Source: Oscillospiraceae bacterium (lineage in GTDB: Bacteria > Bacillota > Clostridia > Oscillospirales > CAG-272). From it: a stretch of 44,978 nt of DNA. Numbering within the stretch: the stretch's first letter is position 1; every line of letters starts with the position of its first letter. The notes beneath the pieces are model-generated. The model did not search any database and was not told where the DNA came from. It saw nothing but the letters and a program-made list of their open reading frames with translations. A program made the position numbers and the translations under genes. Below are positions 1-44,978 of this stretch, piece by piece. The DNA lies in contig SVTT01000005.1 of the NCBI GenBank assembly GCA_015063625.1, positions 1 through 44,978 of the forward strand. Direction: 5' to 3'.

Positions 1-230
1 GCTTTCGGCGGCAAGTGCGCTTGTAAAGTCCGCACTTAACTTCGCGCCCTTGCCACCAAAATCATCTTAAAATCAAGGCTTTGAGGGTCATCCGAGTTTT
101 GAGAGAGCAAATATTTGCAGACGCAAGCGAAATTCTTGCAGTCATATGCGGATATGACAAGGGAATTTCCCGATGCGGATGCGGATATCTGCCTCTCAAA
201 ACCGAGTTCGGATGACTCCCTCTTGCCTAG
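1..230 (+). repeat. Extragenic repeat, copy A (cut by window start)
   Basis: About 230 bp are repeated in inverted orientation at 38370-38599, with only about seven mismatches by eye. The right end is a conserved ttcggatgactccctcttgc followed by ctag at 227-230. It ends 43 nt before the start codon of the PHP gene. An open frame runs through the repeat into that gene, but the same frame is read from the other copy, so it belongs to the repeat and not to the protein. No transposase is encoded. The left end may continue outside the window. Confidence 0.85.
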
Positions 231-273
231 CCAAAGACAGCATGCGCTAAAATTTTTGGGGAGGACATACGGT

Positions 274-1104
274 ATGATACATTCTGACTGGCATATTCAC
301 AGCGAGTACTCGTACGACGCATCGTTGCCGATCGAAACCATCGCGAAAAACGCGCAGGAGATGGGACTTTGCAGCATCGGCATCACCGATCACGCAAACT
401 TCAACGACGAGAAATTTCTCGGCGATCTGCGCGCCTCGGCAGAGCACGTGAAGGAGAAGCAAGCGAAGTATCCTTTTCTGGTGCTCGGCGTGGAGCTGAC
501 GCCCATTGAAAAGCCCGAGTTTGACTATATTGCCAAAACGGGCACGCGCGAGGGTTATATTGCCCCCATCCAGTTCGCGCCGTTTGACATTGAGCTGGCT
601 GCCACCAAGGAGGAGCTGATGGCGCTGGGTGTTCGTTACGCCATCGGTGCATCGCACTGGCGCGTTGACGTGCCGAACGGACGGAAGCTTCCCGAATTCG
701 ATGCTTCCATCAGGGAGTGGTACCGTCAGCAGATGTGGCTTGCCTGCGATGAGCGCGTGACCATTCTCGGTCACCCTTGGTATCATGGCAGAGGTCTTTG
801 GTATGAGGACTTTTCGGTGATCCCGCGCTCGATGAACATGGATATTGCTGCAGCGCTCAAGGAGAACGGCAAATACGTGGAGTGCAATTCCCACTTTTTC
901 TATGCCTCTAACGCAACCGAAAAATTCCGTCATCAGTATGCGGAGTTTTTAAGAGAGCTGTTTGAGATGGGCATTCCCGTGACCTATGGCTCGGATTCGC
1001 ACGACGGCTACAGCGACCTGCGCTCCGGTGTGGAAAAGTATCTCGCGGCGGCAGGATTTGCGGACGGTGATCTTTCCGAGGTTGCCGAGGAGCATTTGTG
1101 GTGA
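274..1104 (+). CDS. PHP-domain metal-dependent hydrolase (histidinol-phosphatase-like)
   Basis: A 276-aa protein of the PHP superfamily, which cleaves phosphoester bonds with a metal cluster; histidinol phosphatase is the best known member. The metal-binding motifs are present in order: HIH (residues 7-9), ITDH (37-40), GVE, GASHW, LGHPWY and SDSH near the C-terminus. The start at 274 is chosen because ggggagg lies just upstream at 258-264. A longer frame from 115 would translate the extragenic repeat. No histidine-biosynthesis neighbours are present, so the substrate is open. It could equally be a phosphoesterase acting on another sugar phosphate or nucleotide. Confidence 0.85.
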   Translation: MIHSDWHIHSEYSYDASLPIETIAKNAQEMGLCSIGITDHANFNDEKFLGDLRASAEHVKEKQAKYPFLVLGVELTPIEKPEFDYIAKTGTREGYIAPIQFAPFDIELAATKEELMALGVRYAIGASHWRVDVPNGRKLPEFDASIREWYRQQMWLACDERVTILGHPWYHGRGLWYEDFSVIPRSMNMDIAAALKENGKYVECNSHFFYASNATEKFRHQYAEFLRELFEMGIPVTYGSDSHDGYSDLRSGVEKYLAAAGFADGDLSEVAEEHLW

Positions 1105-1198
1105 TCACACCCCCACAGCGCCGTATAGAGGTGTGAAGGGGTCACGCCGCAGGTCCTCGCCGCATAGGATGTACCATATCACGATATGAGAGGTCACT

Positions 1199-1699
1199 AT
1201 GTACGGTAACAGCAACGAAAAGAGTCTTGCCTCAATACTTCGCAGATTGCCCGATGCGGTAGCGGTGATCAGCGGAAGCCCCGAGTATAGCTCAGTATAT
1301 GGCACGGTCAAATTTTATCGCGTAATGCGGGGCGTTCTGGTTGCGGCGGATGTGGTGGGGCTTCCCACTTCGGTGGGGGAATGCAAAAGTAATATTTTTG
1401 CTTTTCATATCCACGGCGGTGTATCCTGTACCGGAAACAGTGAGGATCGGTTTGCCGATGCAGGGACGCATTACGATCCGCACGGCTGCCCCCATCCCTA
1501 TCACGCGGGGGATATGCCCCCCCTGTTCAGCACGGGAGGGCAGGCATTTCTTGCGTTTCTTACCGACAGATTTACCGTTGAGGAGATCATGGGCAAAACC
1601 GTCGTGATCCACGACAGCCCCGATGATTTCACCACGCAGCCATCGGGAAACGCGGGCAAAAAGATCGCCTGCGGCGTCATCTCGGGTGTCAGACGTTAA
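1199..1699 (+). CDS. Cu/Zn superoxide dismutase-like protein, cytoplasmic form
   Basis: A 166-aa protein with the Cu/Zn-SOD fold signature. Copper ligands are HIH (His70, His72) and His138 in VVIHD. The zinc-loop region is rich in His (91, 95, 99, 102) and has Asp105. Cys77 and Cys158 can form the usual disulfide, and the C-terminal motif is GNAGKKIACGVI. Two points are odd for the family: there is no signal peptide, although bacterial SodC is usually exported, and the conserved active-site Arg position appears to be Lys155. Activity is therefore probable but not assured. A gagagg ribosome site precedes the ATG, and a strong terminator follows directly. Confidence 0.8.
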   Translation: MYGNSNEKSLASILRRLPDAVAVISGSPEYSSVYGTVKFYRVMRGVLVAADVVGLPTSVGECKSNIFAFHIHGGVSCTGNSEDRFADAGTHYDPHGCPHPYHAGDMPPLFSTGGQAFLAFLTDRFTVEEIMGKTVVIHDSPDDFTTQPSGNAGKKIACGVISGVRR

Positions 1700-1700
1700 A

Positions 1701-1741
1701 AAAACGGTGCCGCGCTCAAGGGCGCGGCGCCGTTTTTCTTT
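1701..1741 (+). terminator. Rho-independent terminator after the SOD-like gene
   Basis: An 11-bp GC-rich stem (1705-1715 with 1722-1732) is followed by a T-run, and runs of A precede it. It ends the SOD-like transcript just before the nad operon promoter. Confidence 0.85.
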
Positions 1742-1870
1742 TTGCGATAAAGAGGGTGCTTGCAGTCGAAGCTCGCCCATCGTCTTTCGAAGCAGCTCGC
1801 GACGCGGCATTCGGTGGAAAAATTTCGGCAGCCCTTATTATTTGCCAAAATGTAAAAAACTTTACAGCAA

Positions 1871-1924
1871 ACTTGACACGTGACAAAATCCGTGGTATAA
1901 TCAAGCAGTTAAATTTTGTCAAGT
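1871..1924 (+). promoter_or_regulatory. nad operon promoter with candidate NiaR operator half-sites
   Basis: TTGACA at 1873-1878, a 17-nt spacer and TATAAT at 1896-1901 form a consensus promoter. An inverted pair acttgaca (1871-1878) and tgtcaagt (1917-1924) brackets it, so a dimeric repressor bound there would cover the -35 and the start site. The last gene of the operon encodes a NiaR-type repressor, so autoregulation by nicotinate is a natural inference. The operator assignment is not proven. Confidence 0.75.
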
Positions 1925-1937
1925 CGTGAGGTTAAGT

Positions 1938-2849
1938 ATGGAAAATCAAATGAAACATCGGATATTGAAGCTCAAGACCGAAAAAAATGCGGTGATCCTT
2001 GCGCACTACTACGCGCCGAGCGAGGTGCAGGAGATCGCCGATCATGTGGGCGATTCCTTCTATCTCGCCAAGATCGCAAAGCAAAGCACGGCGGATATCA
2101 TCGTGTTTTGCGGCGTGTCCTTCATGGGCGAGAGCGCTAAGATCCTGAATCCCGAGAAGAAGGTGCTGATGCCCGATCTCTCTGCAGACTGCCCCATGGC
2201 ACACATGGTCGCCCCGGGAAAGGTTGAGGAGATGCGAGGCAAGTACGATGATCTTGCCGTTGTCTGCTACGTCAATTCCACCGCTGAGCTGAAGGGCATG
2301 AGTGATGTGTGTGTGACCTCCTCCAATGCTGTAGAGATCGTCAGGTCATTGCCGAACAAAAACATATTCTTCATTCCCGACCGCAACCTCGGCAGATACG
2401 TTGCCGAGCAGGTGCCCGAAAAGAATGTGATCCTGAACGACGGCTGCTGCCCCATCCATACGGCGATCGACGTGAATGAATTGAAGGAAGAAAAGAAAAA
2501 GCACCCGAAGGCGCTTGTCCTCTCCCACCCCGAATGCGAGGGCGACATTCTTTCGCTCTCCGATTACATCGGCAGCACGGCAGAGATCATTTCTTATGCG
2601 AATCAGAGTGCCGTATCCGAATTCATCATCTGCACCGAGGAGGGTGTGGCATTCAAGCTGAACAGCGATAATCCGAATAAGCAGTTCTATTTTCCGAGAA
2701 CAAGAGCCTGCTGTCCCGATATGAAGCTGAATACGCTTGAAAAGCTTTACAAGGCTTTGGAAACCGAGGAGAACGAGGTGCGGGTCGAGGAGGGTGCACG
2801 CAAGGTGGCGCTTGCACCGCTTGACAAAATGCTGGAATTGGCAAGGTGA
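1938..2849 (+). CDS. nadA: Quinolinate synthase NadA
   Basis: A 303-aa [4Fe-4S] enzyme that condenses iminoaspartate with dihydroxyacetone phosphate to quinolinate in NAD synthesis. The N-terminal AHYYAPSEVQE motif is present, with three cluster-ligand positions: Cys85 (ADCPM), Cys171 (CCPIH) and Cys259 (CCPDM). Length is normal for the short Firmicute form. The ATG at 1938 is preferred over an in-frame GTG at 1926 because gaggt (1928-1932) sits at the right distance. First gene of nadA-nadB-nadC-niaR; nadB starts 4 nt after the stop. Confidence 0.96.
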   Translation: MENQMKHRILKLKTEKNAVILAHYYAPSEVQEIADHVGDSFYLAKIAKQSTADIIVFCGVSFMGESAKILNPEKKVLMPDLSADCPMAHMVAPGKVEEMRGKYDDLAVVCYVNSTAELKGMSDVCVTSSNAVEIVRSLPNKNIFFIPDRNLGRYVAEQVPEKNVILNDGCCPIHTAIDVNELKEEKKKHPKALVLSHPECEGDILSLSDYIGSTAEIISYANQSAVSEFIICTEEGVAFKLNSDNPNKQFYFPRTRACCPDMKLNTLEKLYKALETEENEVRVEEGARKVALAPLDKMLELAR

Positions 2850-2853
2850 GAGC

Positions 2854-4128
2854 ATGAGGACGGACATCGTCATTGTCGGCTGCGGAGTGGCGGGGCTTTA
2901 CTGCGCGCTCAATCTGCCGAAAGAGAAAAGCATTGTCATCGTAACCAAGGATGAGGCACCGAAAAGCGACTCGTTTCTGGCACAAGGCGGCATCTGCGTA
3001 TTGCGCGACGAGAGCGACTATGAGTCCTTTTATGAGGACACCATGAAGGCGGGACATTATGAAAACAATCCCGAGTCTGTTGAGATCATGATACGCTCCT
3101 CAAGGGAGGTGATCGGTGAGCTTGTTGCCTTCGGTGCGCGCTTTGAAAAGGATGGGGAGGAATTTATGTACACCCGTGAGGGCGCACATTCGAGGCCCCG
3201 CATCCTGTTCCATGAGGATGAAACGGGGAAGGAGATCACTTCGCACCTGCTTGAAGCCGTGAGAGGGCGCAGAAACATTACGCTGATCGAGCACTATACG
3301 ATGGTCGATCTGATCTGTCGGGACAACGAATGCCACGGCATCATCGGACATGATGAGGAGGGGAGATATTCGGCGATCCGTGCAGATTATACCGTTCTGG
3401 CAACGGGCGGCATCGGAGGGCTGTTCAAGCACTCCACCAACTACAGACATCTGACGGGTGATGCGCTTGCCCTCGCGCTGAAATACGGTATTAAGCTGCA
3501 GCATATCGATTATATTCAGATCCATCCGACGACGCTTTACACCAACACACACGGCAGAGAGTTTTTGATCTCCGAGTCGGTGCGCGGCGAGGGGGCGGTC
3601 CTCCTCAATTCCAAGGGTGAGCGCTTTGTCAACGAGCTGCTGCCCCGCGACGTGGTGGCGACTGCCATTTTTGATGAGATGAAGCGGGAGGGCTCCGAGC
3701 ACGTTTGGCTTTCCTTGGCGCCCATCCCCACAGAAGAGATCAAGACCCATTTCCCGCATATCTATCAGCGTTGCCTTGAAGAGGGCTATGATGTTACAAG
3801 AGAGCCGATCCCTGTTGTGCCCTCACAGCATTATTTTATGGGCGGCATAGACGTGGACAGATACAGCAAGACCACGATGGAGCGCCTGTACGCGGCGGGC
3901 GAGACCGCCTGCAACGGCGTGCACGGAAGAAATCGCCTTGCAAGCAATTCCTTGTTGGAAAGCCTTGTGTTCGCAAAGCGCGCCGCACAGCATATGACCG
4001 AGGGCTATTCCGCCGTCGAAGACCGAGATGAGATCGTCATTGACGAATCCCAATATGCGAATTATAAAGAGGAATATCAAAAAGCCGTTCTGGCGGCAAT
4101 TGAAAAGGAGAAGCAGAGCCATGAATAA
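2854..4128 (+). CDS. nadB: L-aspartate oxidase NadB
   Basis: A 424-aa flavoprotein that oxidises L-aspartate to iminoaspartate, which NadA uses. The N-terminal dinucleotide-binding motif VGCGVAGLYCALNL is present, followed by the SDSFLAQGGI FAD segment, the HSRPRILFHEDETG stretch, the RGEGA and RDVVA motifs and, near the C-terminus, HYFMGGI and GRNRLASNSLLE. It lacks most of the C-terminal helical domain of the roughly 530-aa enterobacterial enzyme, as is common in Clostridia. An aaggtgag ribosome site overlaps the nadA stop. The 3' end overlaps nadC by 8 nt, suggesting translational coupling. Confidence 0.95.
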   Translation: MRTDIVIVGCGVAGLYCALNLPKEKSIVIVTKDEAPKSDSFLAQGGICVLRDESDYESFYEDTMKAGHYENNPESVEIMIRSSREVIGELVAFGARFEKDGEEFMYTREGAHSRPRILFHEDETGKEITSHLLEAVRGRRNITLIEHYTMVDLICRDNECHGIIGHDEEGRYSAIRADYTVLATGGIGGLFKHSTNYRHLTGDALALALKYGIKLQHIDYIQIHPTTLYTNTHGREFLISESVRGEGAVLLNSKGERFVNELLPRDVVATAIFDEMKREGSEHVWLSLAPIPTEEIKTHFPHIYQRCLEEGYDVTREPIPVVPSQHYFMGGIDVDRYSKTTMERLYAAGETACNGVHGRNRLASNSLLESLVFAKRAAQHMTEGYSAVEDRDEIVIDESQYANYKEEYQKAVLAAIEKEKQSHE

Positions 4129-4972
4129 TATTACGATGAAAATGAACGCAGACGAATTGATCCTGCAGGCACTCAGAGAGGATATTACAAGTGAGGATAT
4201 TACCACCAATTCGGTGATGCCCCGTTCGCAGGCGGGCGAGGTCGATCTGATCTGCAAGCAGGACGGTGTGGTTGCCGGTCTTGAGGTGTTCAAAAGAGTT
4301 TTTGAGCTGTTGGACGCACAGACCGAGGTGATCCTTTACTGCAAGGACGGCGACACCGTCAAAAACGGCGAAAAGATCGGACTTGTCCGCGGAGATATCC
4401 GTGTTCTTCTCTCGGGTGAGCGCACCGCGCTGAACTTCTTGCAGAGAATGAGTGGGATCGCGACGTACACCCGTACCATCGCAAACCTTCTCAAGGGAAC
4501 GCAGACCAAGCTTCTTGACACGAGAAAGACCACGCCGAATATGCGCATTTTTGAAAAATATGCTGTCAAGGTCGGCGGCGGCTATAATCATCGGTATAAC
4601 CTCAGTGACGGCATCCTTTTGAAGGATAACCATATCGGCGCCGCAGGCGGTGTGAAGCAGGCGGTGATGATGGCAAAGGAATATGCGCCCTTTGTTCGCA
4701 AGATCGAGATCGAGGTTGAGAATCTCGATATGCTGCGGGAGGCTCTTGATGCGGGCGCGGATATCATCATGCTCGACAATATGAGCGTGGAGGATATGAA
4801 AAAGGCGGTAGAGCTTTGCAAGGGTAAGGCAGAAACCGAGTGCAGCGGAAATGTCACCAAGGAAAATGTGGCAAGGCTTGTCGATATCGGCGTAGATTAC
4901 ATCTCCAGCGGGGCACTGACTCACTCCTCCCCCATTCTTGACCTGTCGCTGAAAAATCTGCACGCGATCTGA
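4121..4972 (+). CDS. nadC: Nicotinate-nucleotide pyrophosphorylase NadC
   Basis: A 283-aa quinolinate phosphoribosyltransferase, which converts quinolinate and PRPP to nicotinate mononucleotide. Family signatures are DTRKTTPNMR and the KVGGGYNHRYNLSDGILLKDNHI segment that binds substrate phosphate, followed by EIEVEN and MLDNMS of the barrel and GVDYISSGALTHS at the end. The ATG lies inside the end of nadB with an aaaggag site upstream. Third gene of the NAD operon. Confidence 0.96.
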   Translation: MNNITMKMNADELILQALREDITSEDITTNSVMPRSQAGEVDLICKQDGVVAGLEVFKRVFELLDAQTEVILYCKDGDTVKNGEKIGLVRGDIRVLLSGERTALNFLQRMSGIATYTRTIANLLKGTQTKLLDTRKTTPNMRIFEKYAVKVGGGYNHRYNLSDGILLKDNHIGAAGGVKQAVMMAKEYAPFVRKIEIEVENLDMLREALDAGADIIMLDNMSVEDMKKAVELCKGKAETECSGNVTKENVARLVDIGVDYISSGALTHSSPILDLSLKNLHAI

Positions 4973-4982
4973 GGAGGGCACA

Positions 4983-5504
4983 ATGAAGGTAGCCGAACGA
5001 AGAAAAGCAATCGTAAACCTCCTTTTGTCTGCAAACGGACCGATCTCCGGCGGTGAGCTTGCTCACCATTTCGATATATCCCGCCAGATCATCGTGCAGG
5101 ATATCACGGTACTCAAGGGCACAGGATATGAGATACTTTCCACGAGAAACGGTTATGTCCTTCAGAAATCTCCCCTTTCCGAAAGGGTGTTCAAGCTGCT
5201 GCATACGACCGAGCAGACCGAGGACGAGCTTTCCTCTATCGTCGATCTTGGCGGTACGGTGGTTGATGTGTTCGTATGGCATAAGGTCTACGGAAGGATC
5301 GAGGCACCCTTGAATATCTTTTCAAGGCTTCATGTCAAGCAGTTTTTGGAGGGAGTCAGAACCGGAAAATCCACCGAGCTGATGAACATTACAGGCGGTT
5401 ATCACTATCACACCGTCCGCGCGGATTCGGAGGAGATACTGGACGAGATCGCGGAAGTGCTTGGGAAAAAAGGGTATATCGTTCCCGAGATATCATTCGG
5501 ATGA
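4983..5504 (+). CDS. niaR: NiaR-type transcriptional repressor of NAD genes (HTH + 3H domain)
   Basis: A 173-aa regulator. Residues 1-60 form a winged helix-turn-helix (ERRKAIVNLLL, DISRQIIVQDITVLK). The rest is a 3H domain with its conserved histidines in VFVWHKVYG and GGYHYHTV, which bind metal and sense nicotinic acid in the characterised family (YrxA/NiaR). It closes the nadABC operon 10 nt after nadC, an arrangement typical of Firmicutes. It most likely represses its own operon through the inverted half-sites around the 1873-1901 promoter. Confidence 0.93.
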   Translation: MKVAERRKAIVNLLLSANGPISGGELAHHFDISRQIIVQDITVLKGTGYEILSTRNGYVLQKSPLSERVFKLLHTTEQTEDELSSIVDLGGTVVDVFVWHKVYGRIEAPLNIFSRLHVKQFLEGVRTGKSTELMNITGGYHYHTVRADSEEILDEIAEVLGKKGYIVPEISFG

Positions 5505-5594
5505 TCCCCTGTCTGTTGCTTTACAAGGAGCGCAGGGGCAAAAGCGCCCGTAAAATGCGCCTGTGGGCGTGCTCGGATCAAAAGTGAGGGAATC

Positions 5595-6173
5595 ATGAAA
5601 AAAACAAGGCTGATAATGGAGCTTTTTTTGACCATGCTGAAGATCGGCGCCTTTACCTTCGGGGGTGGCTATGCCATGATCGCGTTGCTTCAAAATGAGT
5701 TTGTCACCAAAAAGGCGTGGCTGGGCGAGGAGGAGTTCCTTGACATGGTCGCCATTGCCGAATCCACCCCGGGACCCATTGCCATCAATTCGGCAACCTA
5801 TATCGGATATAGGACGGCAGGCTTTTTCGGCTCGCTGTTTGCTACGCTCGGAGTCTGCATTCCTTCCTTCTTCATCATCTTCGCCATCTCGCTTTTTTTC
5901 GACGCCTTCTTGTCGCTGACGCTCGTGGCGTATGCCTTCAAGGGTGTGCAGGCGTGTGTGATCTATCTCATTCTCTCGGCGGGGCTTAAAATGCTGAAGG
6001 GAATAGAAAAGACTCCGCTTCGGCTGGCGTTGTTGGCGGCGGTCATGCTTTGCATGGTGACATTTTCGATTTTTGCGATCAGCTTTTCCACCATCCTTTA
6101 TATCCTCGTCTGCGGTGCGATCGGTGTGATGCTGTATCTGCTCGGCACGCTGAAGAGGGAGGTGAGCAAATGA
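5595..6173 (+). CDS. Chromate transporter (CHR family), first half-size subunit
   Basis: A 192-aa inner-membrane protein with one CHR domain: FTFGGGYAM in the first membrane segment and the ESTPGPIAINSATYIGY motif, followed by four or five more hydrophobic segments. Short CHR proteins are encoded in pairs and are thought to form a heterodimer equivalent to the long ChrA. The next gene starts at ATGA overlapping this stop. Family members export chromate or transport related anions, so the natural substrate here is unknown. Confidence 0.88.
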   Translation: MKKTRLIMELFLTMLKIGAFTFGGGYAMIALLQNEFVTKKAWLGEEEFLDMVAIAESTPGPIAINSATYIGYRTAGFFGSLFATLGVCIPSFFIIFAISLFFDAFLSLTLVAYAFKGVQACVIYLILSAGLKMLKGIEKTPLRLALLAAVMLCMVTFSIFAISFSTILYILVCGAIGVMLYLLGTLKREVSK

Positions 6174-6748
6174 TCTACCTTGAGCTGTTTTTGACCTTCC
6201 TTCAGATCGGTGCCTTCACCTTTGGCGGGGGTTATGCCATGATCTCTCTGGTGCGTGAGCAGGTGCTGGCACATGGGTGGCTCGGCGAGGAGGAGCTGCT
6301 CAACATGATCGCCGTCTCCGAATCGACCCCGGGTCCGATCGCCGTCAATATGGCGACCTTTGTGGGCTCGACACAGGGGGGCGTGCTCGGAGCACTGCTG
6401 GCCACGCTCGGCGTGGTCTTGCCTTCCTTTATCGTGATCCTTCTGATCTCTGCCGTGGTACGCAATTTCCTTAAATTCAAGGGAGTACAGGCATTTCTCG
6501 GCGGTGTTCGTCCCTGTGTGGTGGGGCTTATTCTTGCCACTGCCATCACCCTTTTTATGAGCACGCTGCTGGGGTTCTCGGGCATTGGCAGCACCCTCTC
6601 GCCTGATCCGAGAGGACTTTTGATCTTTCTGATCATTGCAGGGCTTGCAGCCCTCTTCAAGAGGCTGAAGCGAAAAAAGCCCTCTCCCATCGTGATGATC
6701 CTTGCTTCGGCTCTGCTCGGCATGGGACTTTACGCGATCCCCATTTGA
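6170..6748 (+). CDS. Chromate transporter (CHR family), second half-size subunit
   Basis: A 192-aa membrane protein paralogous to the preceding gene: FTFGGGYAM is repeated and the second motif reads ESTPGPIAVNMATFVG. It overlaps the upstream gene by four bases (ATGA) with ggaggtgag just before it, so the two are translationally coupled. The pair probably makes one heterodimeric transporter. A very strong terminator follows within 10 nt and marks the end of the conserved chromosomal block before the phage-like genes. Confidence 0.88.
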   Translation: MIYLELFLTFLQIGAFTFGGGYAMISLVREQVLAHGWLGEEELLNMIAVSESTPGPIAVNMATFVGSTQGGVLGALLATLGVVLPSFIVILLISAVVRNFLKFKGVQAFLGGVRPCVVGLILATAITLFMSTLLGFSGIGSTLSPDPRGLLIFLIIAGLAALFKRLKRKKPSPIVMILASALLGMGLYAIPI

Positions 6749-6756
6749 ATTATAAG

Positions 6757-6797
6757 AAAGCCGCCCGTGACGCATTTGCGTCACGGGCGGCTTTTTT
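6757..6797 (+). terminator. Strong terminator after the chromate transporter pair
   Basis: A perfect 18-bp stem (6757-6774 with 6777-6794) is followed by a T-run. It also works on paper in the other direction. It insulates the phage-like operon from upstream transcription. Confidence 0.93.
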
Positions 6798-6811
6798 CGT
6801 TTGCGCTGAGA

Positions 6812-6845
6812 TCGGGTACAAATCGTCGAGCCCTTGCTCTACAAT
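6812..6845 (+). promoter_or_regulatory. Boxed promoter 1 of the phage-like operon
   Basis: A 21-bp box (6812-6832, containing tcgggtacaaatcgtcgag) is followed after 7 nt by TACAAT (6840-6845). A poor -35 (TACAAA at 6817-6822, 17-nt spacing) lies inside the box. The same box with the same 7-nt gap to a -10-like TATCTT occurs at 10492-10525. A weak -35 inside a conserved box suggests an activator-dependent promoter. This is inference from position and repetition only. Confidence 0.55.
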
Positions 6846-6876
6846 ACAGGGGAGAAAAAAGAAACAAGGAGGCGTT

Positions 6877-7365
6877 ATGAGCAATGAAACAGGCATGGGC
6901 GGTGCACCCCTTGCGCCGCCTGCCGCAGGACGGCGAAGAAAAAAGGAACGGGAGCTGCTTCCCGCCGCCATGGGGGATGGGGAGCTTGCATCACCCGTGA
7001 AGCAGCACGCGGGCTTCAGCAGGCAGGTGATCTCGCGTGCTCGGGCATATTTTGACGCACCGCGCTGGAGTGAAAGCTACCGCGCCTGGTTTTTTCCGAC
7101 GCGTGCGGGGCTTGCAAGGGAGCTCGGCATTACGGGCAGGACTCTTTCCGAGTGGGAGCGTGAGCACACTGCGCTTGCCGACGTCATTGCAGACGGCATG
7201 GAGCGCAGCAAGGAGCTCCGCATTGCCTTTGCCGAGGCAGAGCACATCAATCCCACCTTCTGCCGCTTCGTGCTGGGGGCACTTTACGGTATGAAGGACG
7301 GGGATGCCGAGGAGGAGGGCGCGGAGCAAAAGCCCTTTGAGGTCAATATCCGCGTGGTCAAGTGA
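6877..7365 (+). CDS. Putative terminase small subunit
   Basis: A 162-aa protein directly before TerL. The middle holds a helix-turn-helix-like segment (RAGLARELGITGRTLSEWERE, about residues 88-108) followed by helices, as in the small terminase subunits that recognise DNA for packaging. The N-terminus is low-complexity and basic (GRRRKKERE), and the C-terminus ends in acidic residues plus a short EVNIRVVK strand. The start at 6877 follows an aaggagg site; a longer frame would run through the upstream terminator. Assignment rests on the HTH, the size and the neighbour TerL. Confidence 0.75.
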   Translation: MSNETGMGGAPLAPPAAGRRRKKERELLPAAMGDGELASPVKQHAGFSRQVISRARAYFDAPRWSESYRAWFFPTRAGLARELGITGRTLSEWEREHTALADVIADGMERSKELRIAFAEAEHINPTFCRFVLGALYGMKDGDAEEEGAEQKPFEVNIRVVK

Positions 7366-7374
7366 GGAATGGCG

Positions 7375-8730
7375 ATGGAGATCACGCTGACCGAAAAGCA
7401 AAAGATGTTCATTGACGCCTCGGCGGACGAGGTGCTTTACGGTGGTGCTGCGGGGGGAGGAAAATCCTTCGGTCAGGTCATCGACGCGCTGCTTTACGCC
7501 CTGCGCTATGCCGGCTCGCGCCAGCTCATTCTGCGCCGCACCTTCCCCGAGCTTGACAAGACGCTGATCCGCACGGCGCTTGCCCTGTATCCAAGGGAGA
7601 TCTTTAAATATTCGCAGACCTCGCGCATGGGACGCTTTGTCAACGGCAGCATCATCGATTTCGGTTATTGCGATGCGGAAAATGACGTGTACCGTTACCA
7701 AGGCGGCGAATATGACGTCATTCGCTTCGACGAGCTGACGCATTTTACCGAGTTCCAGTATCTTTATCTCATCTCCCGCCTGCGCGGAACCACGCCCTTC
7801 CCACGCTCGGTGCGCTCCTCGACCAACCCGGGGGGCGTGGGACACGGCTGGGTGCGTGCGCGCTTTGTGGATCCCGCCCCACCCTTTACGGTATTCTCGT
7901 CGGGGAAGGGGGATACCACGCGCGTCTATCTCCCCGCCACGGTGAAGGACAATTTGTTTCTGATGCGAGAGGACCCCGATTACATCGCAAGGCTTGAAAA
8001 TCTTCCCGATAAGCAGAAGCGGGCATTGCTTTACGGCGACTGGAACATTTTTGACGGGCTTCGCTTTACTGCCTTTGACGAGAGCGTGCACGTGATCGAT
8101 CCCTTCGAGATCCCGCGCGGGTGGCGGCGCTATCGGGTGCTTGACTACGGACTTGACCGTCTTGCCGTTTATTGGATCGCGGTGGATGGGGATCGTAATG
8201 CCTACGTCTATCGCGAGTACTGCGAGAGCAATCTCATCATCTCCGCCGCCTGCCGCGCCATCAGGGAGCGCACCGACGAGGAGATCTACTGCACGCTGGC
8301 ACCCCCCGATCTCTGGTCGCGCGGACAGGAAACGGGAAAGAGCCGCGCACTTCTCTTTGCCGACCACGGCGTTCCTCTTGTGTCGGTCAGCAACGACCGT
8401 GCCGCAGGGTGGGCGGCGGTGGATGAGCTTTTGAAGGTGGAGGAGGGGGGACGTGCCAAGCTGAGGATCTTCCGCAATTGCACCGAGCTGATACGGTGTC
8501 TGCCCCAGCTGCAGATCGATCCGCAAAAGCCCGATGACGTGATGACCGAGCCCCACGACATCACGCACGCCCCCGACGCCCTACGCTATTTTGCCGTTTT
8601 TTTCACCAAGCCCTGTAAAAGGGAGGAGGAGATGCGCCTTCCGTGGACGGCGGATATGCACGAGGATTTTCGCCATGCCTCTCCCGAGGAGCGAAAAATG
8701 CTGCTGCGTGCGTGGGGCAGACCCAAATAA
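7375..8730 (+). CDS. Terminase large subunit (TerL)
   Basis: A 451-aa DNA-packaging motor. The N-terminal ATPase has Walker A GGAAGGGKS (about residues 23-31), Walker B VIRFDEL (about 112-118) and a coupling motif SSTNPGG. The C-terminal RNase-H-like nuclease has acidic residues in VLDYGLD and at the end in PDDVMTEPHDITHAPDALRY. All catalytic motifs are intact. The ATG at 7375 is preferred to 7369 because gagg at 7364-7367 is properly spaced only for the former. The gene is packed between the small subunit and portal genes. Confidence 0.95.
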   Translation: MEITLTEKQKMFIDASADEVLYGGAAGGGKSFGQVIDALLYALRYAGSRQLILRRTFPELDKTLIRTALALYPREIFKYSQTSRMGRFVNGSIIDFGYCDAENDVYRYQGGEYDVIRFDELTHFTEFQYLYLISRLRGTTPFPRSVRSSTNPGGVGHGWVRARFVDPAPPFTVFSSGKGDTTRVYLPATVKDNLFLMREDPDYIARLENLPDKQKRALLYGDWNIFDGLRFTAFDESVHVIDPFEIPRGWRRYRVLDYGLDRLAVYWIAVDGDRNAYVYREYCESNLIISAACRAIRERTDEEIYCTLAPPDLWSRGQETGKSRALLFADHGVPLVSVSNDRAAGWAAVDELLKVEEGGRAKLRIFRNCTELIRCLPQLQIDPQKPDDVMTEPHDITHAPDALRYFAVFFTKPCKREEEMRLPWTADMHEDFRHASPEERKMLLRAWGRPK

Positions 8731-8749
8731 TACAAAAAGGAGAAACAGG

Positions 8750-10519
8750 ATGGTAATCAAAGGAGAAAAAATCGATTATTTCAAGGACCTTCTGCGCAAG
8801 AGCGAGCAGGGGAGAGATGAGGCGTTTGAGGACATACCCGCAAACCGTGAGCAGTACCGCGGCAGCGATCGGCTGGACGGCAGTGCGGAGCGTGCGGCGA
8901 TGGTGCGTAACATCACCTATGAGCTGGTGGAGGCGCAGGTGTCGACCCTGATACCCTCGCCCCGCGTGGATGCCAAGGTCTGGTCCGAAAAGGGGGCGCG
9001 CAATGCCGAGAGCATCGAGCGCCTTTGCCGCGATCTGCGTAACGAGCTGCCCTTCGAGCGACTCAATGACATCTGTGAGCGCCTCACCTACGTGGAGGGG
9101 GGATCGGTCTGGCTGATCGAGTGGGACGAAACGCTTTGCCATCACGGCGAGCAGGGCGGAGTCCGCATCACCTGCAGCAGCGCCGAGGACTTTTTTCCGC
9201 AGCCAGGTATCTATCACGTGGAGGACATGGAGTGGGTGATCCTGCGCTGCCGCGCGGGTCTTGACGAGCTGGAGAGCAAATACGGCGTTGCGGTGGGCGA
9301 GGCTCCTGAGGAGGATGAGCTGTTCATCGTCTATACCGCCTTTTACCGCAACGATGCGGGGCGTGTATCCAAATTCGTGTGGACGGGAAATACCGTGCTG
9401 CTTGACGTCGAGGACTACTATGCCCGTAAGCACGAGGTGTGCGAGCGCTGCGGAAAGCTGCGCACGCTTTCGGGTGTGGAGGAGCATTGCGTGTGCGGCG
9501 GCAGGTTCTTGTCAAGAAGCCTGCCCTTTGAGGTGCTGACGGCAGATCTGACGCGCTCGGACGGCAGTGTGATCAGGGCGAGAGAGAGGAGCGTTCTGAA
9601 AAACGGGGAGGAGAAGGATGTGCCCACGCAGCTTCCGTGGTATCGCCCCTCGCGCTTTCCCGTGGTGGTTCGCAAGAATACCTCGCGGGAGGGCTCCGTG
9701 CTCGGTCAGTCCGACTGCCGCTTCATCCGCCGCCAGCAGCAGGAGATCAATAAGGTCGAGAGCCGTATTCACGATAAGCTCATGTCGGCGGGCTGCTATC
9801 CCGTCAAGCCCGAGGACGTGGATTTCCAGTATGACGATACCGTCGGCGTGCAGGTTCTGAACATTCCCGAGGGCAAGAGCAGAAACGATTTCGGCGTGAT
9901 CGACATGCTTCCCTCGCTGGTCGGGGAGCAGTCGCAAAGCGACCGCCTTTACGAGCATGCCAAGCGCATCCTCGGCATCAGCAATTCCTTTCTTGGGCAG
10001 GAGGATCACACCGCCGCATCGGGCACTGCCAAGGCAACGCAGATCGCCCAGTCAGCAGGACGCCTTGACAGCAAGCGCGTGATGAAGAATGCCGCCTATG
10101 CGGAGATCGACCGCATTATTTTCGAGCTTTATCTCGCCTTCGCGGATGAGCCCCGTCCCGTCGCCTTCACCGATGCGTTGGGGAGAAAGCAGAACGGCAG
10201 CTTCCACCGATACGATTTTCTTGAGCGCGACGCCGAGGGCAATTGGTATTACGAGGACCGGTATCTGTTCTCGGCTGACTCCAGCGGCGCTGCCGATCTG
10301 TCGCGCGAGCGCATTTGGCAGATGAATATGGAGAGCTTCAAGGCGGGCGTATTCGGAGATCCTCAGGCAGCCGCCACACTGCTGCGCTATTGGCTGATGC
10401 AGGAGCGTGCGCATTATCCGAGCGCCCGTGAGAATGTGGAATATTTCCGTGCAATGCTCGCCGAGGAGCAGGCGCGGGGCATCTCTTCAGGTCGGGTACA
10501 AATCGTCGAGCCTTCGTGA
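8750..10519 (+). CDS. Portal protein with an inserted zinc-ribbon-like segment
   Basis: A 589-aa portal, the dodecameric ring through which DNA enters the head. Support comes from its place between TerL and the scaffold/capsid genes, its size, and the pattern of a portal core (VRNITYELVEAQVSTLIPSPRV near the N-terminus; QQEINKVESRIHDKLMSAG and the long helical stretch around GTAKATQIAQSAG later). Residues about 230-251 contain CERCGK...HCVCGG, a four-cysteine zinc-ribbon-like pattern not typical of portals. The true start follows aaaaaggag. The last codons lie inside the second copy of the 21-bp box, so coding and promoter functions overlap there. Confidence 0.85.
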   Translation: MVIKGEKIDYFKDLLRKSEQGRDEAFEDIPANREQYRGSDRLDGSAERAAMVRNITYELVEAQVSTLIPSPRVDAKVWSEKGARNAESIERLCRDLRNELPFERLNDICERLTYVEGGSVWLIEWDETLCHHGEQGGVRITCSSAEDFFPQPGIYHVEDMEWVILRCRAGLDELESKYGVAVGEAPEEDELFIVYTAFYRNDAGRVSKFVWTGNTVLLDVEDYYARKHEVCERCGKLRTLSGVEEHCVCGGRFLSRSLPFEVLTADLTRSDGSVIRARERSVLKNGEEKDVPTQLPWYRPSRFPVVVRKNTSREGSVLGQSDCRFIRRQQQEINKVESRIHDKLMSAGCYPVKPEDVDFQYDDTVGVQVLNIPEGKSRNDFGVIDMLPSLVGEQSQSDRLYEHAKRILGISNSFLGQEDHTAASGTAKATQIAQSAGRLDSKRVMKNAAYAEIDRIIFELYLAFADEPRPVAFTDALGRKQNGSFHRYDFLERDAEGNWYYEDRYLFSADSSGAADLSRERIWQMNMESFKAGVFGDPQAAATLLRYWLMQERAHYPSARENVEYFRAMLAEEQARGISSGRVQIVEPS

Positions 10520-10525
10520 TATCTT
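10492..10525 (+). promoter_or_regulatory. Boxed promoter 2, before the scaffold and capsid genes
   Basis: An exact second copy of the 21-bp box (10492-10512) lies in the 3' end of the portal gene, with TATCTT at 10520-10525 after the same 7-nt gap as in promoter 1. It would give extra transcripts for the 39-aa, scaffold-like and capsid genes, which are needed in high copy number. This is inference; no transcript data are available. Confidence 0.5.
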
Positions 10526-10587
10526 GTTATTGACAGGAAAAAAACGCCCTCTTGTCAGCATCCCCGTATCGGAAGGGAGGTGAGAGA

Positions 10588-10707
10588 ATGAAGGAATTTG
10601 CTACCAACAAGGCGGGTGTGATCAAGGCACCCCATCCCGTGCAGAACGAGCCGAGCGCCAAGGTTAAGATCGGCGAGGATCTGCGTTCTGCCAAAAGCAA
10701 CAAATAA
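10588..10707 (+). CDS. Small 39-aa protein between portal and scaffold genes
   Basis: A short basic, lysine-rich protein (starts MKEFATNKAGVIKAPHPVQ). It has a good ggaagggagg ribosome site and lies in the gap between portal and scaffold-like genes on the same strand. No family is recognised. Its conserved setting in a particle operon suggests a small structural or assembly role, but the sequence does not show one. Confidence 0.6.
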   Translation: MKEFATNKAGVIKAPHPVQNEPSAKVKIGEDLRSAKSNK

Positions 10708-10744
10708 AAAGGATCACTGAAGGGAGAAAACAAGGAGGTATTTG

Positions 10745-11254
10745 ATGGAAGAAATTTTGAAAGCACAAGAAAATGACCCGATCGCCGAGAGCTGCGACGG
10801 GGAAAAGGAGCACTGCGTACCGACGGATGCCGAGCCCAACGTTGCGGACGTAACCGTGCATGAGGAGGGGGCGTCGGGCATTGCCGGGGAAACGGAGGAC
10901 GCTTTTTCTGCCGAGGCAGATTTTGAGGAGATCATCGGGCTTTTTCCCGAGCTTGCGATCACCGAGCCCGCATGTATCGCACATGCCGACCGTTACGGTG
11001 AGCTTCGCCGAATGGGGCTTTCGGTGAGGGAGGCGTTTCTTGCCACCAATACGGAGCTGGTCAAAAGAGAGGCGGCTGCTGCAGGGGAGAGCCGAGCGCG
11101 TGCAAAGGCGCATCTCACGGGCATCGGCAGACGGTCGGGCAGTGCAAGCGGCTCTCCAATGACGGGTGCGGAAAGAAGCGTGATGCGCGAGTTCTTCGGG
11201 GACGGCGTCAGTGACGCCACGCTGGAGCAGTACTGGCGCGCCGCGAGAGGATAA
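10745..11254 (+). CDS. Putative scaffold or capsid-assembly protein
   Basis: A 169-aa protein. The first 80 residues are strongly acidic, the middle is helical and charged (REAFLATNTELVKREAAAAGESRARAKAHL), then comes a Ser/Gly-rich basic linker and a helical end (MTGAERSVMREFFGDG). Acidic helical proteins of this size encoded just before the capsid gene are usually scaffolds. The ATG at 10745 follows aaggagg at a 6-7 nt distance. Function is assigned by composition and position only. Confidence 0.65.
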   Translation: MEEILKAQENDPIAESCDGEKEHCVPTDAEPNVADVTVHEEGASGIAGETEDAFSAEADFEEIIGLFPELAITEPACIAHADRYGELRRMGLSVREAFLATNTELVKREAAAAGESRARAKAHLTGIGRRSGSASGSPMTGAERSVMREFFGDGVSDATLEQYWRAARG

Positions 11255-11255
11255 A

Positions 11256-11290
11256 GGAGCGCCCTTTTGGGCGCGGGGGCGTTTTCCCGT
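11256..11290 (+). other. Hairpin between scaffold-like and capsid genes
   Basis: A 6-bp GC stem with TTTT loop (11259-11264 with 11269-11274) is followed by a G/C run and a short T stretch. It is too weak in its T-run for a clear terminator. It may be an RNA-processing or stabilising structure ahead of the capsid message. Confidence 0.4.
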
Positions 11291-11318
11291 CAACAAACAT
11301 CAATAAGGAGGAATTGAT

Positions 11319-12437
11319 ATGCCTGTAATTTTCAACACGACCAACAGTGGCCACAGCAGGGGCAATGCCATGATCGGCAGATTTGAGACCCCCATCAAGG
11401 CCATCATCATGCATGAATCCGACGTTTGCAGCAAGAACGATGATATCGTCAAGGCGCTGTTCAACGTTTCCCGTTCCAACAAGTTCGGTGAATCGGTGGT
11501 CATGCAGAACGAATTTGATATCTTTGCACCCACTGCGGAGGGTGCCGAGGCTCCCTCGGTCACTTACCGCGAAACGGCGTCCAAGTTTATCAGACACACC
11601 ACCTTTAAGTCGCAGTTCCGCATCACCCGTGAGATGATGGAGGATTCTCAGATCAATCAGATCGCCGCTAAGGCAGAGAACTTCACACGCTCCTATTACC
11701 GTACCCGTAACCTGTTTGCCACCAAGCTTCTCACGGGTGCGACGGCAGGTGCTGACGGCACGGGCACCACGGTGACCTTCGGCCCTGCGGGGGCGACCCA
11801 GACCTTCGACATCACCACTGCCGACGGTGTTCCGCTGTTTTCCGCGGCACATACCGCCTCGCCCAACCGCTTTCACGCGGTGTCGGGTGCGGGTGTCACC
11901 CCCGCGATGGTGGAATCTGTGATCTCCGCCGCCGTTTCCAAGGTGCGCAATATGCGCGACGAGAACGGCTATCCCATGGGCTATACCGCTGATACCATCG
12001 TCATCCCCTGTGACGACCCCGCCCTTGAGTCTGCCGTCAAAAAGGTGCTCGGCTCCGAGTTTCTCGGGGGCGAGGGCGGTATGCTCTCCGGCAGCATCAA
12101 CCTGCATTACGGCAACTGGAATCTGATCATCGATCCGCTTTGGCAAAGAAGCGTGGCGACCTCGCATCCCATGATCATCTTTTCCTCTGCCGCACGCCGC
12201 AATCTGCAGGCGGCAATGTTCTTCGACAGAACGCCGCTTGACGTCAGCGATTTCGTGGACGAGGCAACGCTTGACTACATGTGGACGGGCTATGCGCGTA
12301 TGAGTGCGGGCTTTGTCACCCACAAGTGGGGCTGCCTTGTCGATATCCTTGACAGCGGCACCACCGCGCTCTTTGACGGTGCTGCCACGGGTGAGGGCGG
12401 CGCAGCCACCGCGCAGTCTGCGGTGCTCACGCTCTGA
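11319..12437 (+). CDS. Major capsid protein (HK97-fold-like)
   Basis: A 372-aa protein in the capsid position. The N-terminal half has an extended arm and the ETASKFIRHTTFKSQFRITREMM stretch, typical of Mu gpT-like and HK97-type capsids in which a long helix follows an E-loop. Later come an Ala/Gly-rich surface loop, FSAAHTA, the P-loop-like strands DTIVIPCDDPALESAV, and SAARRNLQAAMFFDR with a C-terminal GYARMSAGF strand. It has the strongest ribosome site of the operon (aaggagg, 11307-11313), matching a protein needed in hundreds of copies. The stop overlaps the next start (TGATGA). Confidence 0.85.
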   Translation: MPVIFNTTNSGHSRGNAMIGRFETPIKAIIMHESDVCSKNDDIVKALFNVSRSNKFGESVVMQNEFDIFAPTAEGAEAPSVTYRETASKFIRHTTFKSQFRITREMMEDSQINQIAAKAENFTRSYYRTRNLFATKLLTGATAGADGTGTTVTFGPAGATQTFDITTADGVPLFSAAHTASPNRFHAVSGAGVTPAMVESVISAAVSKVRNMRDENGYPMGYTADTIVIPCDDPALESAVKKVLGSEFLGGEGGMLSGSINLHYGNWNLIIDPLWQRSVATSHPMIIFSSAARRNLQAAMFFDRTPLDVSDFVDEATLDYMWTGYARMSAGFVTHKWGCLVDILDSGTTALFDGAATGEGGAATAQSAVLTL

Positions 12438-13309
12438 TGACCTACGCGGAGCTTGAAGGCGCAGTAAAGGATCTTGGCTTTGAAACCGACGTCGAATCGA
12501 GAAGCGCGTTGGTATCTGCCACGAATCGGGCGCTTTCACAGATCGCGCGCTCCTATGCCCCCACGGGCACGCTTTGCGTCACGCAAAGCGTGCCCTGTGC
12601 CCTCTATCCGATTGCACGGACGGTGGGCGCGGGCGGATACACCTTTTCCTGCTCCGGGGCGCGTGCGGTATCCTTTCTCACCTGTGGCACGGGCCGCTTT
12701 GAGATCCTTTTTGAAGGGGAGGCAGTGGCGCGCGAGAGCACGTCGAGCGCGGTCTGGCGCATGCGACAGTTCCTTGCGCCGCGACGGGGCACACTGACGG
12801 TCACCTTTTGGGGAAGCGAGGACAGAGAGGAGCTCACGGTCAAGTCGCTTGCATTTTTTGAAAGCGTGTCGGTGGCAGGCGAGGGCGCAGTGCCGAGCTT
12901 TGAGAAAAATGCACTGATCTATACGCTCCCCACCATGCAAAGCGATCTCCTTTACGGCGTGCAGACCCCCGTTGATGAAGCGGGGGACAGCATACCGGGC
13001 GCGTATTTCTCCGCCGACCACCGTATCCTGTTTGTGCCCGTGGATTATCGGGGGGAGATCAGCTTTCTTTACCGCCGCCGATACCGTCAGGCGCGCCTGG
13101 AGGATTTTGCCCTCGGTACGGGAGAGGTGGACATCTATGAAACGGTTGCCGATCTGCTTCCGCTCCTGGTGGCATCCTATATCTGGTTGGATGACGATCC
13201 TGTCAAGGCGGAGCACTATAAGGCTCTTTACGATGAGGAGCTGAGAAGACAGCGATTTTCATTGACACCTCGTTTTGCACATACTGCAAGCCGTAGGGGG
13301 TGGCGCTGA
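12437..13309 (+). CDS. Putative head-tail adaptor / tail-tube-like protein
   Basis: A 290-aa protein that overlaps the capsid gene by one base and the next gene likewise. The N-terminal helix and the C-terminal helical block (YETVADLLPLLVASYIWLDDDPVKAEHYKALYDEEL) resemble adaptor proteins that sit below the portal. Residues about 60-160 look like an inserted beta-sandwich (GGYTFSCSGARAVSFL, FEILFEGE, GTLTVTFWG). In short-tailed phages a protein of this kind pairs with a large nozzle protein, and the next gene fits that. No close family is named with certainty. Confidence 0.65.
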   Translation: MTYAELEGAVKDLGFETDVESRSALVSATNRALSQIARSYAPTGTLCVTQSVPCALYPIARTVGAGGYTFSCSGARAVSFLTCGTGRFEILFEGEAVARESTSSAVWRMRQFLAPRRGTLTVTFWGSEDREELTVKSLAFFESVSVAGEGAVPSFEKNALIYTLPTMQSDLLYGVQTPVDEAGDSIPGAYFSADHRILFVPVDYRGEISFLYRRRYRQARLEDFALGTGEVDIYETVADLLPLLVASYIWLDDDPVKAEHYKALYDEELRRQRFSLTPRFAHTASRRGWR

Positions 13310-16300
13310 TGGCAAACAGAAGCTACGGCGCTGCCGTCGGCGCCGAATCGACCAGATTTCTGCCGGAGGAGGGAAGCTTTCGGGGTGTGGATCTTTCCTC
13401 GGGGGCATCCTCGGTGGCAAGGACACGTCTTGCCTATGCCGAGAACATGTACCGCGACTATCACAGCGAGCAGGGAGGTGCGGTCGAAACCGTTCCCGGC
13501 TTCCGACGGATCTTTGATCTTGGCGAAACGGTATACGGCGCGTGGCGCTATGAGGATCCTGACGGCGAGGAATATCTTGCGGTGCACGCGGGGGGCGCTC
13601 TTCGGCTTTGCCGCCTGCGCGACGAGGCTGTTCTCACGCTTTCCACCCCCATTTCGCCCACTCCTTCGCTTGCCTTCTCCAACGGAAGCCGCTTTTATCT
13701 GCTGGACGGCACCGACTATTTCGTGCTGACCAAGCAGGAGGGGCGCTTTTCGCTTGACCGCGTTTTCGGGCGTGCATACGTCCCGACTGTCATGCGACAC
13801 GGCAAGGAGGCAGAGCAGTACAATATGCTCTCGGACAGCGTTGGGATCGAGTCGCTTGCCACCGAGGGCGCCGTGTATAAGGCGTATACCGTGCACGACG
13901 GCAATTCGGGAGCCTTCGGGCGTTACAGCGGAAGATCCGCATTCGTGTCGGTGGATCAGCTGTTTGACAATTTTAATTACAACGCCTTCGCCGATACCGA
14001 GGCGCGCGTGATCTATACCGCCAACAGGATGGTGCGGTGGGGGGAGGATTCCCCCGACGGCCGTGTGCACACGCTGGTGGTGGACGGCAAGCGGGACGGG
14101 GCAACCATCATGAACACTCTGCCTCTCGCGGCGCTTGAAAACATTTGCTTTCTTTCGACCGAGGGCGGTAAGATCTCCTTTCTTGACGCCCCGCCCTTTT
14201 CCCCCCGCCGCGCCTACCGCATCAGCTACGGTAAGGAGAAGCGCGAGATGGCGGAGCTGTTTTCCGACCCCGCGAGGGCAATGGCAATGCTGCCCCCCAA
14301 CCTTGTGATCAGACCGGGGCAGGTGCTGCGCACGGGTATCCGTGCCACGCTGGCACCCCCCAAGAGCGAGGATGACTATAACAATGCAAGGCGGGATGCT
14401 TACGATGAGATCGCGCGCTCTGCCTATGTGACGCCCTTCTCTGAGAACGAGCTTCCCTACAGCGAGCTCATCCGTGTTTTTTCGCAGGACGGCGAGGTGT
14501 ACGTCGCCTGCGGCGGTGCGGTGCCCCTGTCCTCCTCGGAGGAAATGGGCGGGGAAAATCACTACCTTCTTGCAGGCATTGCCACACAAGAGGGCGCGGA
14601 ATACCTGATGCTCCGCATCTACGTCGCGGGCAGTGAGGAGGACGTGGTGGCATCGACCGACGTGACGGGGTGCGACCTGCGCCCGATCCTGATCGAGGCG
14701 CCCACGGACGCCACAGCAGTTCTTGAGGCATACGCCGCAGGAGAGCATGCGGTGGCGGCAGAGATGAGGGACAGTGACGGAGAGCTGACGGGTGTGGTGG
14801 TGCTGGCGGTTCCCGACGGACGGGAGATCGGTCTGCGGCTGCACATCCGTGAGCTGACGGCACCCTCGCTTGCGGGGCATCCCACCTTCAAGGGGGGCAA
14901 TCCCGATTATACGGGAGGTGCATACGCCGCCATTGCGGGGTGTACCATGGTGGCACAGTACGACGGGCGCATTTTCCTTGCAGGCAATCCGCGTCTTCCG
15001 AACACGGTCTTTTACAGTGCCTCGGATGATGCGGGCGTCGCAGATCCCACCTACTTCGGTGTGCTGGATTTCTTCAATGACAGTGCCGACGGGGGAGCAG
15101 TTATGGGTCTGATGGTGACACACTCGGTGCTTGCGGTCTTTAAAAGAAACCGCATCCTTTACCATACGGCAAGGACGGGCGAGGGGCTTGTGTCCCGTCG
15201 CTATCCCTGTACCGAGGGAGGAGGCGGCATCGGCTGCATTGCACCCAAAAGCCTTTGCAATTTCAGGGATGACCCCCTCTTTCTCTCGCCCGCAGGCGTG
15301 GTCGGTATCGGCAAGGAGTCGGTGCTGCTGGAGCGTACGCTGCGCTGCCGATCTGCCATGGTCAATACCGCATTGCTTGCCGAGGAAGCGCGCGAGAGCG
15401 CCGAGGCGGTAGAGTGGGACGGCTGGTATTGCCTGTTTGTGGATGGCAGAGTCTATATGGCGGATTCGCGTGCGATGTATACCGATGCCATGGGAGAGCA
15501 TCAGTACGAGTGGTTTTATCTGACGGGCATCGGCGCCCATCACAACGACTACCCGGTCTATCGGTCGGTCACGGGTGCCGTGACGGTGGAGGGAGAGCCC
15601 GTCTATATGGGTGAGTGCCTGATCGGAAACGACACGGTGAAGCATCGGATCTTCATATCCGATGAAGATCTGTTCTTTTGTGAGGATGAAAATGACGTAA
15701 ATTACAGCCCTGTCTATCGCGGATATCTCTATCGTGCAGACGGCACAAGGATCGGCGAGGAGCAGCACCTGTACGCCTTTTCGGGTGGAACGGCATATCT
15801 GGTCGAGCAGACCGAGGAGCGTCGCGGCGGTGTGTTTGAGGCGGCACACTATCCCACTGCGGTTGGGGATCGTCTTTTCTTTGCGGTGCGAAATCAGATC
15901 TATACCTTCAATACCGATCGGCGCGGTGTGGCATACACGACGACCTACGGCACAGAGAGCGTGACCGAGCCGGTCGCGCCCGACCGTATTCACCGAAGCT
16001 TTTATAGCTTTGCGGGGCATGCCATCGGGTCGGTGCTTGCCACAGCGCTCGATGATTGCGGAGCACCGCACCTGACCAAGAGCACGTCCAAATACAGCAT
16101 GGTCATCCGTGCCAAGGTCATGGACGCCTCCGCCTTTTCGGTCAACGTCTATACCGATCGCCGTGCCGCATGGGAGGCGGTGGAGCTGCGGAGCAATACC
16201 AGCCTCAATTTTTATAACGACGATTTTACCAATCAGACGCTTCAGGTAGCCGATGACGCTATCTACGTCAGCAGCGAAAAGGAAAAACGGTGGGTCGAAA

Positions 16301-16395
16301 AGCAATATCTTCTTCGGGATGGCGGCTGGTGTCGTCCCTTCGGGATCTACTCGCTTGCCTACCGCTATACGATCGCGGGAAGGATCAAAGGATGA
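13309..16395 (+). CDS. Large nozzle-like (tail tube B-like) protein
   Basis: A 1028-aa beta-rich protein. Near residue 45 it has AENMYRDYHSEQGGAVETVPGFRRI, the kind of opening seen in podoviral nozzle and stabilisation proteins of the T7 gp12 / P22 gp10 type, followed by propeller-like repeats (AVHAGGALRLCRL, SNGSRFYLLDGTDYFVLT, GDRLFFAVRNQIYTF). Around residues 540-640 the motif YDGRIFLAGNPRLPNTVFYSASDD is typical of these proteins. ATG at 13309 follows aggggg. No tape-measure gene accompanies it, consistent with a short, non-contractile tail. Confidence 0.7.
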   Translation: MANRSYGAAVGAESTRFLPEEGSFRGVDLSSGASSVARTRLAYAENMYRDYHSEQGGAVETVPGFRRIFDLGETVYGAWRYEDPDGEEYLAVHAGGALRLCRLRDEAVLTLSTPISPTPSLAFSNGSRFYLLDGTDYFVLTKQEGRFSLDRVFGRAYVPTVMRHGKEAEQYNMLSDSVGIESLATEGAVYKAYTVHDGNSGAFGRYSGRSAFVSVDQLFDNFNYNAFADTEARVIYTANRMVRWGEDSPDGRVHTLVVDGKRDGATIMNTLPLAALENICFLSTEGGKISFLDAPPFSPRRAYRISYGKEKREMAELFSDPARAMAMLPPNLVIRPGQVLRTGIRATLAPPKSEDDYNNARRDAYDEIARSAYVTPFSENELPYSELIRVFSQDGEVYVACGGAVPLSSSEEMGGENHYLLAGIATQEGAEYLMLRIYVAGSEEDVVASTDVTGCDLRPILIEAPTDATAVLEAYAAGEHAVAAEMRDSDGELTGVVVLAVPDGREIGLRLHIRELTAPSLAGHPTFKGGNPDYTGGAYAAIAGCTMVAQYDGRIFLAGNPRLPNTVFYSASDDAGVADPTYFGVLDFFNDSADGGAVMGLMVTHSVLAVFKRNRILYHTARTGEGLVSRRYPCTEGGGGIGCIAPKSLCNFRDDPLFLSPAGVVGIGKESVLLERTLRCRSAMVNTALLAEEARESAEAVEWDGWYCLFVDGRVYMADSRAMYTDAMGEHQYEWFYLTGIGAHHNDYPVYRSVTGAVTVEGEPVYMGECLIGNDTVKHRIFISDEDLFFCEDENDVNYSPVYRGYLYRADGTRIGEEQHLYAFSGGTAYLVEQTEERRGGVFEAAHYPTAVGDRLFFAVRNQIYTFNTDRRGVAYTTTYGTESVTEPVAPDRIHRSFYSFAGHAIGSVLATALDDCGAPHLTKSTSKYSMVIRAKVMDASAFSVNVYTDRRAAWEAVELRSNTSLNFYNDDFTNQTLQVADDAIYVSSEKEKRWVEKQYLLRDGGWCRPFGIYSLAYRYTIAGRIKG

Positions 16396-18116
16396 GTGTT
16401 GAAAAAATTTCTCTTGCGGCGGCAAAGAAAAACGCCGTCGAGGGACTGTCCAATCATCCCGGTGCCGCTTCGCGTTACGGCACGGGCGGACTTTCCCCCA
16501 CAGAACTGAAGAAACGCTATGATAAGATGGCATGGATGCTGCTTGAAAAGCTCAACGAGCTGATCGATGCCATCAACGGAGAGGGGGGCGAGAGCCCGCT
16601 TCTCTCACAGTTGAAGACCGCCTTTGCGGATGAGAGTGACGAGCAGGAGCGTCGGACACTGTCGGCATTTTTGTTTGAGGTGGCAGAGCGCCTTCTTTTG
16701 CTGGAGCGCTCGGAGCAAAGGCTTTTGGATATGAACCGTGTGGTGACGGGGGACGTCGCCGCGCTACCCTGGTCGGGTGATTCCGCACGCTACGGCGAAT
16801 TTTCGGAGGATACCAATTACGGCATGGCGATCGCCCATCTGATGCGCGCCCTGCTTGGTGCGCTGCGCAGTGAGGGCGGCGACCCCGCGTTCAGCGAGCG
16901 CGTGCTTGCTGCGATCGCGGCATTGCGGCAGGAAAAGCTGGATCGGCAGGCGGCGGAGCACCGCCTGCTTCCCGAGGTCGGCGAAGGGGACGATGGAAAG
17001 GAGCTTTGCGTGGTAAGGGGAGCCTGGGCGGCAATGCCGCGCTCCGAAAAGGCGCAGATCTACGGCGTGTCGGGAATCGGCAAAAAAAGCGCCCTTGCAC
17101 GCACCGACGGTGCGGTCGGACTGACCTTTCAAAGGAGTGATCGGGGGCGCGTGATACAAAGTGATTTTGACACGAGATACCCCTGGTGCGATATCTGCGA
17201 GGTCACCGATCCCGCAGGCAATGTATTCGTGAAGATCCCCAAATTTTATTCCCGACTCACCGACCGTGGGGAGGAGGGCATCTCCCTGCAGATCTCGGGC
17301 AAGCGGCACAGCGGCTTTACCACCCTGTTCCGTGACGGAAAGGGGGGCGAGCTTGATTACGTGCTGGTCGGCAAGTATGTGGGCAGTTCCGACAGCACGC
17401 CCGATGGCAGTGCGGCGCTTTGCTCCAAGAGCGGAAGGGCCATCACGCGCAATATCAATATCGGCACGGCAAGGGCGCAGTGCCGCGCGTGGGGAGAGGG
17501 CTATTTGCAGTACGACTTCCTGATCCACAATATTTTGCAGCAGCTGTTTTTGGTGGAGTTTGCCACCGAGCATACGCAGAGCGTGATGCAGGGCGTTTCC
17601 TGTGGCGAGGAAAAGCCAACGGGCACCACCGATGGGATCACGACCCCGAGCGGACAGGTGTCGGACGATCGGAACGGAGACTGCAGGTACCGCGGCATCG
17701 AGGGACCTTGGGGCAACGGCTGCATCTTTTGCGACGGCCTCAAAACTGCCATTGTCGCTCGTGAGGGGGGCGGTAGTGCCACGGTGATCGCTCTTTGCGA
17801 GGACCCCGCGCTTTACGGTGCATCCTATCAGCCGAGGGAGGCGCTGCTGCCCGCGGGCTCGGGCTGGGTCGGGCTTGGCGCGGTGGGCGATCTGCTCTAC
17901 CCCGCAAGGGTGCTTTCGACGGTCGGGGAAAGCACCTGTCGGGACTATCTTTGGGCAATTCAAAGGGCGGATCAGATCCTCTATGTCGGCGGTGCATGGC
18001 GCACCGATGAGCAGCCCGGGCTTTTCTTTTACGGGCTTGATTACGGCAATAGCGCCGCGACTGCGACGATCGGTGCCCGACTTTGCTACAAGCCAACGGG
18101 AGGAGGAGTGTTATGA
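16392..18116 (+). CDS. Tail fibre / receptor-binding protein with C-type-lectin-like end
   Basis: A 574-aa protein. Residues 1-50 (LSNHPGAASRYGTGGLSP...) are almost the same as in the next gene and probably anchor both to the particle. Residues 50-220 are helical. From about 250 there is a beta domain seen in phage tropism proteins (PWCDICEVTDPAGNVFVKIPKFY). The last 50 residues, YVGGAW (531-536), PGLFFYGL (542-549) and IGARLCYK (560-567), match the C-type-lectin fold ends that diversity-generating retroelements vary. No reverse transcriptase or template repeat is in the window. The start overlaps the upstream stop. Confidence 0.7.
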   Translation: MSVEKISLAAAKKNAVEGLSNHPGAASRYGTGGLSPTELKKRYDKMAWMLLEKLNELIDAINGEGGESPLLSQLKTAFADESDEQERRTLSAFLFEVAERLLLLERSEQRLLDMNRVVTGDVAALPWSGDSARYGEFSEDTNYGMAIAHLMRALLGALRSEGGDPAFSERVLAAIAALRQEKLDRQAAEHRLLPEVGEGDDGKELCVVRGAWAAMPRSEKAQIYGVSGIGKKSALARTDGAVGLTFQRSDRGRVIQSDFDTRYPWCDICEVTDPAGNVFVKIPKFYSRLTDRGEEGISLQISGKRHSGFTTLFRDGKGGELDYVLVGKYVGSSDSTPDGSAALCSKSGRAITRNINIGTARAQCRAWGEGYLQYDFLIHNILQQLFLVEFATEHTQSVMQGVSCGEEKPTGTTDGITTPSGQVSDDRNGDCRYRGIEGPWGNGCIFCDGLKTAIVAREGGGSATVIALCEDPALYGASYQPREALLPAGSGWVGLGAVGDLLYPARVLSTVGESTCRDYLWAIQRADQILYVGGAWRTDEQPGLFFYGLDYGNSAATATIGARLCYKPTGGGVL

Positions 18117-18604
18117 GTCTTGAAAGGATCTCGAGTGAGGCGGTGATCGCCCGATCGGTGGAGAGCCTGTCCAATCACCCGGGTGCGGCATCCCGCTACG
18201 GCACGGGCGGACTTTCGCCCACGGCGCTCAAGCGCCAATACGATGCGCTGGCAAGGCTTTGCATCGACAAGATCAACGAGCTGATCGACGCCATCAAGGG
18301 AGAGAACGGGCAAAGTCCCATTCTTCTTGAGATCAAGACGGCGTTCGGGGACGGGTTTGATGAGGGCGACCGTCTCTCGCTTGCCGAATTTCTCATGCGT
18401 GTTTACGCAGGAGAGTATGGTGCGGGCGAGGGAAGCACGAGTGTGCTTTATCGCTTTGGCAACGGACTTCGCTTTGATCTTGACAGCGGCACACTTTCGC
18501 TCGATACCGCAGAGCATATGGAGGAGGGCTGCGAGAAGCCCGTAACGTCGGGGGCGGTGTTTGCCGTGCTCGGCGACATCCGTGCGCTGCTTGCCACCAT
18601 TTAG
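18113..18604 (+). CDS. Second fibre/baseplate protein sharing the anchor domain
   Basis: A 163-aa protein whose first 45 residues repeat those of the preceding fibre (SLERIS..., LSNHPGAASRYGTGGLSPT). The DNA is also close, which shows duplication. The middle is a short beta segment (LRFDLDSGTLSLD) and the end, KPVTSGAVFAVLGDIRALL, is common in phage tail proteins. It starts with ATGA overlap and a strong ggaggagg site. It may be an accessory or shortened fibre that competes for the same socket. Confidence 0.7.
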   Translation: MSLERISSEAVIARSVESLSNHPGAASRYGTGGLSPTALKRQYDALARLCIDKINELIDAIKGENGQSPILLEIKTAFGDGFDEGDRLSLAEFLMRVYAGEYGAGEGSTSVLYRFGNGLRFDLDSGTLSLDTAEHMEEGCEKPVTSGAVFAVLGDIRALLATI

Positions 18605-18607
18605 ACA

Positions 18608-18648
18608 AAAAGGGGGGATCCGAATTCGGATAACTCCCTCTTGCAAAA
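18608..18648 (+). repeat. Short relative of the extragenic repeat inside the phage-like operon
   Basis: A 14-bp palindrome atccgaattcggat (18618-18631) runs into actccctcttgc (18633-18644), the same terminal sequence as in the 230-bp repeats at 207-226 and near 38350-38400. It sits between two structural genes, before a ribosome site, as the larger copies also do. Confidence 0.6.
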
Positions 18649-18669
18649 CAGAAAGGAAAGGAGAAGTAT

Positions 18670-19911
18670 ATGGCACAAGTAACAGAGCAGATCGCGACAC
18701 AGATCGACAATCTGCGTCAGTGGCGAGACGTCCTGCGGGATACGCTGGTATCCTTCGGCGTCGCCAACAGTGAGGATACGCTGGGTGCACTGGTGGAGAT
18801 CGTTGCCGCCATGCGTAACAACGGCGCCGTCAATATCGCCGTCAAGGAGGGGGATTCCTATACCATTCCCGCAGGCTATCACGACGGCACGGGCGTCGTG
18901 ATCGCGCAGACCGACCCCGAGGGGGATTATGAGCGCTATCAGCTGCAAAGCAAGAGCGTGACACCCACCAAATCGGCGCAGAGCGTGGCGCCCGACGACG
19001 GCTTTTACGGGCTTTCCGGCGTGACGGTGCAAAAGATCCCCGATGCCTATCAGGATGTCAGCAAGGTGACTGCCACCGCCCCTGACGTGTTGGCGGGAAA
19101 GATCGTGGTCACGGCGGGAGGCGCGGTCATCACGGGCAGTATGAAAAATCATCAAGGCATGAACAGAATCCTGACAAATAACGAGAAGAGCTTTACCATC
19201 CCGGAGGGCTATCACACCGGCACAGGTGAGGTCAAGATCATGACAGAGGAGCGTGACGTGATCCCCACCGAGAGTGTGCAGGAGATCCTTCCCGATGCCA
19301 TTCACGTTCTGAGCAAGGTTACGGTGGAGGCGATCCCCGCAACCTATGCCAATACCTCCGCTGCCACACTCAGCACCGAGGATCTGCTGTCGGGCAAGGT
19401 CGCCTTCGGCACGCAGTCGGATGCCGAGAGTGGCGAGCAGGTTGCTGTCAAGCTGATCGGCACTATGGTCAATCGGGGCGCTTATCTGGGCGAGATGGAT
19501 GGCATCAGCGAGGACAGCTATACCATTCCGAAGGGCTATCACGACGGAAACGGCAGGATCAAGCTGACCTCCGCCATTGCCGATGCGCTCGCGGAGATCG
19601 TGGGCGCTGCACCCACCGTAGAGAGCGGGGAGTGTTACGTGCTCTTCAAGCAGGGGTGGACAAATACCGATAAGCTGGACGTCTATGTGGACGATCAGTT
19701 CATCGGCACCTCGGATATGGTGAGCGGAATCTATTACGGTAAGCATGTGAGGATCTCGGGTAATGTTCCCTACGGCAAGGTCAACATGGTGTCCAACGCC
19801 GACTTTACGGTCAGCTCCACCACGCGGGACGATTACGTTTCCTACGACATTGTCGTTGAAGCCGATCTTGTGAAAAACACCTTGGTCGAGTATCTGAGGC
19901 TGGAGGCATGA
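18670..19911 (+). CDS. Repeat-containing tail fibre-like protein
   Basis: A 413-aa protein. The N-terminal helix (TEQIATQIDNLRQWRDVLRDTL) is followed by three copies of an IP-GYH motif: YTIPAGYHDGTG (64-75), FTIPEGYHTGTG (175-186) and YTIPKGYHDGNG (284-295). They lie in units of about 110 residues that also repeat V-PT-S-Q...LS-VTV--IP-AY. The C-terminal 100 residues form a beta domain. Such repeats are common in Firmicute phage appendage proteins of unknown fold. A fibre or receptor-contact role is inferred from position and repeats. Confidence 0.65.
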   Translation: MAQVTEQIATQIDNLRQWRDVLRDTLVSFGVANSEDTLGALVEIVAAMRNNGAVNIAVKEGDSYTIPAGYHDGTGVVIAQTDPEGDYERYQLQSKSVTPTKSAQSVAPDDGFYGLSGVTVQKIPDAYQDVSKVTATAPDVLAGKIVVTAGGAVITGSMKNHQGMNRILTNNEKSFTIPEGYHTGTGEVKIMTEERDVIPTESVQEILPDAIHVLSKVTVEAIPATYANTSAATLSTEDLLSGKVAFGTQSDAESGEQVAVKLIGTMVNRGAYLGEMDGISEDSYTIPKGYHDGNGRIKLTSAIADALAEIVGAAPTVESGECYVLFKQGWTNTDKLDVYVDDQFIGTSDMVSGIYYGKHVRISGNVPYGKVNMVSNADFTVSSTTRDDYVSYDIVVEADLVKNTLVEYLRLEA

Positions 19912-19912
19912 T

Positions 19913-20344
19913 ATGGGAACGGGAGAGCTGCTCAATACGCTTCGACAAAATCTGGATCGTGCCTTTGAACGGATTCGGGCGCGCGGCGTGTATGTGCCAG
20001 CGGGTGTGAATAGCTTCGACCTTCCGTTGTTGATCGATCAGATCGGTCTGAAGGATCTGCCCGGTTATATCGTCACATTTTCGGTGGCAGCGTGCTATTT
20101 TATCCAGAATAACGACATCGGCGTGCGTATCGACGGTGTCGACATCACGCCCGACGCGACGGACAGCTACCGCTGCGATACCGTCTGCTTTTATCTTAAG
20201 AACGGGCAGGAAAATCCGTTGGTCCTGGATGGGGATATCTATTGCAATGGCGACTCCTTCATTTGGAACCTTTACGAATTTGTGCCCGGTCAAACCATGG
20301 AGCTGACGGGGAACAGCTGGTTTAAAAACATCTATTTTAAATAA
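19913..20344 (+). CDS. Small particle protein, unknown
   Basis: A 143-aa protein beginning 2 nt after the upstream stop. It opens with a helix (ELLNTLRQNLDRAFERIRARG), then a beta-rich part with several Cys and aromatic residues (FSVAACYFIQNNDIGVRIDGVDITPDA). The helical start resembles that of the preceding fibre-like protein, so it may be a second appendage subunit. No family is recognised. Confidence 0.55.
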   Translation: MGTGELLNTLRQNLDRAFERIRARGVYVPAGVNSFDLPLLIDQIGLKDLPGYIVTFSVAACYFIQNNDIGVRIDGVDITPDATDSYRCDTVCFYLKNGQENPLVLDGDIYCNGDSFIWNLYEFVPGQTMELTGNSWFKNIYFK

Positions 20345-20364
20345 AAAACAGGAAAGGAGAAGCT

Positions 20365-20730
20365 ATGACAGTCATGAAATTGCCCTGCGGCTTCGTGTGG
20401 CGCAGGGAGCAGCGTGTGCGACTCCCCTTGCGCGTCACGGTGCGCGGGGGTGAGGCAAAGGAGATGCAGGTCAACGGAAGGGTGCTCTTGCCCCTTGACG
20501 ATGACGGCGCCTTTTTGCTCGATCGCACGGTGCTGCGTGACGGCATCAATTACATTCTGCTGGACGGCATTGAGTGTGAGGCTTTGCGTGTGCAGGGGGA
20601 CGTGGCTTGCCCTGCGGGCTTTTCGCCCCGCGATCTGCTTTCGCTTGCCGTGCTGATCGATCGGCAGGAGAAGCGCATTGCCGTGCTGGAGGAGGCACTG
20701 CAAAAAACCAAAAAGGATTGGTTGATCTGA
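20365..20730 (+). CDS. Small beta-domain plus coiled-coil protein, unknown
   Basis: A 121-aa protein. Residues 1-80 are predicted beta strands (RVRLPLRVTVRGGEAKEMQVNG, GAFLLDRTVLRDGINYILLDG), and the end is a short coiled coil (LAVLIDRQEKRIAVLEEALQKTKKDW). Proteins of this plan often follow fibre genes in Firmicute phages. It has an aaaggag site. Function is unknown; a chaperone or linker for appendages is possible. Confidence 0.55.
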   Translation: MTVMKLPCGFVWRREQRVRLPLRVTVRGGEAKEMQVNGRVLLPLDDDGAFLLDRTVLRDGINYILLDGIECEALRVQGDVACPAGFSPRDLLSLAVLIDRQEKRIAVLEEALQKTKKDWLI

Positions 20731-20745
20731 GGAAAGGAGAATACT

Positions 20746-21459
20746 ATGACAAGGAAAAAAAGAATTGCGGCGTCGGTCTTGCTGTTGCTGCTGTTCACAC
20801 TGCTGGCGTCGCTCCCGGTGCTTGCCGCCGAGGGATCGGTCGGCGAGACACCGACGGAGGGGATGCTCCCGATCCCCGAGGAGCAAATGCACGAGGAGCA
20901 GAGCCGCGGAGAGGATGCGGCGATGAGCTTGACGGAGGAGATCATGGCGTATGTGACCGAGCACGCCTCGGGGATCGTGGTGGCGCTTTCCGCGCTTTGG
21001 GCGGTCTTCCCCAAGGTGGGCGGTCTTGCCGTGCTCATCGACGTGTTCAAAAAGATCAAGAGCTATTTTGATGACGAGCATAACAAGCAGTCGATCTACA
21101 ATGTGATCGCGGGCAACGCCGATGCGATGTCTCGCTTTATGAACGACGTCTATCCCATGGTGGAGGAGATCGCACGGGGAGAAAAAACGGTTTCCGCATG
21201 CGTTGCCGAGCTGCAAAGCTCGGCACAGGAGCAGAAAAAGCTGCGTGCCGCCCTGCTTGCCTGCCGTGATGCCACGGCGCTGATGGCAAAGGAGTTTTGT
21301 GATCTTATTTCGATCTCCACCACCGTCAGCGAAAAGAAAAAGGCGGAGCTGGAGGGAGAATGGATGAATGCAAACAAGCGGATCGAGGCGGCGGTGGCGG
21401 AGATCGTCGGAGAAAGCGAGAGGGCATATGACGGCGAAACGCAAGGCGTTGCTTCTTGA
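20746..21459 (+). CDS. Exported/membrane protein with coiled coil, unknown
   Basis: A 237-aa protein with a clear signal peptide (KKRIAASVLLLLLFTLLASLPVLA, cleavage probably before AEG), an acidic linker, one hydrophobic segment (about residues 75-105) and a long charged helical region to the end. It is the first of three consecutive membrane proteins that close the phage-like operon, where lysis genes usually stand. No hydrolase motif is present. It could anchor or help release particles, but this is a guess from position. Confidence 0.6.
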   Translation: MTRKKRIAASVLLLLLFTLLASLPVLAAEGSVGETPTEGMLPIPEEQMHEEQSRGEDAAMSLTEEIMAYVTEHASGIVVALSALWAVFPKVGGLAVLIDVFKKIKSYFDDEHNKQSIYNVIAGNADAMSRFMNDVYPMVEEIARGEKTVSACVAELQSSAQEQKKLRAALLACRDATALMAKEFCDLISISTTVSEKKKAELEGEWMNANKRIEAAVAEIVGESERAYDGETQGVAS

Positions 21460-21817
21460 TCTGACGGGTGCGGGGGTGTCCTTCCTGGCACCCACCGTGG
21501 CGGCGGTGGTGGAATTTCCCCGTGCCGAGGAGGCGCTTCAAGCCTCGGGCGGTGGGCTTGCGGGGTTGCTTCGGATGTCCTCGGCGGCATTCGCCGTTGC
21601 CCTTGTGCTGCTGCTTCTTACCTGCTGGCGATTTGTGGCGCATCGGCTGAAGCTGCCACGCAGCGGATTTATACTGTCGGGGGCACTATTTTTGCTGGCG
21701 CACGGGGTCGAGCCGCTGATCCACAGCTTCAAGATCATCATGTTCTGGTCGATGCTGGGATGCGGCGTCGCTACCGTCCTTTATGCCCTTTCGGATCGCT
21801 TGAAGAGGGAGGTGTGA
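21428..21817 (+). CDS. Small multi-spanning membrane protein, holin-like by position
   Basis: A 129-aa protein with about three hydrophobic segments (residues about 12-30, 48-72 and 78-118) and a basic C-terminus (SDRLKREV). It overlaps the upstream gene by 32 bases. Size, topology and place at the end of a particle operon fit a holin, but no holin family signature is recognised and no endolysin gene is near. Confidence 0.5.
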   Translation: MTAKRKALLLDLTGAGVSFLAPTVAAVVEFPRAEEALQASGGGLAGLLRMSSAAFAVALVLLLLTCWRFVAHRLKLPRSGFILSGALFLLAHGVEPLIHSFKIIMFWSMLGCGVATVLYALSDRLKREV

Positions 21818-21820
21818 TCG

Positions 21821-22759
21821 ATGGGGGAATACGGCTGGGATCAGAAAACGGGCGCGCCCGTATGCCGCGAAAACGGTTATATGAGCGTTGCCGAACGGAT
21901 CGAAACGGGAGGGGCGAGGCTGAAAAAGAGCATCGGGGATCATCTGAACACCTTTTCTCTGCTGGTGCTGGTGATCCTGCAGATCGCTGTGCCCTTTGTA
22001 ACGGCAGGGCTTCGCAATCCCTTTACGGCGGAATATCTGTTTTCTTCCATGTGCAACGTGGCGTCGACCCTGCTTGCCTACTATCTGTTCGTGCCCAATG
22101 GGAAGCACGATCGCATGCGCACCGAAAGCTATCTCGGGGCGGTGACAGCACACCGTGCGGCAAGCGAGCGCGTGCGGAGCGAGGGGCTGCTCTCTCGCTT
22201 CCGCACCTATTGCCGCGTGCGTGCGAGGGCGGAGGCGGCAGAGCTTTTTGAAGGTCGCCTGGAGGCACTGGAGAATGCGGGGGTGTCACGCGAGGTGTTT
22301 GAGGAGCACTACCGTTCGCTCGGGCGCCGTCGGCTTTTTGCGGCACGCTATCTGCACGGCGCGCTGACGGGCGAGCAGTACCGCATGGTGCTGCTTTGCC
22401 GCCGCACCGTAGCAGTGCGGCCCATCAGCCCGAACCTTCTCCTGACGGGCGCTGAAAGCGCACGGGTGAGCGATTCGGTGCGTGCCGACTCGTCATTTGA
22501 ACGGCGCGCCATGGCGACAAAGCCTCTTTTTTGCATTGCTTCGGTGCTGCTGCAATCGATCTTCGAGCTGGCAGGACGGGAGGAGCTTGATCCTTTTGTG
22601 ATGATCACCGGTATCGTCATCCGAGTGTTTCTTGTCTGTTGGGCATCGCTTGCGGGCTACCGAACGGGATTGCGCATCGTGCTTCATCGCACGGCAGATA
22701 TCGAGAACCGCACCGCCTTTCTCCATGAGTTTCTGGAGGAGATCGGGGAAAAGCCATAA
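21821..22759 (+). CDS. Membrane protein with central cytoplasmic domain, unknown
   Basis: A 312-aa protein. Two hydrophobic segments lie near residues 45-90 (LLVLVILQIAVPFVTAG, NVASTLLAYYLFVP), then comes a charged helical domain (about 95-220), then two further segments (CIASVLLQSIFELAG, MITGIVIRVFLVCWASLAGYRTG). The stop codon is followed at once by a terminator, so this is the last gene of the operon. It starts 3 nt after the previous stop. No family is recognised. Confidence 0.6.
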   Translation: MGEYGWDQKTGAPVCRENGYMSVAERIETGGARLKKSIGDHLNTFSLLVLVILQIAVPFVTAGLRNPFTAEYLFSSMCNVASTLLAYYLFVPNGKHDRMRTESYLGAVTAHRAASERVRSEGLLSRFRTYCRVRARAEAAELFEGRLEALENAGVSREVFEEHYRSLGRRRLFAARYLHGALTGEQYRMVLLCRRTVAVRPISPNLLLTGAESARVSDSVRADSSFERRAMATKPLFCIASVLLQSIFELAGREELDPFVMITGIVIRVFLVCWASLAGYRTGLRIVLHRTADIENRTAFLHEFLEEIGEKP

Positions 22760-22804
22760 AAAAATGCCGTTGCAGGCTTACCTGCAACGGCATGATCTTT
22801 TTTT
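22760..22804 (+). terminator. Terminator closing the phage-like operon
   Basis: A perfect 13-bp stem (22764-22776 with 22781-22793) is followed by a T-run. A run of A on its other side lets it also end the leftward gene at 22815. It therefore separates the structural operon from the regulatory switch. Confidence 0.93.
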
Positions 22805-22814
22805 GGGGGTACGG

Positions 22815-23132
22815 TCACTCCGAAAGATTGAGGTTGCGCGAGATCTCGTTCATGACGCCGCGGCGCATGGCGTAAAACTGATTTCTTCCACAATAGGCAA
22901 CCGTGTGCTCAAAGGGTAGGTTGTCGATCAGGGATTTTTTGATCTGCCCTCGGATGACGCGGTCGGGGCAGACCAGCAGCCCCTTGTCCACTGCCTCGTT
23001 GAGCCGTCGGTACTCGGCAAGCAACTCGGCACGACGGGGATTGCCTCGCTCACCTCTTCCGATCTCGGCGGCGCGGTCACCGTAGCCGTGACAAATGGAT
23101 TTGATCATGATCTTCGTGTGCTTGTTCATCAT
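22815..23132 (-). CDS. Small leftward regulator-like protein of the switch
   Basis: A 105-aa basic protein. It has an N-terminal helix, a GYGDRAAEIGRGERGNPRRAELLAEYRRLN stretch, and a C-terminal end LPFEHTVAYCGRNQFYAMRRGVMNEISRNL. That end recalls the helix-turn-helix end of phage late regulators of the ArpU/RinA kind, but the likeness is weak. The start at 23132 follows aaggagg; a longer frame would run through the operators. It is transcribed from a consensus promoter divergent from the S24 repressor. In phage logic the gene facing away from the repressor is the repressed effector, so it is a good candidate activator of the boxed promoters. Confidence 0.55.
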   Translation of the reverse strand: MMNKHTKIMIKSICHGYGDRAAEIGRGERGNPRRAELLAEYRRLNEAVDKGLLVCPDRVIRGQIKKSLIDNLPFEHTVAYCGRNQFYAMRRGVMNEISRNLNLSE

Positions 23133-23183
23133 ATCGTATACACCTCCTTGGTGGATCGGCCGTCTTGCGGCAATTGGGTTGTT

Positions 23184-23200
23184 GTGACTTGCCAAGTTAC
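23184..23200. promoter_or_regulatory. Operator-like palindrome O1
   Basis: gtgacttgccaagttac is a near-perfect 17-bp palindrome (gtNacttg-N-caagttac). It lies in the leader of the leftward transcript. It shares its half-site with palindromes at 23287 and 23325 and with the half-site in the repressor promoter at 23360. Confidence 0.7.
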
Positions 23201-23286
23201 CACGTCCGGTTGAAAATGCACCCTGTCGGTCGGACCGACGAGGCGTGGGGCTGACGCTTGATCGGTCTGCACAAGGGATACGGAGA

Positions 23287-23301
23287 TAACTTGTTAAGTT
23301 A
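23287..23301. promoter_or_regulatory. Operator-like palindrome O2
   Basis: taacttgttaagtta is a 15-bp near-palindrome sitting at the start-site region of the leftward promoter, where a bound repressor would block initiation. Confidence 0.7.
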
Positions 23302-23306
23302 CTGCG

Positions 23307-23335
23307 ATTATAGCACACCGAAAGTGACTTGTCAA
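23307..23335 (-). promoter_or_regulatory. Leftward promoter of the 105-aa gene
   Basis: On the minus strand TTGACA (23335-23330), a 17-nt spacer and TATAAT (23312-23307) match consensus exactly. The -35 lies inside operator O3 and the start region lies at O2. The resulting leader of about 165 nt contains O1 and a 15-bp palindrome at 23225-23239. Confidence 0.88.
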
Positions 23336-23339
23336 GTTA
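23325..23339. promoter_or_regulatory. Operator-like palindrome O3
   Basis: tgacttgtcaagtta is a near-perfect 15-bp palindrome covering the -35 of the leftward promoter. It is the best match of the set to the shared form tNacttg-N-caagtta. Confidence 0.75.
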
Positions 23340-23359
23340 TTTTGAAAAATTTTTTGAAA

Positions 23360-23397
23360 AACTTGACAACTGACAGTTTATGTGCTATCATGATAGC
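23360..23397 (+). promoter_or_regulatory. Repressor promoter with overlapping operator half-site
   Basis: TTGACA (23363-23368), a 17-nt spacer and TATCAT (23386-23391) drive the S24 gene. The sequence aacttgacaactga around the -35 is a diverged operator, suggesting autoregulation. The -10 also lies in a 14-bp palindrome gctatcatgatagc (23384-23397), possibly a site for another factor. Confidence 0.75.
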
Positions 23398-23426
23398 ATA
23401 AGCCCTACAAATAAGGAGAGCAAAAT

Positions 23427-24059
23427 ATGACGATCGGTGAAAAGATCAGAGATCTAAGACTCAAAAGGGGTCTTTCGCAGGAGGATATCGCCCGTGCGCT
23501 GGGCACGACCAAGCAGGCGGTCTATAAGTACGAAAGCGGCATCGTCACCAACATTCCCGTAGATAAGCTTGAACGGATCGCAGGGCTTTTGGGGGTGTCG
23601 CCCGCGTATCTTGCGGGCTGGCGGAGCACCGAGCTCGCCTTCTCCGAGCTGCCGACCAACGTGCGTCCCATTGCGACCAGGCGCTTTCCGATGCTGGGAG
23701 AGATCGCGTGCGGAGAACCAATCTTCGCCGAGGAGAATCACGAGTCCTATGTGGATGCCGCTGCCACGATCGATGCCGATTTTTGCCTGACGGCAAAGGG
23801 GGACAGCATGACGGGTGCACGCATCCATGACGGCGACGTGGTCTTTATCAGGCAGCAGCCCATGGTGGAGAACGGGGAGATCGCCGCAGTCGTCATCGAA
23901 AACGAGGCGACCCTCAAGCGCTGGTATTACTATCCGGAGGATAAAAAGCTGATCCTTTGTCCCGAAAACTCGGCATTCGCGCCTTTGGTCTTTGTGGGGG
24001 CGGAGCTGGAGGGGATCATCTGCCTCGGCAAGGCGGTATCCTTCATGAGTCATCTTTGA
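23427..24059 (+). CDS. LexA/CI-like repressor: XRE HTH plus S24 self-cleaving domain
   Basis: A 210-aa phage-type repressor. Residues 4-58 are an XRE helix-turn-helix (LSQEDIARALGTTKQAVYKYESG). Residues about 88-205 are a peptidase S24 domain with the cleavage region IACGEPIF (Cys95-Gly96), nucleophile Ser127 in GDSMTG and general base Lys164. In known members RecA filaments trigger self-cleavage after DNA damage, which lifts repression. Divergent promoters and three palindromes with a shared half-site lie just upstream. It is the only obvious master regulator of the phage-like locus, although it might also act on genes elsewhere. Confidence 0.9.
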   Translation: MTIGEKIRDLRLKRGLSQEDIARALGTTKQAVYKYESGIVTNIPVDKLERIAGLLGVSPAYLAGWRSTELAFSELPTNVRPIATRRFPMLGEIACGEPIFAEENHESYVDAAATIDADFCLTAKGDSMTGARIHDGDVVFIRQQPMVENGEIAAVVIENEATLKRWYYYPEDKKLILCPENSAFAPLVFVGAELEGIICLGKAVSFMSHL

Positions 24060-24060
24060 G

Positions 24061-24138
24061 GCGTGCCTTTGGCACGCGGAATACCTTGAGCAGCTGTTGC
24101 GCTTTGACGCAACCGATGAGTGCATTGTTCGCAACAAT
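24061..24138. other. Hairpins and palindrome between repressor and nagB
   Basis: Stem-loops gcgtgcc/ggcacgc (24061-24077) and gttgcg/cgcaac (24096-24113) follow the repressor gene without clear T-runs. They are followed by a perfect 15-bp palindrome attgttcgcaacaat (24124-24138) just before the nagB promoter. The last could be an operator; the first two could be weak terminators. Confidence 0.5.
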
Positions 24139-24140
24139 AC

Positions 24141-24169
24141 TTGACACGACAGGACGACGGTGCTATAAT
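24141..24169 (+). promoter_or_regulatory. nagB promoter
   Basis: TTGACA (24141-24146), a 17-nt spacer and TATAAT (24164-24169): an exact consensus promoter placed 56 nt before the nagB start. Confidence 0.9.
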
Positions 24170-24225
24170 AGGAGTGTGGTCAGATATACAAAACCATCGA
24201 ATGAAAGGAAGAGGAGAAAAGTACT

Positions 24226-24945
24226 ATGAATATTGTTGTATGCAAGAATTATGACGAGATGTCGCTGCGTGCCGCAAAGATCGTTGCCGCACAGATCAAG
24301 GAAAAGCCAAATTGCGTTCTGGGTCTTGCCACAGGCTCCACGCCAGAGGGCATGTATGCCGATCTTGTCAAAATGTACAAGAACGGTGAGGTCAGCTTTA
24401 AGGAGGTGACCTCGGTCAATCTCGACGAGTATTACCCCATTGCTCCCACCAACGATCAGAGCTATCGCTACTTTATGAACCAACATCTTTTTGATCACGT
24501 GGATATTGACAAGGCAAATACCAACGTGCCCGACGGAACTGCCGGCGACCCCGTGGCGGAGGGTAAGCGTTACGAGGAGCTGATCAGCGCTCTCGGCGGC
24601 ATCGATCTTCAGGTGCTCGGCATCGGCAGAAACGGACATATCGGCTTTAACGAGCCCGATAGCAAGCTGATCCTCGATACACACGTCACCGACCTCACCG
24701 AAAGCACCATCAGTGCCAACGCACGCTTTTTTGCTTCGGCAAACCAGGTGCCCCGTCAGGCGCTGACCATGGGCATCGGCTCGATCTTCAAGGCAAAGAA
24801 GATCATTCTTATGGTTTCCGGCGTGGAGAAGAAGGCTGCTGTCTCCGCCCTCTTTGAGAGAAATGTAGATACCAATTTCCCTGCAACCATGCTCAATCTC
24901 CATCCCGACGTGACCCTCGTGTGCACCGCCGACGTGCTTGATTGA
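24226..24945 (+). CDS. nagB: Glucosamine-6-phosphate deaminase NagB
   Basis: A 239-aa cytoplasmic enzyme that converts glucosamine-6-phosphate to fructose-6-phosphate and ammonia. Family motifs are GLATGSTPEGMYADL (phosphate binding), VNLDEYYPI with the catalytic Asp, and GIGRNGHIGFNEP with the catalytic His. Length is normal. A phosphohexomutase and a NahK-like kinase follow on the same strand, so the three may form an amino-sugar utilisation operon. No nagA (deacetylase) is present in the window. Confidence 0.96.
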   Translation: MNIVVCKNYDEMSLRAAKIVAAQIKEKPNCVLGLATGSTPEGMYADLVKMYKNGEVSFKEVTSVNLDEYYPIAPTNDQSYRYFMNQHLFDHVDIDKANTNVPDGTAGDPVAEGKRYEELISALGGIDLQVLGIGRNGHIGFNEPDSKLILDTHVTDLTESTISANARFFASANQVPRQALTMGIGSIFKAKKIILMVSGVEKKAAVSALFERNVDTNFPATMLNLHPDVTLVCTADVLD

Positions 24946-24972
24946 CCCCCATTATTTCAGGAGAAAAAGATC

Positions 24973-26388
24973 ATGATTCAATTTGGAACAGGCGGATGGC
25001 GCGCCATTATCGGTGATGATTTCATTCGAGAAAATATTATCAAGGTGGCAATGGGCGTCTGCAAGCTCATGGCGGAGGAAAAGAGGACCGACAAGCCGGT
25101 TGCCATCGGCTATGACCGTCGCTTTCTTTCGGACAGTGCCGCCAAGTGGATCGCCGAGGTTCTTGCGGGCAACGGCATCCGCGTCTGGTTCATGAAGCGC
25201 TCGGCACCCACCCCCTTGGTGATGTTCACTGTCAAGAACAAGGAGCTTTACTACGGACTTGAGGTGACCGCAAGCCACAACCCCGCCGCCTATAACGGCA
25301 TCAAGCTCTTCATTGAGGAGGGGCGCGACGCGCCCGTGGAAACCACCTCTCGTCTGGAGCAGCTGATCGGTGAGGTCGAGCTTGACAAGATCCCGCTGAT
25401 GCCCTTTGACGAGGCGTGCGAAAAGGGGATGATCGAGTTCCCGAAATTCATGTTCAATGATTTCATCGATTCCATCATCTCCCGTCTTGATATGAGTGTG
25501 ATCCGTGAAAAGGGTCCCCGTATTCTCTTTAACCCCATGCACGGCTCGGGCACCTACCCGCTGATGGTCCTTCTTTACACCGCGCGCTGCACGGTGGACC
25601 TGATCAACAGCAACAAGGATGCTTATTTCGGCGGCAGCATGCCTGCCCCCGGCAGAAATAATCTGAACGATCTCGTCAATCGCGTGGTCAATGATAAGTA
25701 CGACCTCGGCATTGCCGTGGACGGTGATGGCGACCGCATCGGTATCATCGATCGGGGCGGCACTTACGTGGACGCCAACCAGATCCTCGTGATGCTTTAT
25801 TACTATTTGCACGAATATCGCGGTTGGAAGGGCCCCGTGGTGCGCAACCTTGCCACTACGCACATGCTGGATGCCGTGGCACGATCCTTTGGTGAGGAGT
25901 GCCACGAGGTTCCCGTCGGCTTCAAGTGGATCTCCTCCAAGCTGGATGAAACCGATGCAGTGCTGGGCGGCGAGTCCTCGGGCGGTCTGACGGTCCGCGG
26001 ACATATCTACGGCAAGGATTCGATCTATGCCGCAGCTCTTTTTGTCGAGATGATCTCTGCCATCAACAAGACACCCACCGAGTTCTGGGCTGAGCTTGAG
26101 GAAAAATACGGCGTTTACCGTATGGTAGAGGACAATCTCCGCTTCCGCGTGGAGGATAAGGCACGCATCAACGACATGCTGATGGTGGAAAGAAGGGTGC
26201 CGACCTTCCACAAGCCCATTGCCGGACTGAATTACGAGGATGGCTTTAAGGTCTACTTTGAGGACGATTCCTTTGTGATCTGCCGCTTCTCGGGCACCGA
26301 GCCCCTGCTTCGTATTTTTGCCGAGGCGACGACCGAGGAGGAGGCACGCCGTCTGATCGGTACCATGAAGGCCTTTATCAACGTTTGA
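24973..26388 (+). CDS. Alpha-D-phosphohexomutase (phosphoglucomutase/phosphomannomutase family)
   Basis: A 471-aa enzyme that moves phosphate between C1 and C6 of a hexose. The four signatures are present: catalytic-serine loop TASHNPAAYNGIK, metal loop DGDGDRIGI, sugar loop GGESSGG, and phosphate loop RFSGTEPLLRI. Placed 27 nt after nagB and before a sugar-1-kinase, it would convert sugar-1-phosphate to sugar-6-phosphate for NagB. Exact sugar preference (glucose, mannose, GlcN or GlcNAc) cannot be read from sequence. Confidence 0.9.
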   Translation: MIQFGTGGWRAIIGDDFIRENIIKVAMGVCKLMAEEKRTDKPVAIGYDRRFLSDSAAKWIAEVLAGNGIRVWFMKRSAPTPLVMFTVKNKELYYGLEVTASHNPAAYNGIKLFIEEGRDAPVETTSRLEQLIGEVELDKIPLMPFDEACEKGMIEFPKFMFNDFIDSIISRLDMSVIREKGPRILFNPMHGSGTYPLMVLLYTARCTVDLINSNKDAYFGGSMPAPGRNNLNDLVNRVVNDKYDLGIAVDGDGDRIGIIDRGGTYVDANQILVMLYYYLHEYRGWKGPVVRNLATTHMLDAVARSFGEECHEVPVGFKWISSKLDETDAVLGGESSGGLTVRGHIYGKDSIYAAALFVEMISAINKTPTEFWAELEEKYGVYRMVEDNLRFRVEDKARINDMLMVERRVPTFHKPIAGLNYEDGFKVYFEDDSFVICRFSGTEPLLRIFAEATTEEEARRLIGTMKAFINV

Positions 26389-26457
26389 TATCCGTATCGG
26401 GCAAGGCGTGCCCCATACATGAGGCACGCCCCCTTCAAAACATGTTTGGAGTATGCG

Positions 26458-27534
26458 ATGAATATTGAAAAAATTGTAGCCGCCTTTGATTTCGGCGCTC
26501 CCGTCACTGCGATTCGCGAGTGCAGGATCGGACACATCAACAGCACCTTTTTTGCCGATTGTGCGAACGGTCGCTTCGTGGTACAGAGGATCAATCGCGG
26601 TATTTTCAAAAGACCCGAGGAGATCATGTCCAACGTTGTGGGCGTGACCACGCACATCCGAAAAAAGCTGATCGCCGAGGGAAAGGACCCCGACACGGGG
26701 ACACTCACCTTCGTGAAAAGCGGCGAACGCTATTTCCATATCGATGAGGAGGGCGAATACTGGCGCGCCTATCGCTTTGTGGATGGCGATTGCTTTAACG
26801 CCTGTGACAGCGCGGCGCTCTTTTCTCGCGTTGGCAGTGCCTTTGGCAGATTCCAACGGCAGCTTGCCGATTATGATGCCGCGACCCTTTATGAGGTGAT
26901 CCCCGATTTTCACAATACCGTGAAGCGCTATGAGGCGTTTGAGGCGGCAGTTGCCGCTGACGCCGTGGGACGCGCGGCGGAATGTGCTGAGGAGATCGCC
27001 TTCATCCGCGAAAGACGCGACGTGTGCGCGATCATCGTTGACGGACTTGCCGATGGCAGATTTCCGCTTCGTGTCACCCATAACGATACCAAGCTCAATA
27101 ACGTCGTGATGAACAGGGAAACCGGAGAGGGGCAGTGCGTGATCGATCTTGATACCGTCATGCCCGGCTCGCTGCTCTATGACTTCGGTGATGCCATTCG
27201 CTTCGGTGCGTCCTCCGCCCCGGAGGACGAAACCGATCTTTCAAGGGTCTATGTCAAGCCCGAGATGGTTGCGGCGTTTACCGAGGGCTTCATTGAGGGG
27301 CTTGCGGGCGCCATTACCGTGGAGGAGATCAAGGCACTGCCCGAATCGGCGCGCGTGATCACGCTTGAGGGGGCGATCCGCTTCCTTACCGATTATCTGA
27401 ATGGCGATACCTACTTCCGCATCCATTATCCAACGCATAATCTTGACCGAGCTCGCAATCAGCTGAAGCTGGTCGCGGATATGGAGGAAAGGCGCGCCGA
27501 GCTGGAGGCATCGGTTGCCAAATATCTTGTCTGA
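26458..27534 (+). CDS. APH-family sugar kinase, N-acetylhexosamine 1-kinase-like
   Basis: A 358-aa kinase of the aminoglycoside phosphotransferase fold. Catalytic loop VTHNDTKLNNVV and metal motif VIDLDTVMPGSLLYDFGDAIRFGA closely resemble bifidobacterial NahK, which phosphorylates GlcNAc/GalNAc at C1; the N-terminal GHINSTFF is also shared. The ATG at 26458 follows ttggag, after a hairpin (26405-26431). With the mutase and NagB it outlines kinase, mutase and deaminase steps, although a deacetylase must then act elsewhere. Antibiotic resistance is unlikely. Confidence 0.8.
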   Translation: MNIEKIVAAFDFGAPVTAIRECRIGHINSTFFADCANGRFVVQRINRGIFKRPEEIMSNVVGVTTHIRKKLIAEGKDPDTGTLTFVKSGERYFHIDEEGEYWRAYRFVDGDCFNACDSAALFSRVGSAFGRFQRQLADYDAATLYEVIPDFHNTVKRYEAFEAAVAADAVGRAAECAEEIAFIRERRDVCAIIVDGLADGRFPLRVTHNDTKLNNVVMNRETGEGQCVIDLDTVMPGSLLYDFGDAIRFGASSAPEDETDLSRVYVKPEMVAAFTEGFIEGLAGAITVEEIKALPESARVITLEGAIRFLTDYLNGDTYFRIHYPTHNLDRARNQLKLVADMEERRAELEASVAKYLV

Positions 27535-27536
27535 TG

Positions 27537-27580
27537 AAAAAAGAACGGCACTTATGACGCGTCATAAGTGCCGTTCCTTT
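27537..27580. terminator. Bidirectional terminator between convergent genes
   Basis: A perfect 34-bp palindrome (27543-27576) is flanked by A-run and T-rich sides. It ends the amino-sugar operon and the leftward glycerol-1-phosphate dehydrogenase transcript. Confidence 0.92.
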
Positions 27581-27600
27581 ATGATGTGGTGTAGGGGTGC

Positions 27601-28932
27601 TTATTTGCCAAGCTCTGCGGCAACCTCGTCGAGCACGCCGAGGTCAAAGAGCAAACGGGAGAGGATATACTTGTCGCGAATATCCTTGGTCGCCATCAGG
27701 GTCATGGGAAGAATGCTCTTGTCCATGCCGATATCCTCGATGCTCTTGGGGGCGCCAATAGAGGCAAGCAGTGCCTCCACCTCTGTCGAGGAGGGGAGCT
27801 CCTCGTCGATGACGGCAAGGATATCATCCCATTTTTCAAGGATCACGTCGAGGCGAGCACGGTGCTTATCAAGGTCGTATTTTCTCTCCTTTGCCTCAAG
27901 CGCGATCATCGCCTCTGCGCCTTTGCCGAGGAATTCGCGGAGCTTGTTGCTCCAATCCTCAAAGTCAAAGCTCCTTGCGTAGGCAAGTGCCTTTTCGCGG
28001 TTGGGGGTCACCTTTTTCAGTGCCTCAAATGCCTTGATGGAGTAAAGCGTGCCGATGGCAGCCTGCATGCCGTGGGGGGCAACGGGCGTGCCGAACTCAA
28101 GGCCGCGCATATCAAAGAGGTGGGAGAAGTAGTGCTCTCCGCCGCCGCCGGGCCTGGAGGAGCCTGCAAAATCCATTGCCATACCGGCGTCAACCAGTCC
28201 CTTGAAAACGGTGGCGATAGCATCACCGTTGCGCGCGGGAATACCGGGCGCTGCGGCAACGCAGGCCTCGCGCACGCTTCTGGTATAGGCGGCAACATCC
28301 TCACAGAAGTATTCGCCGTTAATGAGATTGGCAAGCCGCCATTCGGTGATGCTGATGTACTTGGCAAGCATATCGCCAAGTCCTGCCTTTGCCATGTGCG
28401 CGGGGGCGGACTTCAGAACGTCGGTGTCGCCCATGATCACGTCGGGGGACTTGGAGTTGAGTGTGACCTTGACGCCGTCGCGGATCACCGAGGAGTTGCC
28501 CGAGGCGTAGCCGTCCATGTAGGCGGCAGAGGCAACGATGATGTAGGTGCGATCGGTGAGGGAGGAAAGATATTTGCCGAGATCGTTGATCACTCCCGAG
28601 CCGAAGGCGATGATGATGTCGCACTTGTGATCGTAGTGCATGAGAAGCGAGCCGACCGCCTTCTCGTTGGGCTCCAGACGCTTATCGGGGAATACGTACC
28701 TCGAGGTGGGAATGCCGGCAGCCTCCAGGACGTTCACGATGCGCTCGCCGCCGATGGGGTAGGTGTTGACGTCGGCAATGATAAATGCACGGGTCGCGTT
28801 GTACTTTTTGACAAGCAGGGGAAGATCGTTGATGGCGCCGTCCTTGATATAGGTTTCCTTCACGGCAGTCGAATGCGTCTTGCCGCATACGGGGCAGATC
28901 TCGTCGGGCTTGAAGGTGTATTTGGTGTTCAT
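27601..28932 (-). CDS. sn-Glycerol-1-phosphate dehydrogenase (AraM/EgsA-like)
   Basis: A 443-aa protein of the iron-containing alcohol dehydrogenase fold that reduces dihydroxyacetone phosphate to glycerol-1-phosphate, the archaeal-type lipid backbone; bacterial AraM has the same activity. It shows the NAD-binding stretch IIIAFGSGVINDLGKYLS, ASAAYMDGYASG, and metal-site histidines in GGGGEHYFSHLFD and APHGMQAAIG. The N-terminus carries a CPVCGKTH motif, an unusual addition. It lies 25 nt after nfnB on the same strand, so it may be the last gene of the gdhA-nfn transcript. Confidence 0.87.
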   Translation of the reverse strand: MNTKYTFKPDEICPVCGKTHSTAVKETYIKDGAINDLPLLVKKYNATRAFIIADVNTYPIGGERIVNVLEAAGIPTSRYVFPDKRLEPNEKAVGSLLMHYDHKCDIIIAFGSGVINDLGKYLSSLTDRTYIIVASAAYMDGYASGNSSVIRDGVKVTLNSKSPDVIMGDTDVLKSAPAHMAKAGLGDMLAKYISITEWRLANLINGEYFCEDVAAYTRSVREACVAAAPGIPARNGDAIATVFKGLVDAGMAMDFAGSSRPGGGGEHYFSHLFDMRGLEFGTPVAPHGMQAAIGTLYSIKAFEALKKVTPNREKALAYARSFDFEDWSNKLREFLGKGAEAMIALEAKERKYDLDKHRARLDVILEKWDDILAVIDEELPSSTEVEALLASIGAPKSIEDIGMDKSILPMTLMATKDIRDKYILSRLLFDLGVLDEVAAELGK

Positions 28933-28957
28933 GCGCTGCTCCTTATTTGAAATGTTG

Positions 28958-30370
28958 TCATTTGGAAAGGTACTCGTCGATGGCGGCTGCGGCAGTCTTG
29001 CCTGCGCCCATCGCGAGGATCACGGTTGCGGCACCGGTCACGGCGTCGCCACCGGCGTAGACGCCGTCAAGGCTGGTCTTTCCGGTCGATTCATCGACCA
29101 CGATGCCGCCGTAGCGGTTGATCTCCAGTCCTTTGGTGGTGTCCTTAATGAGGGGATTGGGGGAGGTGCCGATGGACATGACCACAGTGTCAACGTCCAG
29201 CACGTATTCGCTGCCGGGGATCTCCACGGGGCGGCGTCTGCCGCGCTCGTCGGGCTCACCGAGCTCCATGCGGATGCAGCGCATGCCCGTAACGCAACCG
29301 TTCTTGGGGTCGCGGCGGTCATCCTCGTTGCGGTAGCCAAGGATCTCAACGGGGTTGTTGAGCAGCAGGAAGTCAATGCCCTCCTCCATGGCGTGCTCGA
29401 CCTCCTCGCGGCGGGCGGGCAGCTCCTCCATCGAACGGCGGTAGACGATGTAGACCTTTTCTGCGCCAAGGCGGAGCGCGGTGCGTGCGGCGTCCATTGC
29501 GACGTTGCCGCCGCCCACCACGGCGACCTTGCCGCCGCGCATGACGGGGGTGTCACTGTCGGTACGGTAAGCCTTCATCAAATTCACGCGGGTCAGATAC
29601 TCGTTGGCGGAATAAACACCCTTCAGGTTTTCTCCGGGGATGTTCATGAAGCGGGGCAGACCTGCACCCGAGCCGATAAAGACTGCCTCGAAGCCCTCCT
29701 CCATCAGCTCCTCGATCGAAACGGTCTTGCCGATCACAACGTTGGTCGCGATCTTGACACCGAGCTTCTTGAGGCCCTCGATCTCGTCGGCAACGATTGC
29801 CTTGGGAAGGCGGAATTCGGGAATGCCGTAAACCAGCACGCCGCCTGCGACGTGGAATGCCTCAAACACCGTCACGTCGTAGCCTTTCTTGGCAAGGTCG
29901 CCCGCGCAGGTCAGACCCGAGGGTCCCGAGCCAACCACTGCGACACGGTGACCGTTAGCAAGGGGCTTTTGCACGGCCTTGTCGGATTTTTGATTGTGAT
30001 AGTCGGCAACAAAGCGCTCCACACGGCCGATGCCGACGGGCTCACCCTTGATGCCGCGCACGCACTTGCCCTCGCATTGAGTCTCTTGAGGGCAGACGCG
30101 ACCGCACACGGCGGGCAGAGAGCTCGAGAGGGCGATGGTATCGTATGCACCTTCAAAATCTCCCTTGGCAGCCTGTGCGAGGAAGAGAGGGATGTTGATG
30201 TTCACAGGGCAGCCTGCCACGCAAACGGGCTTCTTACAATTCAGGCAGCGGGCTGCCTCGTCCATTGCCTGCTCGGGAGTGTAGCCGAGTGCCACCTCGT
30301 CAAAGTTGTGGGCGCGGACCTTGGGATCCTGTGCCGGCATTTCGTTTTTCTTCATTGACATGTTGGGCAT
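28958..30370 (-). CDS. nfnB: NfnB, large subunit of NADH-dependent ferredoxin:NADP+ oxidoreductase
   Basis: A 470-aa flavo-iron-sulfur protein of the GltD-like family. The N-terminal ferredoxin-like region has cysteines in RCLNCKKPVCVAGCPVNI and AVCGRVCPQETQCEGKC for two [4Fe-4S] clusters. It is followed by two Rossmann folds (VAVVGSGPSGLTCAGDLA for FAD, VAVVGGGNVAMDAARTALRLG for NADPH) and GVYAGGDAVTGAATVI near the end. Paired with NfnA it performs electron bifurcation between ferredoxin, NADH and NADPH. The start overlaps the nfnA stop by one base. Confidence 0.92.
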   Translation of the reverse strand: MPNMSMKKNEMPAQDPKVRAHNFDEVALGYTPEQAMDEAARCLNCKKPVCVAGCPVNINIPLFLAQAAKGDFEGAYDTIALSSSLPAVCGRVCPQETQCEGKCVRGIKGEPVGIGRVERFVADYHNQKSDKAVQKPLANGHRVAVVGSGPSGLTCAGDLAKKGYDVTVFEAFHVAGGVLVYGIPEFRLPKAIVADEIEGLKKLGVKIATNVVIGKTVSIEELMEEGFEAVFIGSGAGLPRFMNIPGENLKGVYSANEYLTRVNLMKAYRTDSDTPVMRGGKVAVVGGGNVAMDAARTALRLGAEKVYIVYRRSMEELPARREEVEHAMEEGIDFLLLNNPVEILGYRNEDDRRDPKNGCVTGMRCIRMELGEPDERGRRRPVEIPGSEYVLDVDTVVMSIGTSPNPLIKDTTKGLEINRYGGIVVDESTGKTSLDGVYAGGDAVTGAATVILAMGAGKTAAAAIDEYLSK

Positions 30371-31215
30371 CAGTTTTGCACCTCCTGCTTGTAAAGATTG
30401 CAGCTTTCCTCGTGCTTGTGGTGCTCAAACGTGCGGTACATTGCCGAACGCTCCATTGCCTCATCGAAGTCGATCTCATGAGCATCAAACTCGGGGCCGT
30501 CCACGCAGGCAAACTTGGTCTTTCCGCCAACCGTCAGACGGCAACCGCCGCACATTCCCGTGCCGTCGATCATGACGGGGTTCATGCTGGCAATGGTCTT
30601 GATGCCGTATTCCTTGGTCAGCAGGCTGACAAACTTCATCATGATCAGAGGCCCGATGGTGATGATCTCGTCATATTGCTCGCCGGATTCAATGAGGCTG
30701 CGGAGTGCATCGGTCACAAGACCCTTTTCGCCGACAGAGCCGTCATCGCTCATCAGGACGAAGCGGGAGCTGTTCTGTCTGAATTCATCCTCAAGGATGA
30801 CCAGATCCTTGGTGCGGAAGCCCACGATGGTGTGCACCTCGGCGCCTGCCTCATGGAGCGCCTTGGCAACGGGGAAAGCGATGGCAGAGCCAACGCCGCC
30901 TCCAACGACCGCAACCTTCCTCAGCCCCTCGATCTCGGTGGCTCTGCCAAGGGGACCGACAAAGTCGGCAAGGTGGCCGCCCTCCTCGATGTGATTGAGC
31001 TTTTCGGTCGTGCCGCCCACGATCTGGAAAATGATCGTGACCGTGCCGCGGGCAGGGTCGCTGCCCGCGATGGTCAGGGGAATGCGCTCGCCCTGCTCGT
31101 CCACGCGCAAAATGATGAATTGTCCGGGCTTTGCTTTTTTTGCCACCATAGGTGCCTCTACCTCAAGCAGAGTGACGGTGGGATTCAGTTCTTTCCGTTT
31201 GACAATACGGTACAT
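30370..31215 (-). CDS. nfnA: NfnA, small subunit of NADH-dependent ferredoxin:NADP+ oxidoreductase
   Basis: A 281-aa protein with an FAD-binding ferredoxin-reductase fold (KPGQFIILRV, GERIPLTIAG), a nucleotide-binding part (VAVVGGGVGSAIAFPVAKAL) and a C-terminal [2Fe-2S] site with cysteines in GTGMCGGCRL and FACVDGPEF. The same family is also called sulfide dehydrogenase subunit or PyrK-like protein; the adjacent NfnB decides for Nfn. gdhA lies upstream, and NADPH made or used by Nfn fits the needs of that enzyme. Confidence 0.92.
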   Translation of the reverse strand: MYRIVKRKELNPTVTLLEVEAPMVAKKAKPGQFIILRVDEQGERIPLTIAGSDPARGTVTIIFQIVGGTTEKLNHIEEGGHLADFVGPLGRATEIEGLRKVAVVGGGVGSAIAFPVAKALHEAGAEVHTIVGFRTKDLVILEDEFRQNSSRFVLMSDDGSVGEKGLVTDALRSLIESGEQYDEIITIGPLIMMKFVSLLTKEYGIKTIASMNPVMIDGTGMCGGCRLTVGGKTKFACVDGPEFDAHEIDFDEAMERSAMYRTFEHHKHEESCNLYKQEVQN

Positions 31216-31251
31216 TTGTTGTTCTCCTTAAAAAAATGTGAACGGCGCGAA

Positions 31252-31279
31252 GTCGCCCCTCGCACACGCGGGGGGCGAC
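31252..31279. other. Hairpin between gdhA and nfnA
   Basis: An 8-bp stem gtcgcccc/ggggcgac lies in the 131-nt gap between gdhA and nfnA. In the direction of transcription its T-run comes only some 20 nt later, so it may attenuate rather than end the gdhA transcript. Confidence 0.45.
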
Positions 31280-31346
31280 GATTTTTGTATCGGGTGTTTC
31301 GTACGGCGTAACCCGCATCACGGCGTAAGCTGAATAAAATACGCCG

Positions 31347-32744
<1,398 letters not shown>

Positions 32745-32750
32745 TTAGAT

Positions 32751-32780
32751 ATTTTAACATACACGCACGCACGTTGTCAA
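32751..32780 (-). promoter_or_regulatory. gdhA promoter
   Basis: On the minus strand TTGACA (32780-32775), an 18-nt spacer and TAAAAT (32756-32751). The leader then holds a small ccgcc/ggcgg hairpin (32720-32734) before the ribosome site. Confidence 0.8.
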
Positions 32781-32873
32781 GAATAATTTTGCAAGACAGA
32801 CGAAGAAAAATTGCATATTCGTCCTCCCCCGTTGCATAGAATGAATCAAAACGCTGCAAACGGAGGAAGCACT

Positions 32874-34163
32874 ATGAAAATCGGCAAAAAAGTATTGATA
32901 TTTTCTCTCTGCGGTGTCTTGACCGCAGGGGCGATCGGGACGGCGTCGGTGCTGCTTGGGGGCAGAGAGGGAGAGAGCGCGGTGATCAGCGGCGGTATGG
33001 CGCAGCTTGCGGGGCAGACCTATCTTGCCGCGTCGGCGGTCAAGGGGCAGAGCATTACCTTTACGGGAGAATGGTTTGACGAGCGCGTAGGGGGTGGCAA
33101 GGTCAGTGCCATCACCGTGACCGAGCTTCCGCCGCCTACCGAGGGCGTGCTGAGGCTGGGGTACAGCGCTGTCGAGCGCGGACAGAGTATTCCTCGGGAA
33201 ACGCTTTCCTATCTCTCCTTTATCCCCAATGACGGGGTGCAAAACAGCAGTTTTTCCTTTGTTCCTGCCACAGAGGAGGGGACGTGCGGATATGCGCTTT
33301 CCTGTGCACTGCTGCTTACCGACAGTGTCAATTGCTGCCCCACGGGCACCAAAAGCGTCACGGCGGTCTCCACGCATGAAACGCTTTCCTTTACGGGGAC
33401 GCTGACGGCACAGGATCCCGAGGGGGATGCACTTTATTTTGAGATCGCCTCTTACCCGGGGAACGGAACGGTCGAGCTGGATGCCACCACGGGACACTTC
33501 GTTTACCGACCGAAGGACGGCTTTCACGGCGAGGACAGCTTCACCTGGCGTGTGCAGGATGCGTACGGCAGCTTTGCGCCCGAGGCGACCGTCAGTGTGA
33601 CGGTGCACGAGCTTGCCACAGGATATCTGTTTGCCGACATGATGGGACACGTGAACCACTCCGATGCCCTTCGTGTCAGTGAAAAGGGCTTGCTCGGCGG
33701 CGAGGAAATGGGCGGAAAGCATTATTTTCATCCGGAGCGCACGCTGACGCGCGCGGCGTTCGTGACGATCCTGCTTGAGGCTGCCGAGATCAAGACGGAG
33801 GATGCGACCGATACCGGCTTTGCCGATGATGCCGAGATCCCCGCAGGAATGAAAGGGGCGATCAGATACGCAAGGGATCAGGGCTGGCTCGGCAGCGAGG
33901 AGCGCTTTCGCCCCAACGAGCCCATCACACGCGCCGAGGCGGCGCGGATCGCAGCGGCAGCGCTCGGTCTGAGTGCGCCGGGCTATCATGAAACGGTCAG
34001 CGATTTTTCTTCCATCCCCGTCGATGCCGCAGATGCCCTCTATGCCATCTACGAGGGGGGCTATATCGATACCGTAACGGGCGGAGCGCTTGCTCCCGCG
34101 GGTGAACTTTCGCGCGGCGATGCGGCGAAGTTCTTTGCGCGTGTGCTGGATGGCAGGGATTGA
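32874..34163 (+). CDS. Surface protein with cadherin-like domain and SLH repeats
   Basis: A 429-aa exported protein. A signal peptide or N-terminal anchor lies at residues 5-28 (VLIFSLCGVLTAGAIGTASVLL). Residues about 160-250 form a tandem-Ig/cadherin-like domain (DPEGDALYFEIASYPGNGTVELD...FVYRPKDGFHGEDSFTWRVQDAYG). Residues about 255-425 hold three degenerate S-layer-homology units (YLFADMMGH, TLTRAAFVTILLEAA, FRPNEPITRAEAARIAAAAL, ELSRGDAAKFFARVL). SLH units bind pyruvylated cell-wall polymer in Gram-positive bacteria. It starts after cggagga and is divergent from gdhA. Confidence 0.85.
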   Translation: MKIGKKVLIFSLCGVLTAGAIGTASVLLGGREGESAVISGGMAQLAGQTYLAASAVKGQSITFTGEWFDERVGGGKVSAITVTELPPPTEGVLRLGYSAVERGQSIPRETLSYLSFIPNDGVQNSSFSFVPATEEGTCGYALSCALLLTDSVNCCPTGTKSVTAVSTHETLSFTGTLTAQDPEGDALYFEIASYPGNGTVELDATTGHFVYRPKDGFHGEDSFTWRVQDAYGSFAPEATVSVTVHELATGYLFADMMGHVNHSDALRVSEKGLLGGEEMGGKHYFHPERTLTRAAFVTILLEAAEIKTEDATDTGFADDAEIPAGMKGAIRYARDQGWLGSEERFRPNEPITRAEAARIAAAALGLSAPGYHETVSDFSSIPVDAADALYAIYEGGYIDTVTGGALAPAGELSRGDAAKFFARVLDGRD

Positions 34164-34216
34164 TGCAGAAAGATACGAAAAAAATGCGATATCGTTCATT
34201 CCTTCGGGCTTCGGAC

Positions 34217-34245
34217 TTGACAAAGGATGCGGCACATGATATAAG
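34217..34245 (+). promoter_or_regulatory. Promoter of the TIM-barrel-like gene
   Basis: TTGACA (34217-34222), a 17-nt spacer and TATAAG (34240-34245), 46 nt before the next start codon. Confidence 0.8.
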
Positions 34246-34290
34246 GTAGGTAGGCGTTTTTGCCAAAGTCTTTTGAAGGAGAGAAACAGG

Positions 34291-35112
34291 ATGGCGATCG
34301 CAAGAGATAAATTTTGGATGTTCGGTGTCCGTGCACACCAGGATGATATCTGGCTTGGAAGGGGTAAGGAGAACCGCACCTCGCAGCGCTCGCGCATCAC
34401 GCCTGCCGAGGGAGCGCTGATGCTGGACGCCCCCAATATGATGATGATCAACTGTGACGGAGAGCCCGTGCCCTTTTCCACCGATGCTTACGGCTATGCC
34501 GAGAGCTTTTGCCGTATGGATAAGGTCCTTTGGGGTGTGACGGGATCCGCCGGCTTCCGCGTGGGAAATGAGGAGGCGTTTATCTGCGATCTTGCCGAGA
34601 AATATCCCAATATCAGCGGCGCCTTTATGGATGACTTTTTCCATCGGTTCCGCGGCTTGCCCGATATGAACGAGCGCGCCGAGGAGCTGTTGCGCGAGAT
34701 CCGTTCAGGCCTTGACAAGGCGTGCCGCCCGATGGAGCTTTATGTGGTGTGGTATACCCGTGAATTCGATACCGTTTCCCCGCATTTGATGGATTACATC
34801 GATGGGATCACGCTCTGGACGTGGCATTCCGAGGAGCTGCCCCTTTTGCCCGAGCGCTTTGCGCGCATTGAGCAGGCGTTCCCCGACAAGAAGAAGCTGC
34901 TCGGCATCTATATGTACGACTTCATGGCAGGGCAGCCCGTGACCGAGGAGCTGATGGAGCTGCAATGTGAGTTCGGTCTTGAGATGATGAAGCAGGGCAG
35001 ACTTGACGGCATGATCTTTGAGACCAATGCGGTGATGGGCGTGGGACTTCCGAGCGAGCTTTGGCTGCGCAAATGGATCGATCGTGTCAAGAATACCGAG
35101 ATCCCCGATTGA
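34291..35112 (+). CDS. Putative TIM-barrel protein, unknown function
   Basis: A 273-aa soluble protein without signal peptide. Alternating strand/helix pattern and acidic strand ends (ISGAFMDDFFHRF, MELYVVWYTREFD, MDYIDGITLWTWHSEEL, KKLLGIYMYDFMAG, LDGMIFETNA) suggest a (beta/alpha)8 barrel like those of glycoside hydrolases, with Asp/Glu at strand tips as possible catalytic residues. No family is named. It has its own promoter and terminator, so it is a single-gene unit. Confidence 0.7.
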   Translation: MAIARDKFWMFGVRAHQDDIWLGRGKENRTSQRSRITPAEGALMLDAPNMMMINCDGEPVPFSTDAYGYAESFCRMDKVLWGVTGSAGFRVGNEEAFICDLAEKYPNISGAFMDDFFHRFRGLPDMNERAEELLREIRSGLDKACRPMELYVVWYTREFDTVSPHLMDYIDGITLWTWHSEELPLLPERFARIEQAFPDKKKLLGIYMYDFMAGQPVTEELMELQCEFGLEMMKQGRLDGMIFETNAVMGVGLPSELWLRKWIDRVKNTEIPD

Positions 35113-35128
35113 TCGGCGTACGATCTGT

Positions 35129-35174
35129 AAAAAAAGGCTCGTCAGTGCAAAAACGTGCACTGACGAGCCTTTTG
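35129..35174. terminator. Bidirectional terminator between convergent genes
   Basis: A perfect 17-bp stem (35133-35149 with 35156-35172) carries A- and T-runs on its two sides. It serves the TIM-barrel-like gene and the leftward AlbA_2 gene. Confidence 0.92.
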
Positions 35175-35184
35175 TATTGGGCAT

Positions 35185-36651
35185 TTACGGTGATTCGGGA
35201 AGGGCTGCGGCTGTCGCATCCGCCTTTTCCTTCAAGCGCCATCTTGCGCTCTTGCCGCTTCCCTCAACCGTTACCAGTCGCTCCCTTTGCATATCCGCGA
35301 GCAGACGCCGCACGCGAGAAAGAGGGAGGCCCACTGCACTCGCGATCTGTGCCGCACGGGCGTCGATGCGCTCGGTCAGATAGTCGGCGATCATTTGCTT
35401 TGCGGGGGCAAGCGGAAGGGTGCGTTTTTTTGTGCTTTTCTCGCTCGTCTTTTTCTTTTTTCGGTAGTAGGGGAGGGTCAGAAGCGTACGCTCGGGGTCA
35501 AATTCCTCCAAGAAATAGGGGGAGGGGTGACCGCTGGCGCGCCAGTCTGCAAACATACGGGCAATGCCGCCCCCGGTGCCGTGACCGATGCCGATCAGAT
35601 TGAAAAGACGGGCAAGCCCCTTGTTGCGCGAGTCGGAGGTTGCAGAGCTCCTCGCCGCGTTGGGGTGGATGCGGAAGCCGCCGGGATTGGAGAAGCAAAG
35701 ACGGTCGGGGAGCCTTTGGATATGAATGCTGCCCTTGGCGCGATAATCGGCGTTGACAAGACAGTTGATCAGCGCCTCGTCGGTAACGGAGCGTCCTCTC
35801 TCGCTCGTGCGGAAAAGACCGCGCAGTCCTGCCGAGCAGCGGCGGTAAAAGTGATAAAGATTTTCGGGGATAGCGTAGCAATCAAGCGTGCGCTCGGGAT
35901 CGCTTTGGCAGCCGTTTTTGCCATCGCTTGCCGTACAGAAGACGGGGCGGTAGGAGGGGTAGACGCGCGTGATAGCGTCCCACCTGCCGAAAAGCAAAAG
36001 TCCCGCACCCGTGGGGCGGAGAGCGCCCTGCGTGTCGCGTGCCGCACCCCCCGTTCGCTCGAGGAAATCCTCGTCAGAGAGGGCTTCAAACACGTGCCCG
36101 GGGCGCAGAGCGCGCATGGCGGCGCGGTAGTCGGCAAGCGTTTCGGGGTCAAGTGCCGTCAGCTCTTGCGTTGGGAGGGGGAGCATATCCTCGGTCTGTG
36201 CGGCGGCGTCGCGCCGCATCGCCTCGATCTCCTCGGGCGTGCAGCGGTAATCTCCCTCGCCACCGCGTCGATAGGTGCCGCGCAGAGGATCGTTTTCGAT
36301 ATAAACGGGGCGGTCGGCTCGCCTTGCACGGGGCACCTCGATGACCACAAACGCCTTTTGGTCGGTGTATTCCACGTGCACGTCACGTCGGGTGAGGATG
36401 TTGACGCTTACGCGGCGAGGATCGTTCAGCTGTCGCCAGAAGCGCTCGATCAGACGCTCAGGATCCTTCAAGCCGATGGCGCGAAAGGATTTGTCCTTGC
36501 CCTCCTCCACGCCGAGCAGGATCACGCCGCCCATGGTGTTGGCGAAGGAGGAGTAGGTCTCCCACACGCTGTAGGGCAGCCCTCCCGCCGCACGCTTTGC
36601 CTCGATGCGGTTGTTCTCGCGGTATTGCTCCACGTTGGAAAATTCGATCAT
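35185..36651 (-). CDS. AlbA_2/Schlafen-domain ATP-binding regulator with C-terminal HTH
   Basis: A 488-aa protein. Residues about 5-130 are the AlbA_2 (Schlafen-like) domain (ENNRIEAKRAAGGLP, SSFANTMGGVILLGVEEG). The middle resembles the ATP-binding HATPase_c_4 part of this family (SVTDEALINCLVNADYRAKG, FSNPGGFRIHP, NLIGIGHGTGGGIARMF). The end is a winged helix (IASAVGLPLSRVRRLLADMQRERLVTVEGSG). Such proteins are common, poorly defined regulators, some linked to phage defence. The promoter is divergent from the next gene. Confidence 0.85.
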   Translation of the reverse strand: MIEFSNVEQYRENNRIEAKRAAGGLPYSVWETYSSFANTMGGVILLGVEEGKDKSFRAIGLKDPERLIERFWRQLNDPRRVSVNILTRRDVHVEYTDQKAFVVIEVPRARRADRPVYIENDPLRGTYRRGGEGDYRCTPEEIEAMRRDAAAQTEDMLPLPTQELTALDPETLADYRAAMRALRPGHVFEALSDEDFLERTGGAARDTQGALRPTGAGLLLFGRWDAITRVYPSYRPVFCTASDGKNGCQSDPERTLDCYAIPENLYHFYRRCSAGLRGLFRTSERGRSVTDEALINCLVNADYRAKGSIHIQRLPDRLCFSNPGGFRIHPNAARSSATSDSRNKGLARLFNLIGIGHGTGGGIARMFADWRASGHPSPYFLEEFDPERTLLTLPYYRKKKKTSEKSTKKRTLPLAPAKQMIADYLTERIDARAAQIASAVGLPLSRVRRLLADMQRERLVTVEGSGKSARWRLKEKADATAAALPESP

Positions 36652-36684
36652 GCAAGCCCCTCCTTTTGTTGGTCCTCTGATGTC

Positions 36685-36713
36685 ATTTTAGCATAAGCGC
36701 GCAGCAAAAGCAA
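36685..36713 (-). promoter_or_regulatory. Promoter of the AlbA_2 gene
   Basis: On the minus strand TTGCTT (36713-36708), a 17-nt spacer and TAAAAT (36690-36685), 34 nt before the start codon. Confidence 0.7.
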
Positions 36714-36745
36714 GTATGCGGGATTTGTAAATTTTGCAGGGGCGG

Positions 36746-36774
36746 TTGACCGCCGCGCGTTTCTTTGGTATAAT
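36746..36774 (+). promoter_or_regulatory. Promoter of the secreted unknown
   Basis: TTGACC (36746-36751), a 17-nt spacer and TATAAT (36769-36774), 29 nt before the start codon. Confidence 0.85.
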
Positions 36775-36803
36775 GAATGCAAGAAACCGTCGGAGGACCT
36801 TTT

Positions 36804-37979
36804 ATGAAACATACAAAGCACGCACTGTCCCTCCTGTCATTGGTACTGGCGCTCCTGATGCTGCTGTCGGTCGGGACATCCTCCCTGCCGCTTTCGGCAA
36901 GCGAGCCGGTCGGCATGCGCTTTTTGCTCGGTGAGGAGCAGGTGCGCTTCGTCGACACCGCGTCGGCAGGTAATCTCAATCTCCCCACACTCACGGGCAC
37001 AGAGGCGGCGTACTTCGTGGGCTGGTATGCGCAAAAGGGGGAGGAAGCCGTATTTTTGCCCGCAGGCGCGCACTATTTTTATGAGGCGGGAGAGAGCACC
37101 AAGTTTTCTGCCGTGCTGGTGCATGCCGTGACGGCGCGAAATGCCACCATGCGCTTTGACGATACGGCGGGCAACGGTATCCGCTTTACCACCGAGCTGC
37201 CCCTTGCCGACTGGCAGCGTCTTGTCGAGATCGGCGCCGAGCCCGCGCGCGGAACGCTCATCGTTCCCCATGCCTATATCAAGCAGATCGGAGGCGTGCT
37301 GACCCATGCGGCGCTGGATGCCCATGAGAAAAAGCGACTTGATGTTCCCGTCGATGCATGGTATGAGAGTGACGGCGAGGCAGCGACCTTTGCGGGGGGC
37401 GTTTCGGGTATTCACTTCCATCACTACACGCTGCTGTACTCTGCAAGGGGCTATATCTCCTTCACCTACAGCAACGGTCAGACCGCATACCATTACGCGG
37501 CGTATGAAAGAGGGGTCGCCATGCAGGAGTCTGCATGGGAGGTGATTTATGCGGCAAGGCAGGACCTCTCGGATATGCAAAATGAGGAGTACCCCTATGC
37601 CGTAGGGGATCGCTTCTCCCGTTACACCGATGCCGAGCGTGCGGCAATGGAGAGGATGTTCGCCCCTGCGGTCAGTCTGCTGGTGGATGAGGGCTATGCG
37701 GGCAACCGTAAGCTGAATCCCGCCTTCAACGAGGCGTATGAGGCGTATTATATCCGCGAGACCGACCCGATGTTTGATGCCGATCTGCGCAATGCGGTGG
37801 GCATTGACGCAAACGGTGCCATGGTGGTGGTCGCCAAGGACGGCACGCCGCTGACCGCGGAAAACGTGCCGGGCGTGGTGCTGACGGTGGATGCAAATTA
37901 TCCCGGCATTGCTGTGAATTTCGTCTTCCACAAGGGAAAGGTGATCATTCCCTATTCGGATTATTCGCAGAGCTATTGA
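36804..37979 (+). CDS. Secreted protein of unknown function
   Basis: A 391-aa protein with a signal peptide (SLLSLVLALLMLLSVGTSSLPLSA, cleavage near residue 32). Residues about 45-110 contain FVGWYAQKGEEAVFLPAGAHY, similar to a single InlB-type B-repeat. The following part (ATMRFDDTAGNGIRFTTELP, GTLIVPHAYI, YISFTYSNGQTAYHYAAYERG) is a domain seen in secreted Clostridia proteins without known role. No catalytic motif and no wall anchor are visible. The start follows cggagga. Confidence 0.7.
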   Translation: MKHTKHALSLLSLVLALLMLLSVGTSSLPLSASEPVGMRFLLGEEQVRFVDTASAGNLNLPTLTGTEAAYFVGWYAQKGEEAVFLPAGAHYFYEAGESTKFSAVLVHAVTARNATMRFDDTAGNGIRFTTELPLADWQRLVEIGAEPARGTLIVPHAYIKQIGGVLTHAALDAHEKKRLDVPVDAWYESDGEAATFAGGVSGIHFHHYTLLYSARGYISFTYSNGQTAYHYAAYERGVAMQESAWEVIYAARQDLSDMQNEEYPYAVGDRFSRYTDAERAAMERMFAPAVSLLVDEGYAGNRKLNPAFNEAYEAYYIRETDPMFDADLRNAVGIDANGAMVVVAKDGTPLTAENVPGVVLTVDANYPGIAVNFVFHKGKVIIPYSDYSQSY

Positions 37980-37982
37980 TCG

Positions 37983-38017
37983 AAAAGGGATGCGGGATGT
38001 CCCCGCATCCCTTTTTC
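37983..38017 (+). terminator. Terminator after the secreted unknown
   Basis: A 14-bp stem of aaaagggatgcggg with its complement (37983-37996, 38002-38015) ends in a T-run. Confidence 0.9.
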
Positions 38018-38050
38018 GGTGCTCCACCTAAAGAAAAATTAAAAAAGGGG

Positions 38051-38079
38051 TTTACAAACCGACTGCCCTTGTGTATAAT
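38051..38079 (+). promoter_or_regulatory. Promoter of the T-box cysE-cysS unit
   Basis: TTTACA (38051-38056), a 17-nt spacer and TATAAT (38074-38079), directly before the T-box leader. Confidence 0.88.
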
Positions 38080-38084
38080 AATAA

Positions 38085-38330
38085 CGAAAAGTCGTTGAAC
38101 GGGAAAAGACCTTCAACTGCCGATCAGAGAGCGTTGCCTTGGCTGTGAGCAACGTGCGGCAAAGGAGGGGATGTGCACCCGGAAGACGCGAGGGCGAACA
38201 GAGTAGTCCTCGACGTACGCCTGCGTTAAGGGCGATCTGTTGACTGACAGGAAAGAGAGGGGGATCCCCTGAAGCAGAGTGGAACCGCGAGTCATCGCCT
38301 CTGTGCCGAAAGGTACGGGGGTTTTTTGTT
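38085..38330 (+). ncRNA. T-box riboswitch leader, cysteine-type
   Basis: A tRNA-sensing leader that permits readthrough when uncharged tRNA binds. Visible parts are a stem I with an AGAGAG element (38126-38131), the apical GGCTGTGAGC region, a likely specifier TGC followed by A in gatgtgcaccc (about 38170), the T-box agagtggaaccgcg (38276-38289), and a terminator hairpin (cctctgtgcc gaaa ggtacgggg) ending in TTTTTT (38297-38328). The TGC specifier agrees with cysE and cysS downstream. The specifier position is read by eye and is less sure than the T-box itself. Confidence 0.9.
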
Positions 38331-38332
38331 TT

Positions 38333-38651
38333 CAGGGCTTTCGGGCGGGTTCGGATGACGCCCTCTTGCCTAGGCAAGAGGGAGTGATCCGAACTCGGTT
38401 TTGAGAGGCAGATATCCGCATCCGCATCGGGAAATTCCCTTGTCATATCCGCATATGACTGCAAGAATTTCCCTTGCGTCAGCAAATATTTGCTCTCTCA
38501 AAACTCGAATGACCCTCAAAGCCTTGATTTTAAGATGATTTTGGTGGCAAGGGCGCGAAGTCAAGTATGGACTTTACAAGCGCACTTGCCGCCGAAAGCG
38601 CTGGAAATCAGGGCTTTCGGGCGGGTTTGGATCGCCCCCTCTTGCCTAGGG
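38333..38651 (-). repeat. Extragenic repeat, copy B, lodged between T-box and cysE
   Basis: Positions 38370-38599 repeat window positions 1-230 in inverted orientation. The unit is bounded by imperfect direct repeats of about 42 bp that begin tcagggctttcgggcgggtt (38333-38374 and about 38609-38650), both ending cctcttgcctagg. At the left edge a 22-bp perfect palindrome centres on cctagg (38361-38382) within a longer imperfect one. No transposase gene is inside. The open frame across it is shared with copy A and is not a gene. Confidence 0.85.
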
Positions 38652-38660
38652 GAGAAAAGT

Positions 38661-39467
38661 ATGAAATTTGATCTTGATGCCGTAAGAGAGGGCGCTCTTT
38701 TGTTCGGAGATGCGCTTCATAAGACCGCAAAGGACCTTGTTCGGCAGGGGCGCGCTTTCGTAAACGAGGTGCGCTATGACGTGGAGTCGATCCGCCAACG
38801 CGACCCCGCCGCTACGGGAAGTGCCGAAATTTTGTTGCTTTATTCGGGGCTCCACGCGCGCACTGCGCACCGCATTTCGCATAAGCTGTACGAGAGGGGG
38901 CATACCTTTTCGGCGCGTGCCGTCAGCCAGCTGGCAAGGCTGGTCACGGGCATTGAGATCCACCCGGGCGCCACCATCGGCAAGGGGCTGGTGATCGACC
39001 ACGGCGCGGGCGTTGTGATCGGAGAAACCGCGGAGATCGGGGATAACTGCACGATCTATCAGGGCGTGACGCTGGGCGGCACGGGCAAGGACGTCGGAAA
39101 GCGCCATCCCACCCTTGGCGATAACGTGATGGTGGGAGCAGGTGCAAAAATACTGGGTCCGTTGGAGATCGGTGATAATGTCAAGATCGCCGCGGGTGCC
39201 GTGGTGCTGGAGAATATTCCCGATGACAGCACGGCAGTGGGTATCCCTGCGCGCGTGGTGCGCGTGAAGGGCGTGCGCATTGCCAATGACCTTGACCAGA
39301 TCCACATTCCCGATCCCGTGGAGCAGAAGCTGACGGCGATCAATACCGAGCTGCGCCGCTTGCGCAAGCGCGTGGCAGAGCTTGAACCGCAGGAAGGCAA
39401 AAAGAAGCCCCGTTCGGCGGCAAAGGAGAAAAAGACGCCCAGAGGTGACGAGGCGAAAGGAGAATAA
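38661..39467 (+). CDS. cysE: Serine O-acetyltransferase CysE
   Basis: A 268-aa enzyme that acetylates serine with acetyl-CoA, the first step of cysteine synthesis. After an N-terminal helical part come left-handed beta-helix hexapeptide repeats (IEIHPGATIGKGLVIDHGAGVVIGETAEIGDN), with the catalytic-loop sequence YQGVTLGGTGKDVGKRHPTLGD and GIPARVV. The last 35 residues are a charged Lys/Glu-rich tail not usual in the family. The start follows ggggagaaaag right after the repeat. Coupled to cysS 1 nt downstream and controlled by the cysteine T-box. Confidence 0.93.
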   Translation: MKFDLDAVREGALLFGDALHKTAKDLVRQGRAFVNEVRYDVESIRQRDPAATGSAEILLLYSGLHARTAHRISHKLYERGHTFSARAVSQLARLVTGIEIHPGATIGKGLVIDHGAGVVIGETAEIGDNCTIYQGVTLGGTGKDVGKRHPTLGDNVMVGAGAKILGPLEIGDNVKIAAGAVVLENIPDDSTAVGIPARVVRVKGVRIANDLDQIHIPDPVEQKLTAINTELRRLRKRVAELEPQEGKKKPRSAAKEKKTPRGDEAKGE

Positions 39468-39468
39468 A

Positions 39469-40923
39469 ATGTATCTTTACAATACCGCAACCAGAAAAAG
39501 AGAGGAATTCGTGCCGAACGAGCCCGGCAAGGTCGGGCTTTATACCTGCGGCCCCACCGTTTATCACTACGCGCATATCGGCAATCTGCGCACCTATATC
39601 ATGGAGGATATTTTAGACCGCTATCTCCGCTATTCGGGCTACGAGGTCAAGCGCGTTATGAACATCACCGACGTGGGTCATCTTTCGAGTGACGGCGACA
39701 CGGGCGAGGATAAGATGCTCAAGGGCGCAAGGCGCGAGAAAAAGACGGTTATGGAGATCGCAAAGTATTACACCGATTGCTTTTTTGCCGATGCCGAGAA
39801 GCTGAATATCCGCCGTCCCGACGTGATCGAGCCTGCCACCGCCTGCATCGATGAGTTTGTCAAGGTCATCTCTTCGCTCATCGAAAAGGGGTATGCCTAT
39901 GAGGCGGGCGGCAATATCTATTTTGACACCTCCAAGCTGAAGGAATACTATGTGTTCAATGATTTCAGCTCCGAGGATCTTGCCGTCGGCGTGCGCGAGG
40001 GCGTTGAGGAGGACGGCAATAAGCGCAACAAGGCGGATTTTGTGCTCTGGTTCACCAAATCCAAGTTTGAGGACCAGGAGCTGAAGTGGGACAGTCCCTT
40101 TGGCGTCGGTTACCCCGGTTGGCACATCGAGTGCTCCTGCATTTCGATGAAGCATCTGGGTGAGCGACTGGATATCCACTGCGGCGGCATCGATAACGCC
40201 TTCCCTCACCACACCAACGAGATCGCACAGAGCGAGGCGTATCTCGGACATAAATGGTGTAATTACTGGATGCACGTTCTGCATCTGAATACCGATTCGG
40301 GTAAGATGTCAAAATCCTCGGGAGAGTTTTTGACGGTCTCCTTGCTGGAAAGCAAGGGCTATGATCCGCTTGCCTATCGGTTCTTCTGCCTTGGCTCACA
40401 CTACCGTAAGTCGCTTGTCTTTTCCTATGAGAATCTGGATAACGCCGTGGTTTCCTTCAATAAGCTCATTGCCCGCATTGCGGCGCTCAAGCCCGAGGAG
40501 GGTGAAACGGTGGACGAGGCGGCGCTTGCCGAGCTGAAGGCGGGCTTTGTGAAGGCGCTTGACAACGATCTCAATACCTCGCTTGCCGTGACGGCGCTCT
40601 ACAACGTCCTGAAGGCGAAAGCAGGCGCTCTTACCAAGCGAGCCGCCATCGCCGATTTTGATACCGTTCTGGCACTGGATCTGCTGAAAAAGGCGGATGA
40701 ATACGCCGCGCGCGAGGCACAAAAGGCAGCCAAGGCGGCAAGCACGGTCCGGATCTATTCGGATGATCCCGAGATCCGCGCCATTGAGGAGGCGATCGAT
40801 GCCAGGACCGCCGCCAAAAAGGCGAAAAATTATGCCGAGGCAGACCGTATCCGTGCCGAGCTGTTGGCACGCGGCATTGTCCTTACCGATACCCCGAGCG
40901 GTACCACCTTTGAGCGCGTCTGA
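39469..40923 (+). CDS. cysS: Cysteinyl-tRNA synthetase CysS
   Basis: A 484-aa class I synthetase that charges tRNA(Cys). It has the HIGH-type motif YAHIGNLRTY, a zinc-site cysteine in LYTCGPTVY, GWHIECSCISMKHLG with CGGIDNAFPHHTNE, the KMSKS loop SGKMSKSSGEF, and a C-terminal helical DALR-like domain. Length is normal. It starts one base after the cysE stop with aaaggag upstream, forming a classic Firmicute cysE-cysS T-box operon. Confidence 0.96.
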   Translation: MYLYNTATRKREEFVPNEPGKVGLYTCGPTVYHYAHIGNLRTYIMEDILDRYLRYSGYEVKRVMNITDVGHLSSDGDTGEDKMLKGARREKKTVMEIAKYYTDCFFADAEKLNIRRPDVIEPATACIDEFVKVISSLIEKGYAYEAGGNIYFDTSKLKEYYVFNDFSSEDLAVGVREGVEEDGNKRNKADFVLWFTKSKFEDQELKWDSPFGVGYPGWHIECSCISMKHLGERLDIHCGGIDNAFPHHTNEIAQSEAYLGHKWCNYWMHVLHLNTDSGKMSKSSGEFLTVSLLESKGYDPLAYRFFCLGSHYRKSLVFSYENLDNAVVSFNKLIARIAALKPEEGETVDEAALAELKAGFVKALDNDLNTSLAVTALYNVLKAKAGALTKRAAIADFDTVLALDLLKKADEYAAREAQKAAKAASTVRIYSDDPEIRAIEEAIDARTAAKKAKNYAEADRIRAELLARGIVLTDTPSGTTFERV

Positions 40924-40977
40924 CGTGCGTCCTTGCCGTGTCTCTCTCCCAAGATGCTTGATTTTTTCAAAATGGGC

Positions 40978-41006
40978 TTGCTTTTTTTCGGTTTCGGTGA
41001 TATAAT
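40978..41006 (+). promoter_or_regulatory. Promoter of the small lipoprotein gene
   Basis: TTGCTT (40978-40983), a 17-nt spacer and TATAAT (41001-41006), 56 nt before the start codon. Confidence 0.75.
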
Positions 41007-41062
41007 TTAACAAGTGGATCTCCTTTCTGGGGATTCCGAATTTGAATTGGAGGAAAGACATC

Positions 41063-41446
41063 ATGAAAAAGTTTGCTCGCATTCTTTGCCTTGCCCTGGT
41101 TGCGGTGATGCTTTGCGCAACCCTCGCTTCCTGCGGTAAGGTCAACGGTACCTACACTGCGGATCTCACGGTTCTCAGTACCGGTGCAAAGATCACCTAT
41201 GACTTCGGTGCGTTCAAAAAGGTGACCCTCACCGTTGAGACGCTTGTTGCCGGCTCTGTAACCGGTACCAAGATCATCGAGGGCAAGTATGACGTTGAGG
41301 AGAAGGACGACGGTTCTATGAACATCACCTTCACCTTCGAGAGCAAGGAAGAGGAAGCAACCACCTACGGTGGCACGCAGACCCTCAAGATCGACAAGGA
41401 GAATGACACCATCACCATTGGTCTTGTGACCTACAAGAAGGTGTGA
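41063..41446 (+). CDS. Small lipoprotein, unknown function
   Basis: A 127-aa protein with a lipoprotein signal: basic start MKKFAR, hydrophobic core and lipobox LASC (Cys at residue 24). The mature part of about 100 residues is beta-rich with a repeated strand pattern (GTYTADLTVLSTGAKITYDF, VTLTVETLVAGSVTGTKI, ITFTFESKEEE), like small lipocalin-type or DUF lipoproteins of Clostridia. It has its own promoter and terminator. Codon use is very regular, suggesting high expression. No function is known. Confidence 0.85.
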   Translation: MKKFARILCLALVAVMLCATLASCGKVNGTYTADLTVLSTGAKITYDFGAFKKVTLTVETLVAGSVTGTKIIEGKYDVEEKDDGSMNITFTFESKEEEATTYGGTQTLKIDKENDTITIGLVTYKKV

Positions 41447-41465
41447 TCTCGGTCGCCGACGACGT

Positions 41466-41500
41466 AAAAAAACGGACTTCCGCGGAAGTCCGTTTTTTTT
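41466..41500 (+). terminator. Terminator after the lipoprotein gene
   Basis: A perfect 16-bp stem (41466-41481 with 41484-41499) has A- and T-runs. A second hairpin aaccacgcga/tcgcgtggtt follows at 41511-41533. Confidence 0.93.
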
Positions 41501-41533
41501 GTGAAACGAAAACCACGCGATAGTCGCGTGGTT

Positions 41534-41771
41534 CAAAAAAGGCTATGCCGATGAGCAGGAAACAAATAAGAAGTCAGCGCAGAATGTTCTTGTGTCAAAG
41601 GCTCCCTCCGAGAGGGAGCTGGCGCCGCAGGCGACTGAGGGAGAGTGCGCGACTGAGGGAAAGCAATTGCGATATGGCGAGATATCAATTTTTGGTGTAC
41701 GCAGGCTCCTTCCACCGCAAGCGGTCCCTCTTCCTCCCGGAGGAAGGCTTTTTCATACTTCCCGTAAGGCA
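41534..41771. repeat. Intergenic repeat-like stretch without gene
   Basis: Contains ggctccctccgagagggagctgg (41600-41622 region), gcgactgaggg twice (about 41631 and 41648) and a later relative ggctccttccaccgcaagcgg ending in a tcctcccggagga stem (about 41734-41746). It is low in coding potential. It looks like a mosaic of short dispersed extragenic repeats common in gut Firmicutes; that family link is from memory, not a search. Confidence 0.5.
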
Positions 41772-41807
41772 GCAAAAAACACTTATGGAGATTGCTTGCC
41801 ATAAGTG
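41772..41807 (-). terminator. Terminator for the leftward unknown gene
   Basis: Read leftward, stem cacttatgg/ccataagtg (41799-41807 with 41780-41788) is followed by a run of T (AAAAAA on the plus strand at 41774-41779). It lies 94 nt after the stop of the 41901 gene. Confidence 0.75.
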
Positions 41808-41900
41808 CCTTTGCCGTTACTTTTGCCATAGATTTTGCAGTCCTTAATTCAGGCATACGAAGCACTGCGTATGTGGACACAAATGCAAAATGATGAATTA

Positions 41901-42926
41901 TTATTGGTCGGTATTAAGCTCCTTCATGACCGATTTTACAAACTCCGGCAGCTCCAGCTTTGCCGCCTCCTCCTTCAGTCGATTCAGACCGAATACGTAG
42001 TGGCGCGAAAGGGGAACGGGTGCGCGCAGCTCCTGCAAGGAAAGCTCGGTGGGTGCAAAGGAGAAGGAAATGTGAAGTATGTGCTTGTCGTCGGTATCCG
42101 CACCGCAGAAGAACTGCATGCCCCGTGCCTTTGCGGTGTGCGCCGCAAAGGCAAATTCGGGCAAGGGATCATCGGGCACGTCGGCTTCAAAGAAGGCGTC
42201 CACAACGGGAATGCCGCTGCCGTTGAGCTCGATGGTCAGGTACAGCGACTGCTCGGCGGCAATGCGGCGCACGGTCAAAAACAAGGATGTCAGCATGGAT
42301 AGGAAAAAGGGATAATCAGTGCGGTAATTCGGCTCGTTATCCACGCCGCGCAGCTCATAGCCGAGGAGGCATCCGCAAGCGGCGCCGAGGTGTGCGGCAA
42401 GGTCAAGCTCTGCGGTCGCCACGTCAAACCATGATTTTCCGTAGCCGCCGCTGAAGTGGAAAAGATTCAGCGCATCGTAAAACCATCTGCCGCATGCCTC
42501 TCGCTCCTCCGGTCTTGAAAGGGTGCTTTTGTAAAGAGAGGTGCCCGAAAAGACCAGCGCACCCTCAAAGAGCTCACGGCAATCGAAGGGGCGCGCAAGA
42601 AAGCAGGCGTCCTCCCCGACAGGGACTACGGCGATCAACAGACGCGTGGCGGAAAAGCTGCGGCGGATGATGAGCAGCGGCGACCGTGCACCCTGCATCA
42701 AAAACGCGCTCTCCGAGGGCAGATGGCGTTGCATCTCACGCACCTCATCGCGAGGCACGCGCAGAGCGCGAAAAAGATTGTAGGCGCTTTTTTCGGGCAC
42801 CCCGTCCATGGGTGCTCCGAGAATATTACCTTCCCTGTCGGTCAGGAAGAGCGAATACCGTGCCGATGTCCTCCCGTCAATGCTGCCCTTGCGGCAGACG
42901 ATGGGTGGGAGCTTGGAGGAATACAA
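41901..42926 (-). CDS. Protein of unknown function, possibly degenerate sensor-like
   Basis: A protein of about 341 aa without signal peptide or membrane segment. The N-terminal part (ARYSLFLTDREGNILGAP) recalls a PAS-like sensor strand pair. The C-terminal part (RIAAEQSLYLTIELNGSG...PEFAFAAHTAKARGMQFFCG...HILHISFSFAP) has the outline of a GHKL ATPase but lacks its N and G boxes. These are impressions, not assignments. The TTG at 42926 with aaaggag is preferred to a TTG at 42977, which lies inside the trkH terminator. Confidence 0.65.
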   Translation of the reverse strand: MYSSKLPPIVCRKGSIDGRTSARYSLFLTDREGNILGAPMDGVPEKSAYNLFRALRVPRDEVREMQRHLPSESAFLMQGARSPLLIIRRSFSATRLLIAVVPVGEDACFLARPFDCRELFEGALVFSGTSLYKSTLSRPEEREACGRWFYDALNLFHFSGGYGKSWFDVATAELDLAAHLGAACGCLLGYELRGVDNEPNYRTDYPFFLSMLTSLFLTVRRIAAEQSLYLTIELNGSGIPVVDAFFEADVPDDPLPEFAFAAHTAKARGMQFFCGADTDDKHILHISFSFAPTELSLQELRAPVPLSRHYVFGLNRLKEEAAKLELPEFVKSVMKELNTDQ

Positions 42927-42975
42927 GAGAGCAGAGCTCCTTTCTTTTTTTGGGATGATATGGGTATGCTCGGGC

Positions 42976-43018
42976 AAAAAAGCTGTCGATGCGTTCTAGC
43001 GGCGTCGGCAGCTTTTTT
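42976..43018 (-). terminator. Terminator after trkH
   Basis: A 17-bp stem (42976-42992 with 43002-43018, two G-U pairs) with T-runs on either strand. It ends the trkA-trkH transcript. Confidence 0.9.
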
Positions 43019-43024
43019 GATGCT

Positions 43025-44461
43025 TTATGTCTTTTTGAAGGTTCCGGGGGAGAAGAGCAGCAGCATGGGGAAGAGCTCAAGGCGACCTGCCAGCATGTCG
43101 AAGATGAGAATGAGCTTGGAGGGAGCCGAGAAAAAGCTGAAGTTTTGCGTGGGACCGACCATGGAAAGACCGGGACCGACGTTGTTCAGCGTCGCTGCCA
43201 CCGAGGTGAAGCAGGTGACAAGATCGTGTCCGTCGATCGAGATCAGCAGGAACGAGAGCACGAAGATCAAAAGGTAGCAGATCATATAGGAGTTGACCGA
43301 GCGCACCACCTCGTGCTCCACAGGGCGCGCGTCGACCGAGATCTTTTTGATCTGCTTGGGGTGGAGCGCCAGCTTCAATTCGCGCAGAGCACCCTTGCAG
43401 AGAATGATGATACGTGATACCTTGATGCCGCCGCCCGTGCTGCCCGCGCAGGCGCCGATGAACATCAGCGTCACCAGAATACCCTTGGAAAGCGAGGGCC
43501 AGAGATCAAAGTCTGCGGTGGCGAAGCCCGTAGTCGAGATGATCGAGGACACAGTGAAGAAGGAGTGGCGGAAGGCGTCCCCGAGATTGGAGAAGAGGGA
43601 ACGGACGTTCAGCGCGATGATGACGCCCGAAAAAAGCACGATGAGCACAAAGGCGCGGATCTCCTCGTTAAAGGCGTCCTTCCATTTTTCGCGAAGCGCC
43701 AGATAATAGGAGCTGAAATTGAGGGAAAAGAGCACCATAAAGACTGTGACCACGATCTGGATATAGGGGGAAAAGCTGCCAATGCTGCTGTTGAGAAAGC
43801 CAAAGCCGCCGGTTCCTGCCGTTGAAAAGGAGGTCAGCATGGCCTCAAAGGCGGTCATTCCGCCGCAAAGGAGCATGATGAATTCGATCAGCGTCAGCAC
43901 GAAGTAGAGCGCGTAGAGGATCAGCGCCGTGGTGCGCACGCGAGGCACCAGCTTGCTGACCGAGGGACCGGGGCTCTCCGCCTTCATGATGTGCATGTTT
44001 TGTCCACCCGAGAGGGGAAGAAAGGCGAGGATAAAGACCAGCACGCCCATGCCGCCCACCCAGTGGGTAAAGCTGCGCCAGAAGAGGATCGAACGGGGCA
44101 GGACCTCTACGCTTGGGAAAATGCTTGCGCCCGTGGTGGTAAAGCCGGAAACGATCTCAAAGAGCGCGTCGACATAGGAGGGGGTCACGCCCGAGATATA
44201 GAGGGGCATCGCGCCGAACAGGCTGAGTAGGATCCAGCTGAGCGATACGATCAGAAAGCCCTCCCTTGAATAAAGAGTGGTGGATGTCGGCTTTTTCAGA
44301 ACCAGTAAAAGCCCTGCGGCAAGGCATGCGGCAACCGACCATAAAAAGGCGGCAAGCACGTGCTCGGAGAGCACCAGGGCACACACCGTCGGCAGGAGAA
44401 GAAAGAGGGCTTCAAAAAGAAGGATCCAGCCGAGGGTATATTTGATCATGCGGTAGTTCAT
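43025..44461 (-). CDS. trkH: Potassium uptake protein TrkH
   Basis: A 478-aa membrane channel subunit with about ten membrane segments. The four pore-loop signatures are SGFTTTGAS, FSTAGTGGFG, SSIISTTGFAT and AATLNNVGPG, each with the central glycine that forms the K+ filter. GACAGSTGGGIKVSR is also typical. It lies 6 nt after trkA on the same strand; TrkA is its nucleotide-binding regulatory partner. Confidence 0.95.
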   Translation of the reverse strand: MNYRMIKYTLGWILLFEALFLLLPTVCALVLSEHVLAAFLWSVAACLAAGLLLVLKKPTSTTLYSREGFLIVSLSWILLSLFGAMPLYISGVTPSYVDALFEIVSGFTTTGASIFPSVEVLPRSILFWRSFTHWVGGMGVLVFILAFLPLSGGQNMHIMKAESPGPSVSKLVPRVRTTALILYALYFVLTLIEFIMLLCGGMTAFEAMLTSFSTAGTGGFGFLNSSIGSFSPYIQIVVTVFMVLFSLNFSSYYLALREKWKDAFNEEIRAFVLIVLFSGVIIALNVRSLFSNLGDAFRHSFFTVSSIISTTGFATADFDLWPSLSKGILVTLMFIGACAGSTGGGIKVSRIIILCKGALRELKLALHPKQIKKISVDARPVEHEVVRSVNSYMICYLLIFVLSFLLISIDGHDLVTCFTSVAATLNNVGPGLSMVGPTQNFSFFSAPSKLILIFDMLAGRLELFPMLLLFSPGTFKKT

Positions 44462-44467
44462 AGGACC

Positions 44468-44978
44468 TCACTTCAGAACGTCGGTGATGTCGTGCAGAGG
44501 CATCAGCTCGGAAACGATGACCACGCGATCGCCGATGCGGATCTCGTCGTAGCCGCGGGGGATGATGACCTGTCTGTCGCGCAGGATCGCGGCGATCAGC
44601 ACGTTGTTTTTGAATTTCAGCTGCGAAAGCGGGATCCCCGTGATGGCAGATTCCTGCTTTACGATGAATTCGGACGCCTCCACCTTGCCCTTGATGATGT
44701 TGTAAAGCGTTTCCACGTTGGTGCCGATGGTGTTTTGCATGGCACGGACAAAGCGCACGATCATGTCGGAGGCAATGTTTTTGGGGTAGATGATGGAATC
44801 AAGGTCAAGATGGCGCACCACGTCGTCAAAATCAAAGCGGTTGATCTTGGTGATGATCTTGCCCTTTCCGGCGCTTTTGGCGTAAAGAGAAAGGAGAATG
44901 TTTTCCTCGTCAAGGTTGGTCAGCGCCACGAAGGCGCCTGTGGCGGCAAGACCCTCTTCAAGCAGAGTGTCGCGGTCA
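44468..44978 (-). CDS. trkA: Trk potassium-uptake regulator TrkA, partial
   Basis: The C-terminal 169 residues of TrkA; the gene begins outside the window. Visible are the end of a second NAD-binding (RCK_N) domain (GAFVALTNLDEENILLSLYAKSAGK, DSIIYPKNIASDMIVRFVR) and a complete second RCK_C domain (SEFIVKQESAITGIPLSQLKFKNNVLIAAILRDRQVIIPRG...IGDRVVIVS). It binds NAD(H)/ATP and gates TrkH, encoded next. A start inside the window at 44929 would cut the domain and is not real. Confidence 0.93.
   Translation of the reverse strand, partial: DRDTLLEEGLAATGAFVALTNLDEENILLSLYAKSAGKGKIITKINRFDFDDVVRHLDLDSIIYPKNIASDMIVRFVRAMQNTIGTNVETLYNIIKGKVEASEFIVKQESAITGIPLSQLKFKNNVLIAAILRDRQVIIPRGYDEIRIGDRVVIVSELMPLHDITDVLK

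What the first reader, a model, noticed from the sequence alone, without database searches (positions are those of the whole stretch)
6812..24059. Intact short-tailed phage-like particle locus with no integrase, replication, tape-measure or endolysin gene
Seen: sixteen intact, tightly packed rightward genes (small terminase, TerL, portal, scaffold-like, capsid, adaptor, nozzle-like, fibres, membrane proteins) plus a two-gene regulatory switch, between housekeeping genes with host-like base composition and ribosome sites. Known: a functional prophage normally needs an integrase and lysis genes, and a decaying one shows broken frames; neither is the case here. Inference: the locus may be maintained by selection as a gene-transfer agent, a killing or delivery particle, or a satellite-like element, built on a podovirus-type rather than a siphovirus-type plan.
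Basis: partly seen in the sequence, partly recalled or inferred. Interest (0 to 1): 0.88.

Follow-up and report, generated by a model that had tools for sequence, protein, structure and literature searches.

The report
Integrase-free short-tailed phage locus, possibly domesticated
A bacterial chromosome carries an intact set of short-tailed-phage particle genes with a repressor switch but no integrase, replication or recognised lysis gene; related loci in another genus of the family are kept and inherited much like ordinary bacterial genes, so this is probably a host-kept DNA-packaging particle, though a freshly trimmed virus is not excluded for this genome.

Summary
Window 6877-24059 carries 16 intact rightward genes (TerS, TerL, portal, a 39-aa gene, scaffold-like, capsid, connector and nozzle candidates, fibres, three membrane proteins), a leftward small gene and an S24 repressor; no integrase, replication, tape-measure or endolysin family was recognised.

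For domestication: in genus g23 the capsid of a homologous 'compact' cluster is in 51 of 60 genomes (17 of 19 good ones). In 27 loci examined the core genes are open frames wherever no contig end cuts them, dN/dS is low, TerL and portal follow RpoB (the capsid does not), neighbours recur within clades, and 26 of 27 have no tyrosine integrase on the contig. In g7 it is in 6 of 7 genomes. Related viral contigs instead often carry a giant gene upstream of the scaffold; compact loci, the window's included, lack it. Against: in the window's genus the type is sporadic (3 of 21), and its nearest relative (G007) looks like a temperate phage.

Best reading: a compact, GTA-like element from a temperate podophage, with an SOS-type repressor, a candidate late activator and twin late-promoter boxes. 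Closest published: FpGTA of Faecalibacterium (2026); homology to it was not testable. No packaging was measured.

The parts
6809..6832 (+). late-promoter box 1, upstream of TerS; followed by 7 nt and TACAAT (6840-6845)
   Evidence: 23/24 identical to box 2; the 21-nt core occurs only at these two places in the genome with up to 3 mismatches, control 0; G007 has its own unrelated perfect 33-nt pair at the equivalent places. Promoter role inferred.
6877..7365 (+). g1 TerS, 162 aa
   Evidence: PF16677 GP3_package E 5e-8, phrog_3064; HTH_3 match E 0.018, below its cut-off
7369..8730 (+). g2 TerL, 453 aa
   Evidence: phrog_979 E 2e-48, PF03237
8750..10519 (+). g3 portal, 589 aa; last codons coincide with box 2
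   Evidence: phrog_156 E 2e-27; C-terminus differs from G007 and G020 portals
10489..10512 (+). late-promoter box 2; followed by 7 nt and TATCTT (10520-10525)
10588..10707 (+). small basic protein, 39 aa
   Evidence: similar 45-66-aa genes at the same place in 7 g23 loci, 47 aa in G020, seen in the G007 sequence
10745..11254 (+). g4 scaffold-like, 169 aa
   Evidence: position; profile found in 46 loci, window included; no family match
11319..12437 (+). g5 major capsid protein, 372 aa
   Evidence: phrog_371 E 3e-11, PF25209
12437..13309 (+). g6 connector/adaptor candidate, 290 aa
   Evidence: position; profile found in 43 loci, window included; no family match
13309..16395 (+). g7 nozzle candidate, 1028 aa, beta-rich
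   Evidence: phrog_3287 E 8e-7; AlphaFold2 model mean pLDDT 67.7, residues 185-457 under 50
16392..18116 (+). g8 tail fibre/tail protein, 574 aa
   Evidence: phrog_5302 E 1e-35
18113..18604 (+). g9 fibre-related, 163 aa, N-terminus like g8
18670..19911 (+). g10, 413 aa, threefold internal repeat
   Evidence: phrog_13589 E 2e-21; 55-nt repeats
19913..20344 (+). g11, 143 aa, unknown
20365..20730 (+). g12, 121 aa, unknown
20746..21459 (+). g13, 237 aa, N-terminal signal/TM plus one TM
   Evidence: hydropathy; profile found in 32 loci, window included
21428..21817 (+). g14, 129 aa, three TM, holin-like (inference)
   Evidence: hydropathy; profile found in 31 loci, window included
21821..22759 (+). 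g15, 312 aa, two TM, all-helical model
   Evidence: AlphaFold2 mean pLDDT 76; profile found in 31 loci, window included
22815..23132 (-). g16, 105 aa, candidate late activator (inference)
   Evidence: profile found in 7 loci, window included; opposite a repressor in g7 L085, L089 and in G042, G147; no Pfam, PHROG or NCBIfam match below E 0.05
23187..23371 (.). four ACTTGNCAAGT sites (23187, 23289, 23327, 23361) over divergent promoters: minus strand TTGACA-17-TATAAT (23335-23307), plus strand TTGACA-17-TATCAT (23363-23391); operator role inferred
   Evidence: 6 matches in window against 0.89 expected, largest of 100 shuffles 5
23427..24059 (+). g17 XRE + S24 (CI/LexA-type) repressor, 210 aa
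   Evidence: PF00717 E 5e-22, PF01381 E 4e-16, phrog_4

Best explanation
The locus is a compact, GTA-like particle cluster derived from a temperate short-tailed phage of the kind seen in genome G007. Shown: the G007 relative has 535- and 2998-aa genes between portal and scaffold and further leftward genes past g16; the window has neither, yet keeps every particle gene open, a repressor switch and both repeat boxes. Shown for relatives: the compact form is widespread and largely vertical in genus g23 and present in 6 of 7 genomes of g7. Inferred mechanism: the S24 repressor sits on four operators over the divergent g16/g17 promoters; DNA damage makes it self-cleave, g16 is made and activates the two late promoters; TerS/TerL fill small heads from cellular DNA; a short nozzle with fibres delivers it; g13-g15 help release. 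Not shown: that particles form, what they package, and whether they deliver it.
For: Intact genes. g23: 51 of 60 genomes, 17 of 19 good ones, no stop in any of 58 matches of a 150-aa capsid query. In 27 loci examined capsid, g6 and g7 are whole open frames in 27 of 27, TerL in the 24 where it is on the stretch, portal in 24 with 2 cut by contig ends and 1 off the stretch. dN/dS or its bound is below 0.65 in 60 of 60 gene comparisons, at or below 0.45 in 58. TerL and portal distances follow RpoB (Mantel r 0.68, 0.70; 0 of 5000); trees share the strong clades, and five neighbour classes need the minimum 4 changes. No PF00589 gene on the element contig in 26 of those 27 genomes. g7: 6 of 7 genomes. 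Giant gene: of 56 viral-contig loci 25 have it, 10 are compact, 21 undetermined; of 27 g23 loci 25 are compact, 2 undetermined. Five giant proteins scanned: three have polyvalent-type domains above cut-off (PBECR3; ART-PolyVal and MuF_C; LPD38), one an LPD3 match below cut-off, G007's none. A second genome of the window's genus, G020, is also compact. Boxes are 23/24 identical in the window but unlike the G007 pair: the pair stayed alike while changing. Switch.
Against: In the window's genus only 3 of 21 genomes have this type, and G007's looks like a temperate phage: leftward genes past g16, beside tRNA-Gly, 100% identical over about 24 kb to a catalogued viral contig. G000 and G020 have different neighbours, so no fixed position is shown in this genus. 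Capsid distances in g23 do not follow RpoB (r 0.09, 1099 of 5000), and capsids of giant-gene loci can be 81-91% identical to g23 ones: capsid genes seem to be exchanged with phages. g6, g7 and g15 evolve fast. TerS may keep an HTH (E 0.018). No lysis enzyme is recognised. Only 2 of 27 g23 loci have the g16-repressor switch. The boxes are missing in g23 and g7. Nothing here measures packaging, and 17 kb in one place is also what a freshly trimmed prophage looks like.
Confidence: 0.5

Rival explanations
1. A recently trimmed prophage: a G007-like temperate phage integrated, lost its giant-gene, early and integrase regions by deletion, and has not yet decayed.
For: Nearest relative looks like a genuine phage; sporadic in genus; box 2 inside the portal end looks like a deletion junction; no conserved neighbour.
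Against: All 16 genes plus switch intact; both boxes near-identical though unlike those of G007; the same compact layout recurs in G020, g7 and g23.
Confidence: 0.3
2. A killing or delivery particle for the host (PBSX-like): DNA may be packaged but not delivered, and kin without immunity are killed.
For: Repressor switch, particle genes and no replication would also fit; the authors of the FpGTA paper leave this open for FpGTA.
Against: No immunity or toxin gene recognised; no long-tail family found; selection on TerS and TerL (dN/dS 0.09-0.53 in g23 pairs) suggests that DNA packaging matters.
Confidence: 0.1
3. A satellite or defective element that is mobilised by a helper phage supplying integrase, replication and lysis.
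For: Related phage-like elements occur in the same genus (G007) and in viral contigs.
Against: Known satellites usually lack a full particle set (recalled), this has one; no direct repeat over 10 nt joins the two borders; the vertical loci in g23 show no sign of needing a helper.
Confidence: 0.07

Closest known systems
FpGTA of Faecalibacterium prausnitzii (PMC12946183; abstract, passages and sections 9, 10, 26 read)
   Same: Gut Clostridia; TerS, TerL, portal, scaffold and capsid with no replication genes, most likely podovirus-like; operon I (10.5 kb) in all twelve Faecalibacterium genomes its authors examined.
   Different: Window locus is one 17-kb piece including fibres and repressor; FpGTA has a second operon with fibre, holin and endolysin genes in some strains; its TerS has no obvious DNA-binding domain. 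Sequence homology not testable here. The other element of this genus (beside glpK, 9-10 kb) is closer to FpGTA I in content.
RcGTA-type gene transfer agents (Rhodogtaviriformidae; PMC9662315, passages read)
   Same: Particle genes fixed in host genomes and co-diverging with the host (here: TerL and portal in g23).
   Different: 49-nm tail, genes in five loci; no LexA-type repressor next to the cluster (recalled).
Phage-like element G007:C11 / IMGVR_UViG_3300024269_004823
   Same: Same gene order TerS to g16; TerL 74-75%, capsid 63-64% identical.
   Different: Has 535- and 2998-aa genes between portal and scaffold, leftward genes past g16 and a tRNA-Gly neighbour. No integrase was seen on its contig either, which ends about 5 kb past g16.

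Membership tests
Gene transfer agent (six features listed in PMC9662315) | Particle proteins derived from tailed phages | tested here: met
   TerS, TerL, portal, capsid, tail families
Gene transfer agent (six features listed in PMC9662315) | Mostly random host DNA packaged | not testable with these tools
   needs particles
Gene transfer agent (six features listed in PMC9662315) | Fully endogenised in host genomes | tested here: inconclusive
   no integrase or replication family in the locus, no PF00589 on the contig; but the G007 relative looks like a phage
Gene transfer agent (six features listed in PMC9662315) | Locus too large for the head | not testable with these tools
   head size unknown
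Gene transfer agent (six features listed in PMC9662315) | Mostly vertical, co-diversifies with host | tested here: inconclusive
   met for TerL and portal in g23, not for capsid; not shown for the window's genus
Gene transfer agent (six features listed in PMC9662315) | Packaged DNA delivered to other cells | not testable with these tools
   needs experiment
FpGTA | Sequence homology to FpGTA I proteins (e.g. RCH50849.1, RCH50851.1) | not testable with these tools
   no named Faecalibacterium record could be reached
FpGTA | Second operon with fibre, holin and endolysin genes | tested here: inconclusive
   fibres lie in the one locus and no endolysin family was found in it; the rest of the genome was not searched
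Complete temperate prophage | Integrase with attachment repeats at both ends | tested here: not met
   no PF00589 gene on the 109-kb contig (serine recombinases not searched); no shared word over 10 nt between 6000-7000 and 23900-25000
Complete temperate prophage | Replication/early region | tested here: not met
   only repressor and g16 beyond the late genes; nagB follows

The most novel reading that the evidence does not exclude
A family of short-tailed gene transfer agents, widespread and largely vertical in genus g23, probably in g7 and with members in the window's genus, arose from temperate phages by losing the giant (in part polyvalent-type) virion gene, the integrase and the early region; the window shows an early stage that still keeps the phage's repressor switch and twin late promoters.
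Probability: 0.4. Interest if true: 0.85.

Novelty: new variant of a known kind. Interest (0 to 1): 0.7.

Why it matters
According to the FpGTA paper (January 2026) few GTAs are known, nearly all from Alphaproteobacteria, and FpGTA is the first with a podovirus-like plan; that paper saw GTA-like packaging in other gut Clostridia without finding operons for them. Here a related phage group, compact chromosomal loci in several genera, and a simple sequence marker (giant gene present or absent between portal and scaffold) lie side by side in one bacterial family. That makes the step from phage to host-kept particle testable by comparison and points to a gene that is lost. It also warns that some short viral contigs of this type may be bacterial loci.

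Tried and rejected
Attachment site: the 24-nt repeat at 6809 and 10489 was first taken for an att core; set aside because both copies lie inside the element, no third copy exists in the genome, and G007 has an unrelated pair at the equivalent places. A direct search of the two borders finds no shared word over 10 nt.

Empty site of the window locus: nagB-pgm-kinase and the chrA pair recur in the genus, but what adjoins them varies, so no clean empty site could be shown.

g16 as an ArpU/RinA-type activator: a resemblance recalled by eye only; no Pfam, PHROG or NCBIfam match supports it.

Giant gene of G007 as a polyvalent protein: no such domain in a Pfam scan of 2924 of its 2998 residues; 'polyvalent' is kept only for those that match.

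Carbon-cost test for GTA-like composition: g23 proteins are cheaper than those of 6 giant-gene loci in 6 of 6 families, nominally in MCP (148 of 5000), g7 (63) and g15 (16), but rows are related and few; not counted as evidence.

Solved-structure searches by sequence: MCP, portal and TerL no match; g7 matched leucine-rich repeats that some versions carry. Fold searches never ran.

Counts to note: of the 27 g23 loci, 20 were picked by me (high-scoring, mostly on longer contigs; not a random draw, and two of its top 20 were passed over) and 7 came, six of them also; so 26 of the 51 positive genomes were examined and 25 were not. RpoB was found in 24 of the 27. In one search, four of 28 rows showed stops inside the alignment (G253, G273, G235, G075); for G253 and G273 one search finds the capsid gene open, the other two were not followed. 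Direct repeats were shown for 20 of 44 families.
Full report
What is there. The window is the first 45 kb of a 109-kb contig (C21) of a 1.76-Mb, 28-contig draft genome, G000, 94% complete. Between a chromate-transporter-like pair and nagB (names recalled from the sequences) lies a rightward cluster: TerS, TerL, portal, a 39-aa gene, scaffold-like g4, capsid, g6, g7, fibre genes g8-g9, g10-g12, membrane proteins g13-g15, then leftward g16 and rightward S24 repressor g17. Families are assigned for TerS, TerL, portal, capsid, g7, g8, g10 and g17; the other names rest on position and homology. No PF00589 integrase lies on the contig; three are elsewhere in the genome. I did not test whether one of them could act on this locus, and did not search serine recombinases.

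Relatives in the genus. A TerL search of the genus (21 genomes) finds two kinds. The window's kind occurs in G000, G007 (75%) and G020 (62%). A second kind, 37-41% identical, occurs once each in 18 genomes, G007 among them. G007's copy of the window's kind has 535- and 2998-aa genes between portal and scaffold and a run of small leftward genes past g16; it lies beside tRNA-Gly and is 100% identical over 15.2 and 8.5 kb to a catalogued viral contig. I read it as a temperate phage; its contig ends about 5 kb past g16 and no integrase is on it, so this is not proven. G020's copy, on a 4-kb contig, goes portal, 47-aa gene, scaffold, with a host-like gene next to TerS: compact, like the window.

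Relatives in the family. The capsid is found in 27 of 295 genomes of the family, G000 included, concentrated in genera g23 and g7. In g23 it is in 51 of 60 genomes, 17 of 19 good ones; in g7 in 6 of 7. I examined 27 g23 loci. The usual order is TerS, TerL, portal, often a 199-257-aa gene, sometimes a 45-66-aa gene, scaffold, often a small gene (F11), capsid, g6, g7, fibres, g13-g15. Capsid, g6 and g7 are whole open frames in 27 of 27; TerL in 24 (off the stretch in 3); portal in 24 (cut in 2, off the stretch in 1); g15 in 23 (not on the stretch, or not found, in 4). Profile coverage is partial without a contig end for scaffold in several (lowest G333, 0.33), for g13 in G333 (0.76) and often for the variable fibre g8. 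One locus, G189, has TerS-TerL-portal at the other end of the cluster.

Selection and descent in g23. In six close pairs and ten genes, dN/dS or its bound is below 0.65 in 60 of 60 comparisons and at or below 0.45 in 58; the highest, g6 of G346/G327 (0.64), was measured on a stop-to-stop frame about twice the gene's length. Many dS values are near saturation. TerL and portal distances correlate with RpoB (n 21, r 0.68 and 0.70, 0 of 5000 permutations as high); g7 0.56, g6 0.41, g15 0.39, also 0 of 5000; the capsid does not (n 24, r 0.09, 1099 of 5000). The RpoB tree (24 rows) and the TerL+portal tree (21 rows) share their strong clades, and five neighbour classes (ABC-F gene left, F17 right, F33-36, RsgA, CarD; names recalled) need 4 changes on each, the minimum. 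One genome (G314) has both the ABC-F gene and F17, so these two classes are probably one site. Of the 27 genomes only G338 has a PF00589 gene on the element's contig, about 13 kb from the capsid gene; some of these contigs are short.

The giant gene. In viral contigs related by capsid (56 loci) 25 have a large ORF (553-2909 aa, often cut by the contig end) just upstream of the scaffold, 10 have the portal there instead, 21 are undetermined; among the undetermined, L268, L269, L270 and L274 have 1850-2350-aa ORFs further upstream. Among genome loci, 25 of 27 g23 are compact and 2 undetermined; of 14 others 8 are compact (5 of them g7), 4 giant, 2 undetermined, one of the latter being G007, whose giant gene lies on the neighbouring piece. 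Of five giant proteins scanned, L091 has PBECR3, L093 ART-PolyVal and MuF_C, L046 LPD38, all above cut-off; L092 has LPD3 below cut-off; G007 has none. In a quick portal tree of 31 rows the window, G007 and G020 form one clade, five g7 loci another, and g23 a third that contains three of the compact viral contigs: those contigs are probably bacterial loci.

Regulation. Four ACTTGNCAAGT sites, two exact and two with one mismatch, lie within 185 bp between g16 and g17 (6 matches in the whole window, 0.89 expected, largest of 100 shuffles 5), over divergent promoters with near-consensus boxes. G042 and G147 (g23) have an S24-type repressor and L085 and L089 (g7) an XRE gene plus an ImmA-like gene, each opposite a g16 homologue. 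The two 24-nt boxes stand 7 nt before TACAAT and TATCTT. G007 has a perfect 33-nt pair at the equivalent places, of unrelated sequence. In a scan of 31 loci for exact repeats of the TerS-upstream stretch, only 14-15-nt matches appeared, in 7 (G007's own pair is split between two pieces and was found apart). The simplest reading is two late promoters under one activator, perhaps g16; this is inference. In the window box 2 overlaps the portal's last codons, as if a deletion had joined them.

The second element of the genus. The 18 other loci share one layout: glpK, ImmA-like, XRE, then p65, p112, TerS-like, TerL, portal, C4, scaffold, capsid and small genes, each of TerL, portal, scaffold and capsid at profile coverage 1.0 in 18 of 18. 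glpK adjoins in 16; of the other two G016's contig starts at the XRE gene and G001 has none. To the right lie serC-serA in 7, spoVAD in 6; 5 run off the stretch. PHROGs supports TerL, portal and capsid. Only TerL is clearly homologous to the window's (hhalign 100%; portal 68%; others under 5%). In G000 the gene after glpK is serC, then serA and prfB, with no trace of the element between.

Literature. FpGTA (PMC12946183; abstract, passages, sections 9, 10, 26) is the closest published system. GTA criteria are from PMC9662315 (passages only). Searches for GTA with Clostridia, podovirus, Oscillospiraceae, and domesticated prophage with synteny (20 of 26, 15 of 77, 2 of 2 and 1 of 1 papers listed) showed no other report of such loci in this family; the library lacks most subscription papers. 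What polyvalent proteins do is recalled, not read.

Verdict. A particle cluster of this kind is clearly a stable, selected part of bacterial genomes in g23. The window's copy has the same compact plan and a working-looking switch, but stands in a genus where the type is rare and a phage-like element is its sister. I put GTA-like maintenance at about one half and a freshly trimmed prophage at three in ten.

Noticed in passing
L027-L043, L189 (genus g1); absent at G000:C19 (L187 1797-2612): A second, mostly unrelated compact capsid cluster of 9-10 kb (XRE, TerS-like, TerL, portal, scaffold, capsid, small genes) beside glpK, in 18 of 21 genomes of the genus (glpK adjoining in 16), resembling FpGTA operon I in size and content. 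Perhaps the stronger GTA candidate of the two.
   Followed up: partly
L044, L045, L047 and seven more short viral contigs (L227-L233): Compact contigs filed as viral; the three placed in a tree nest inside the g23 chromosomal clade, so they are probably bacterial loci.
   Followed up: partly
L078 (G189:C14): Element order permuted: scaffold to g15 first, then TerS-TerL-portal, as if cut at the portal/scaffold junction.
   Followed up: no
alignment A1, profile positions about 196-346: Some versions of the g7 protein carry a stretch like leucine-rich repeat surface proteins (best PDB match E 8e-57); the matching part of the window's protein is of low confidence in its model.
   Followed up: no
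window 18849-19563: g10 has three 55-nt repeats about 330 nt apart; no homologue of g10 was found in the loci searched.
   Followed up: no
L187 1797-2612: The glpK-serC gap in G000 holds repeated and inverted sequence around the words GTCGAAC/TTCGACTC, perhaps a small mobile repeat (seen by eye).
   Followed up: no
L046, L084: Giant-gene loci whose capsid is 81-91% identical to g23 compact capsids while other genes differ more: capsid exchange between phages and chromosomal loci.
   Followed up: partly
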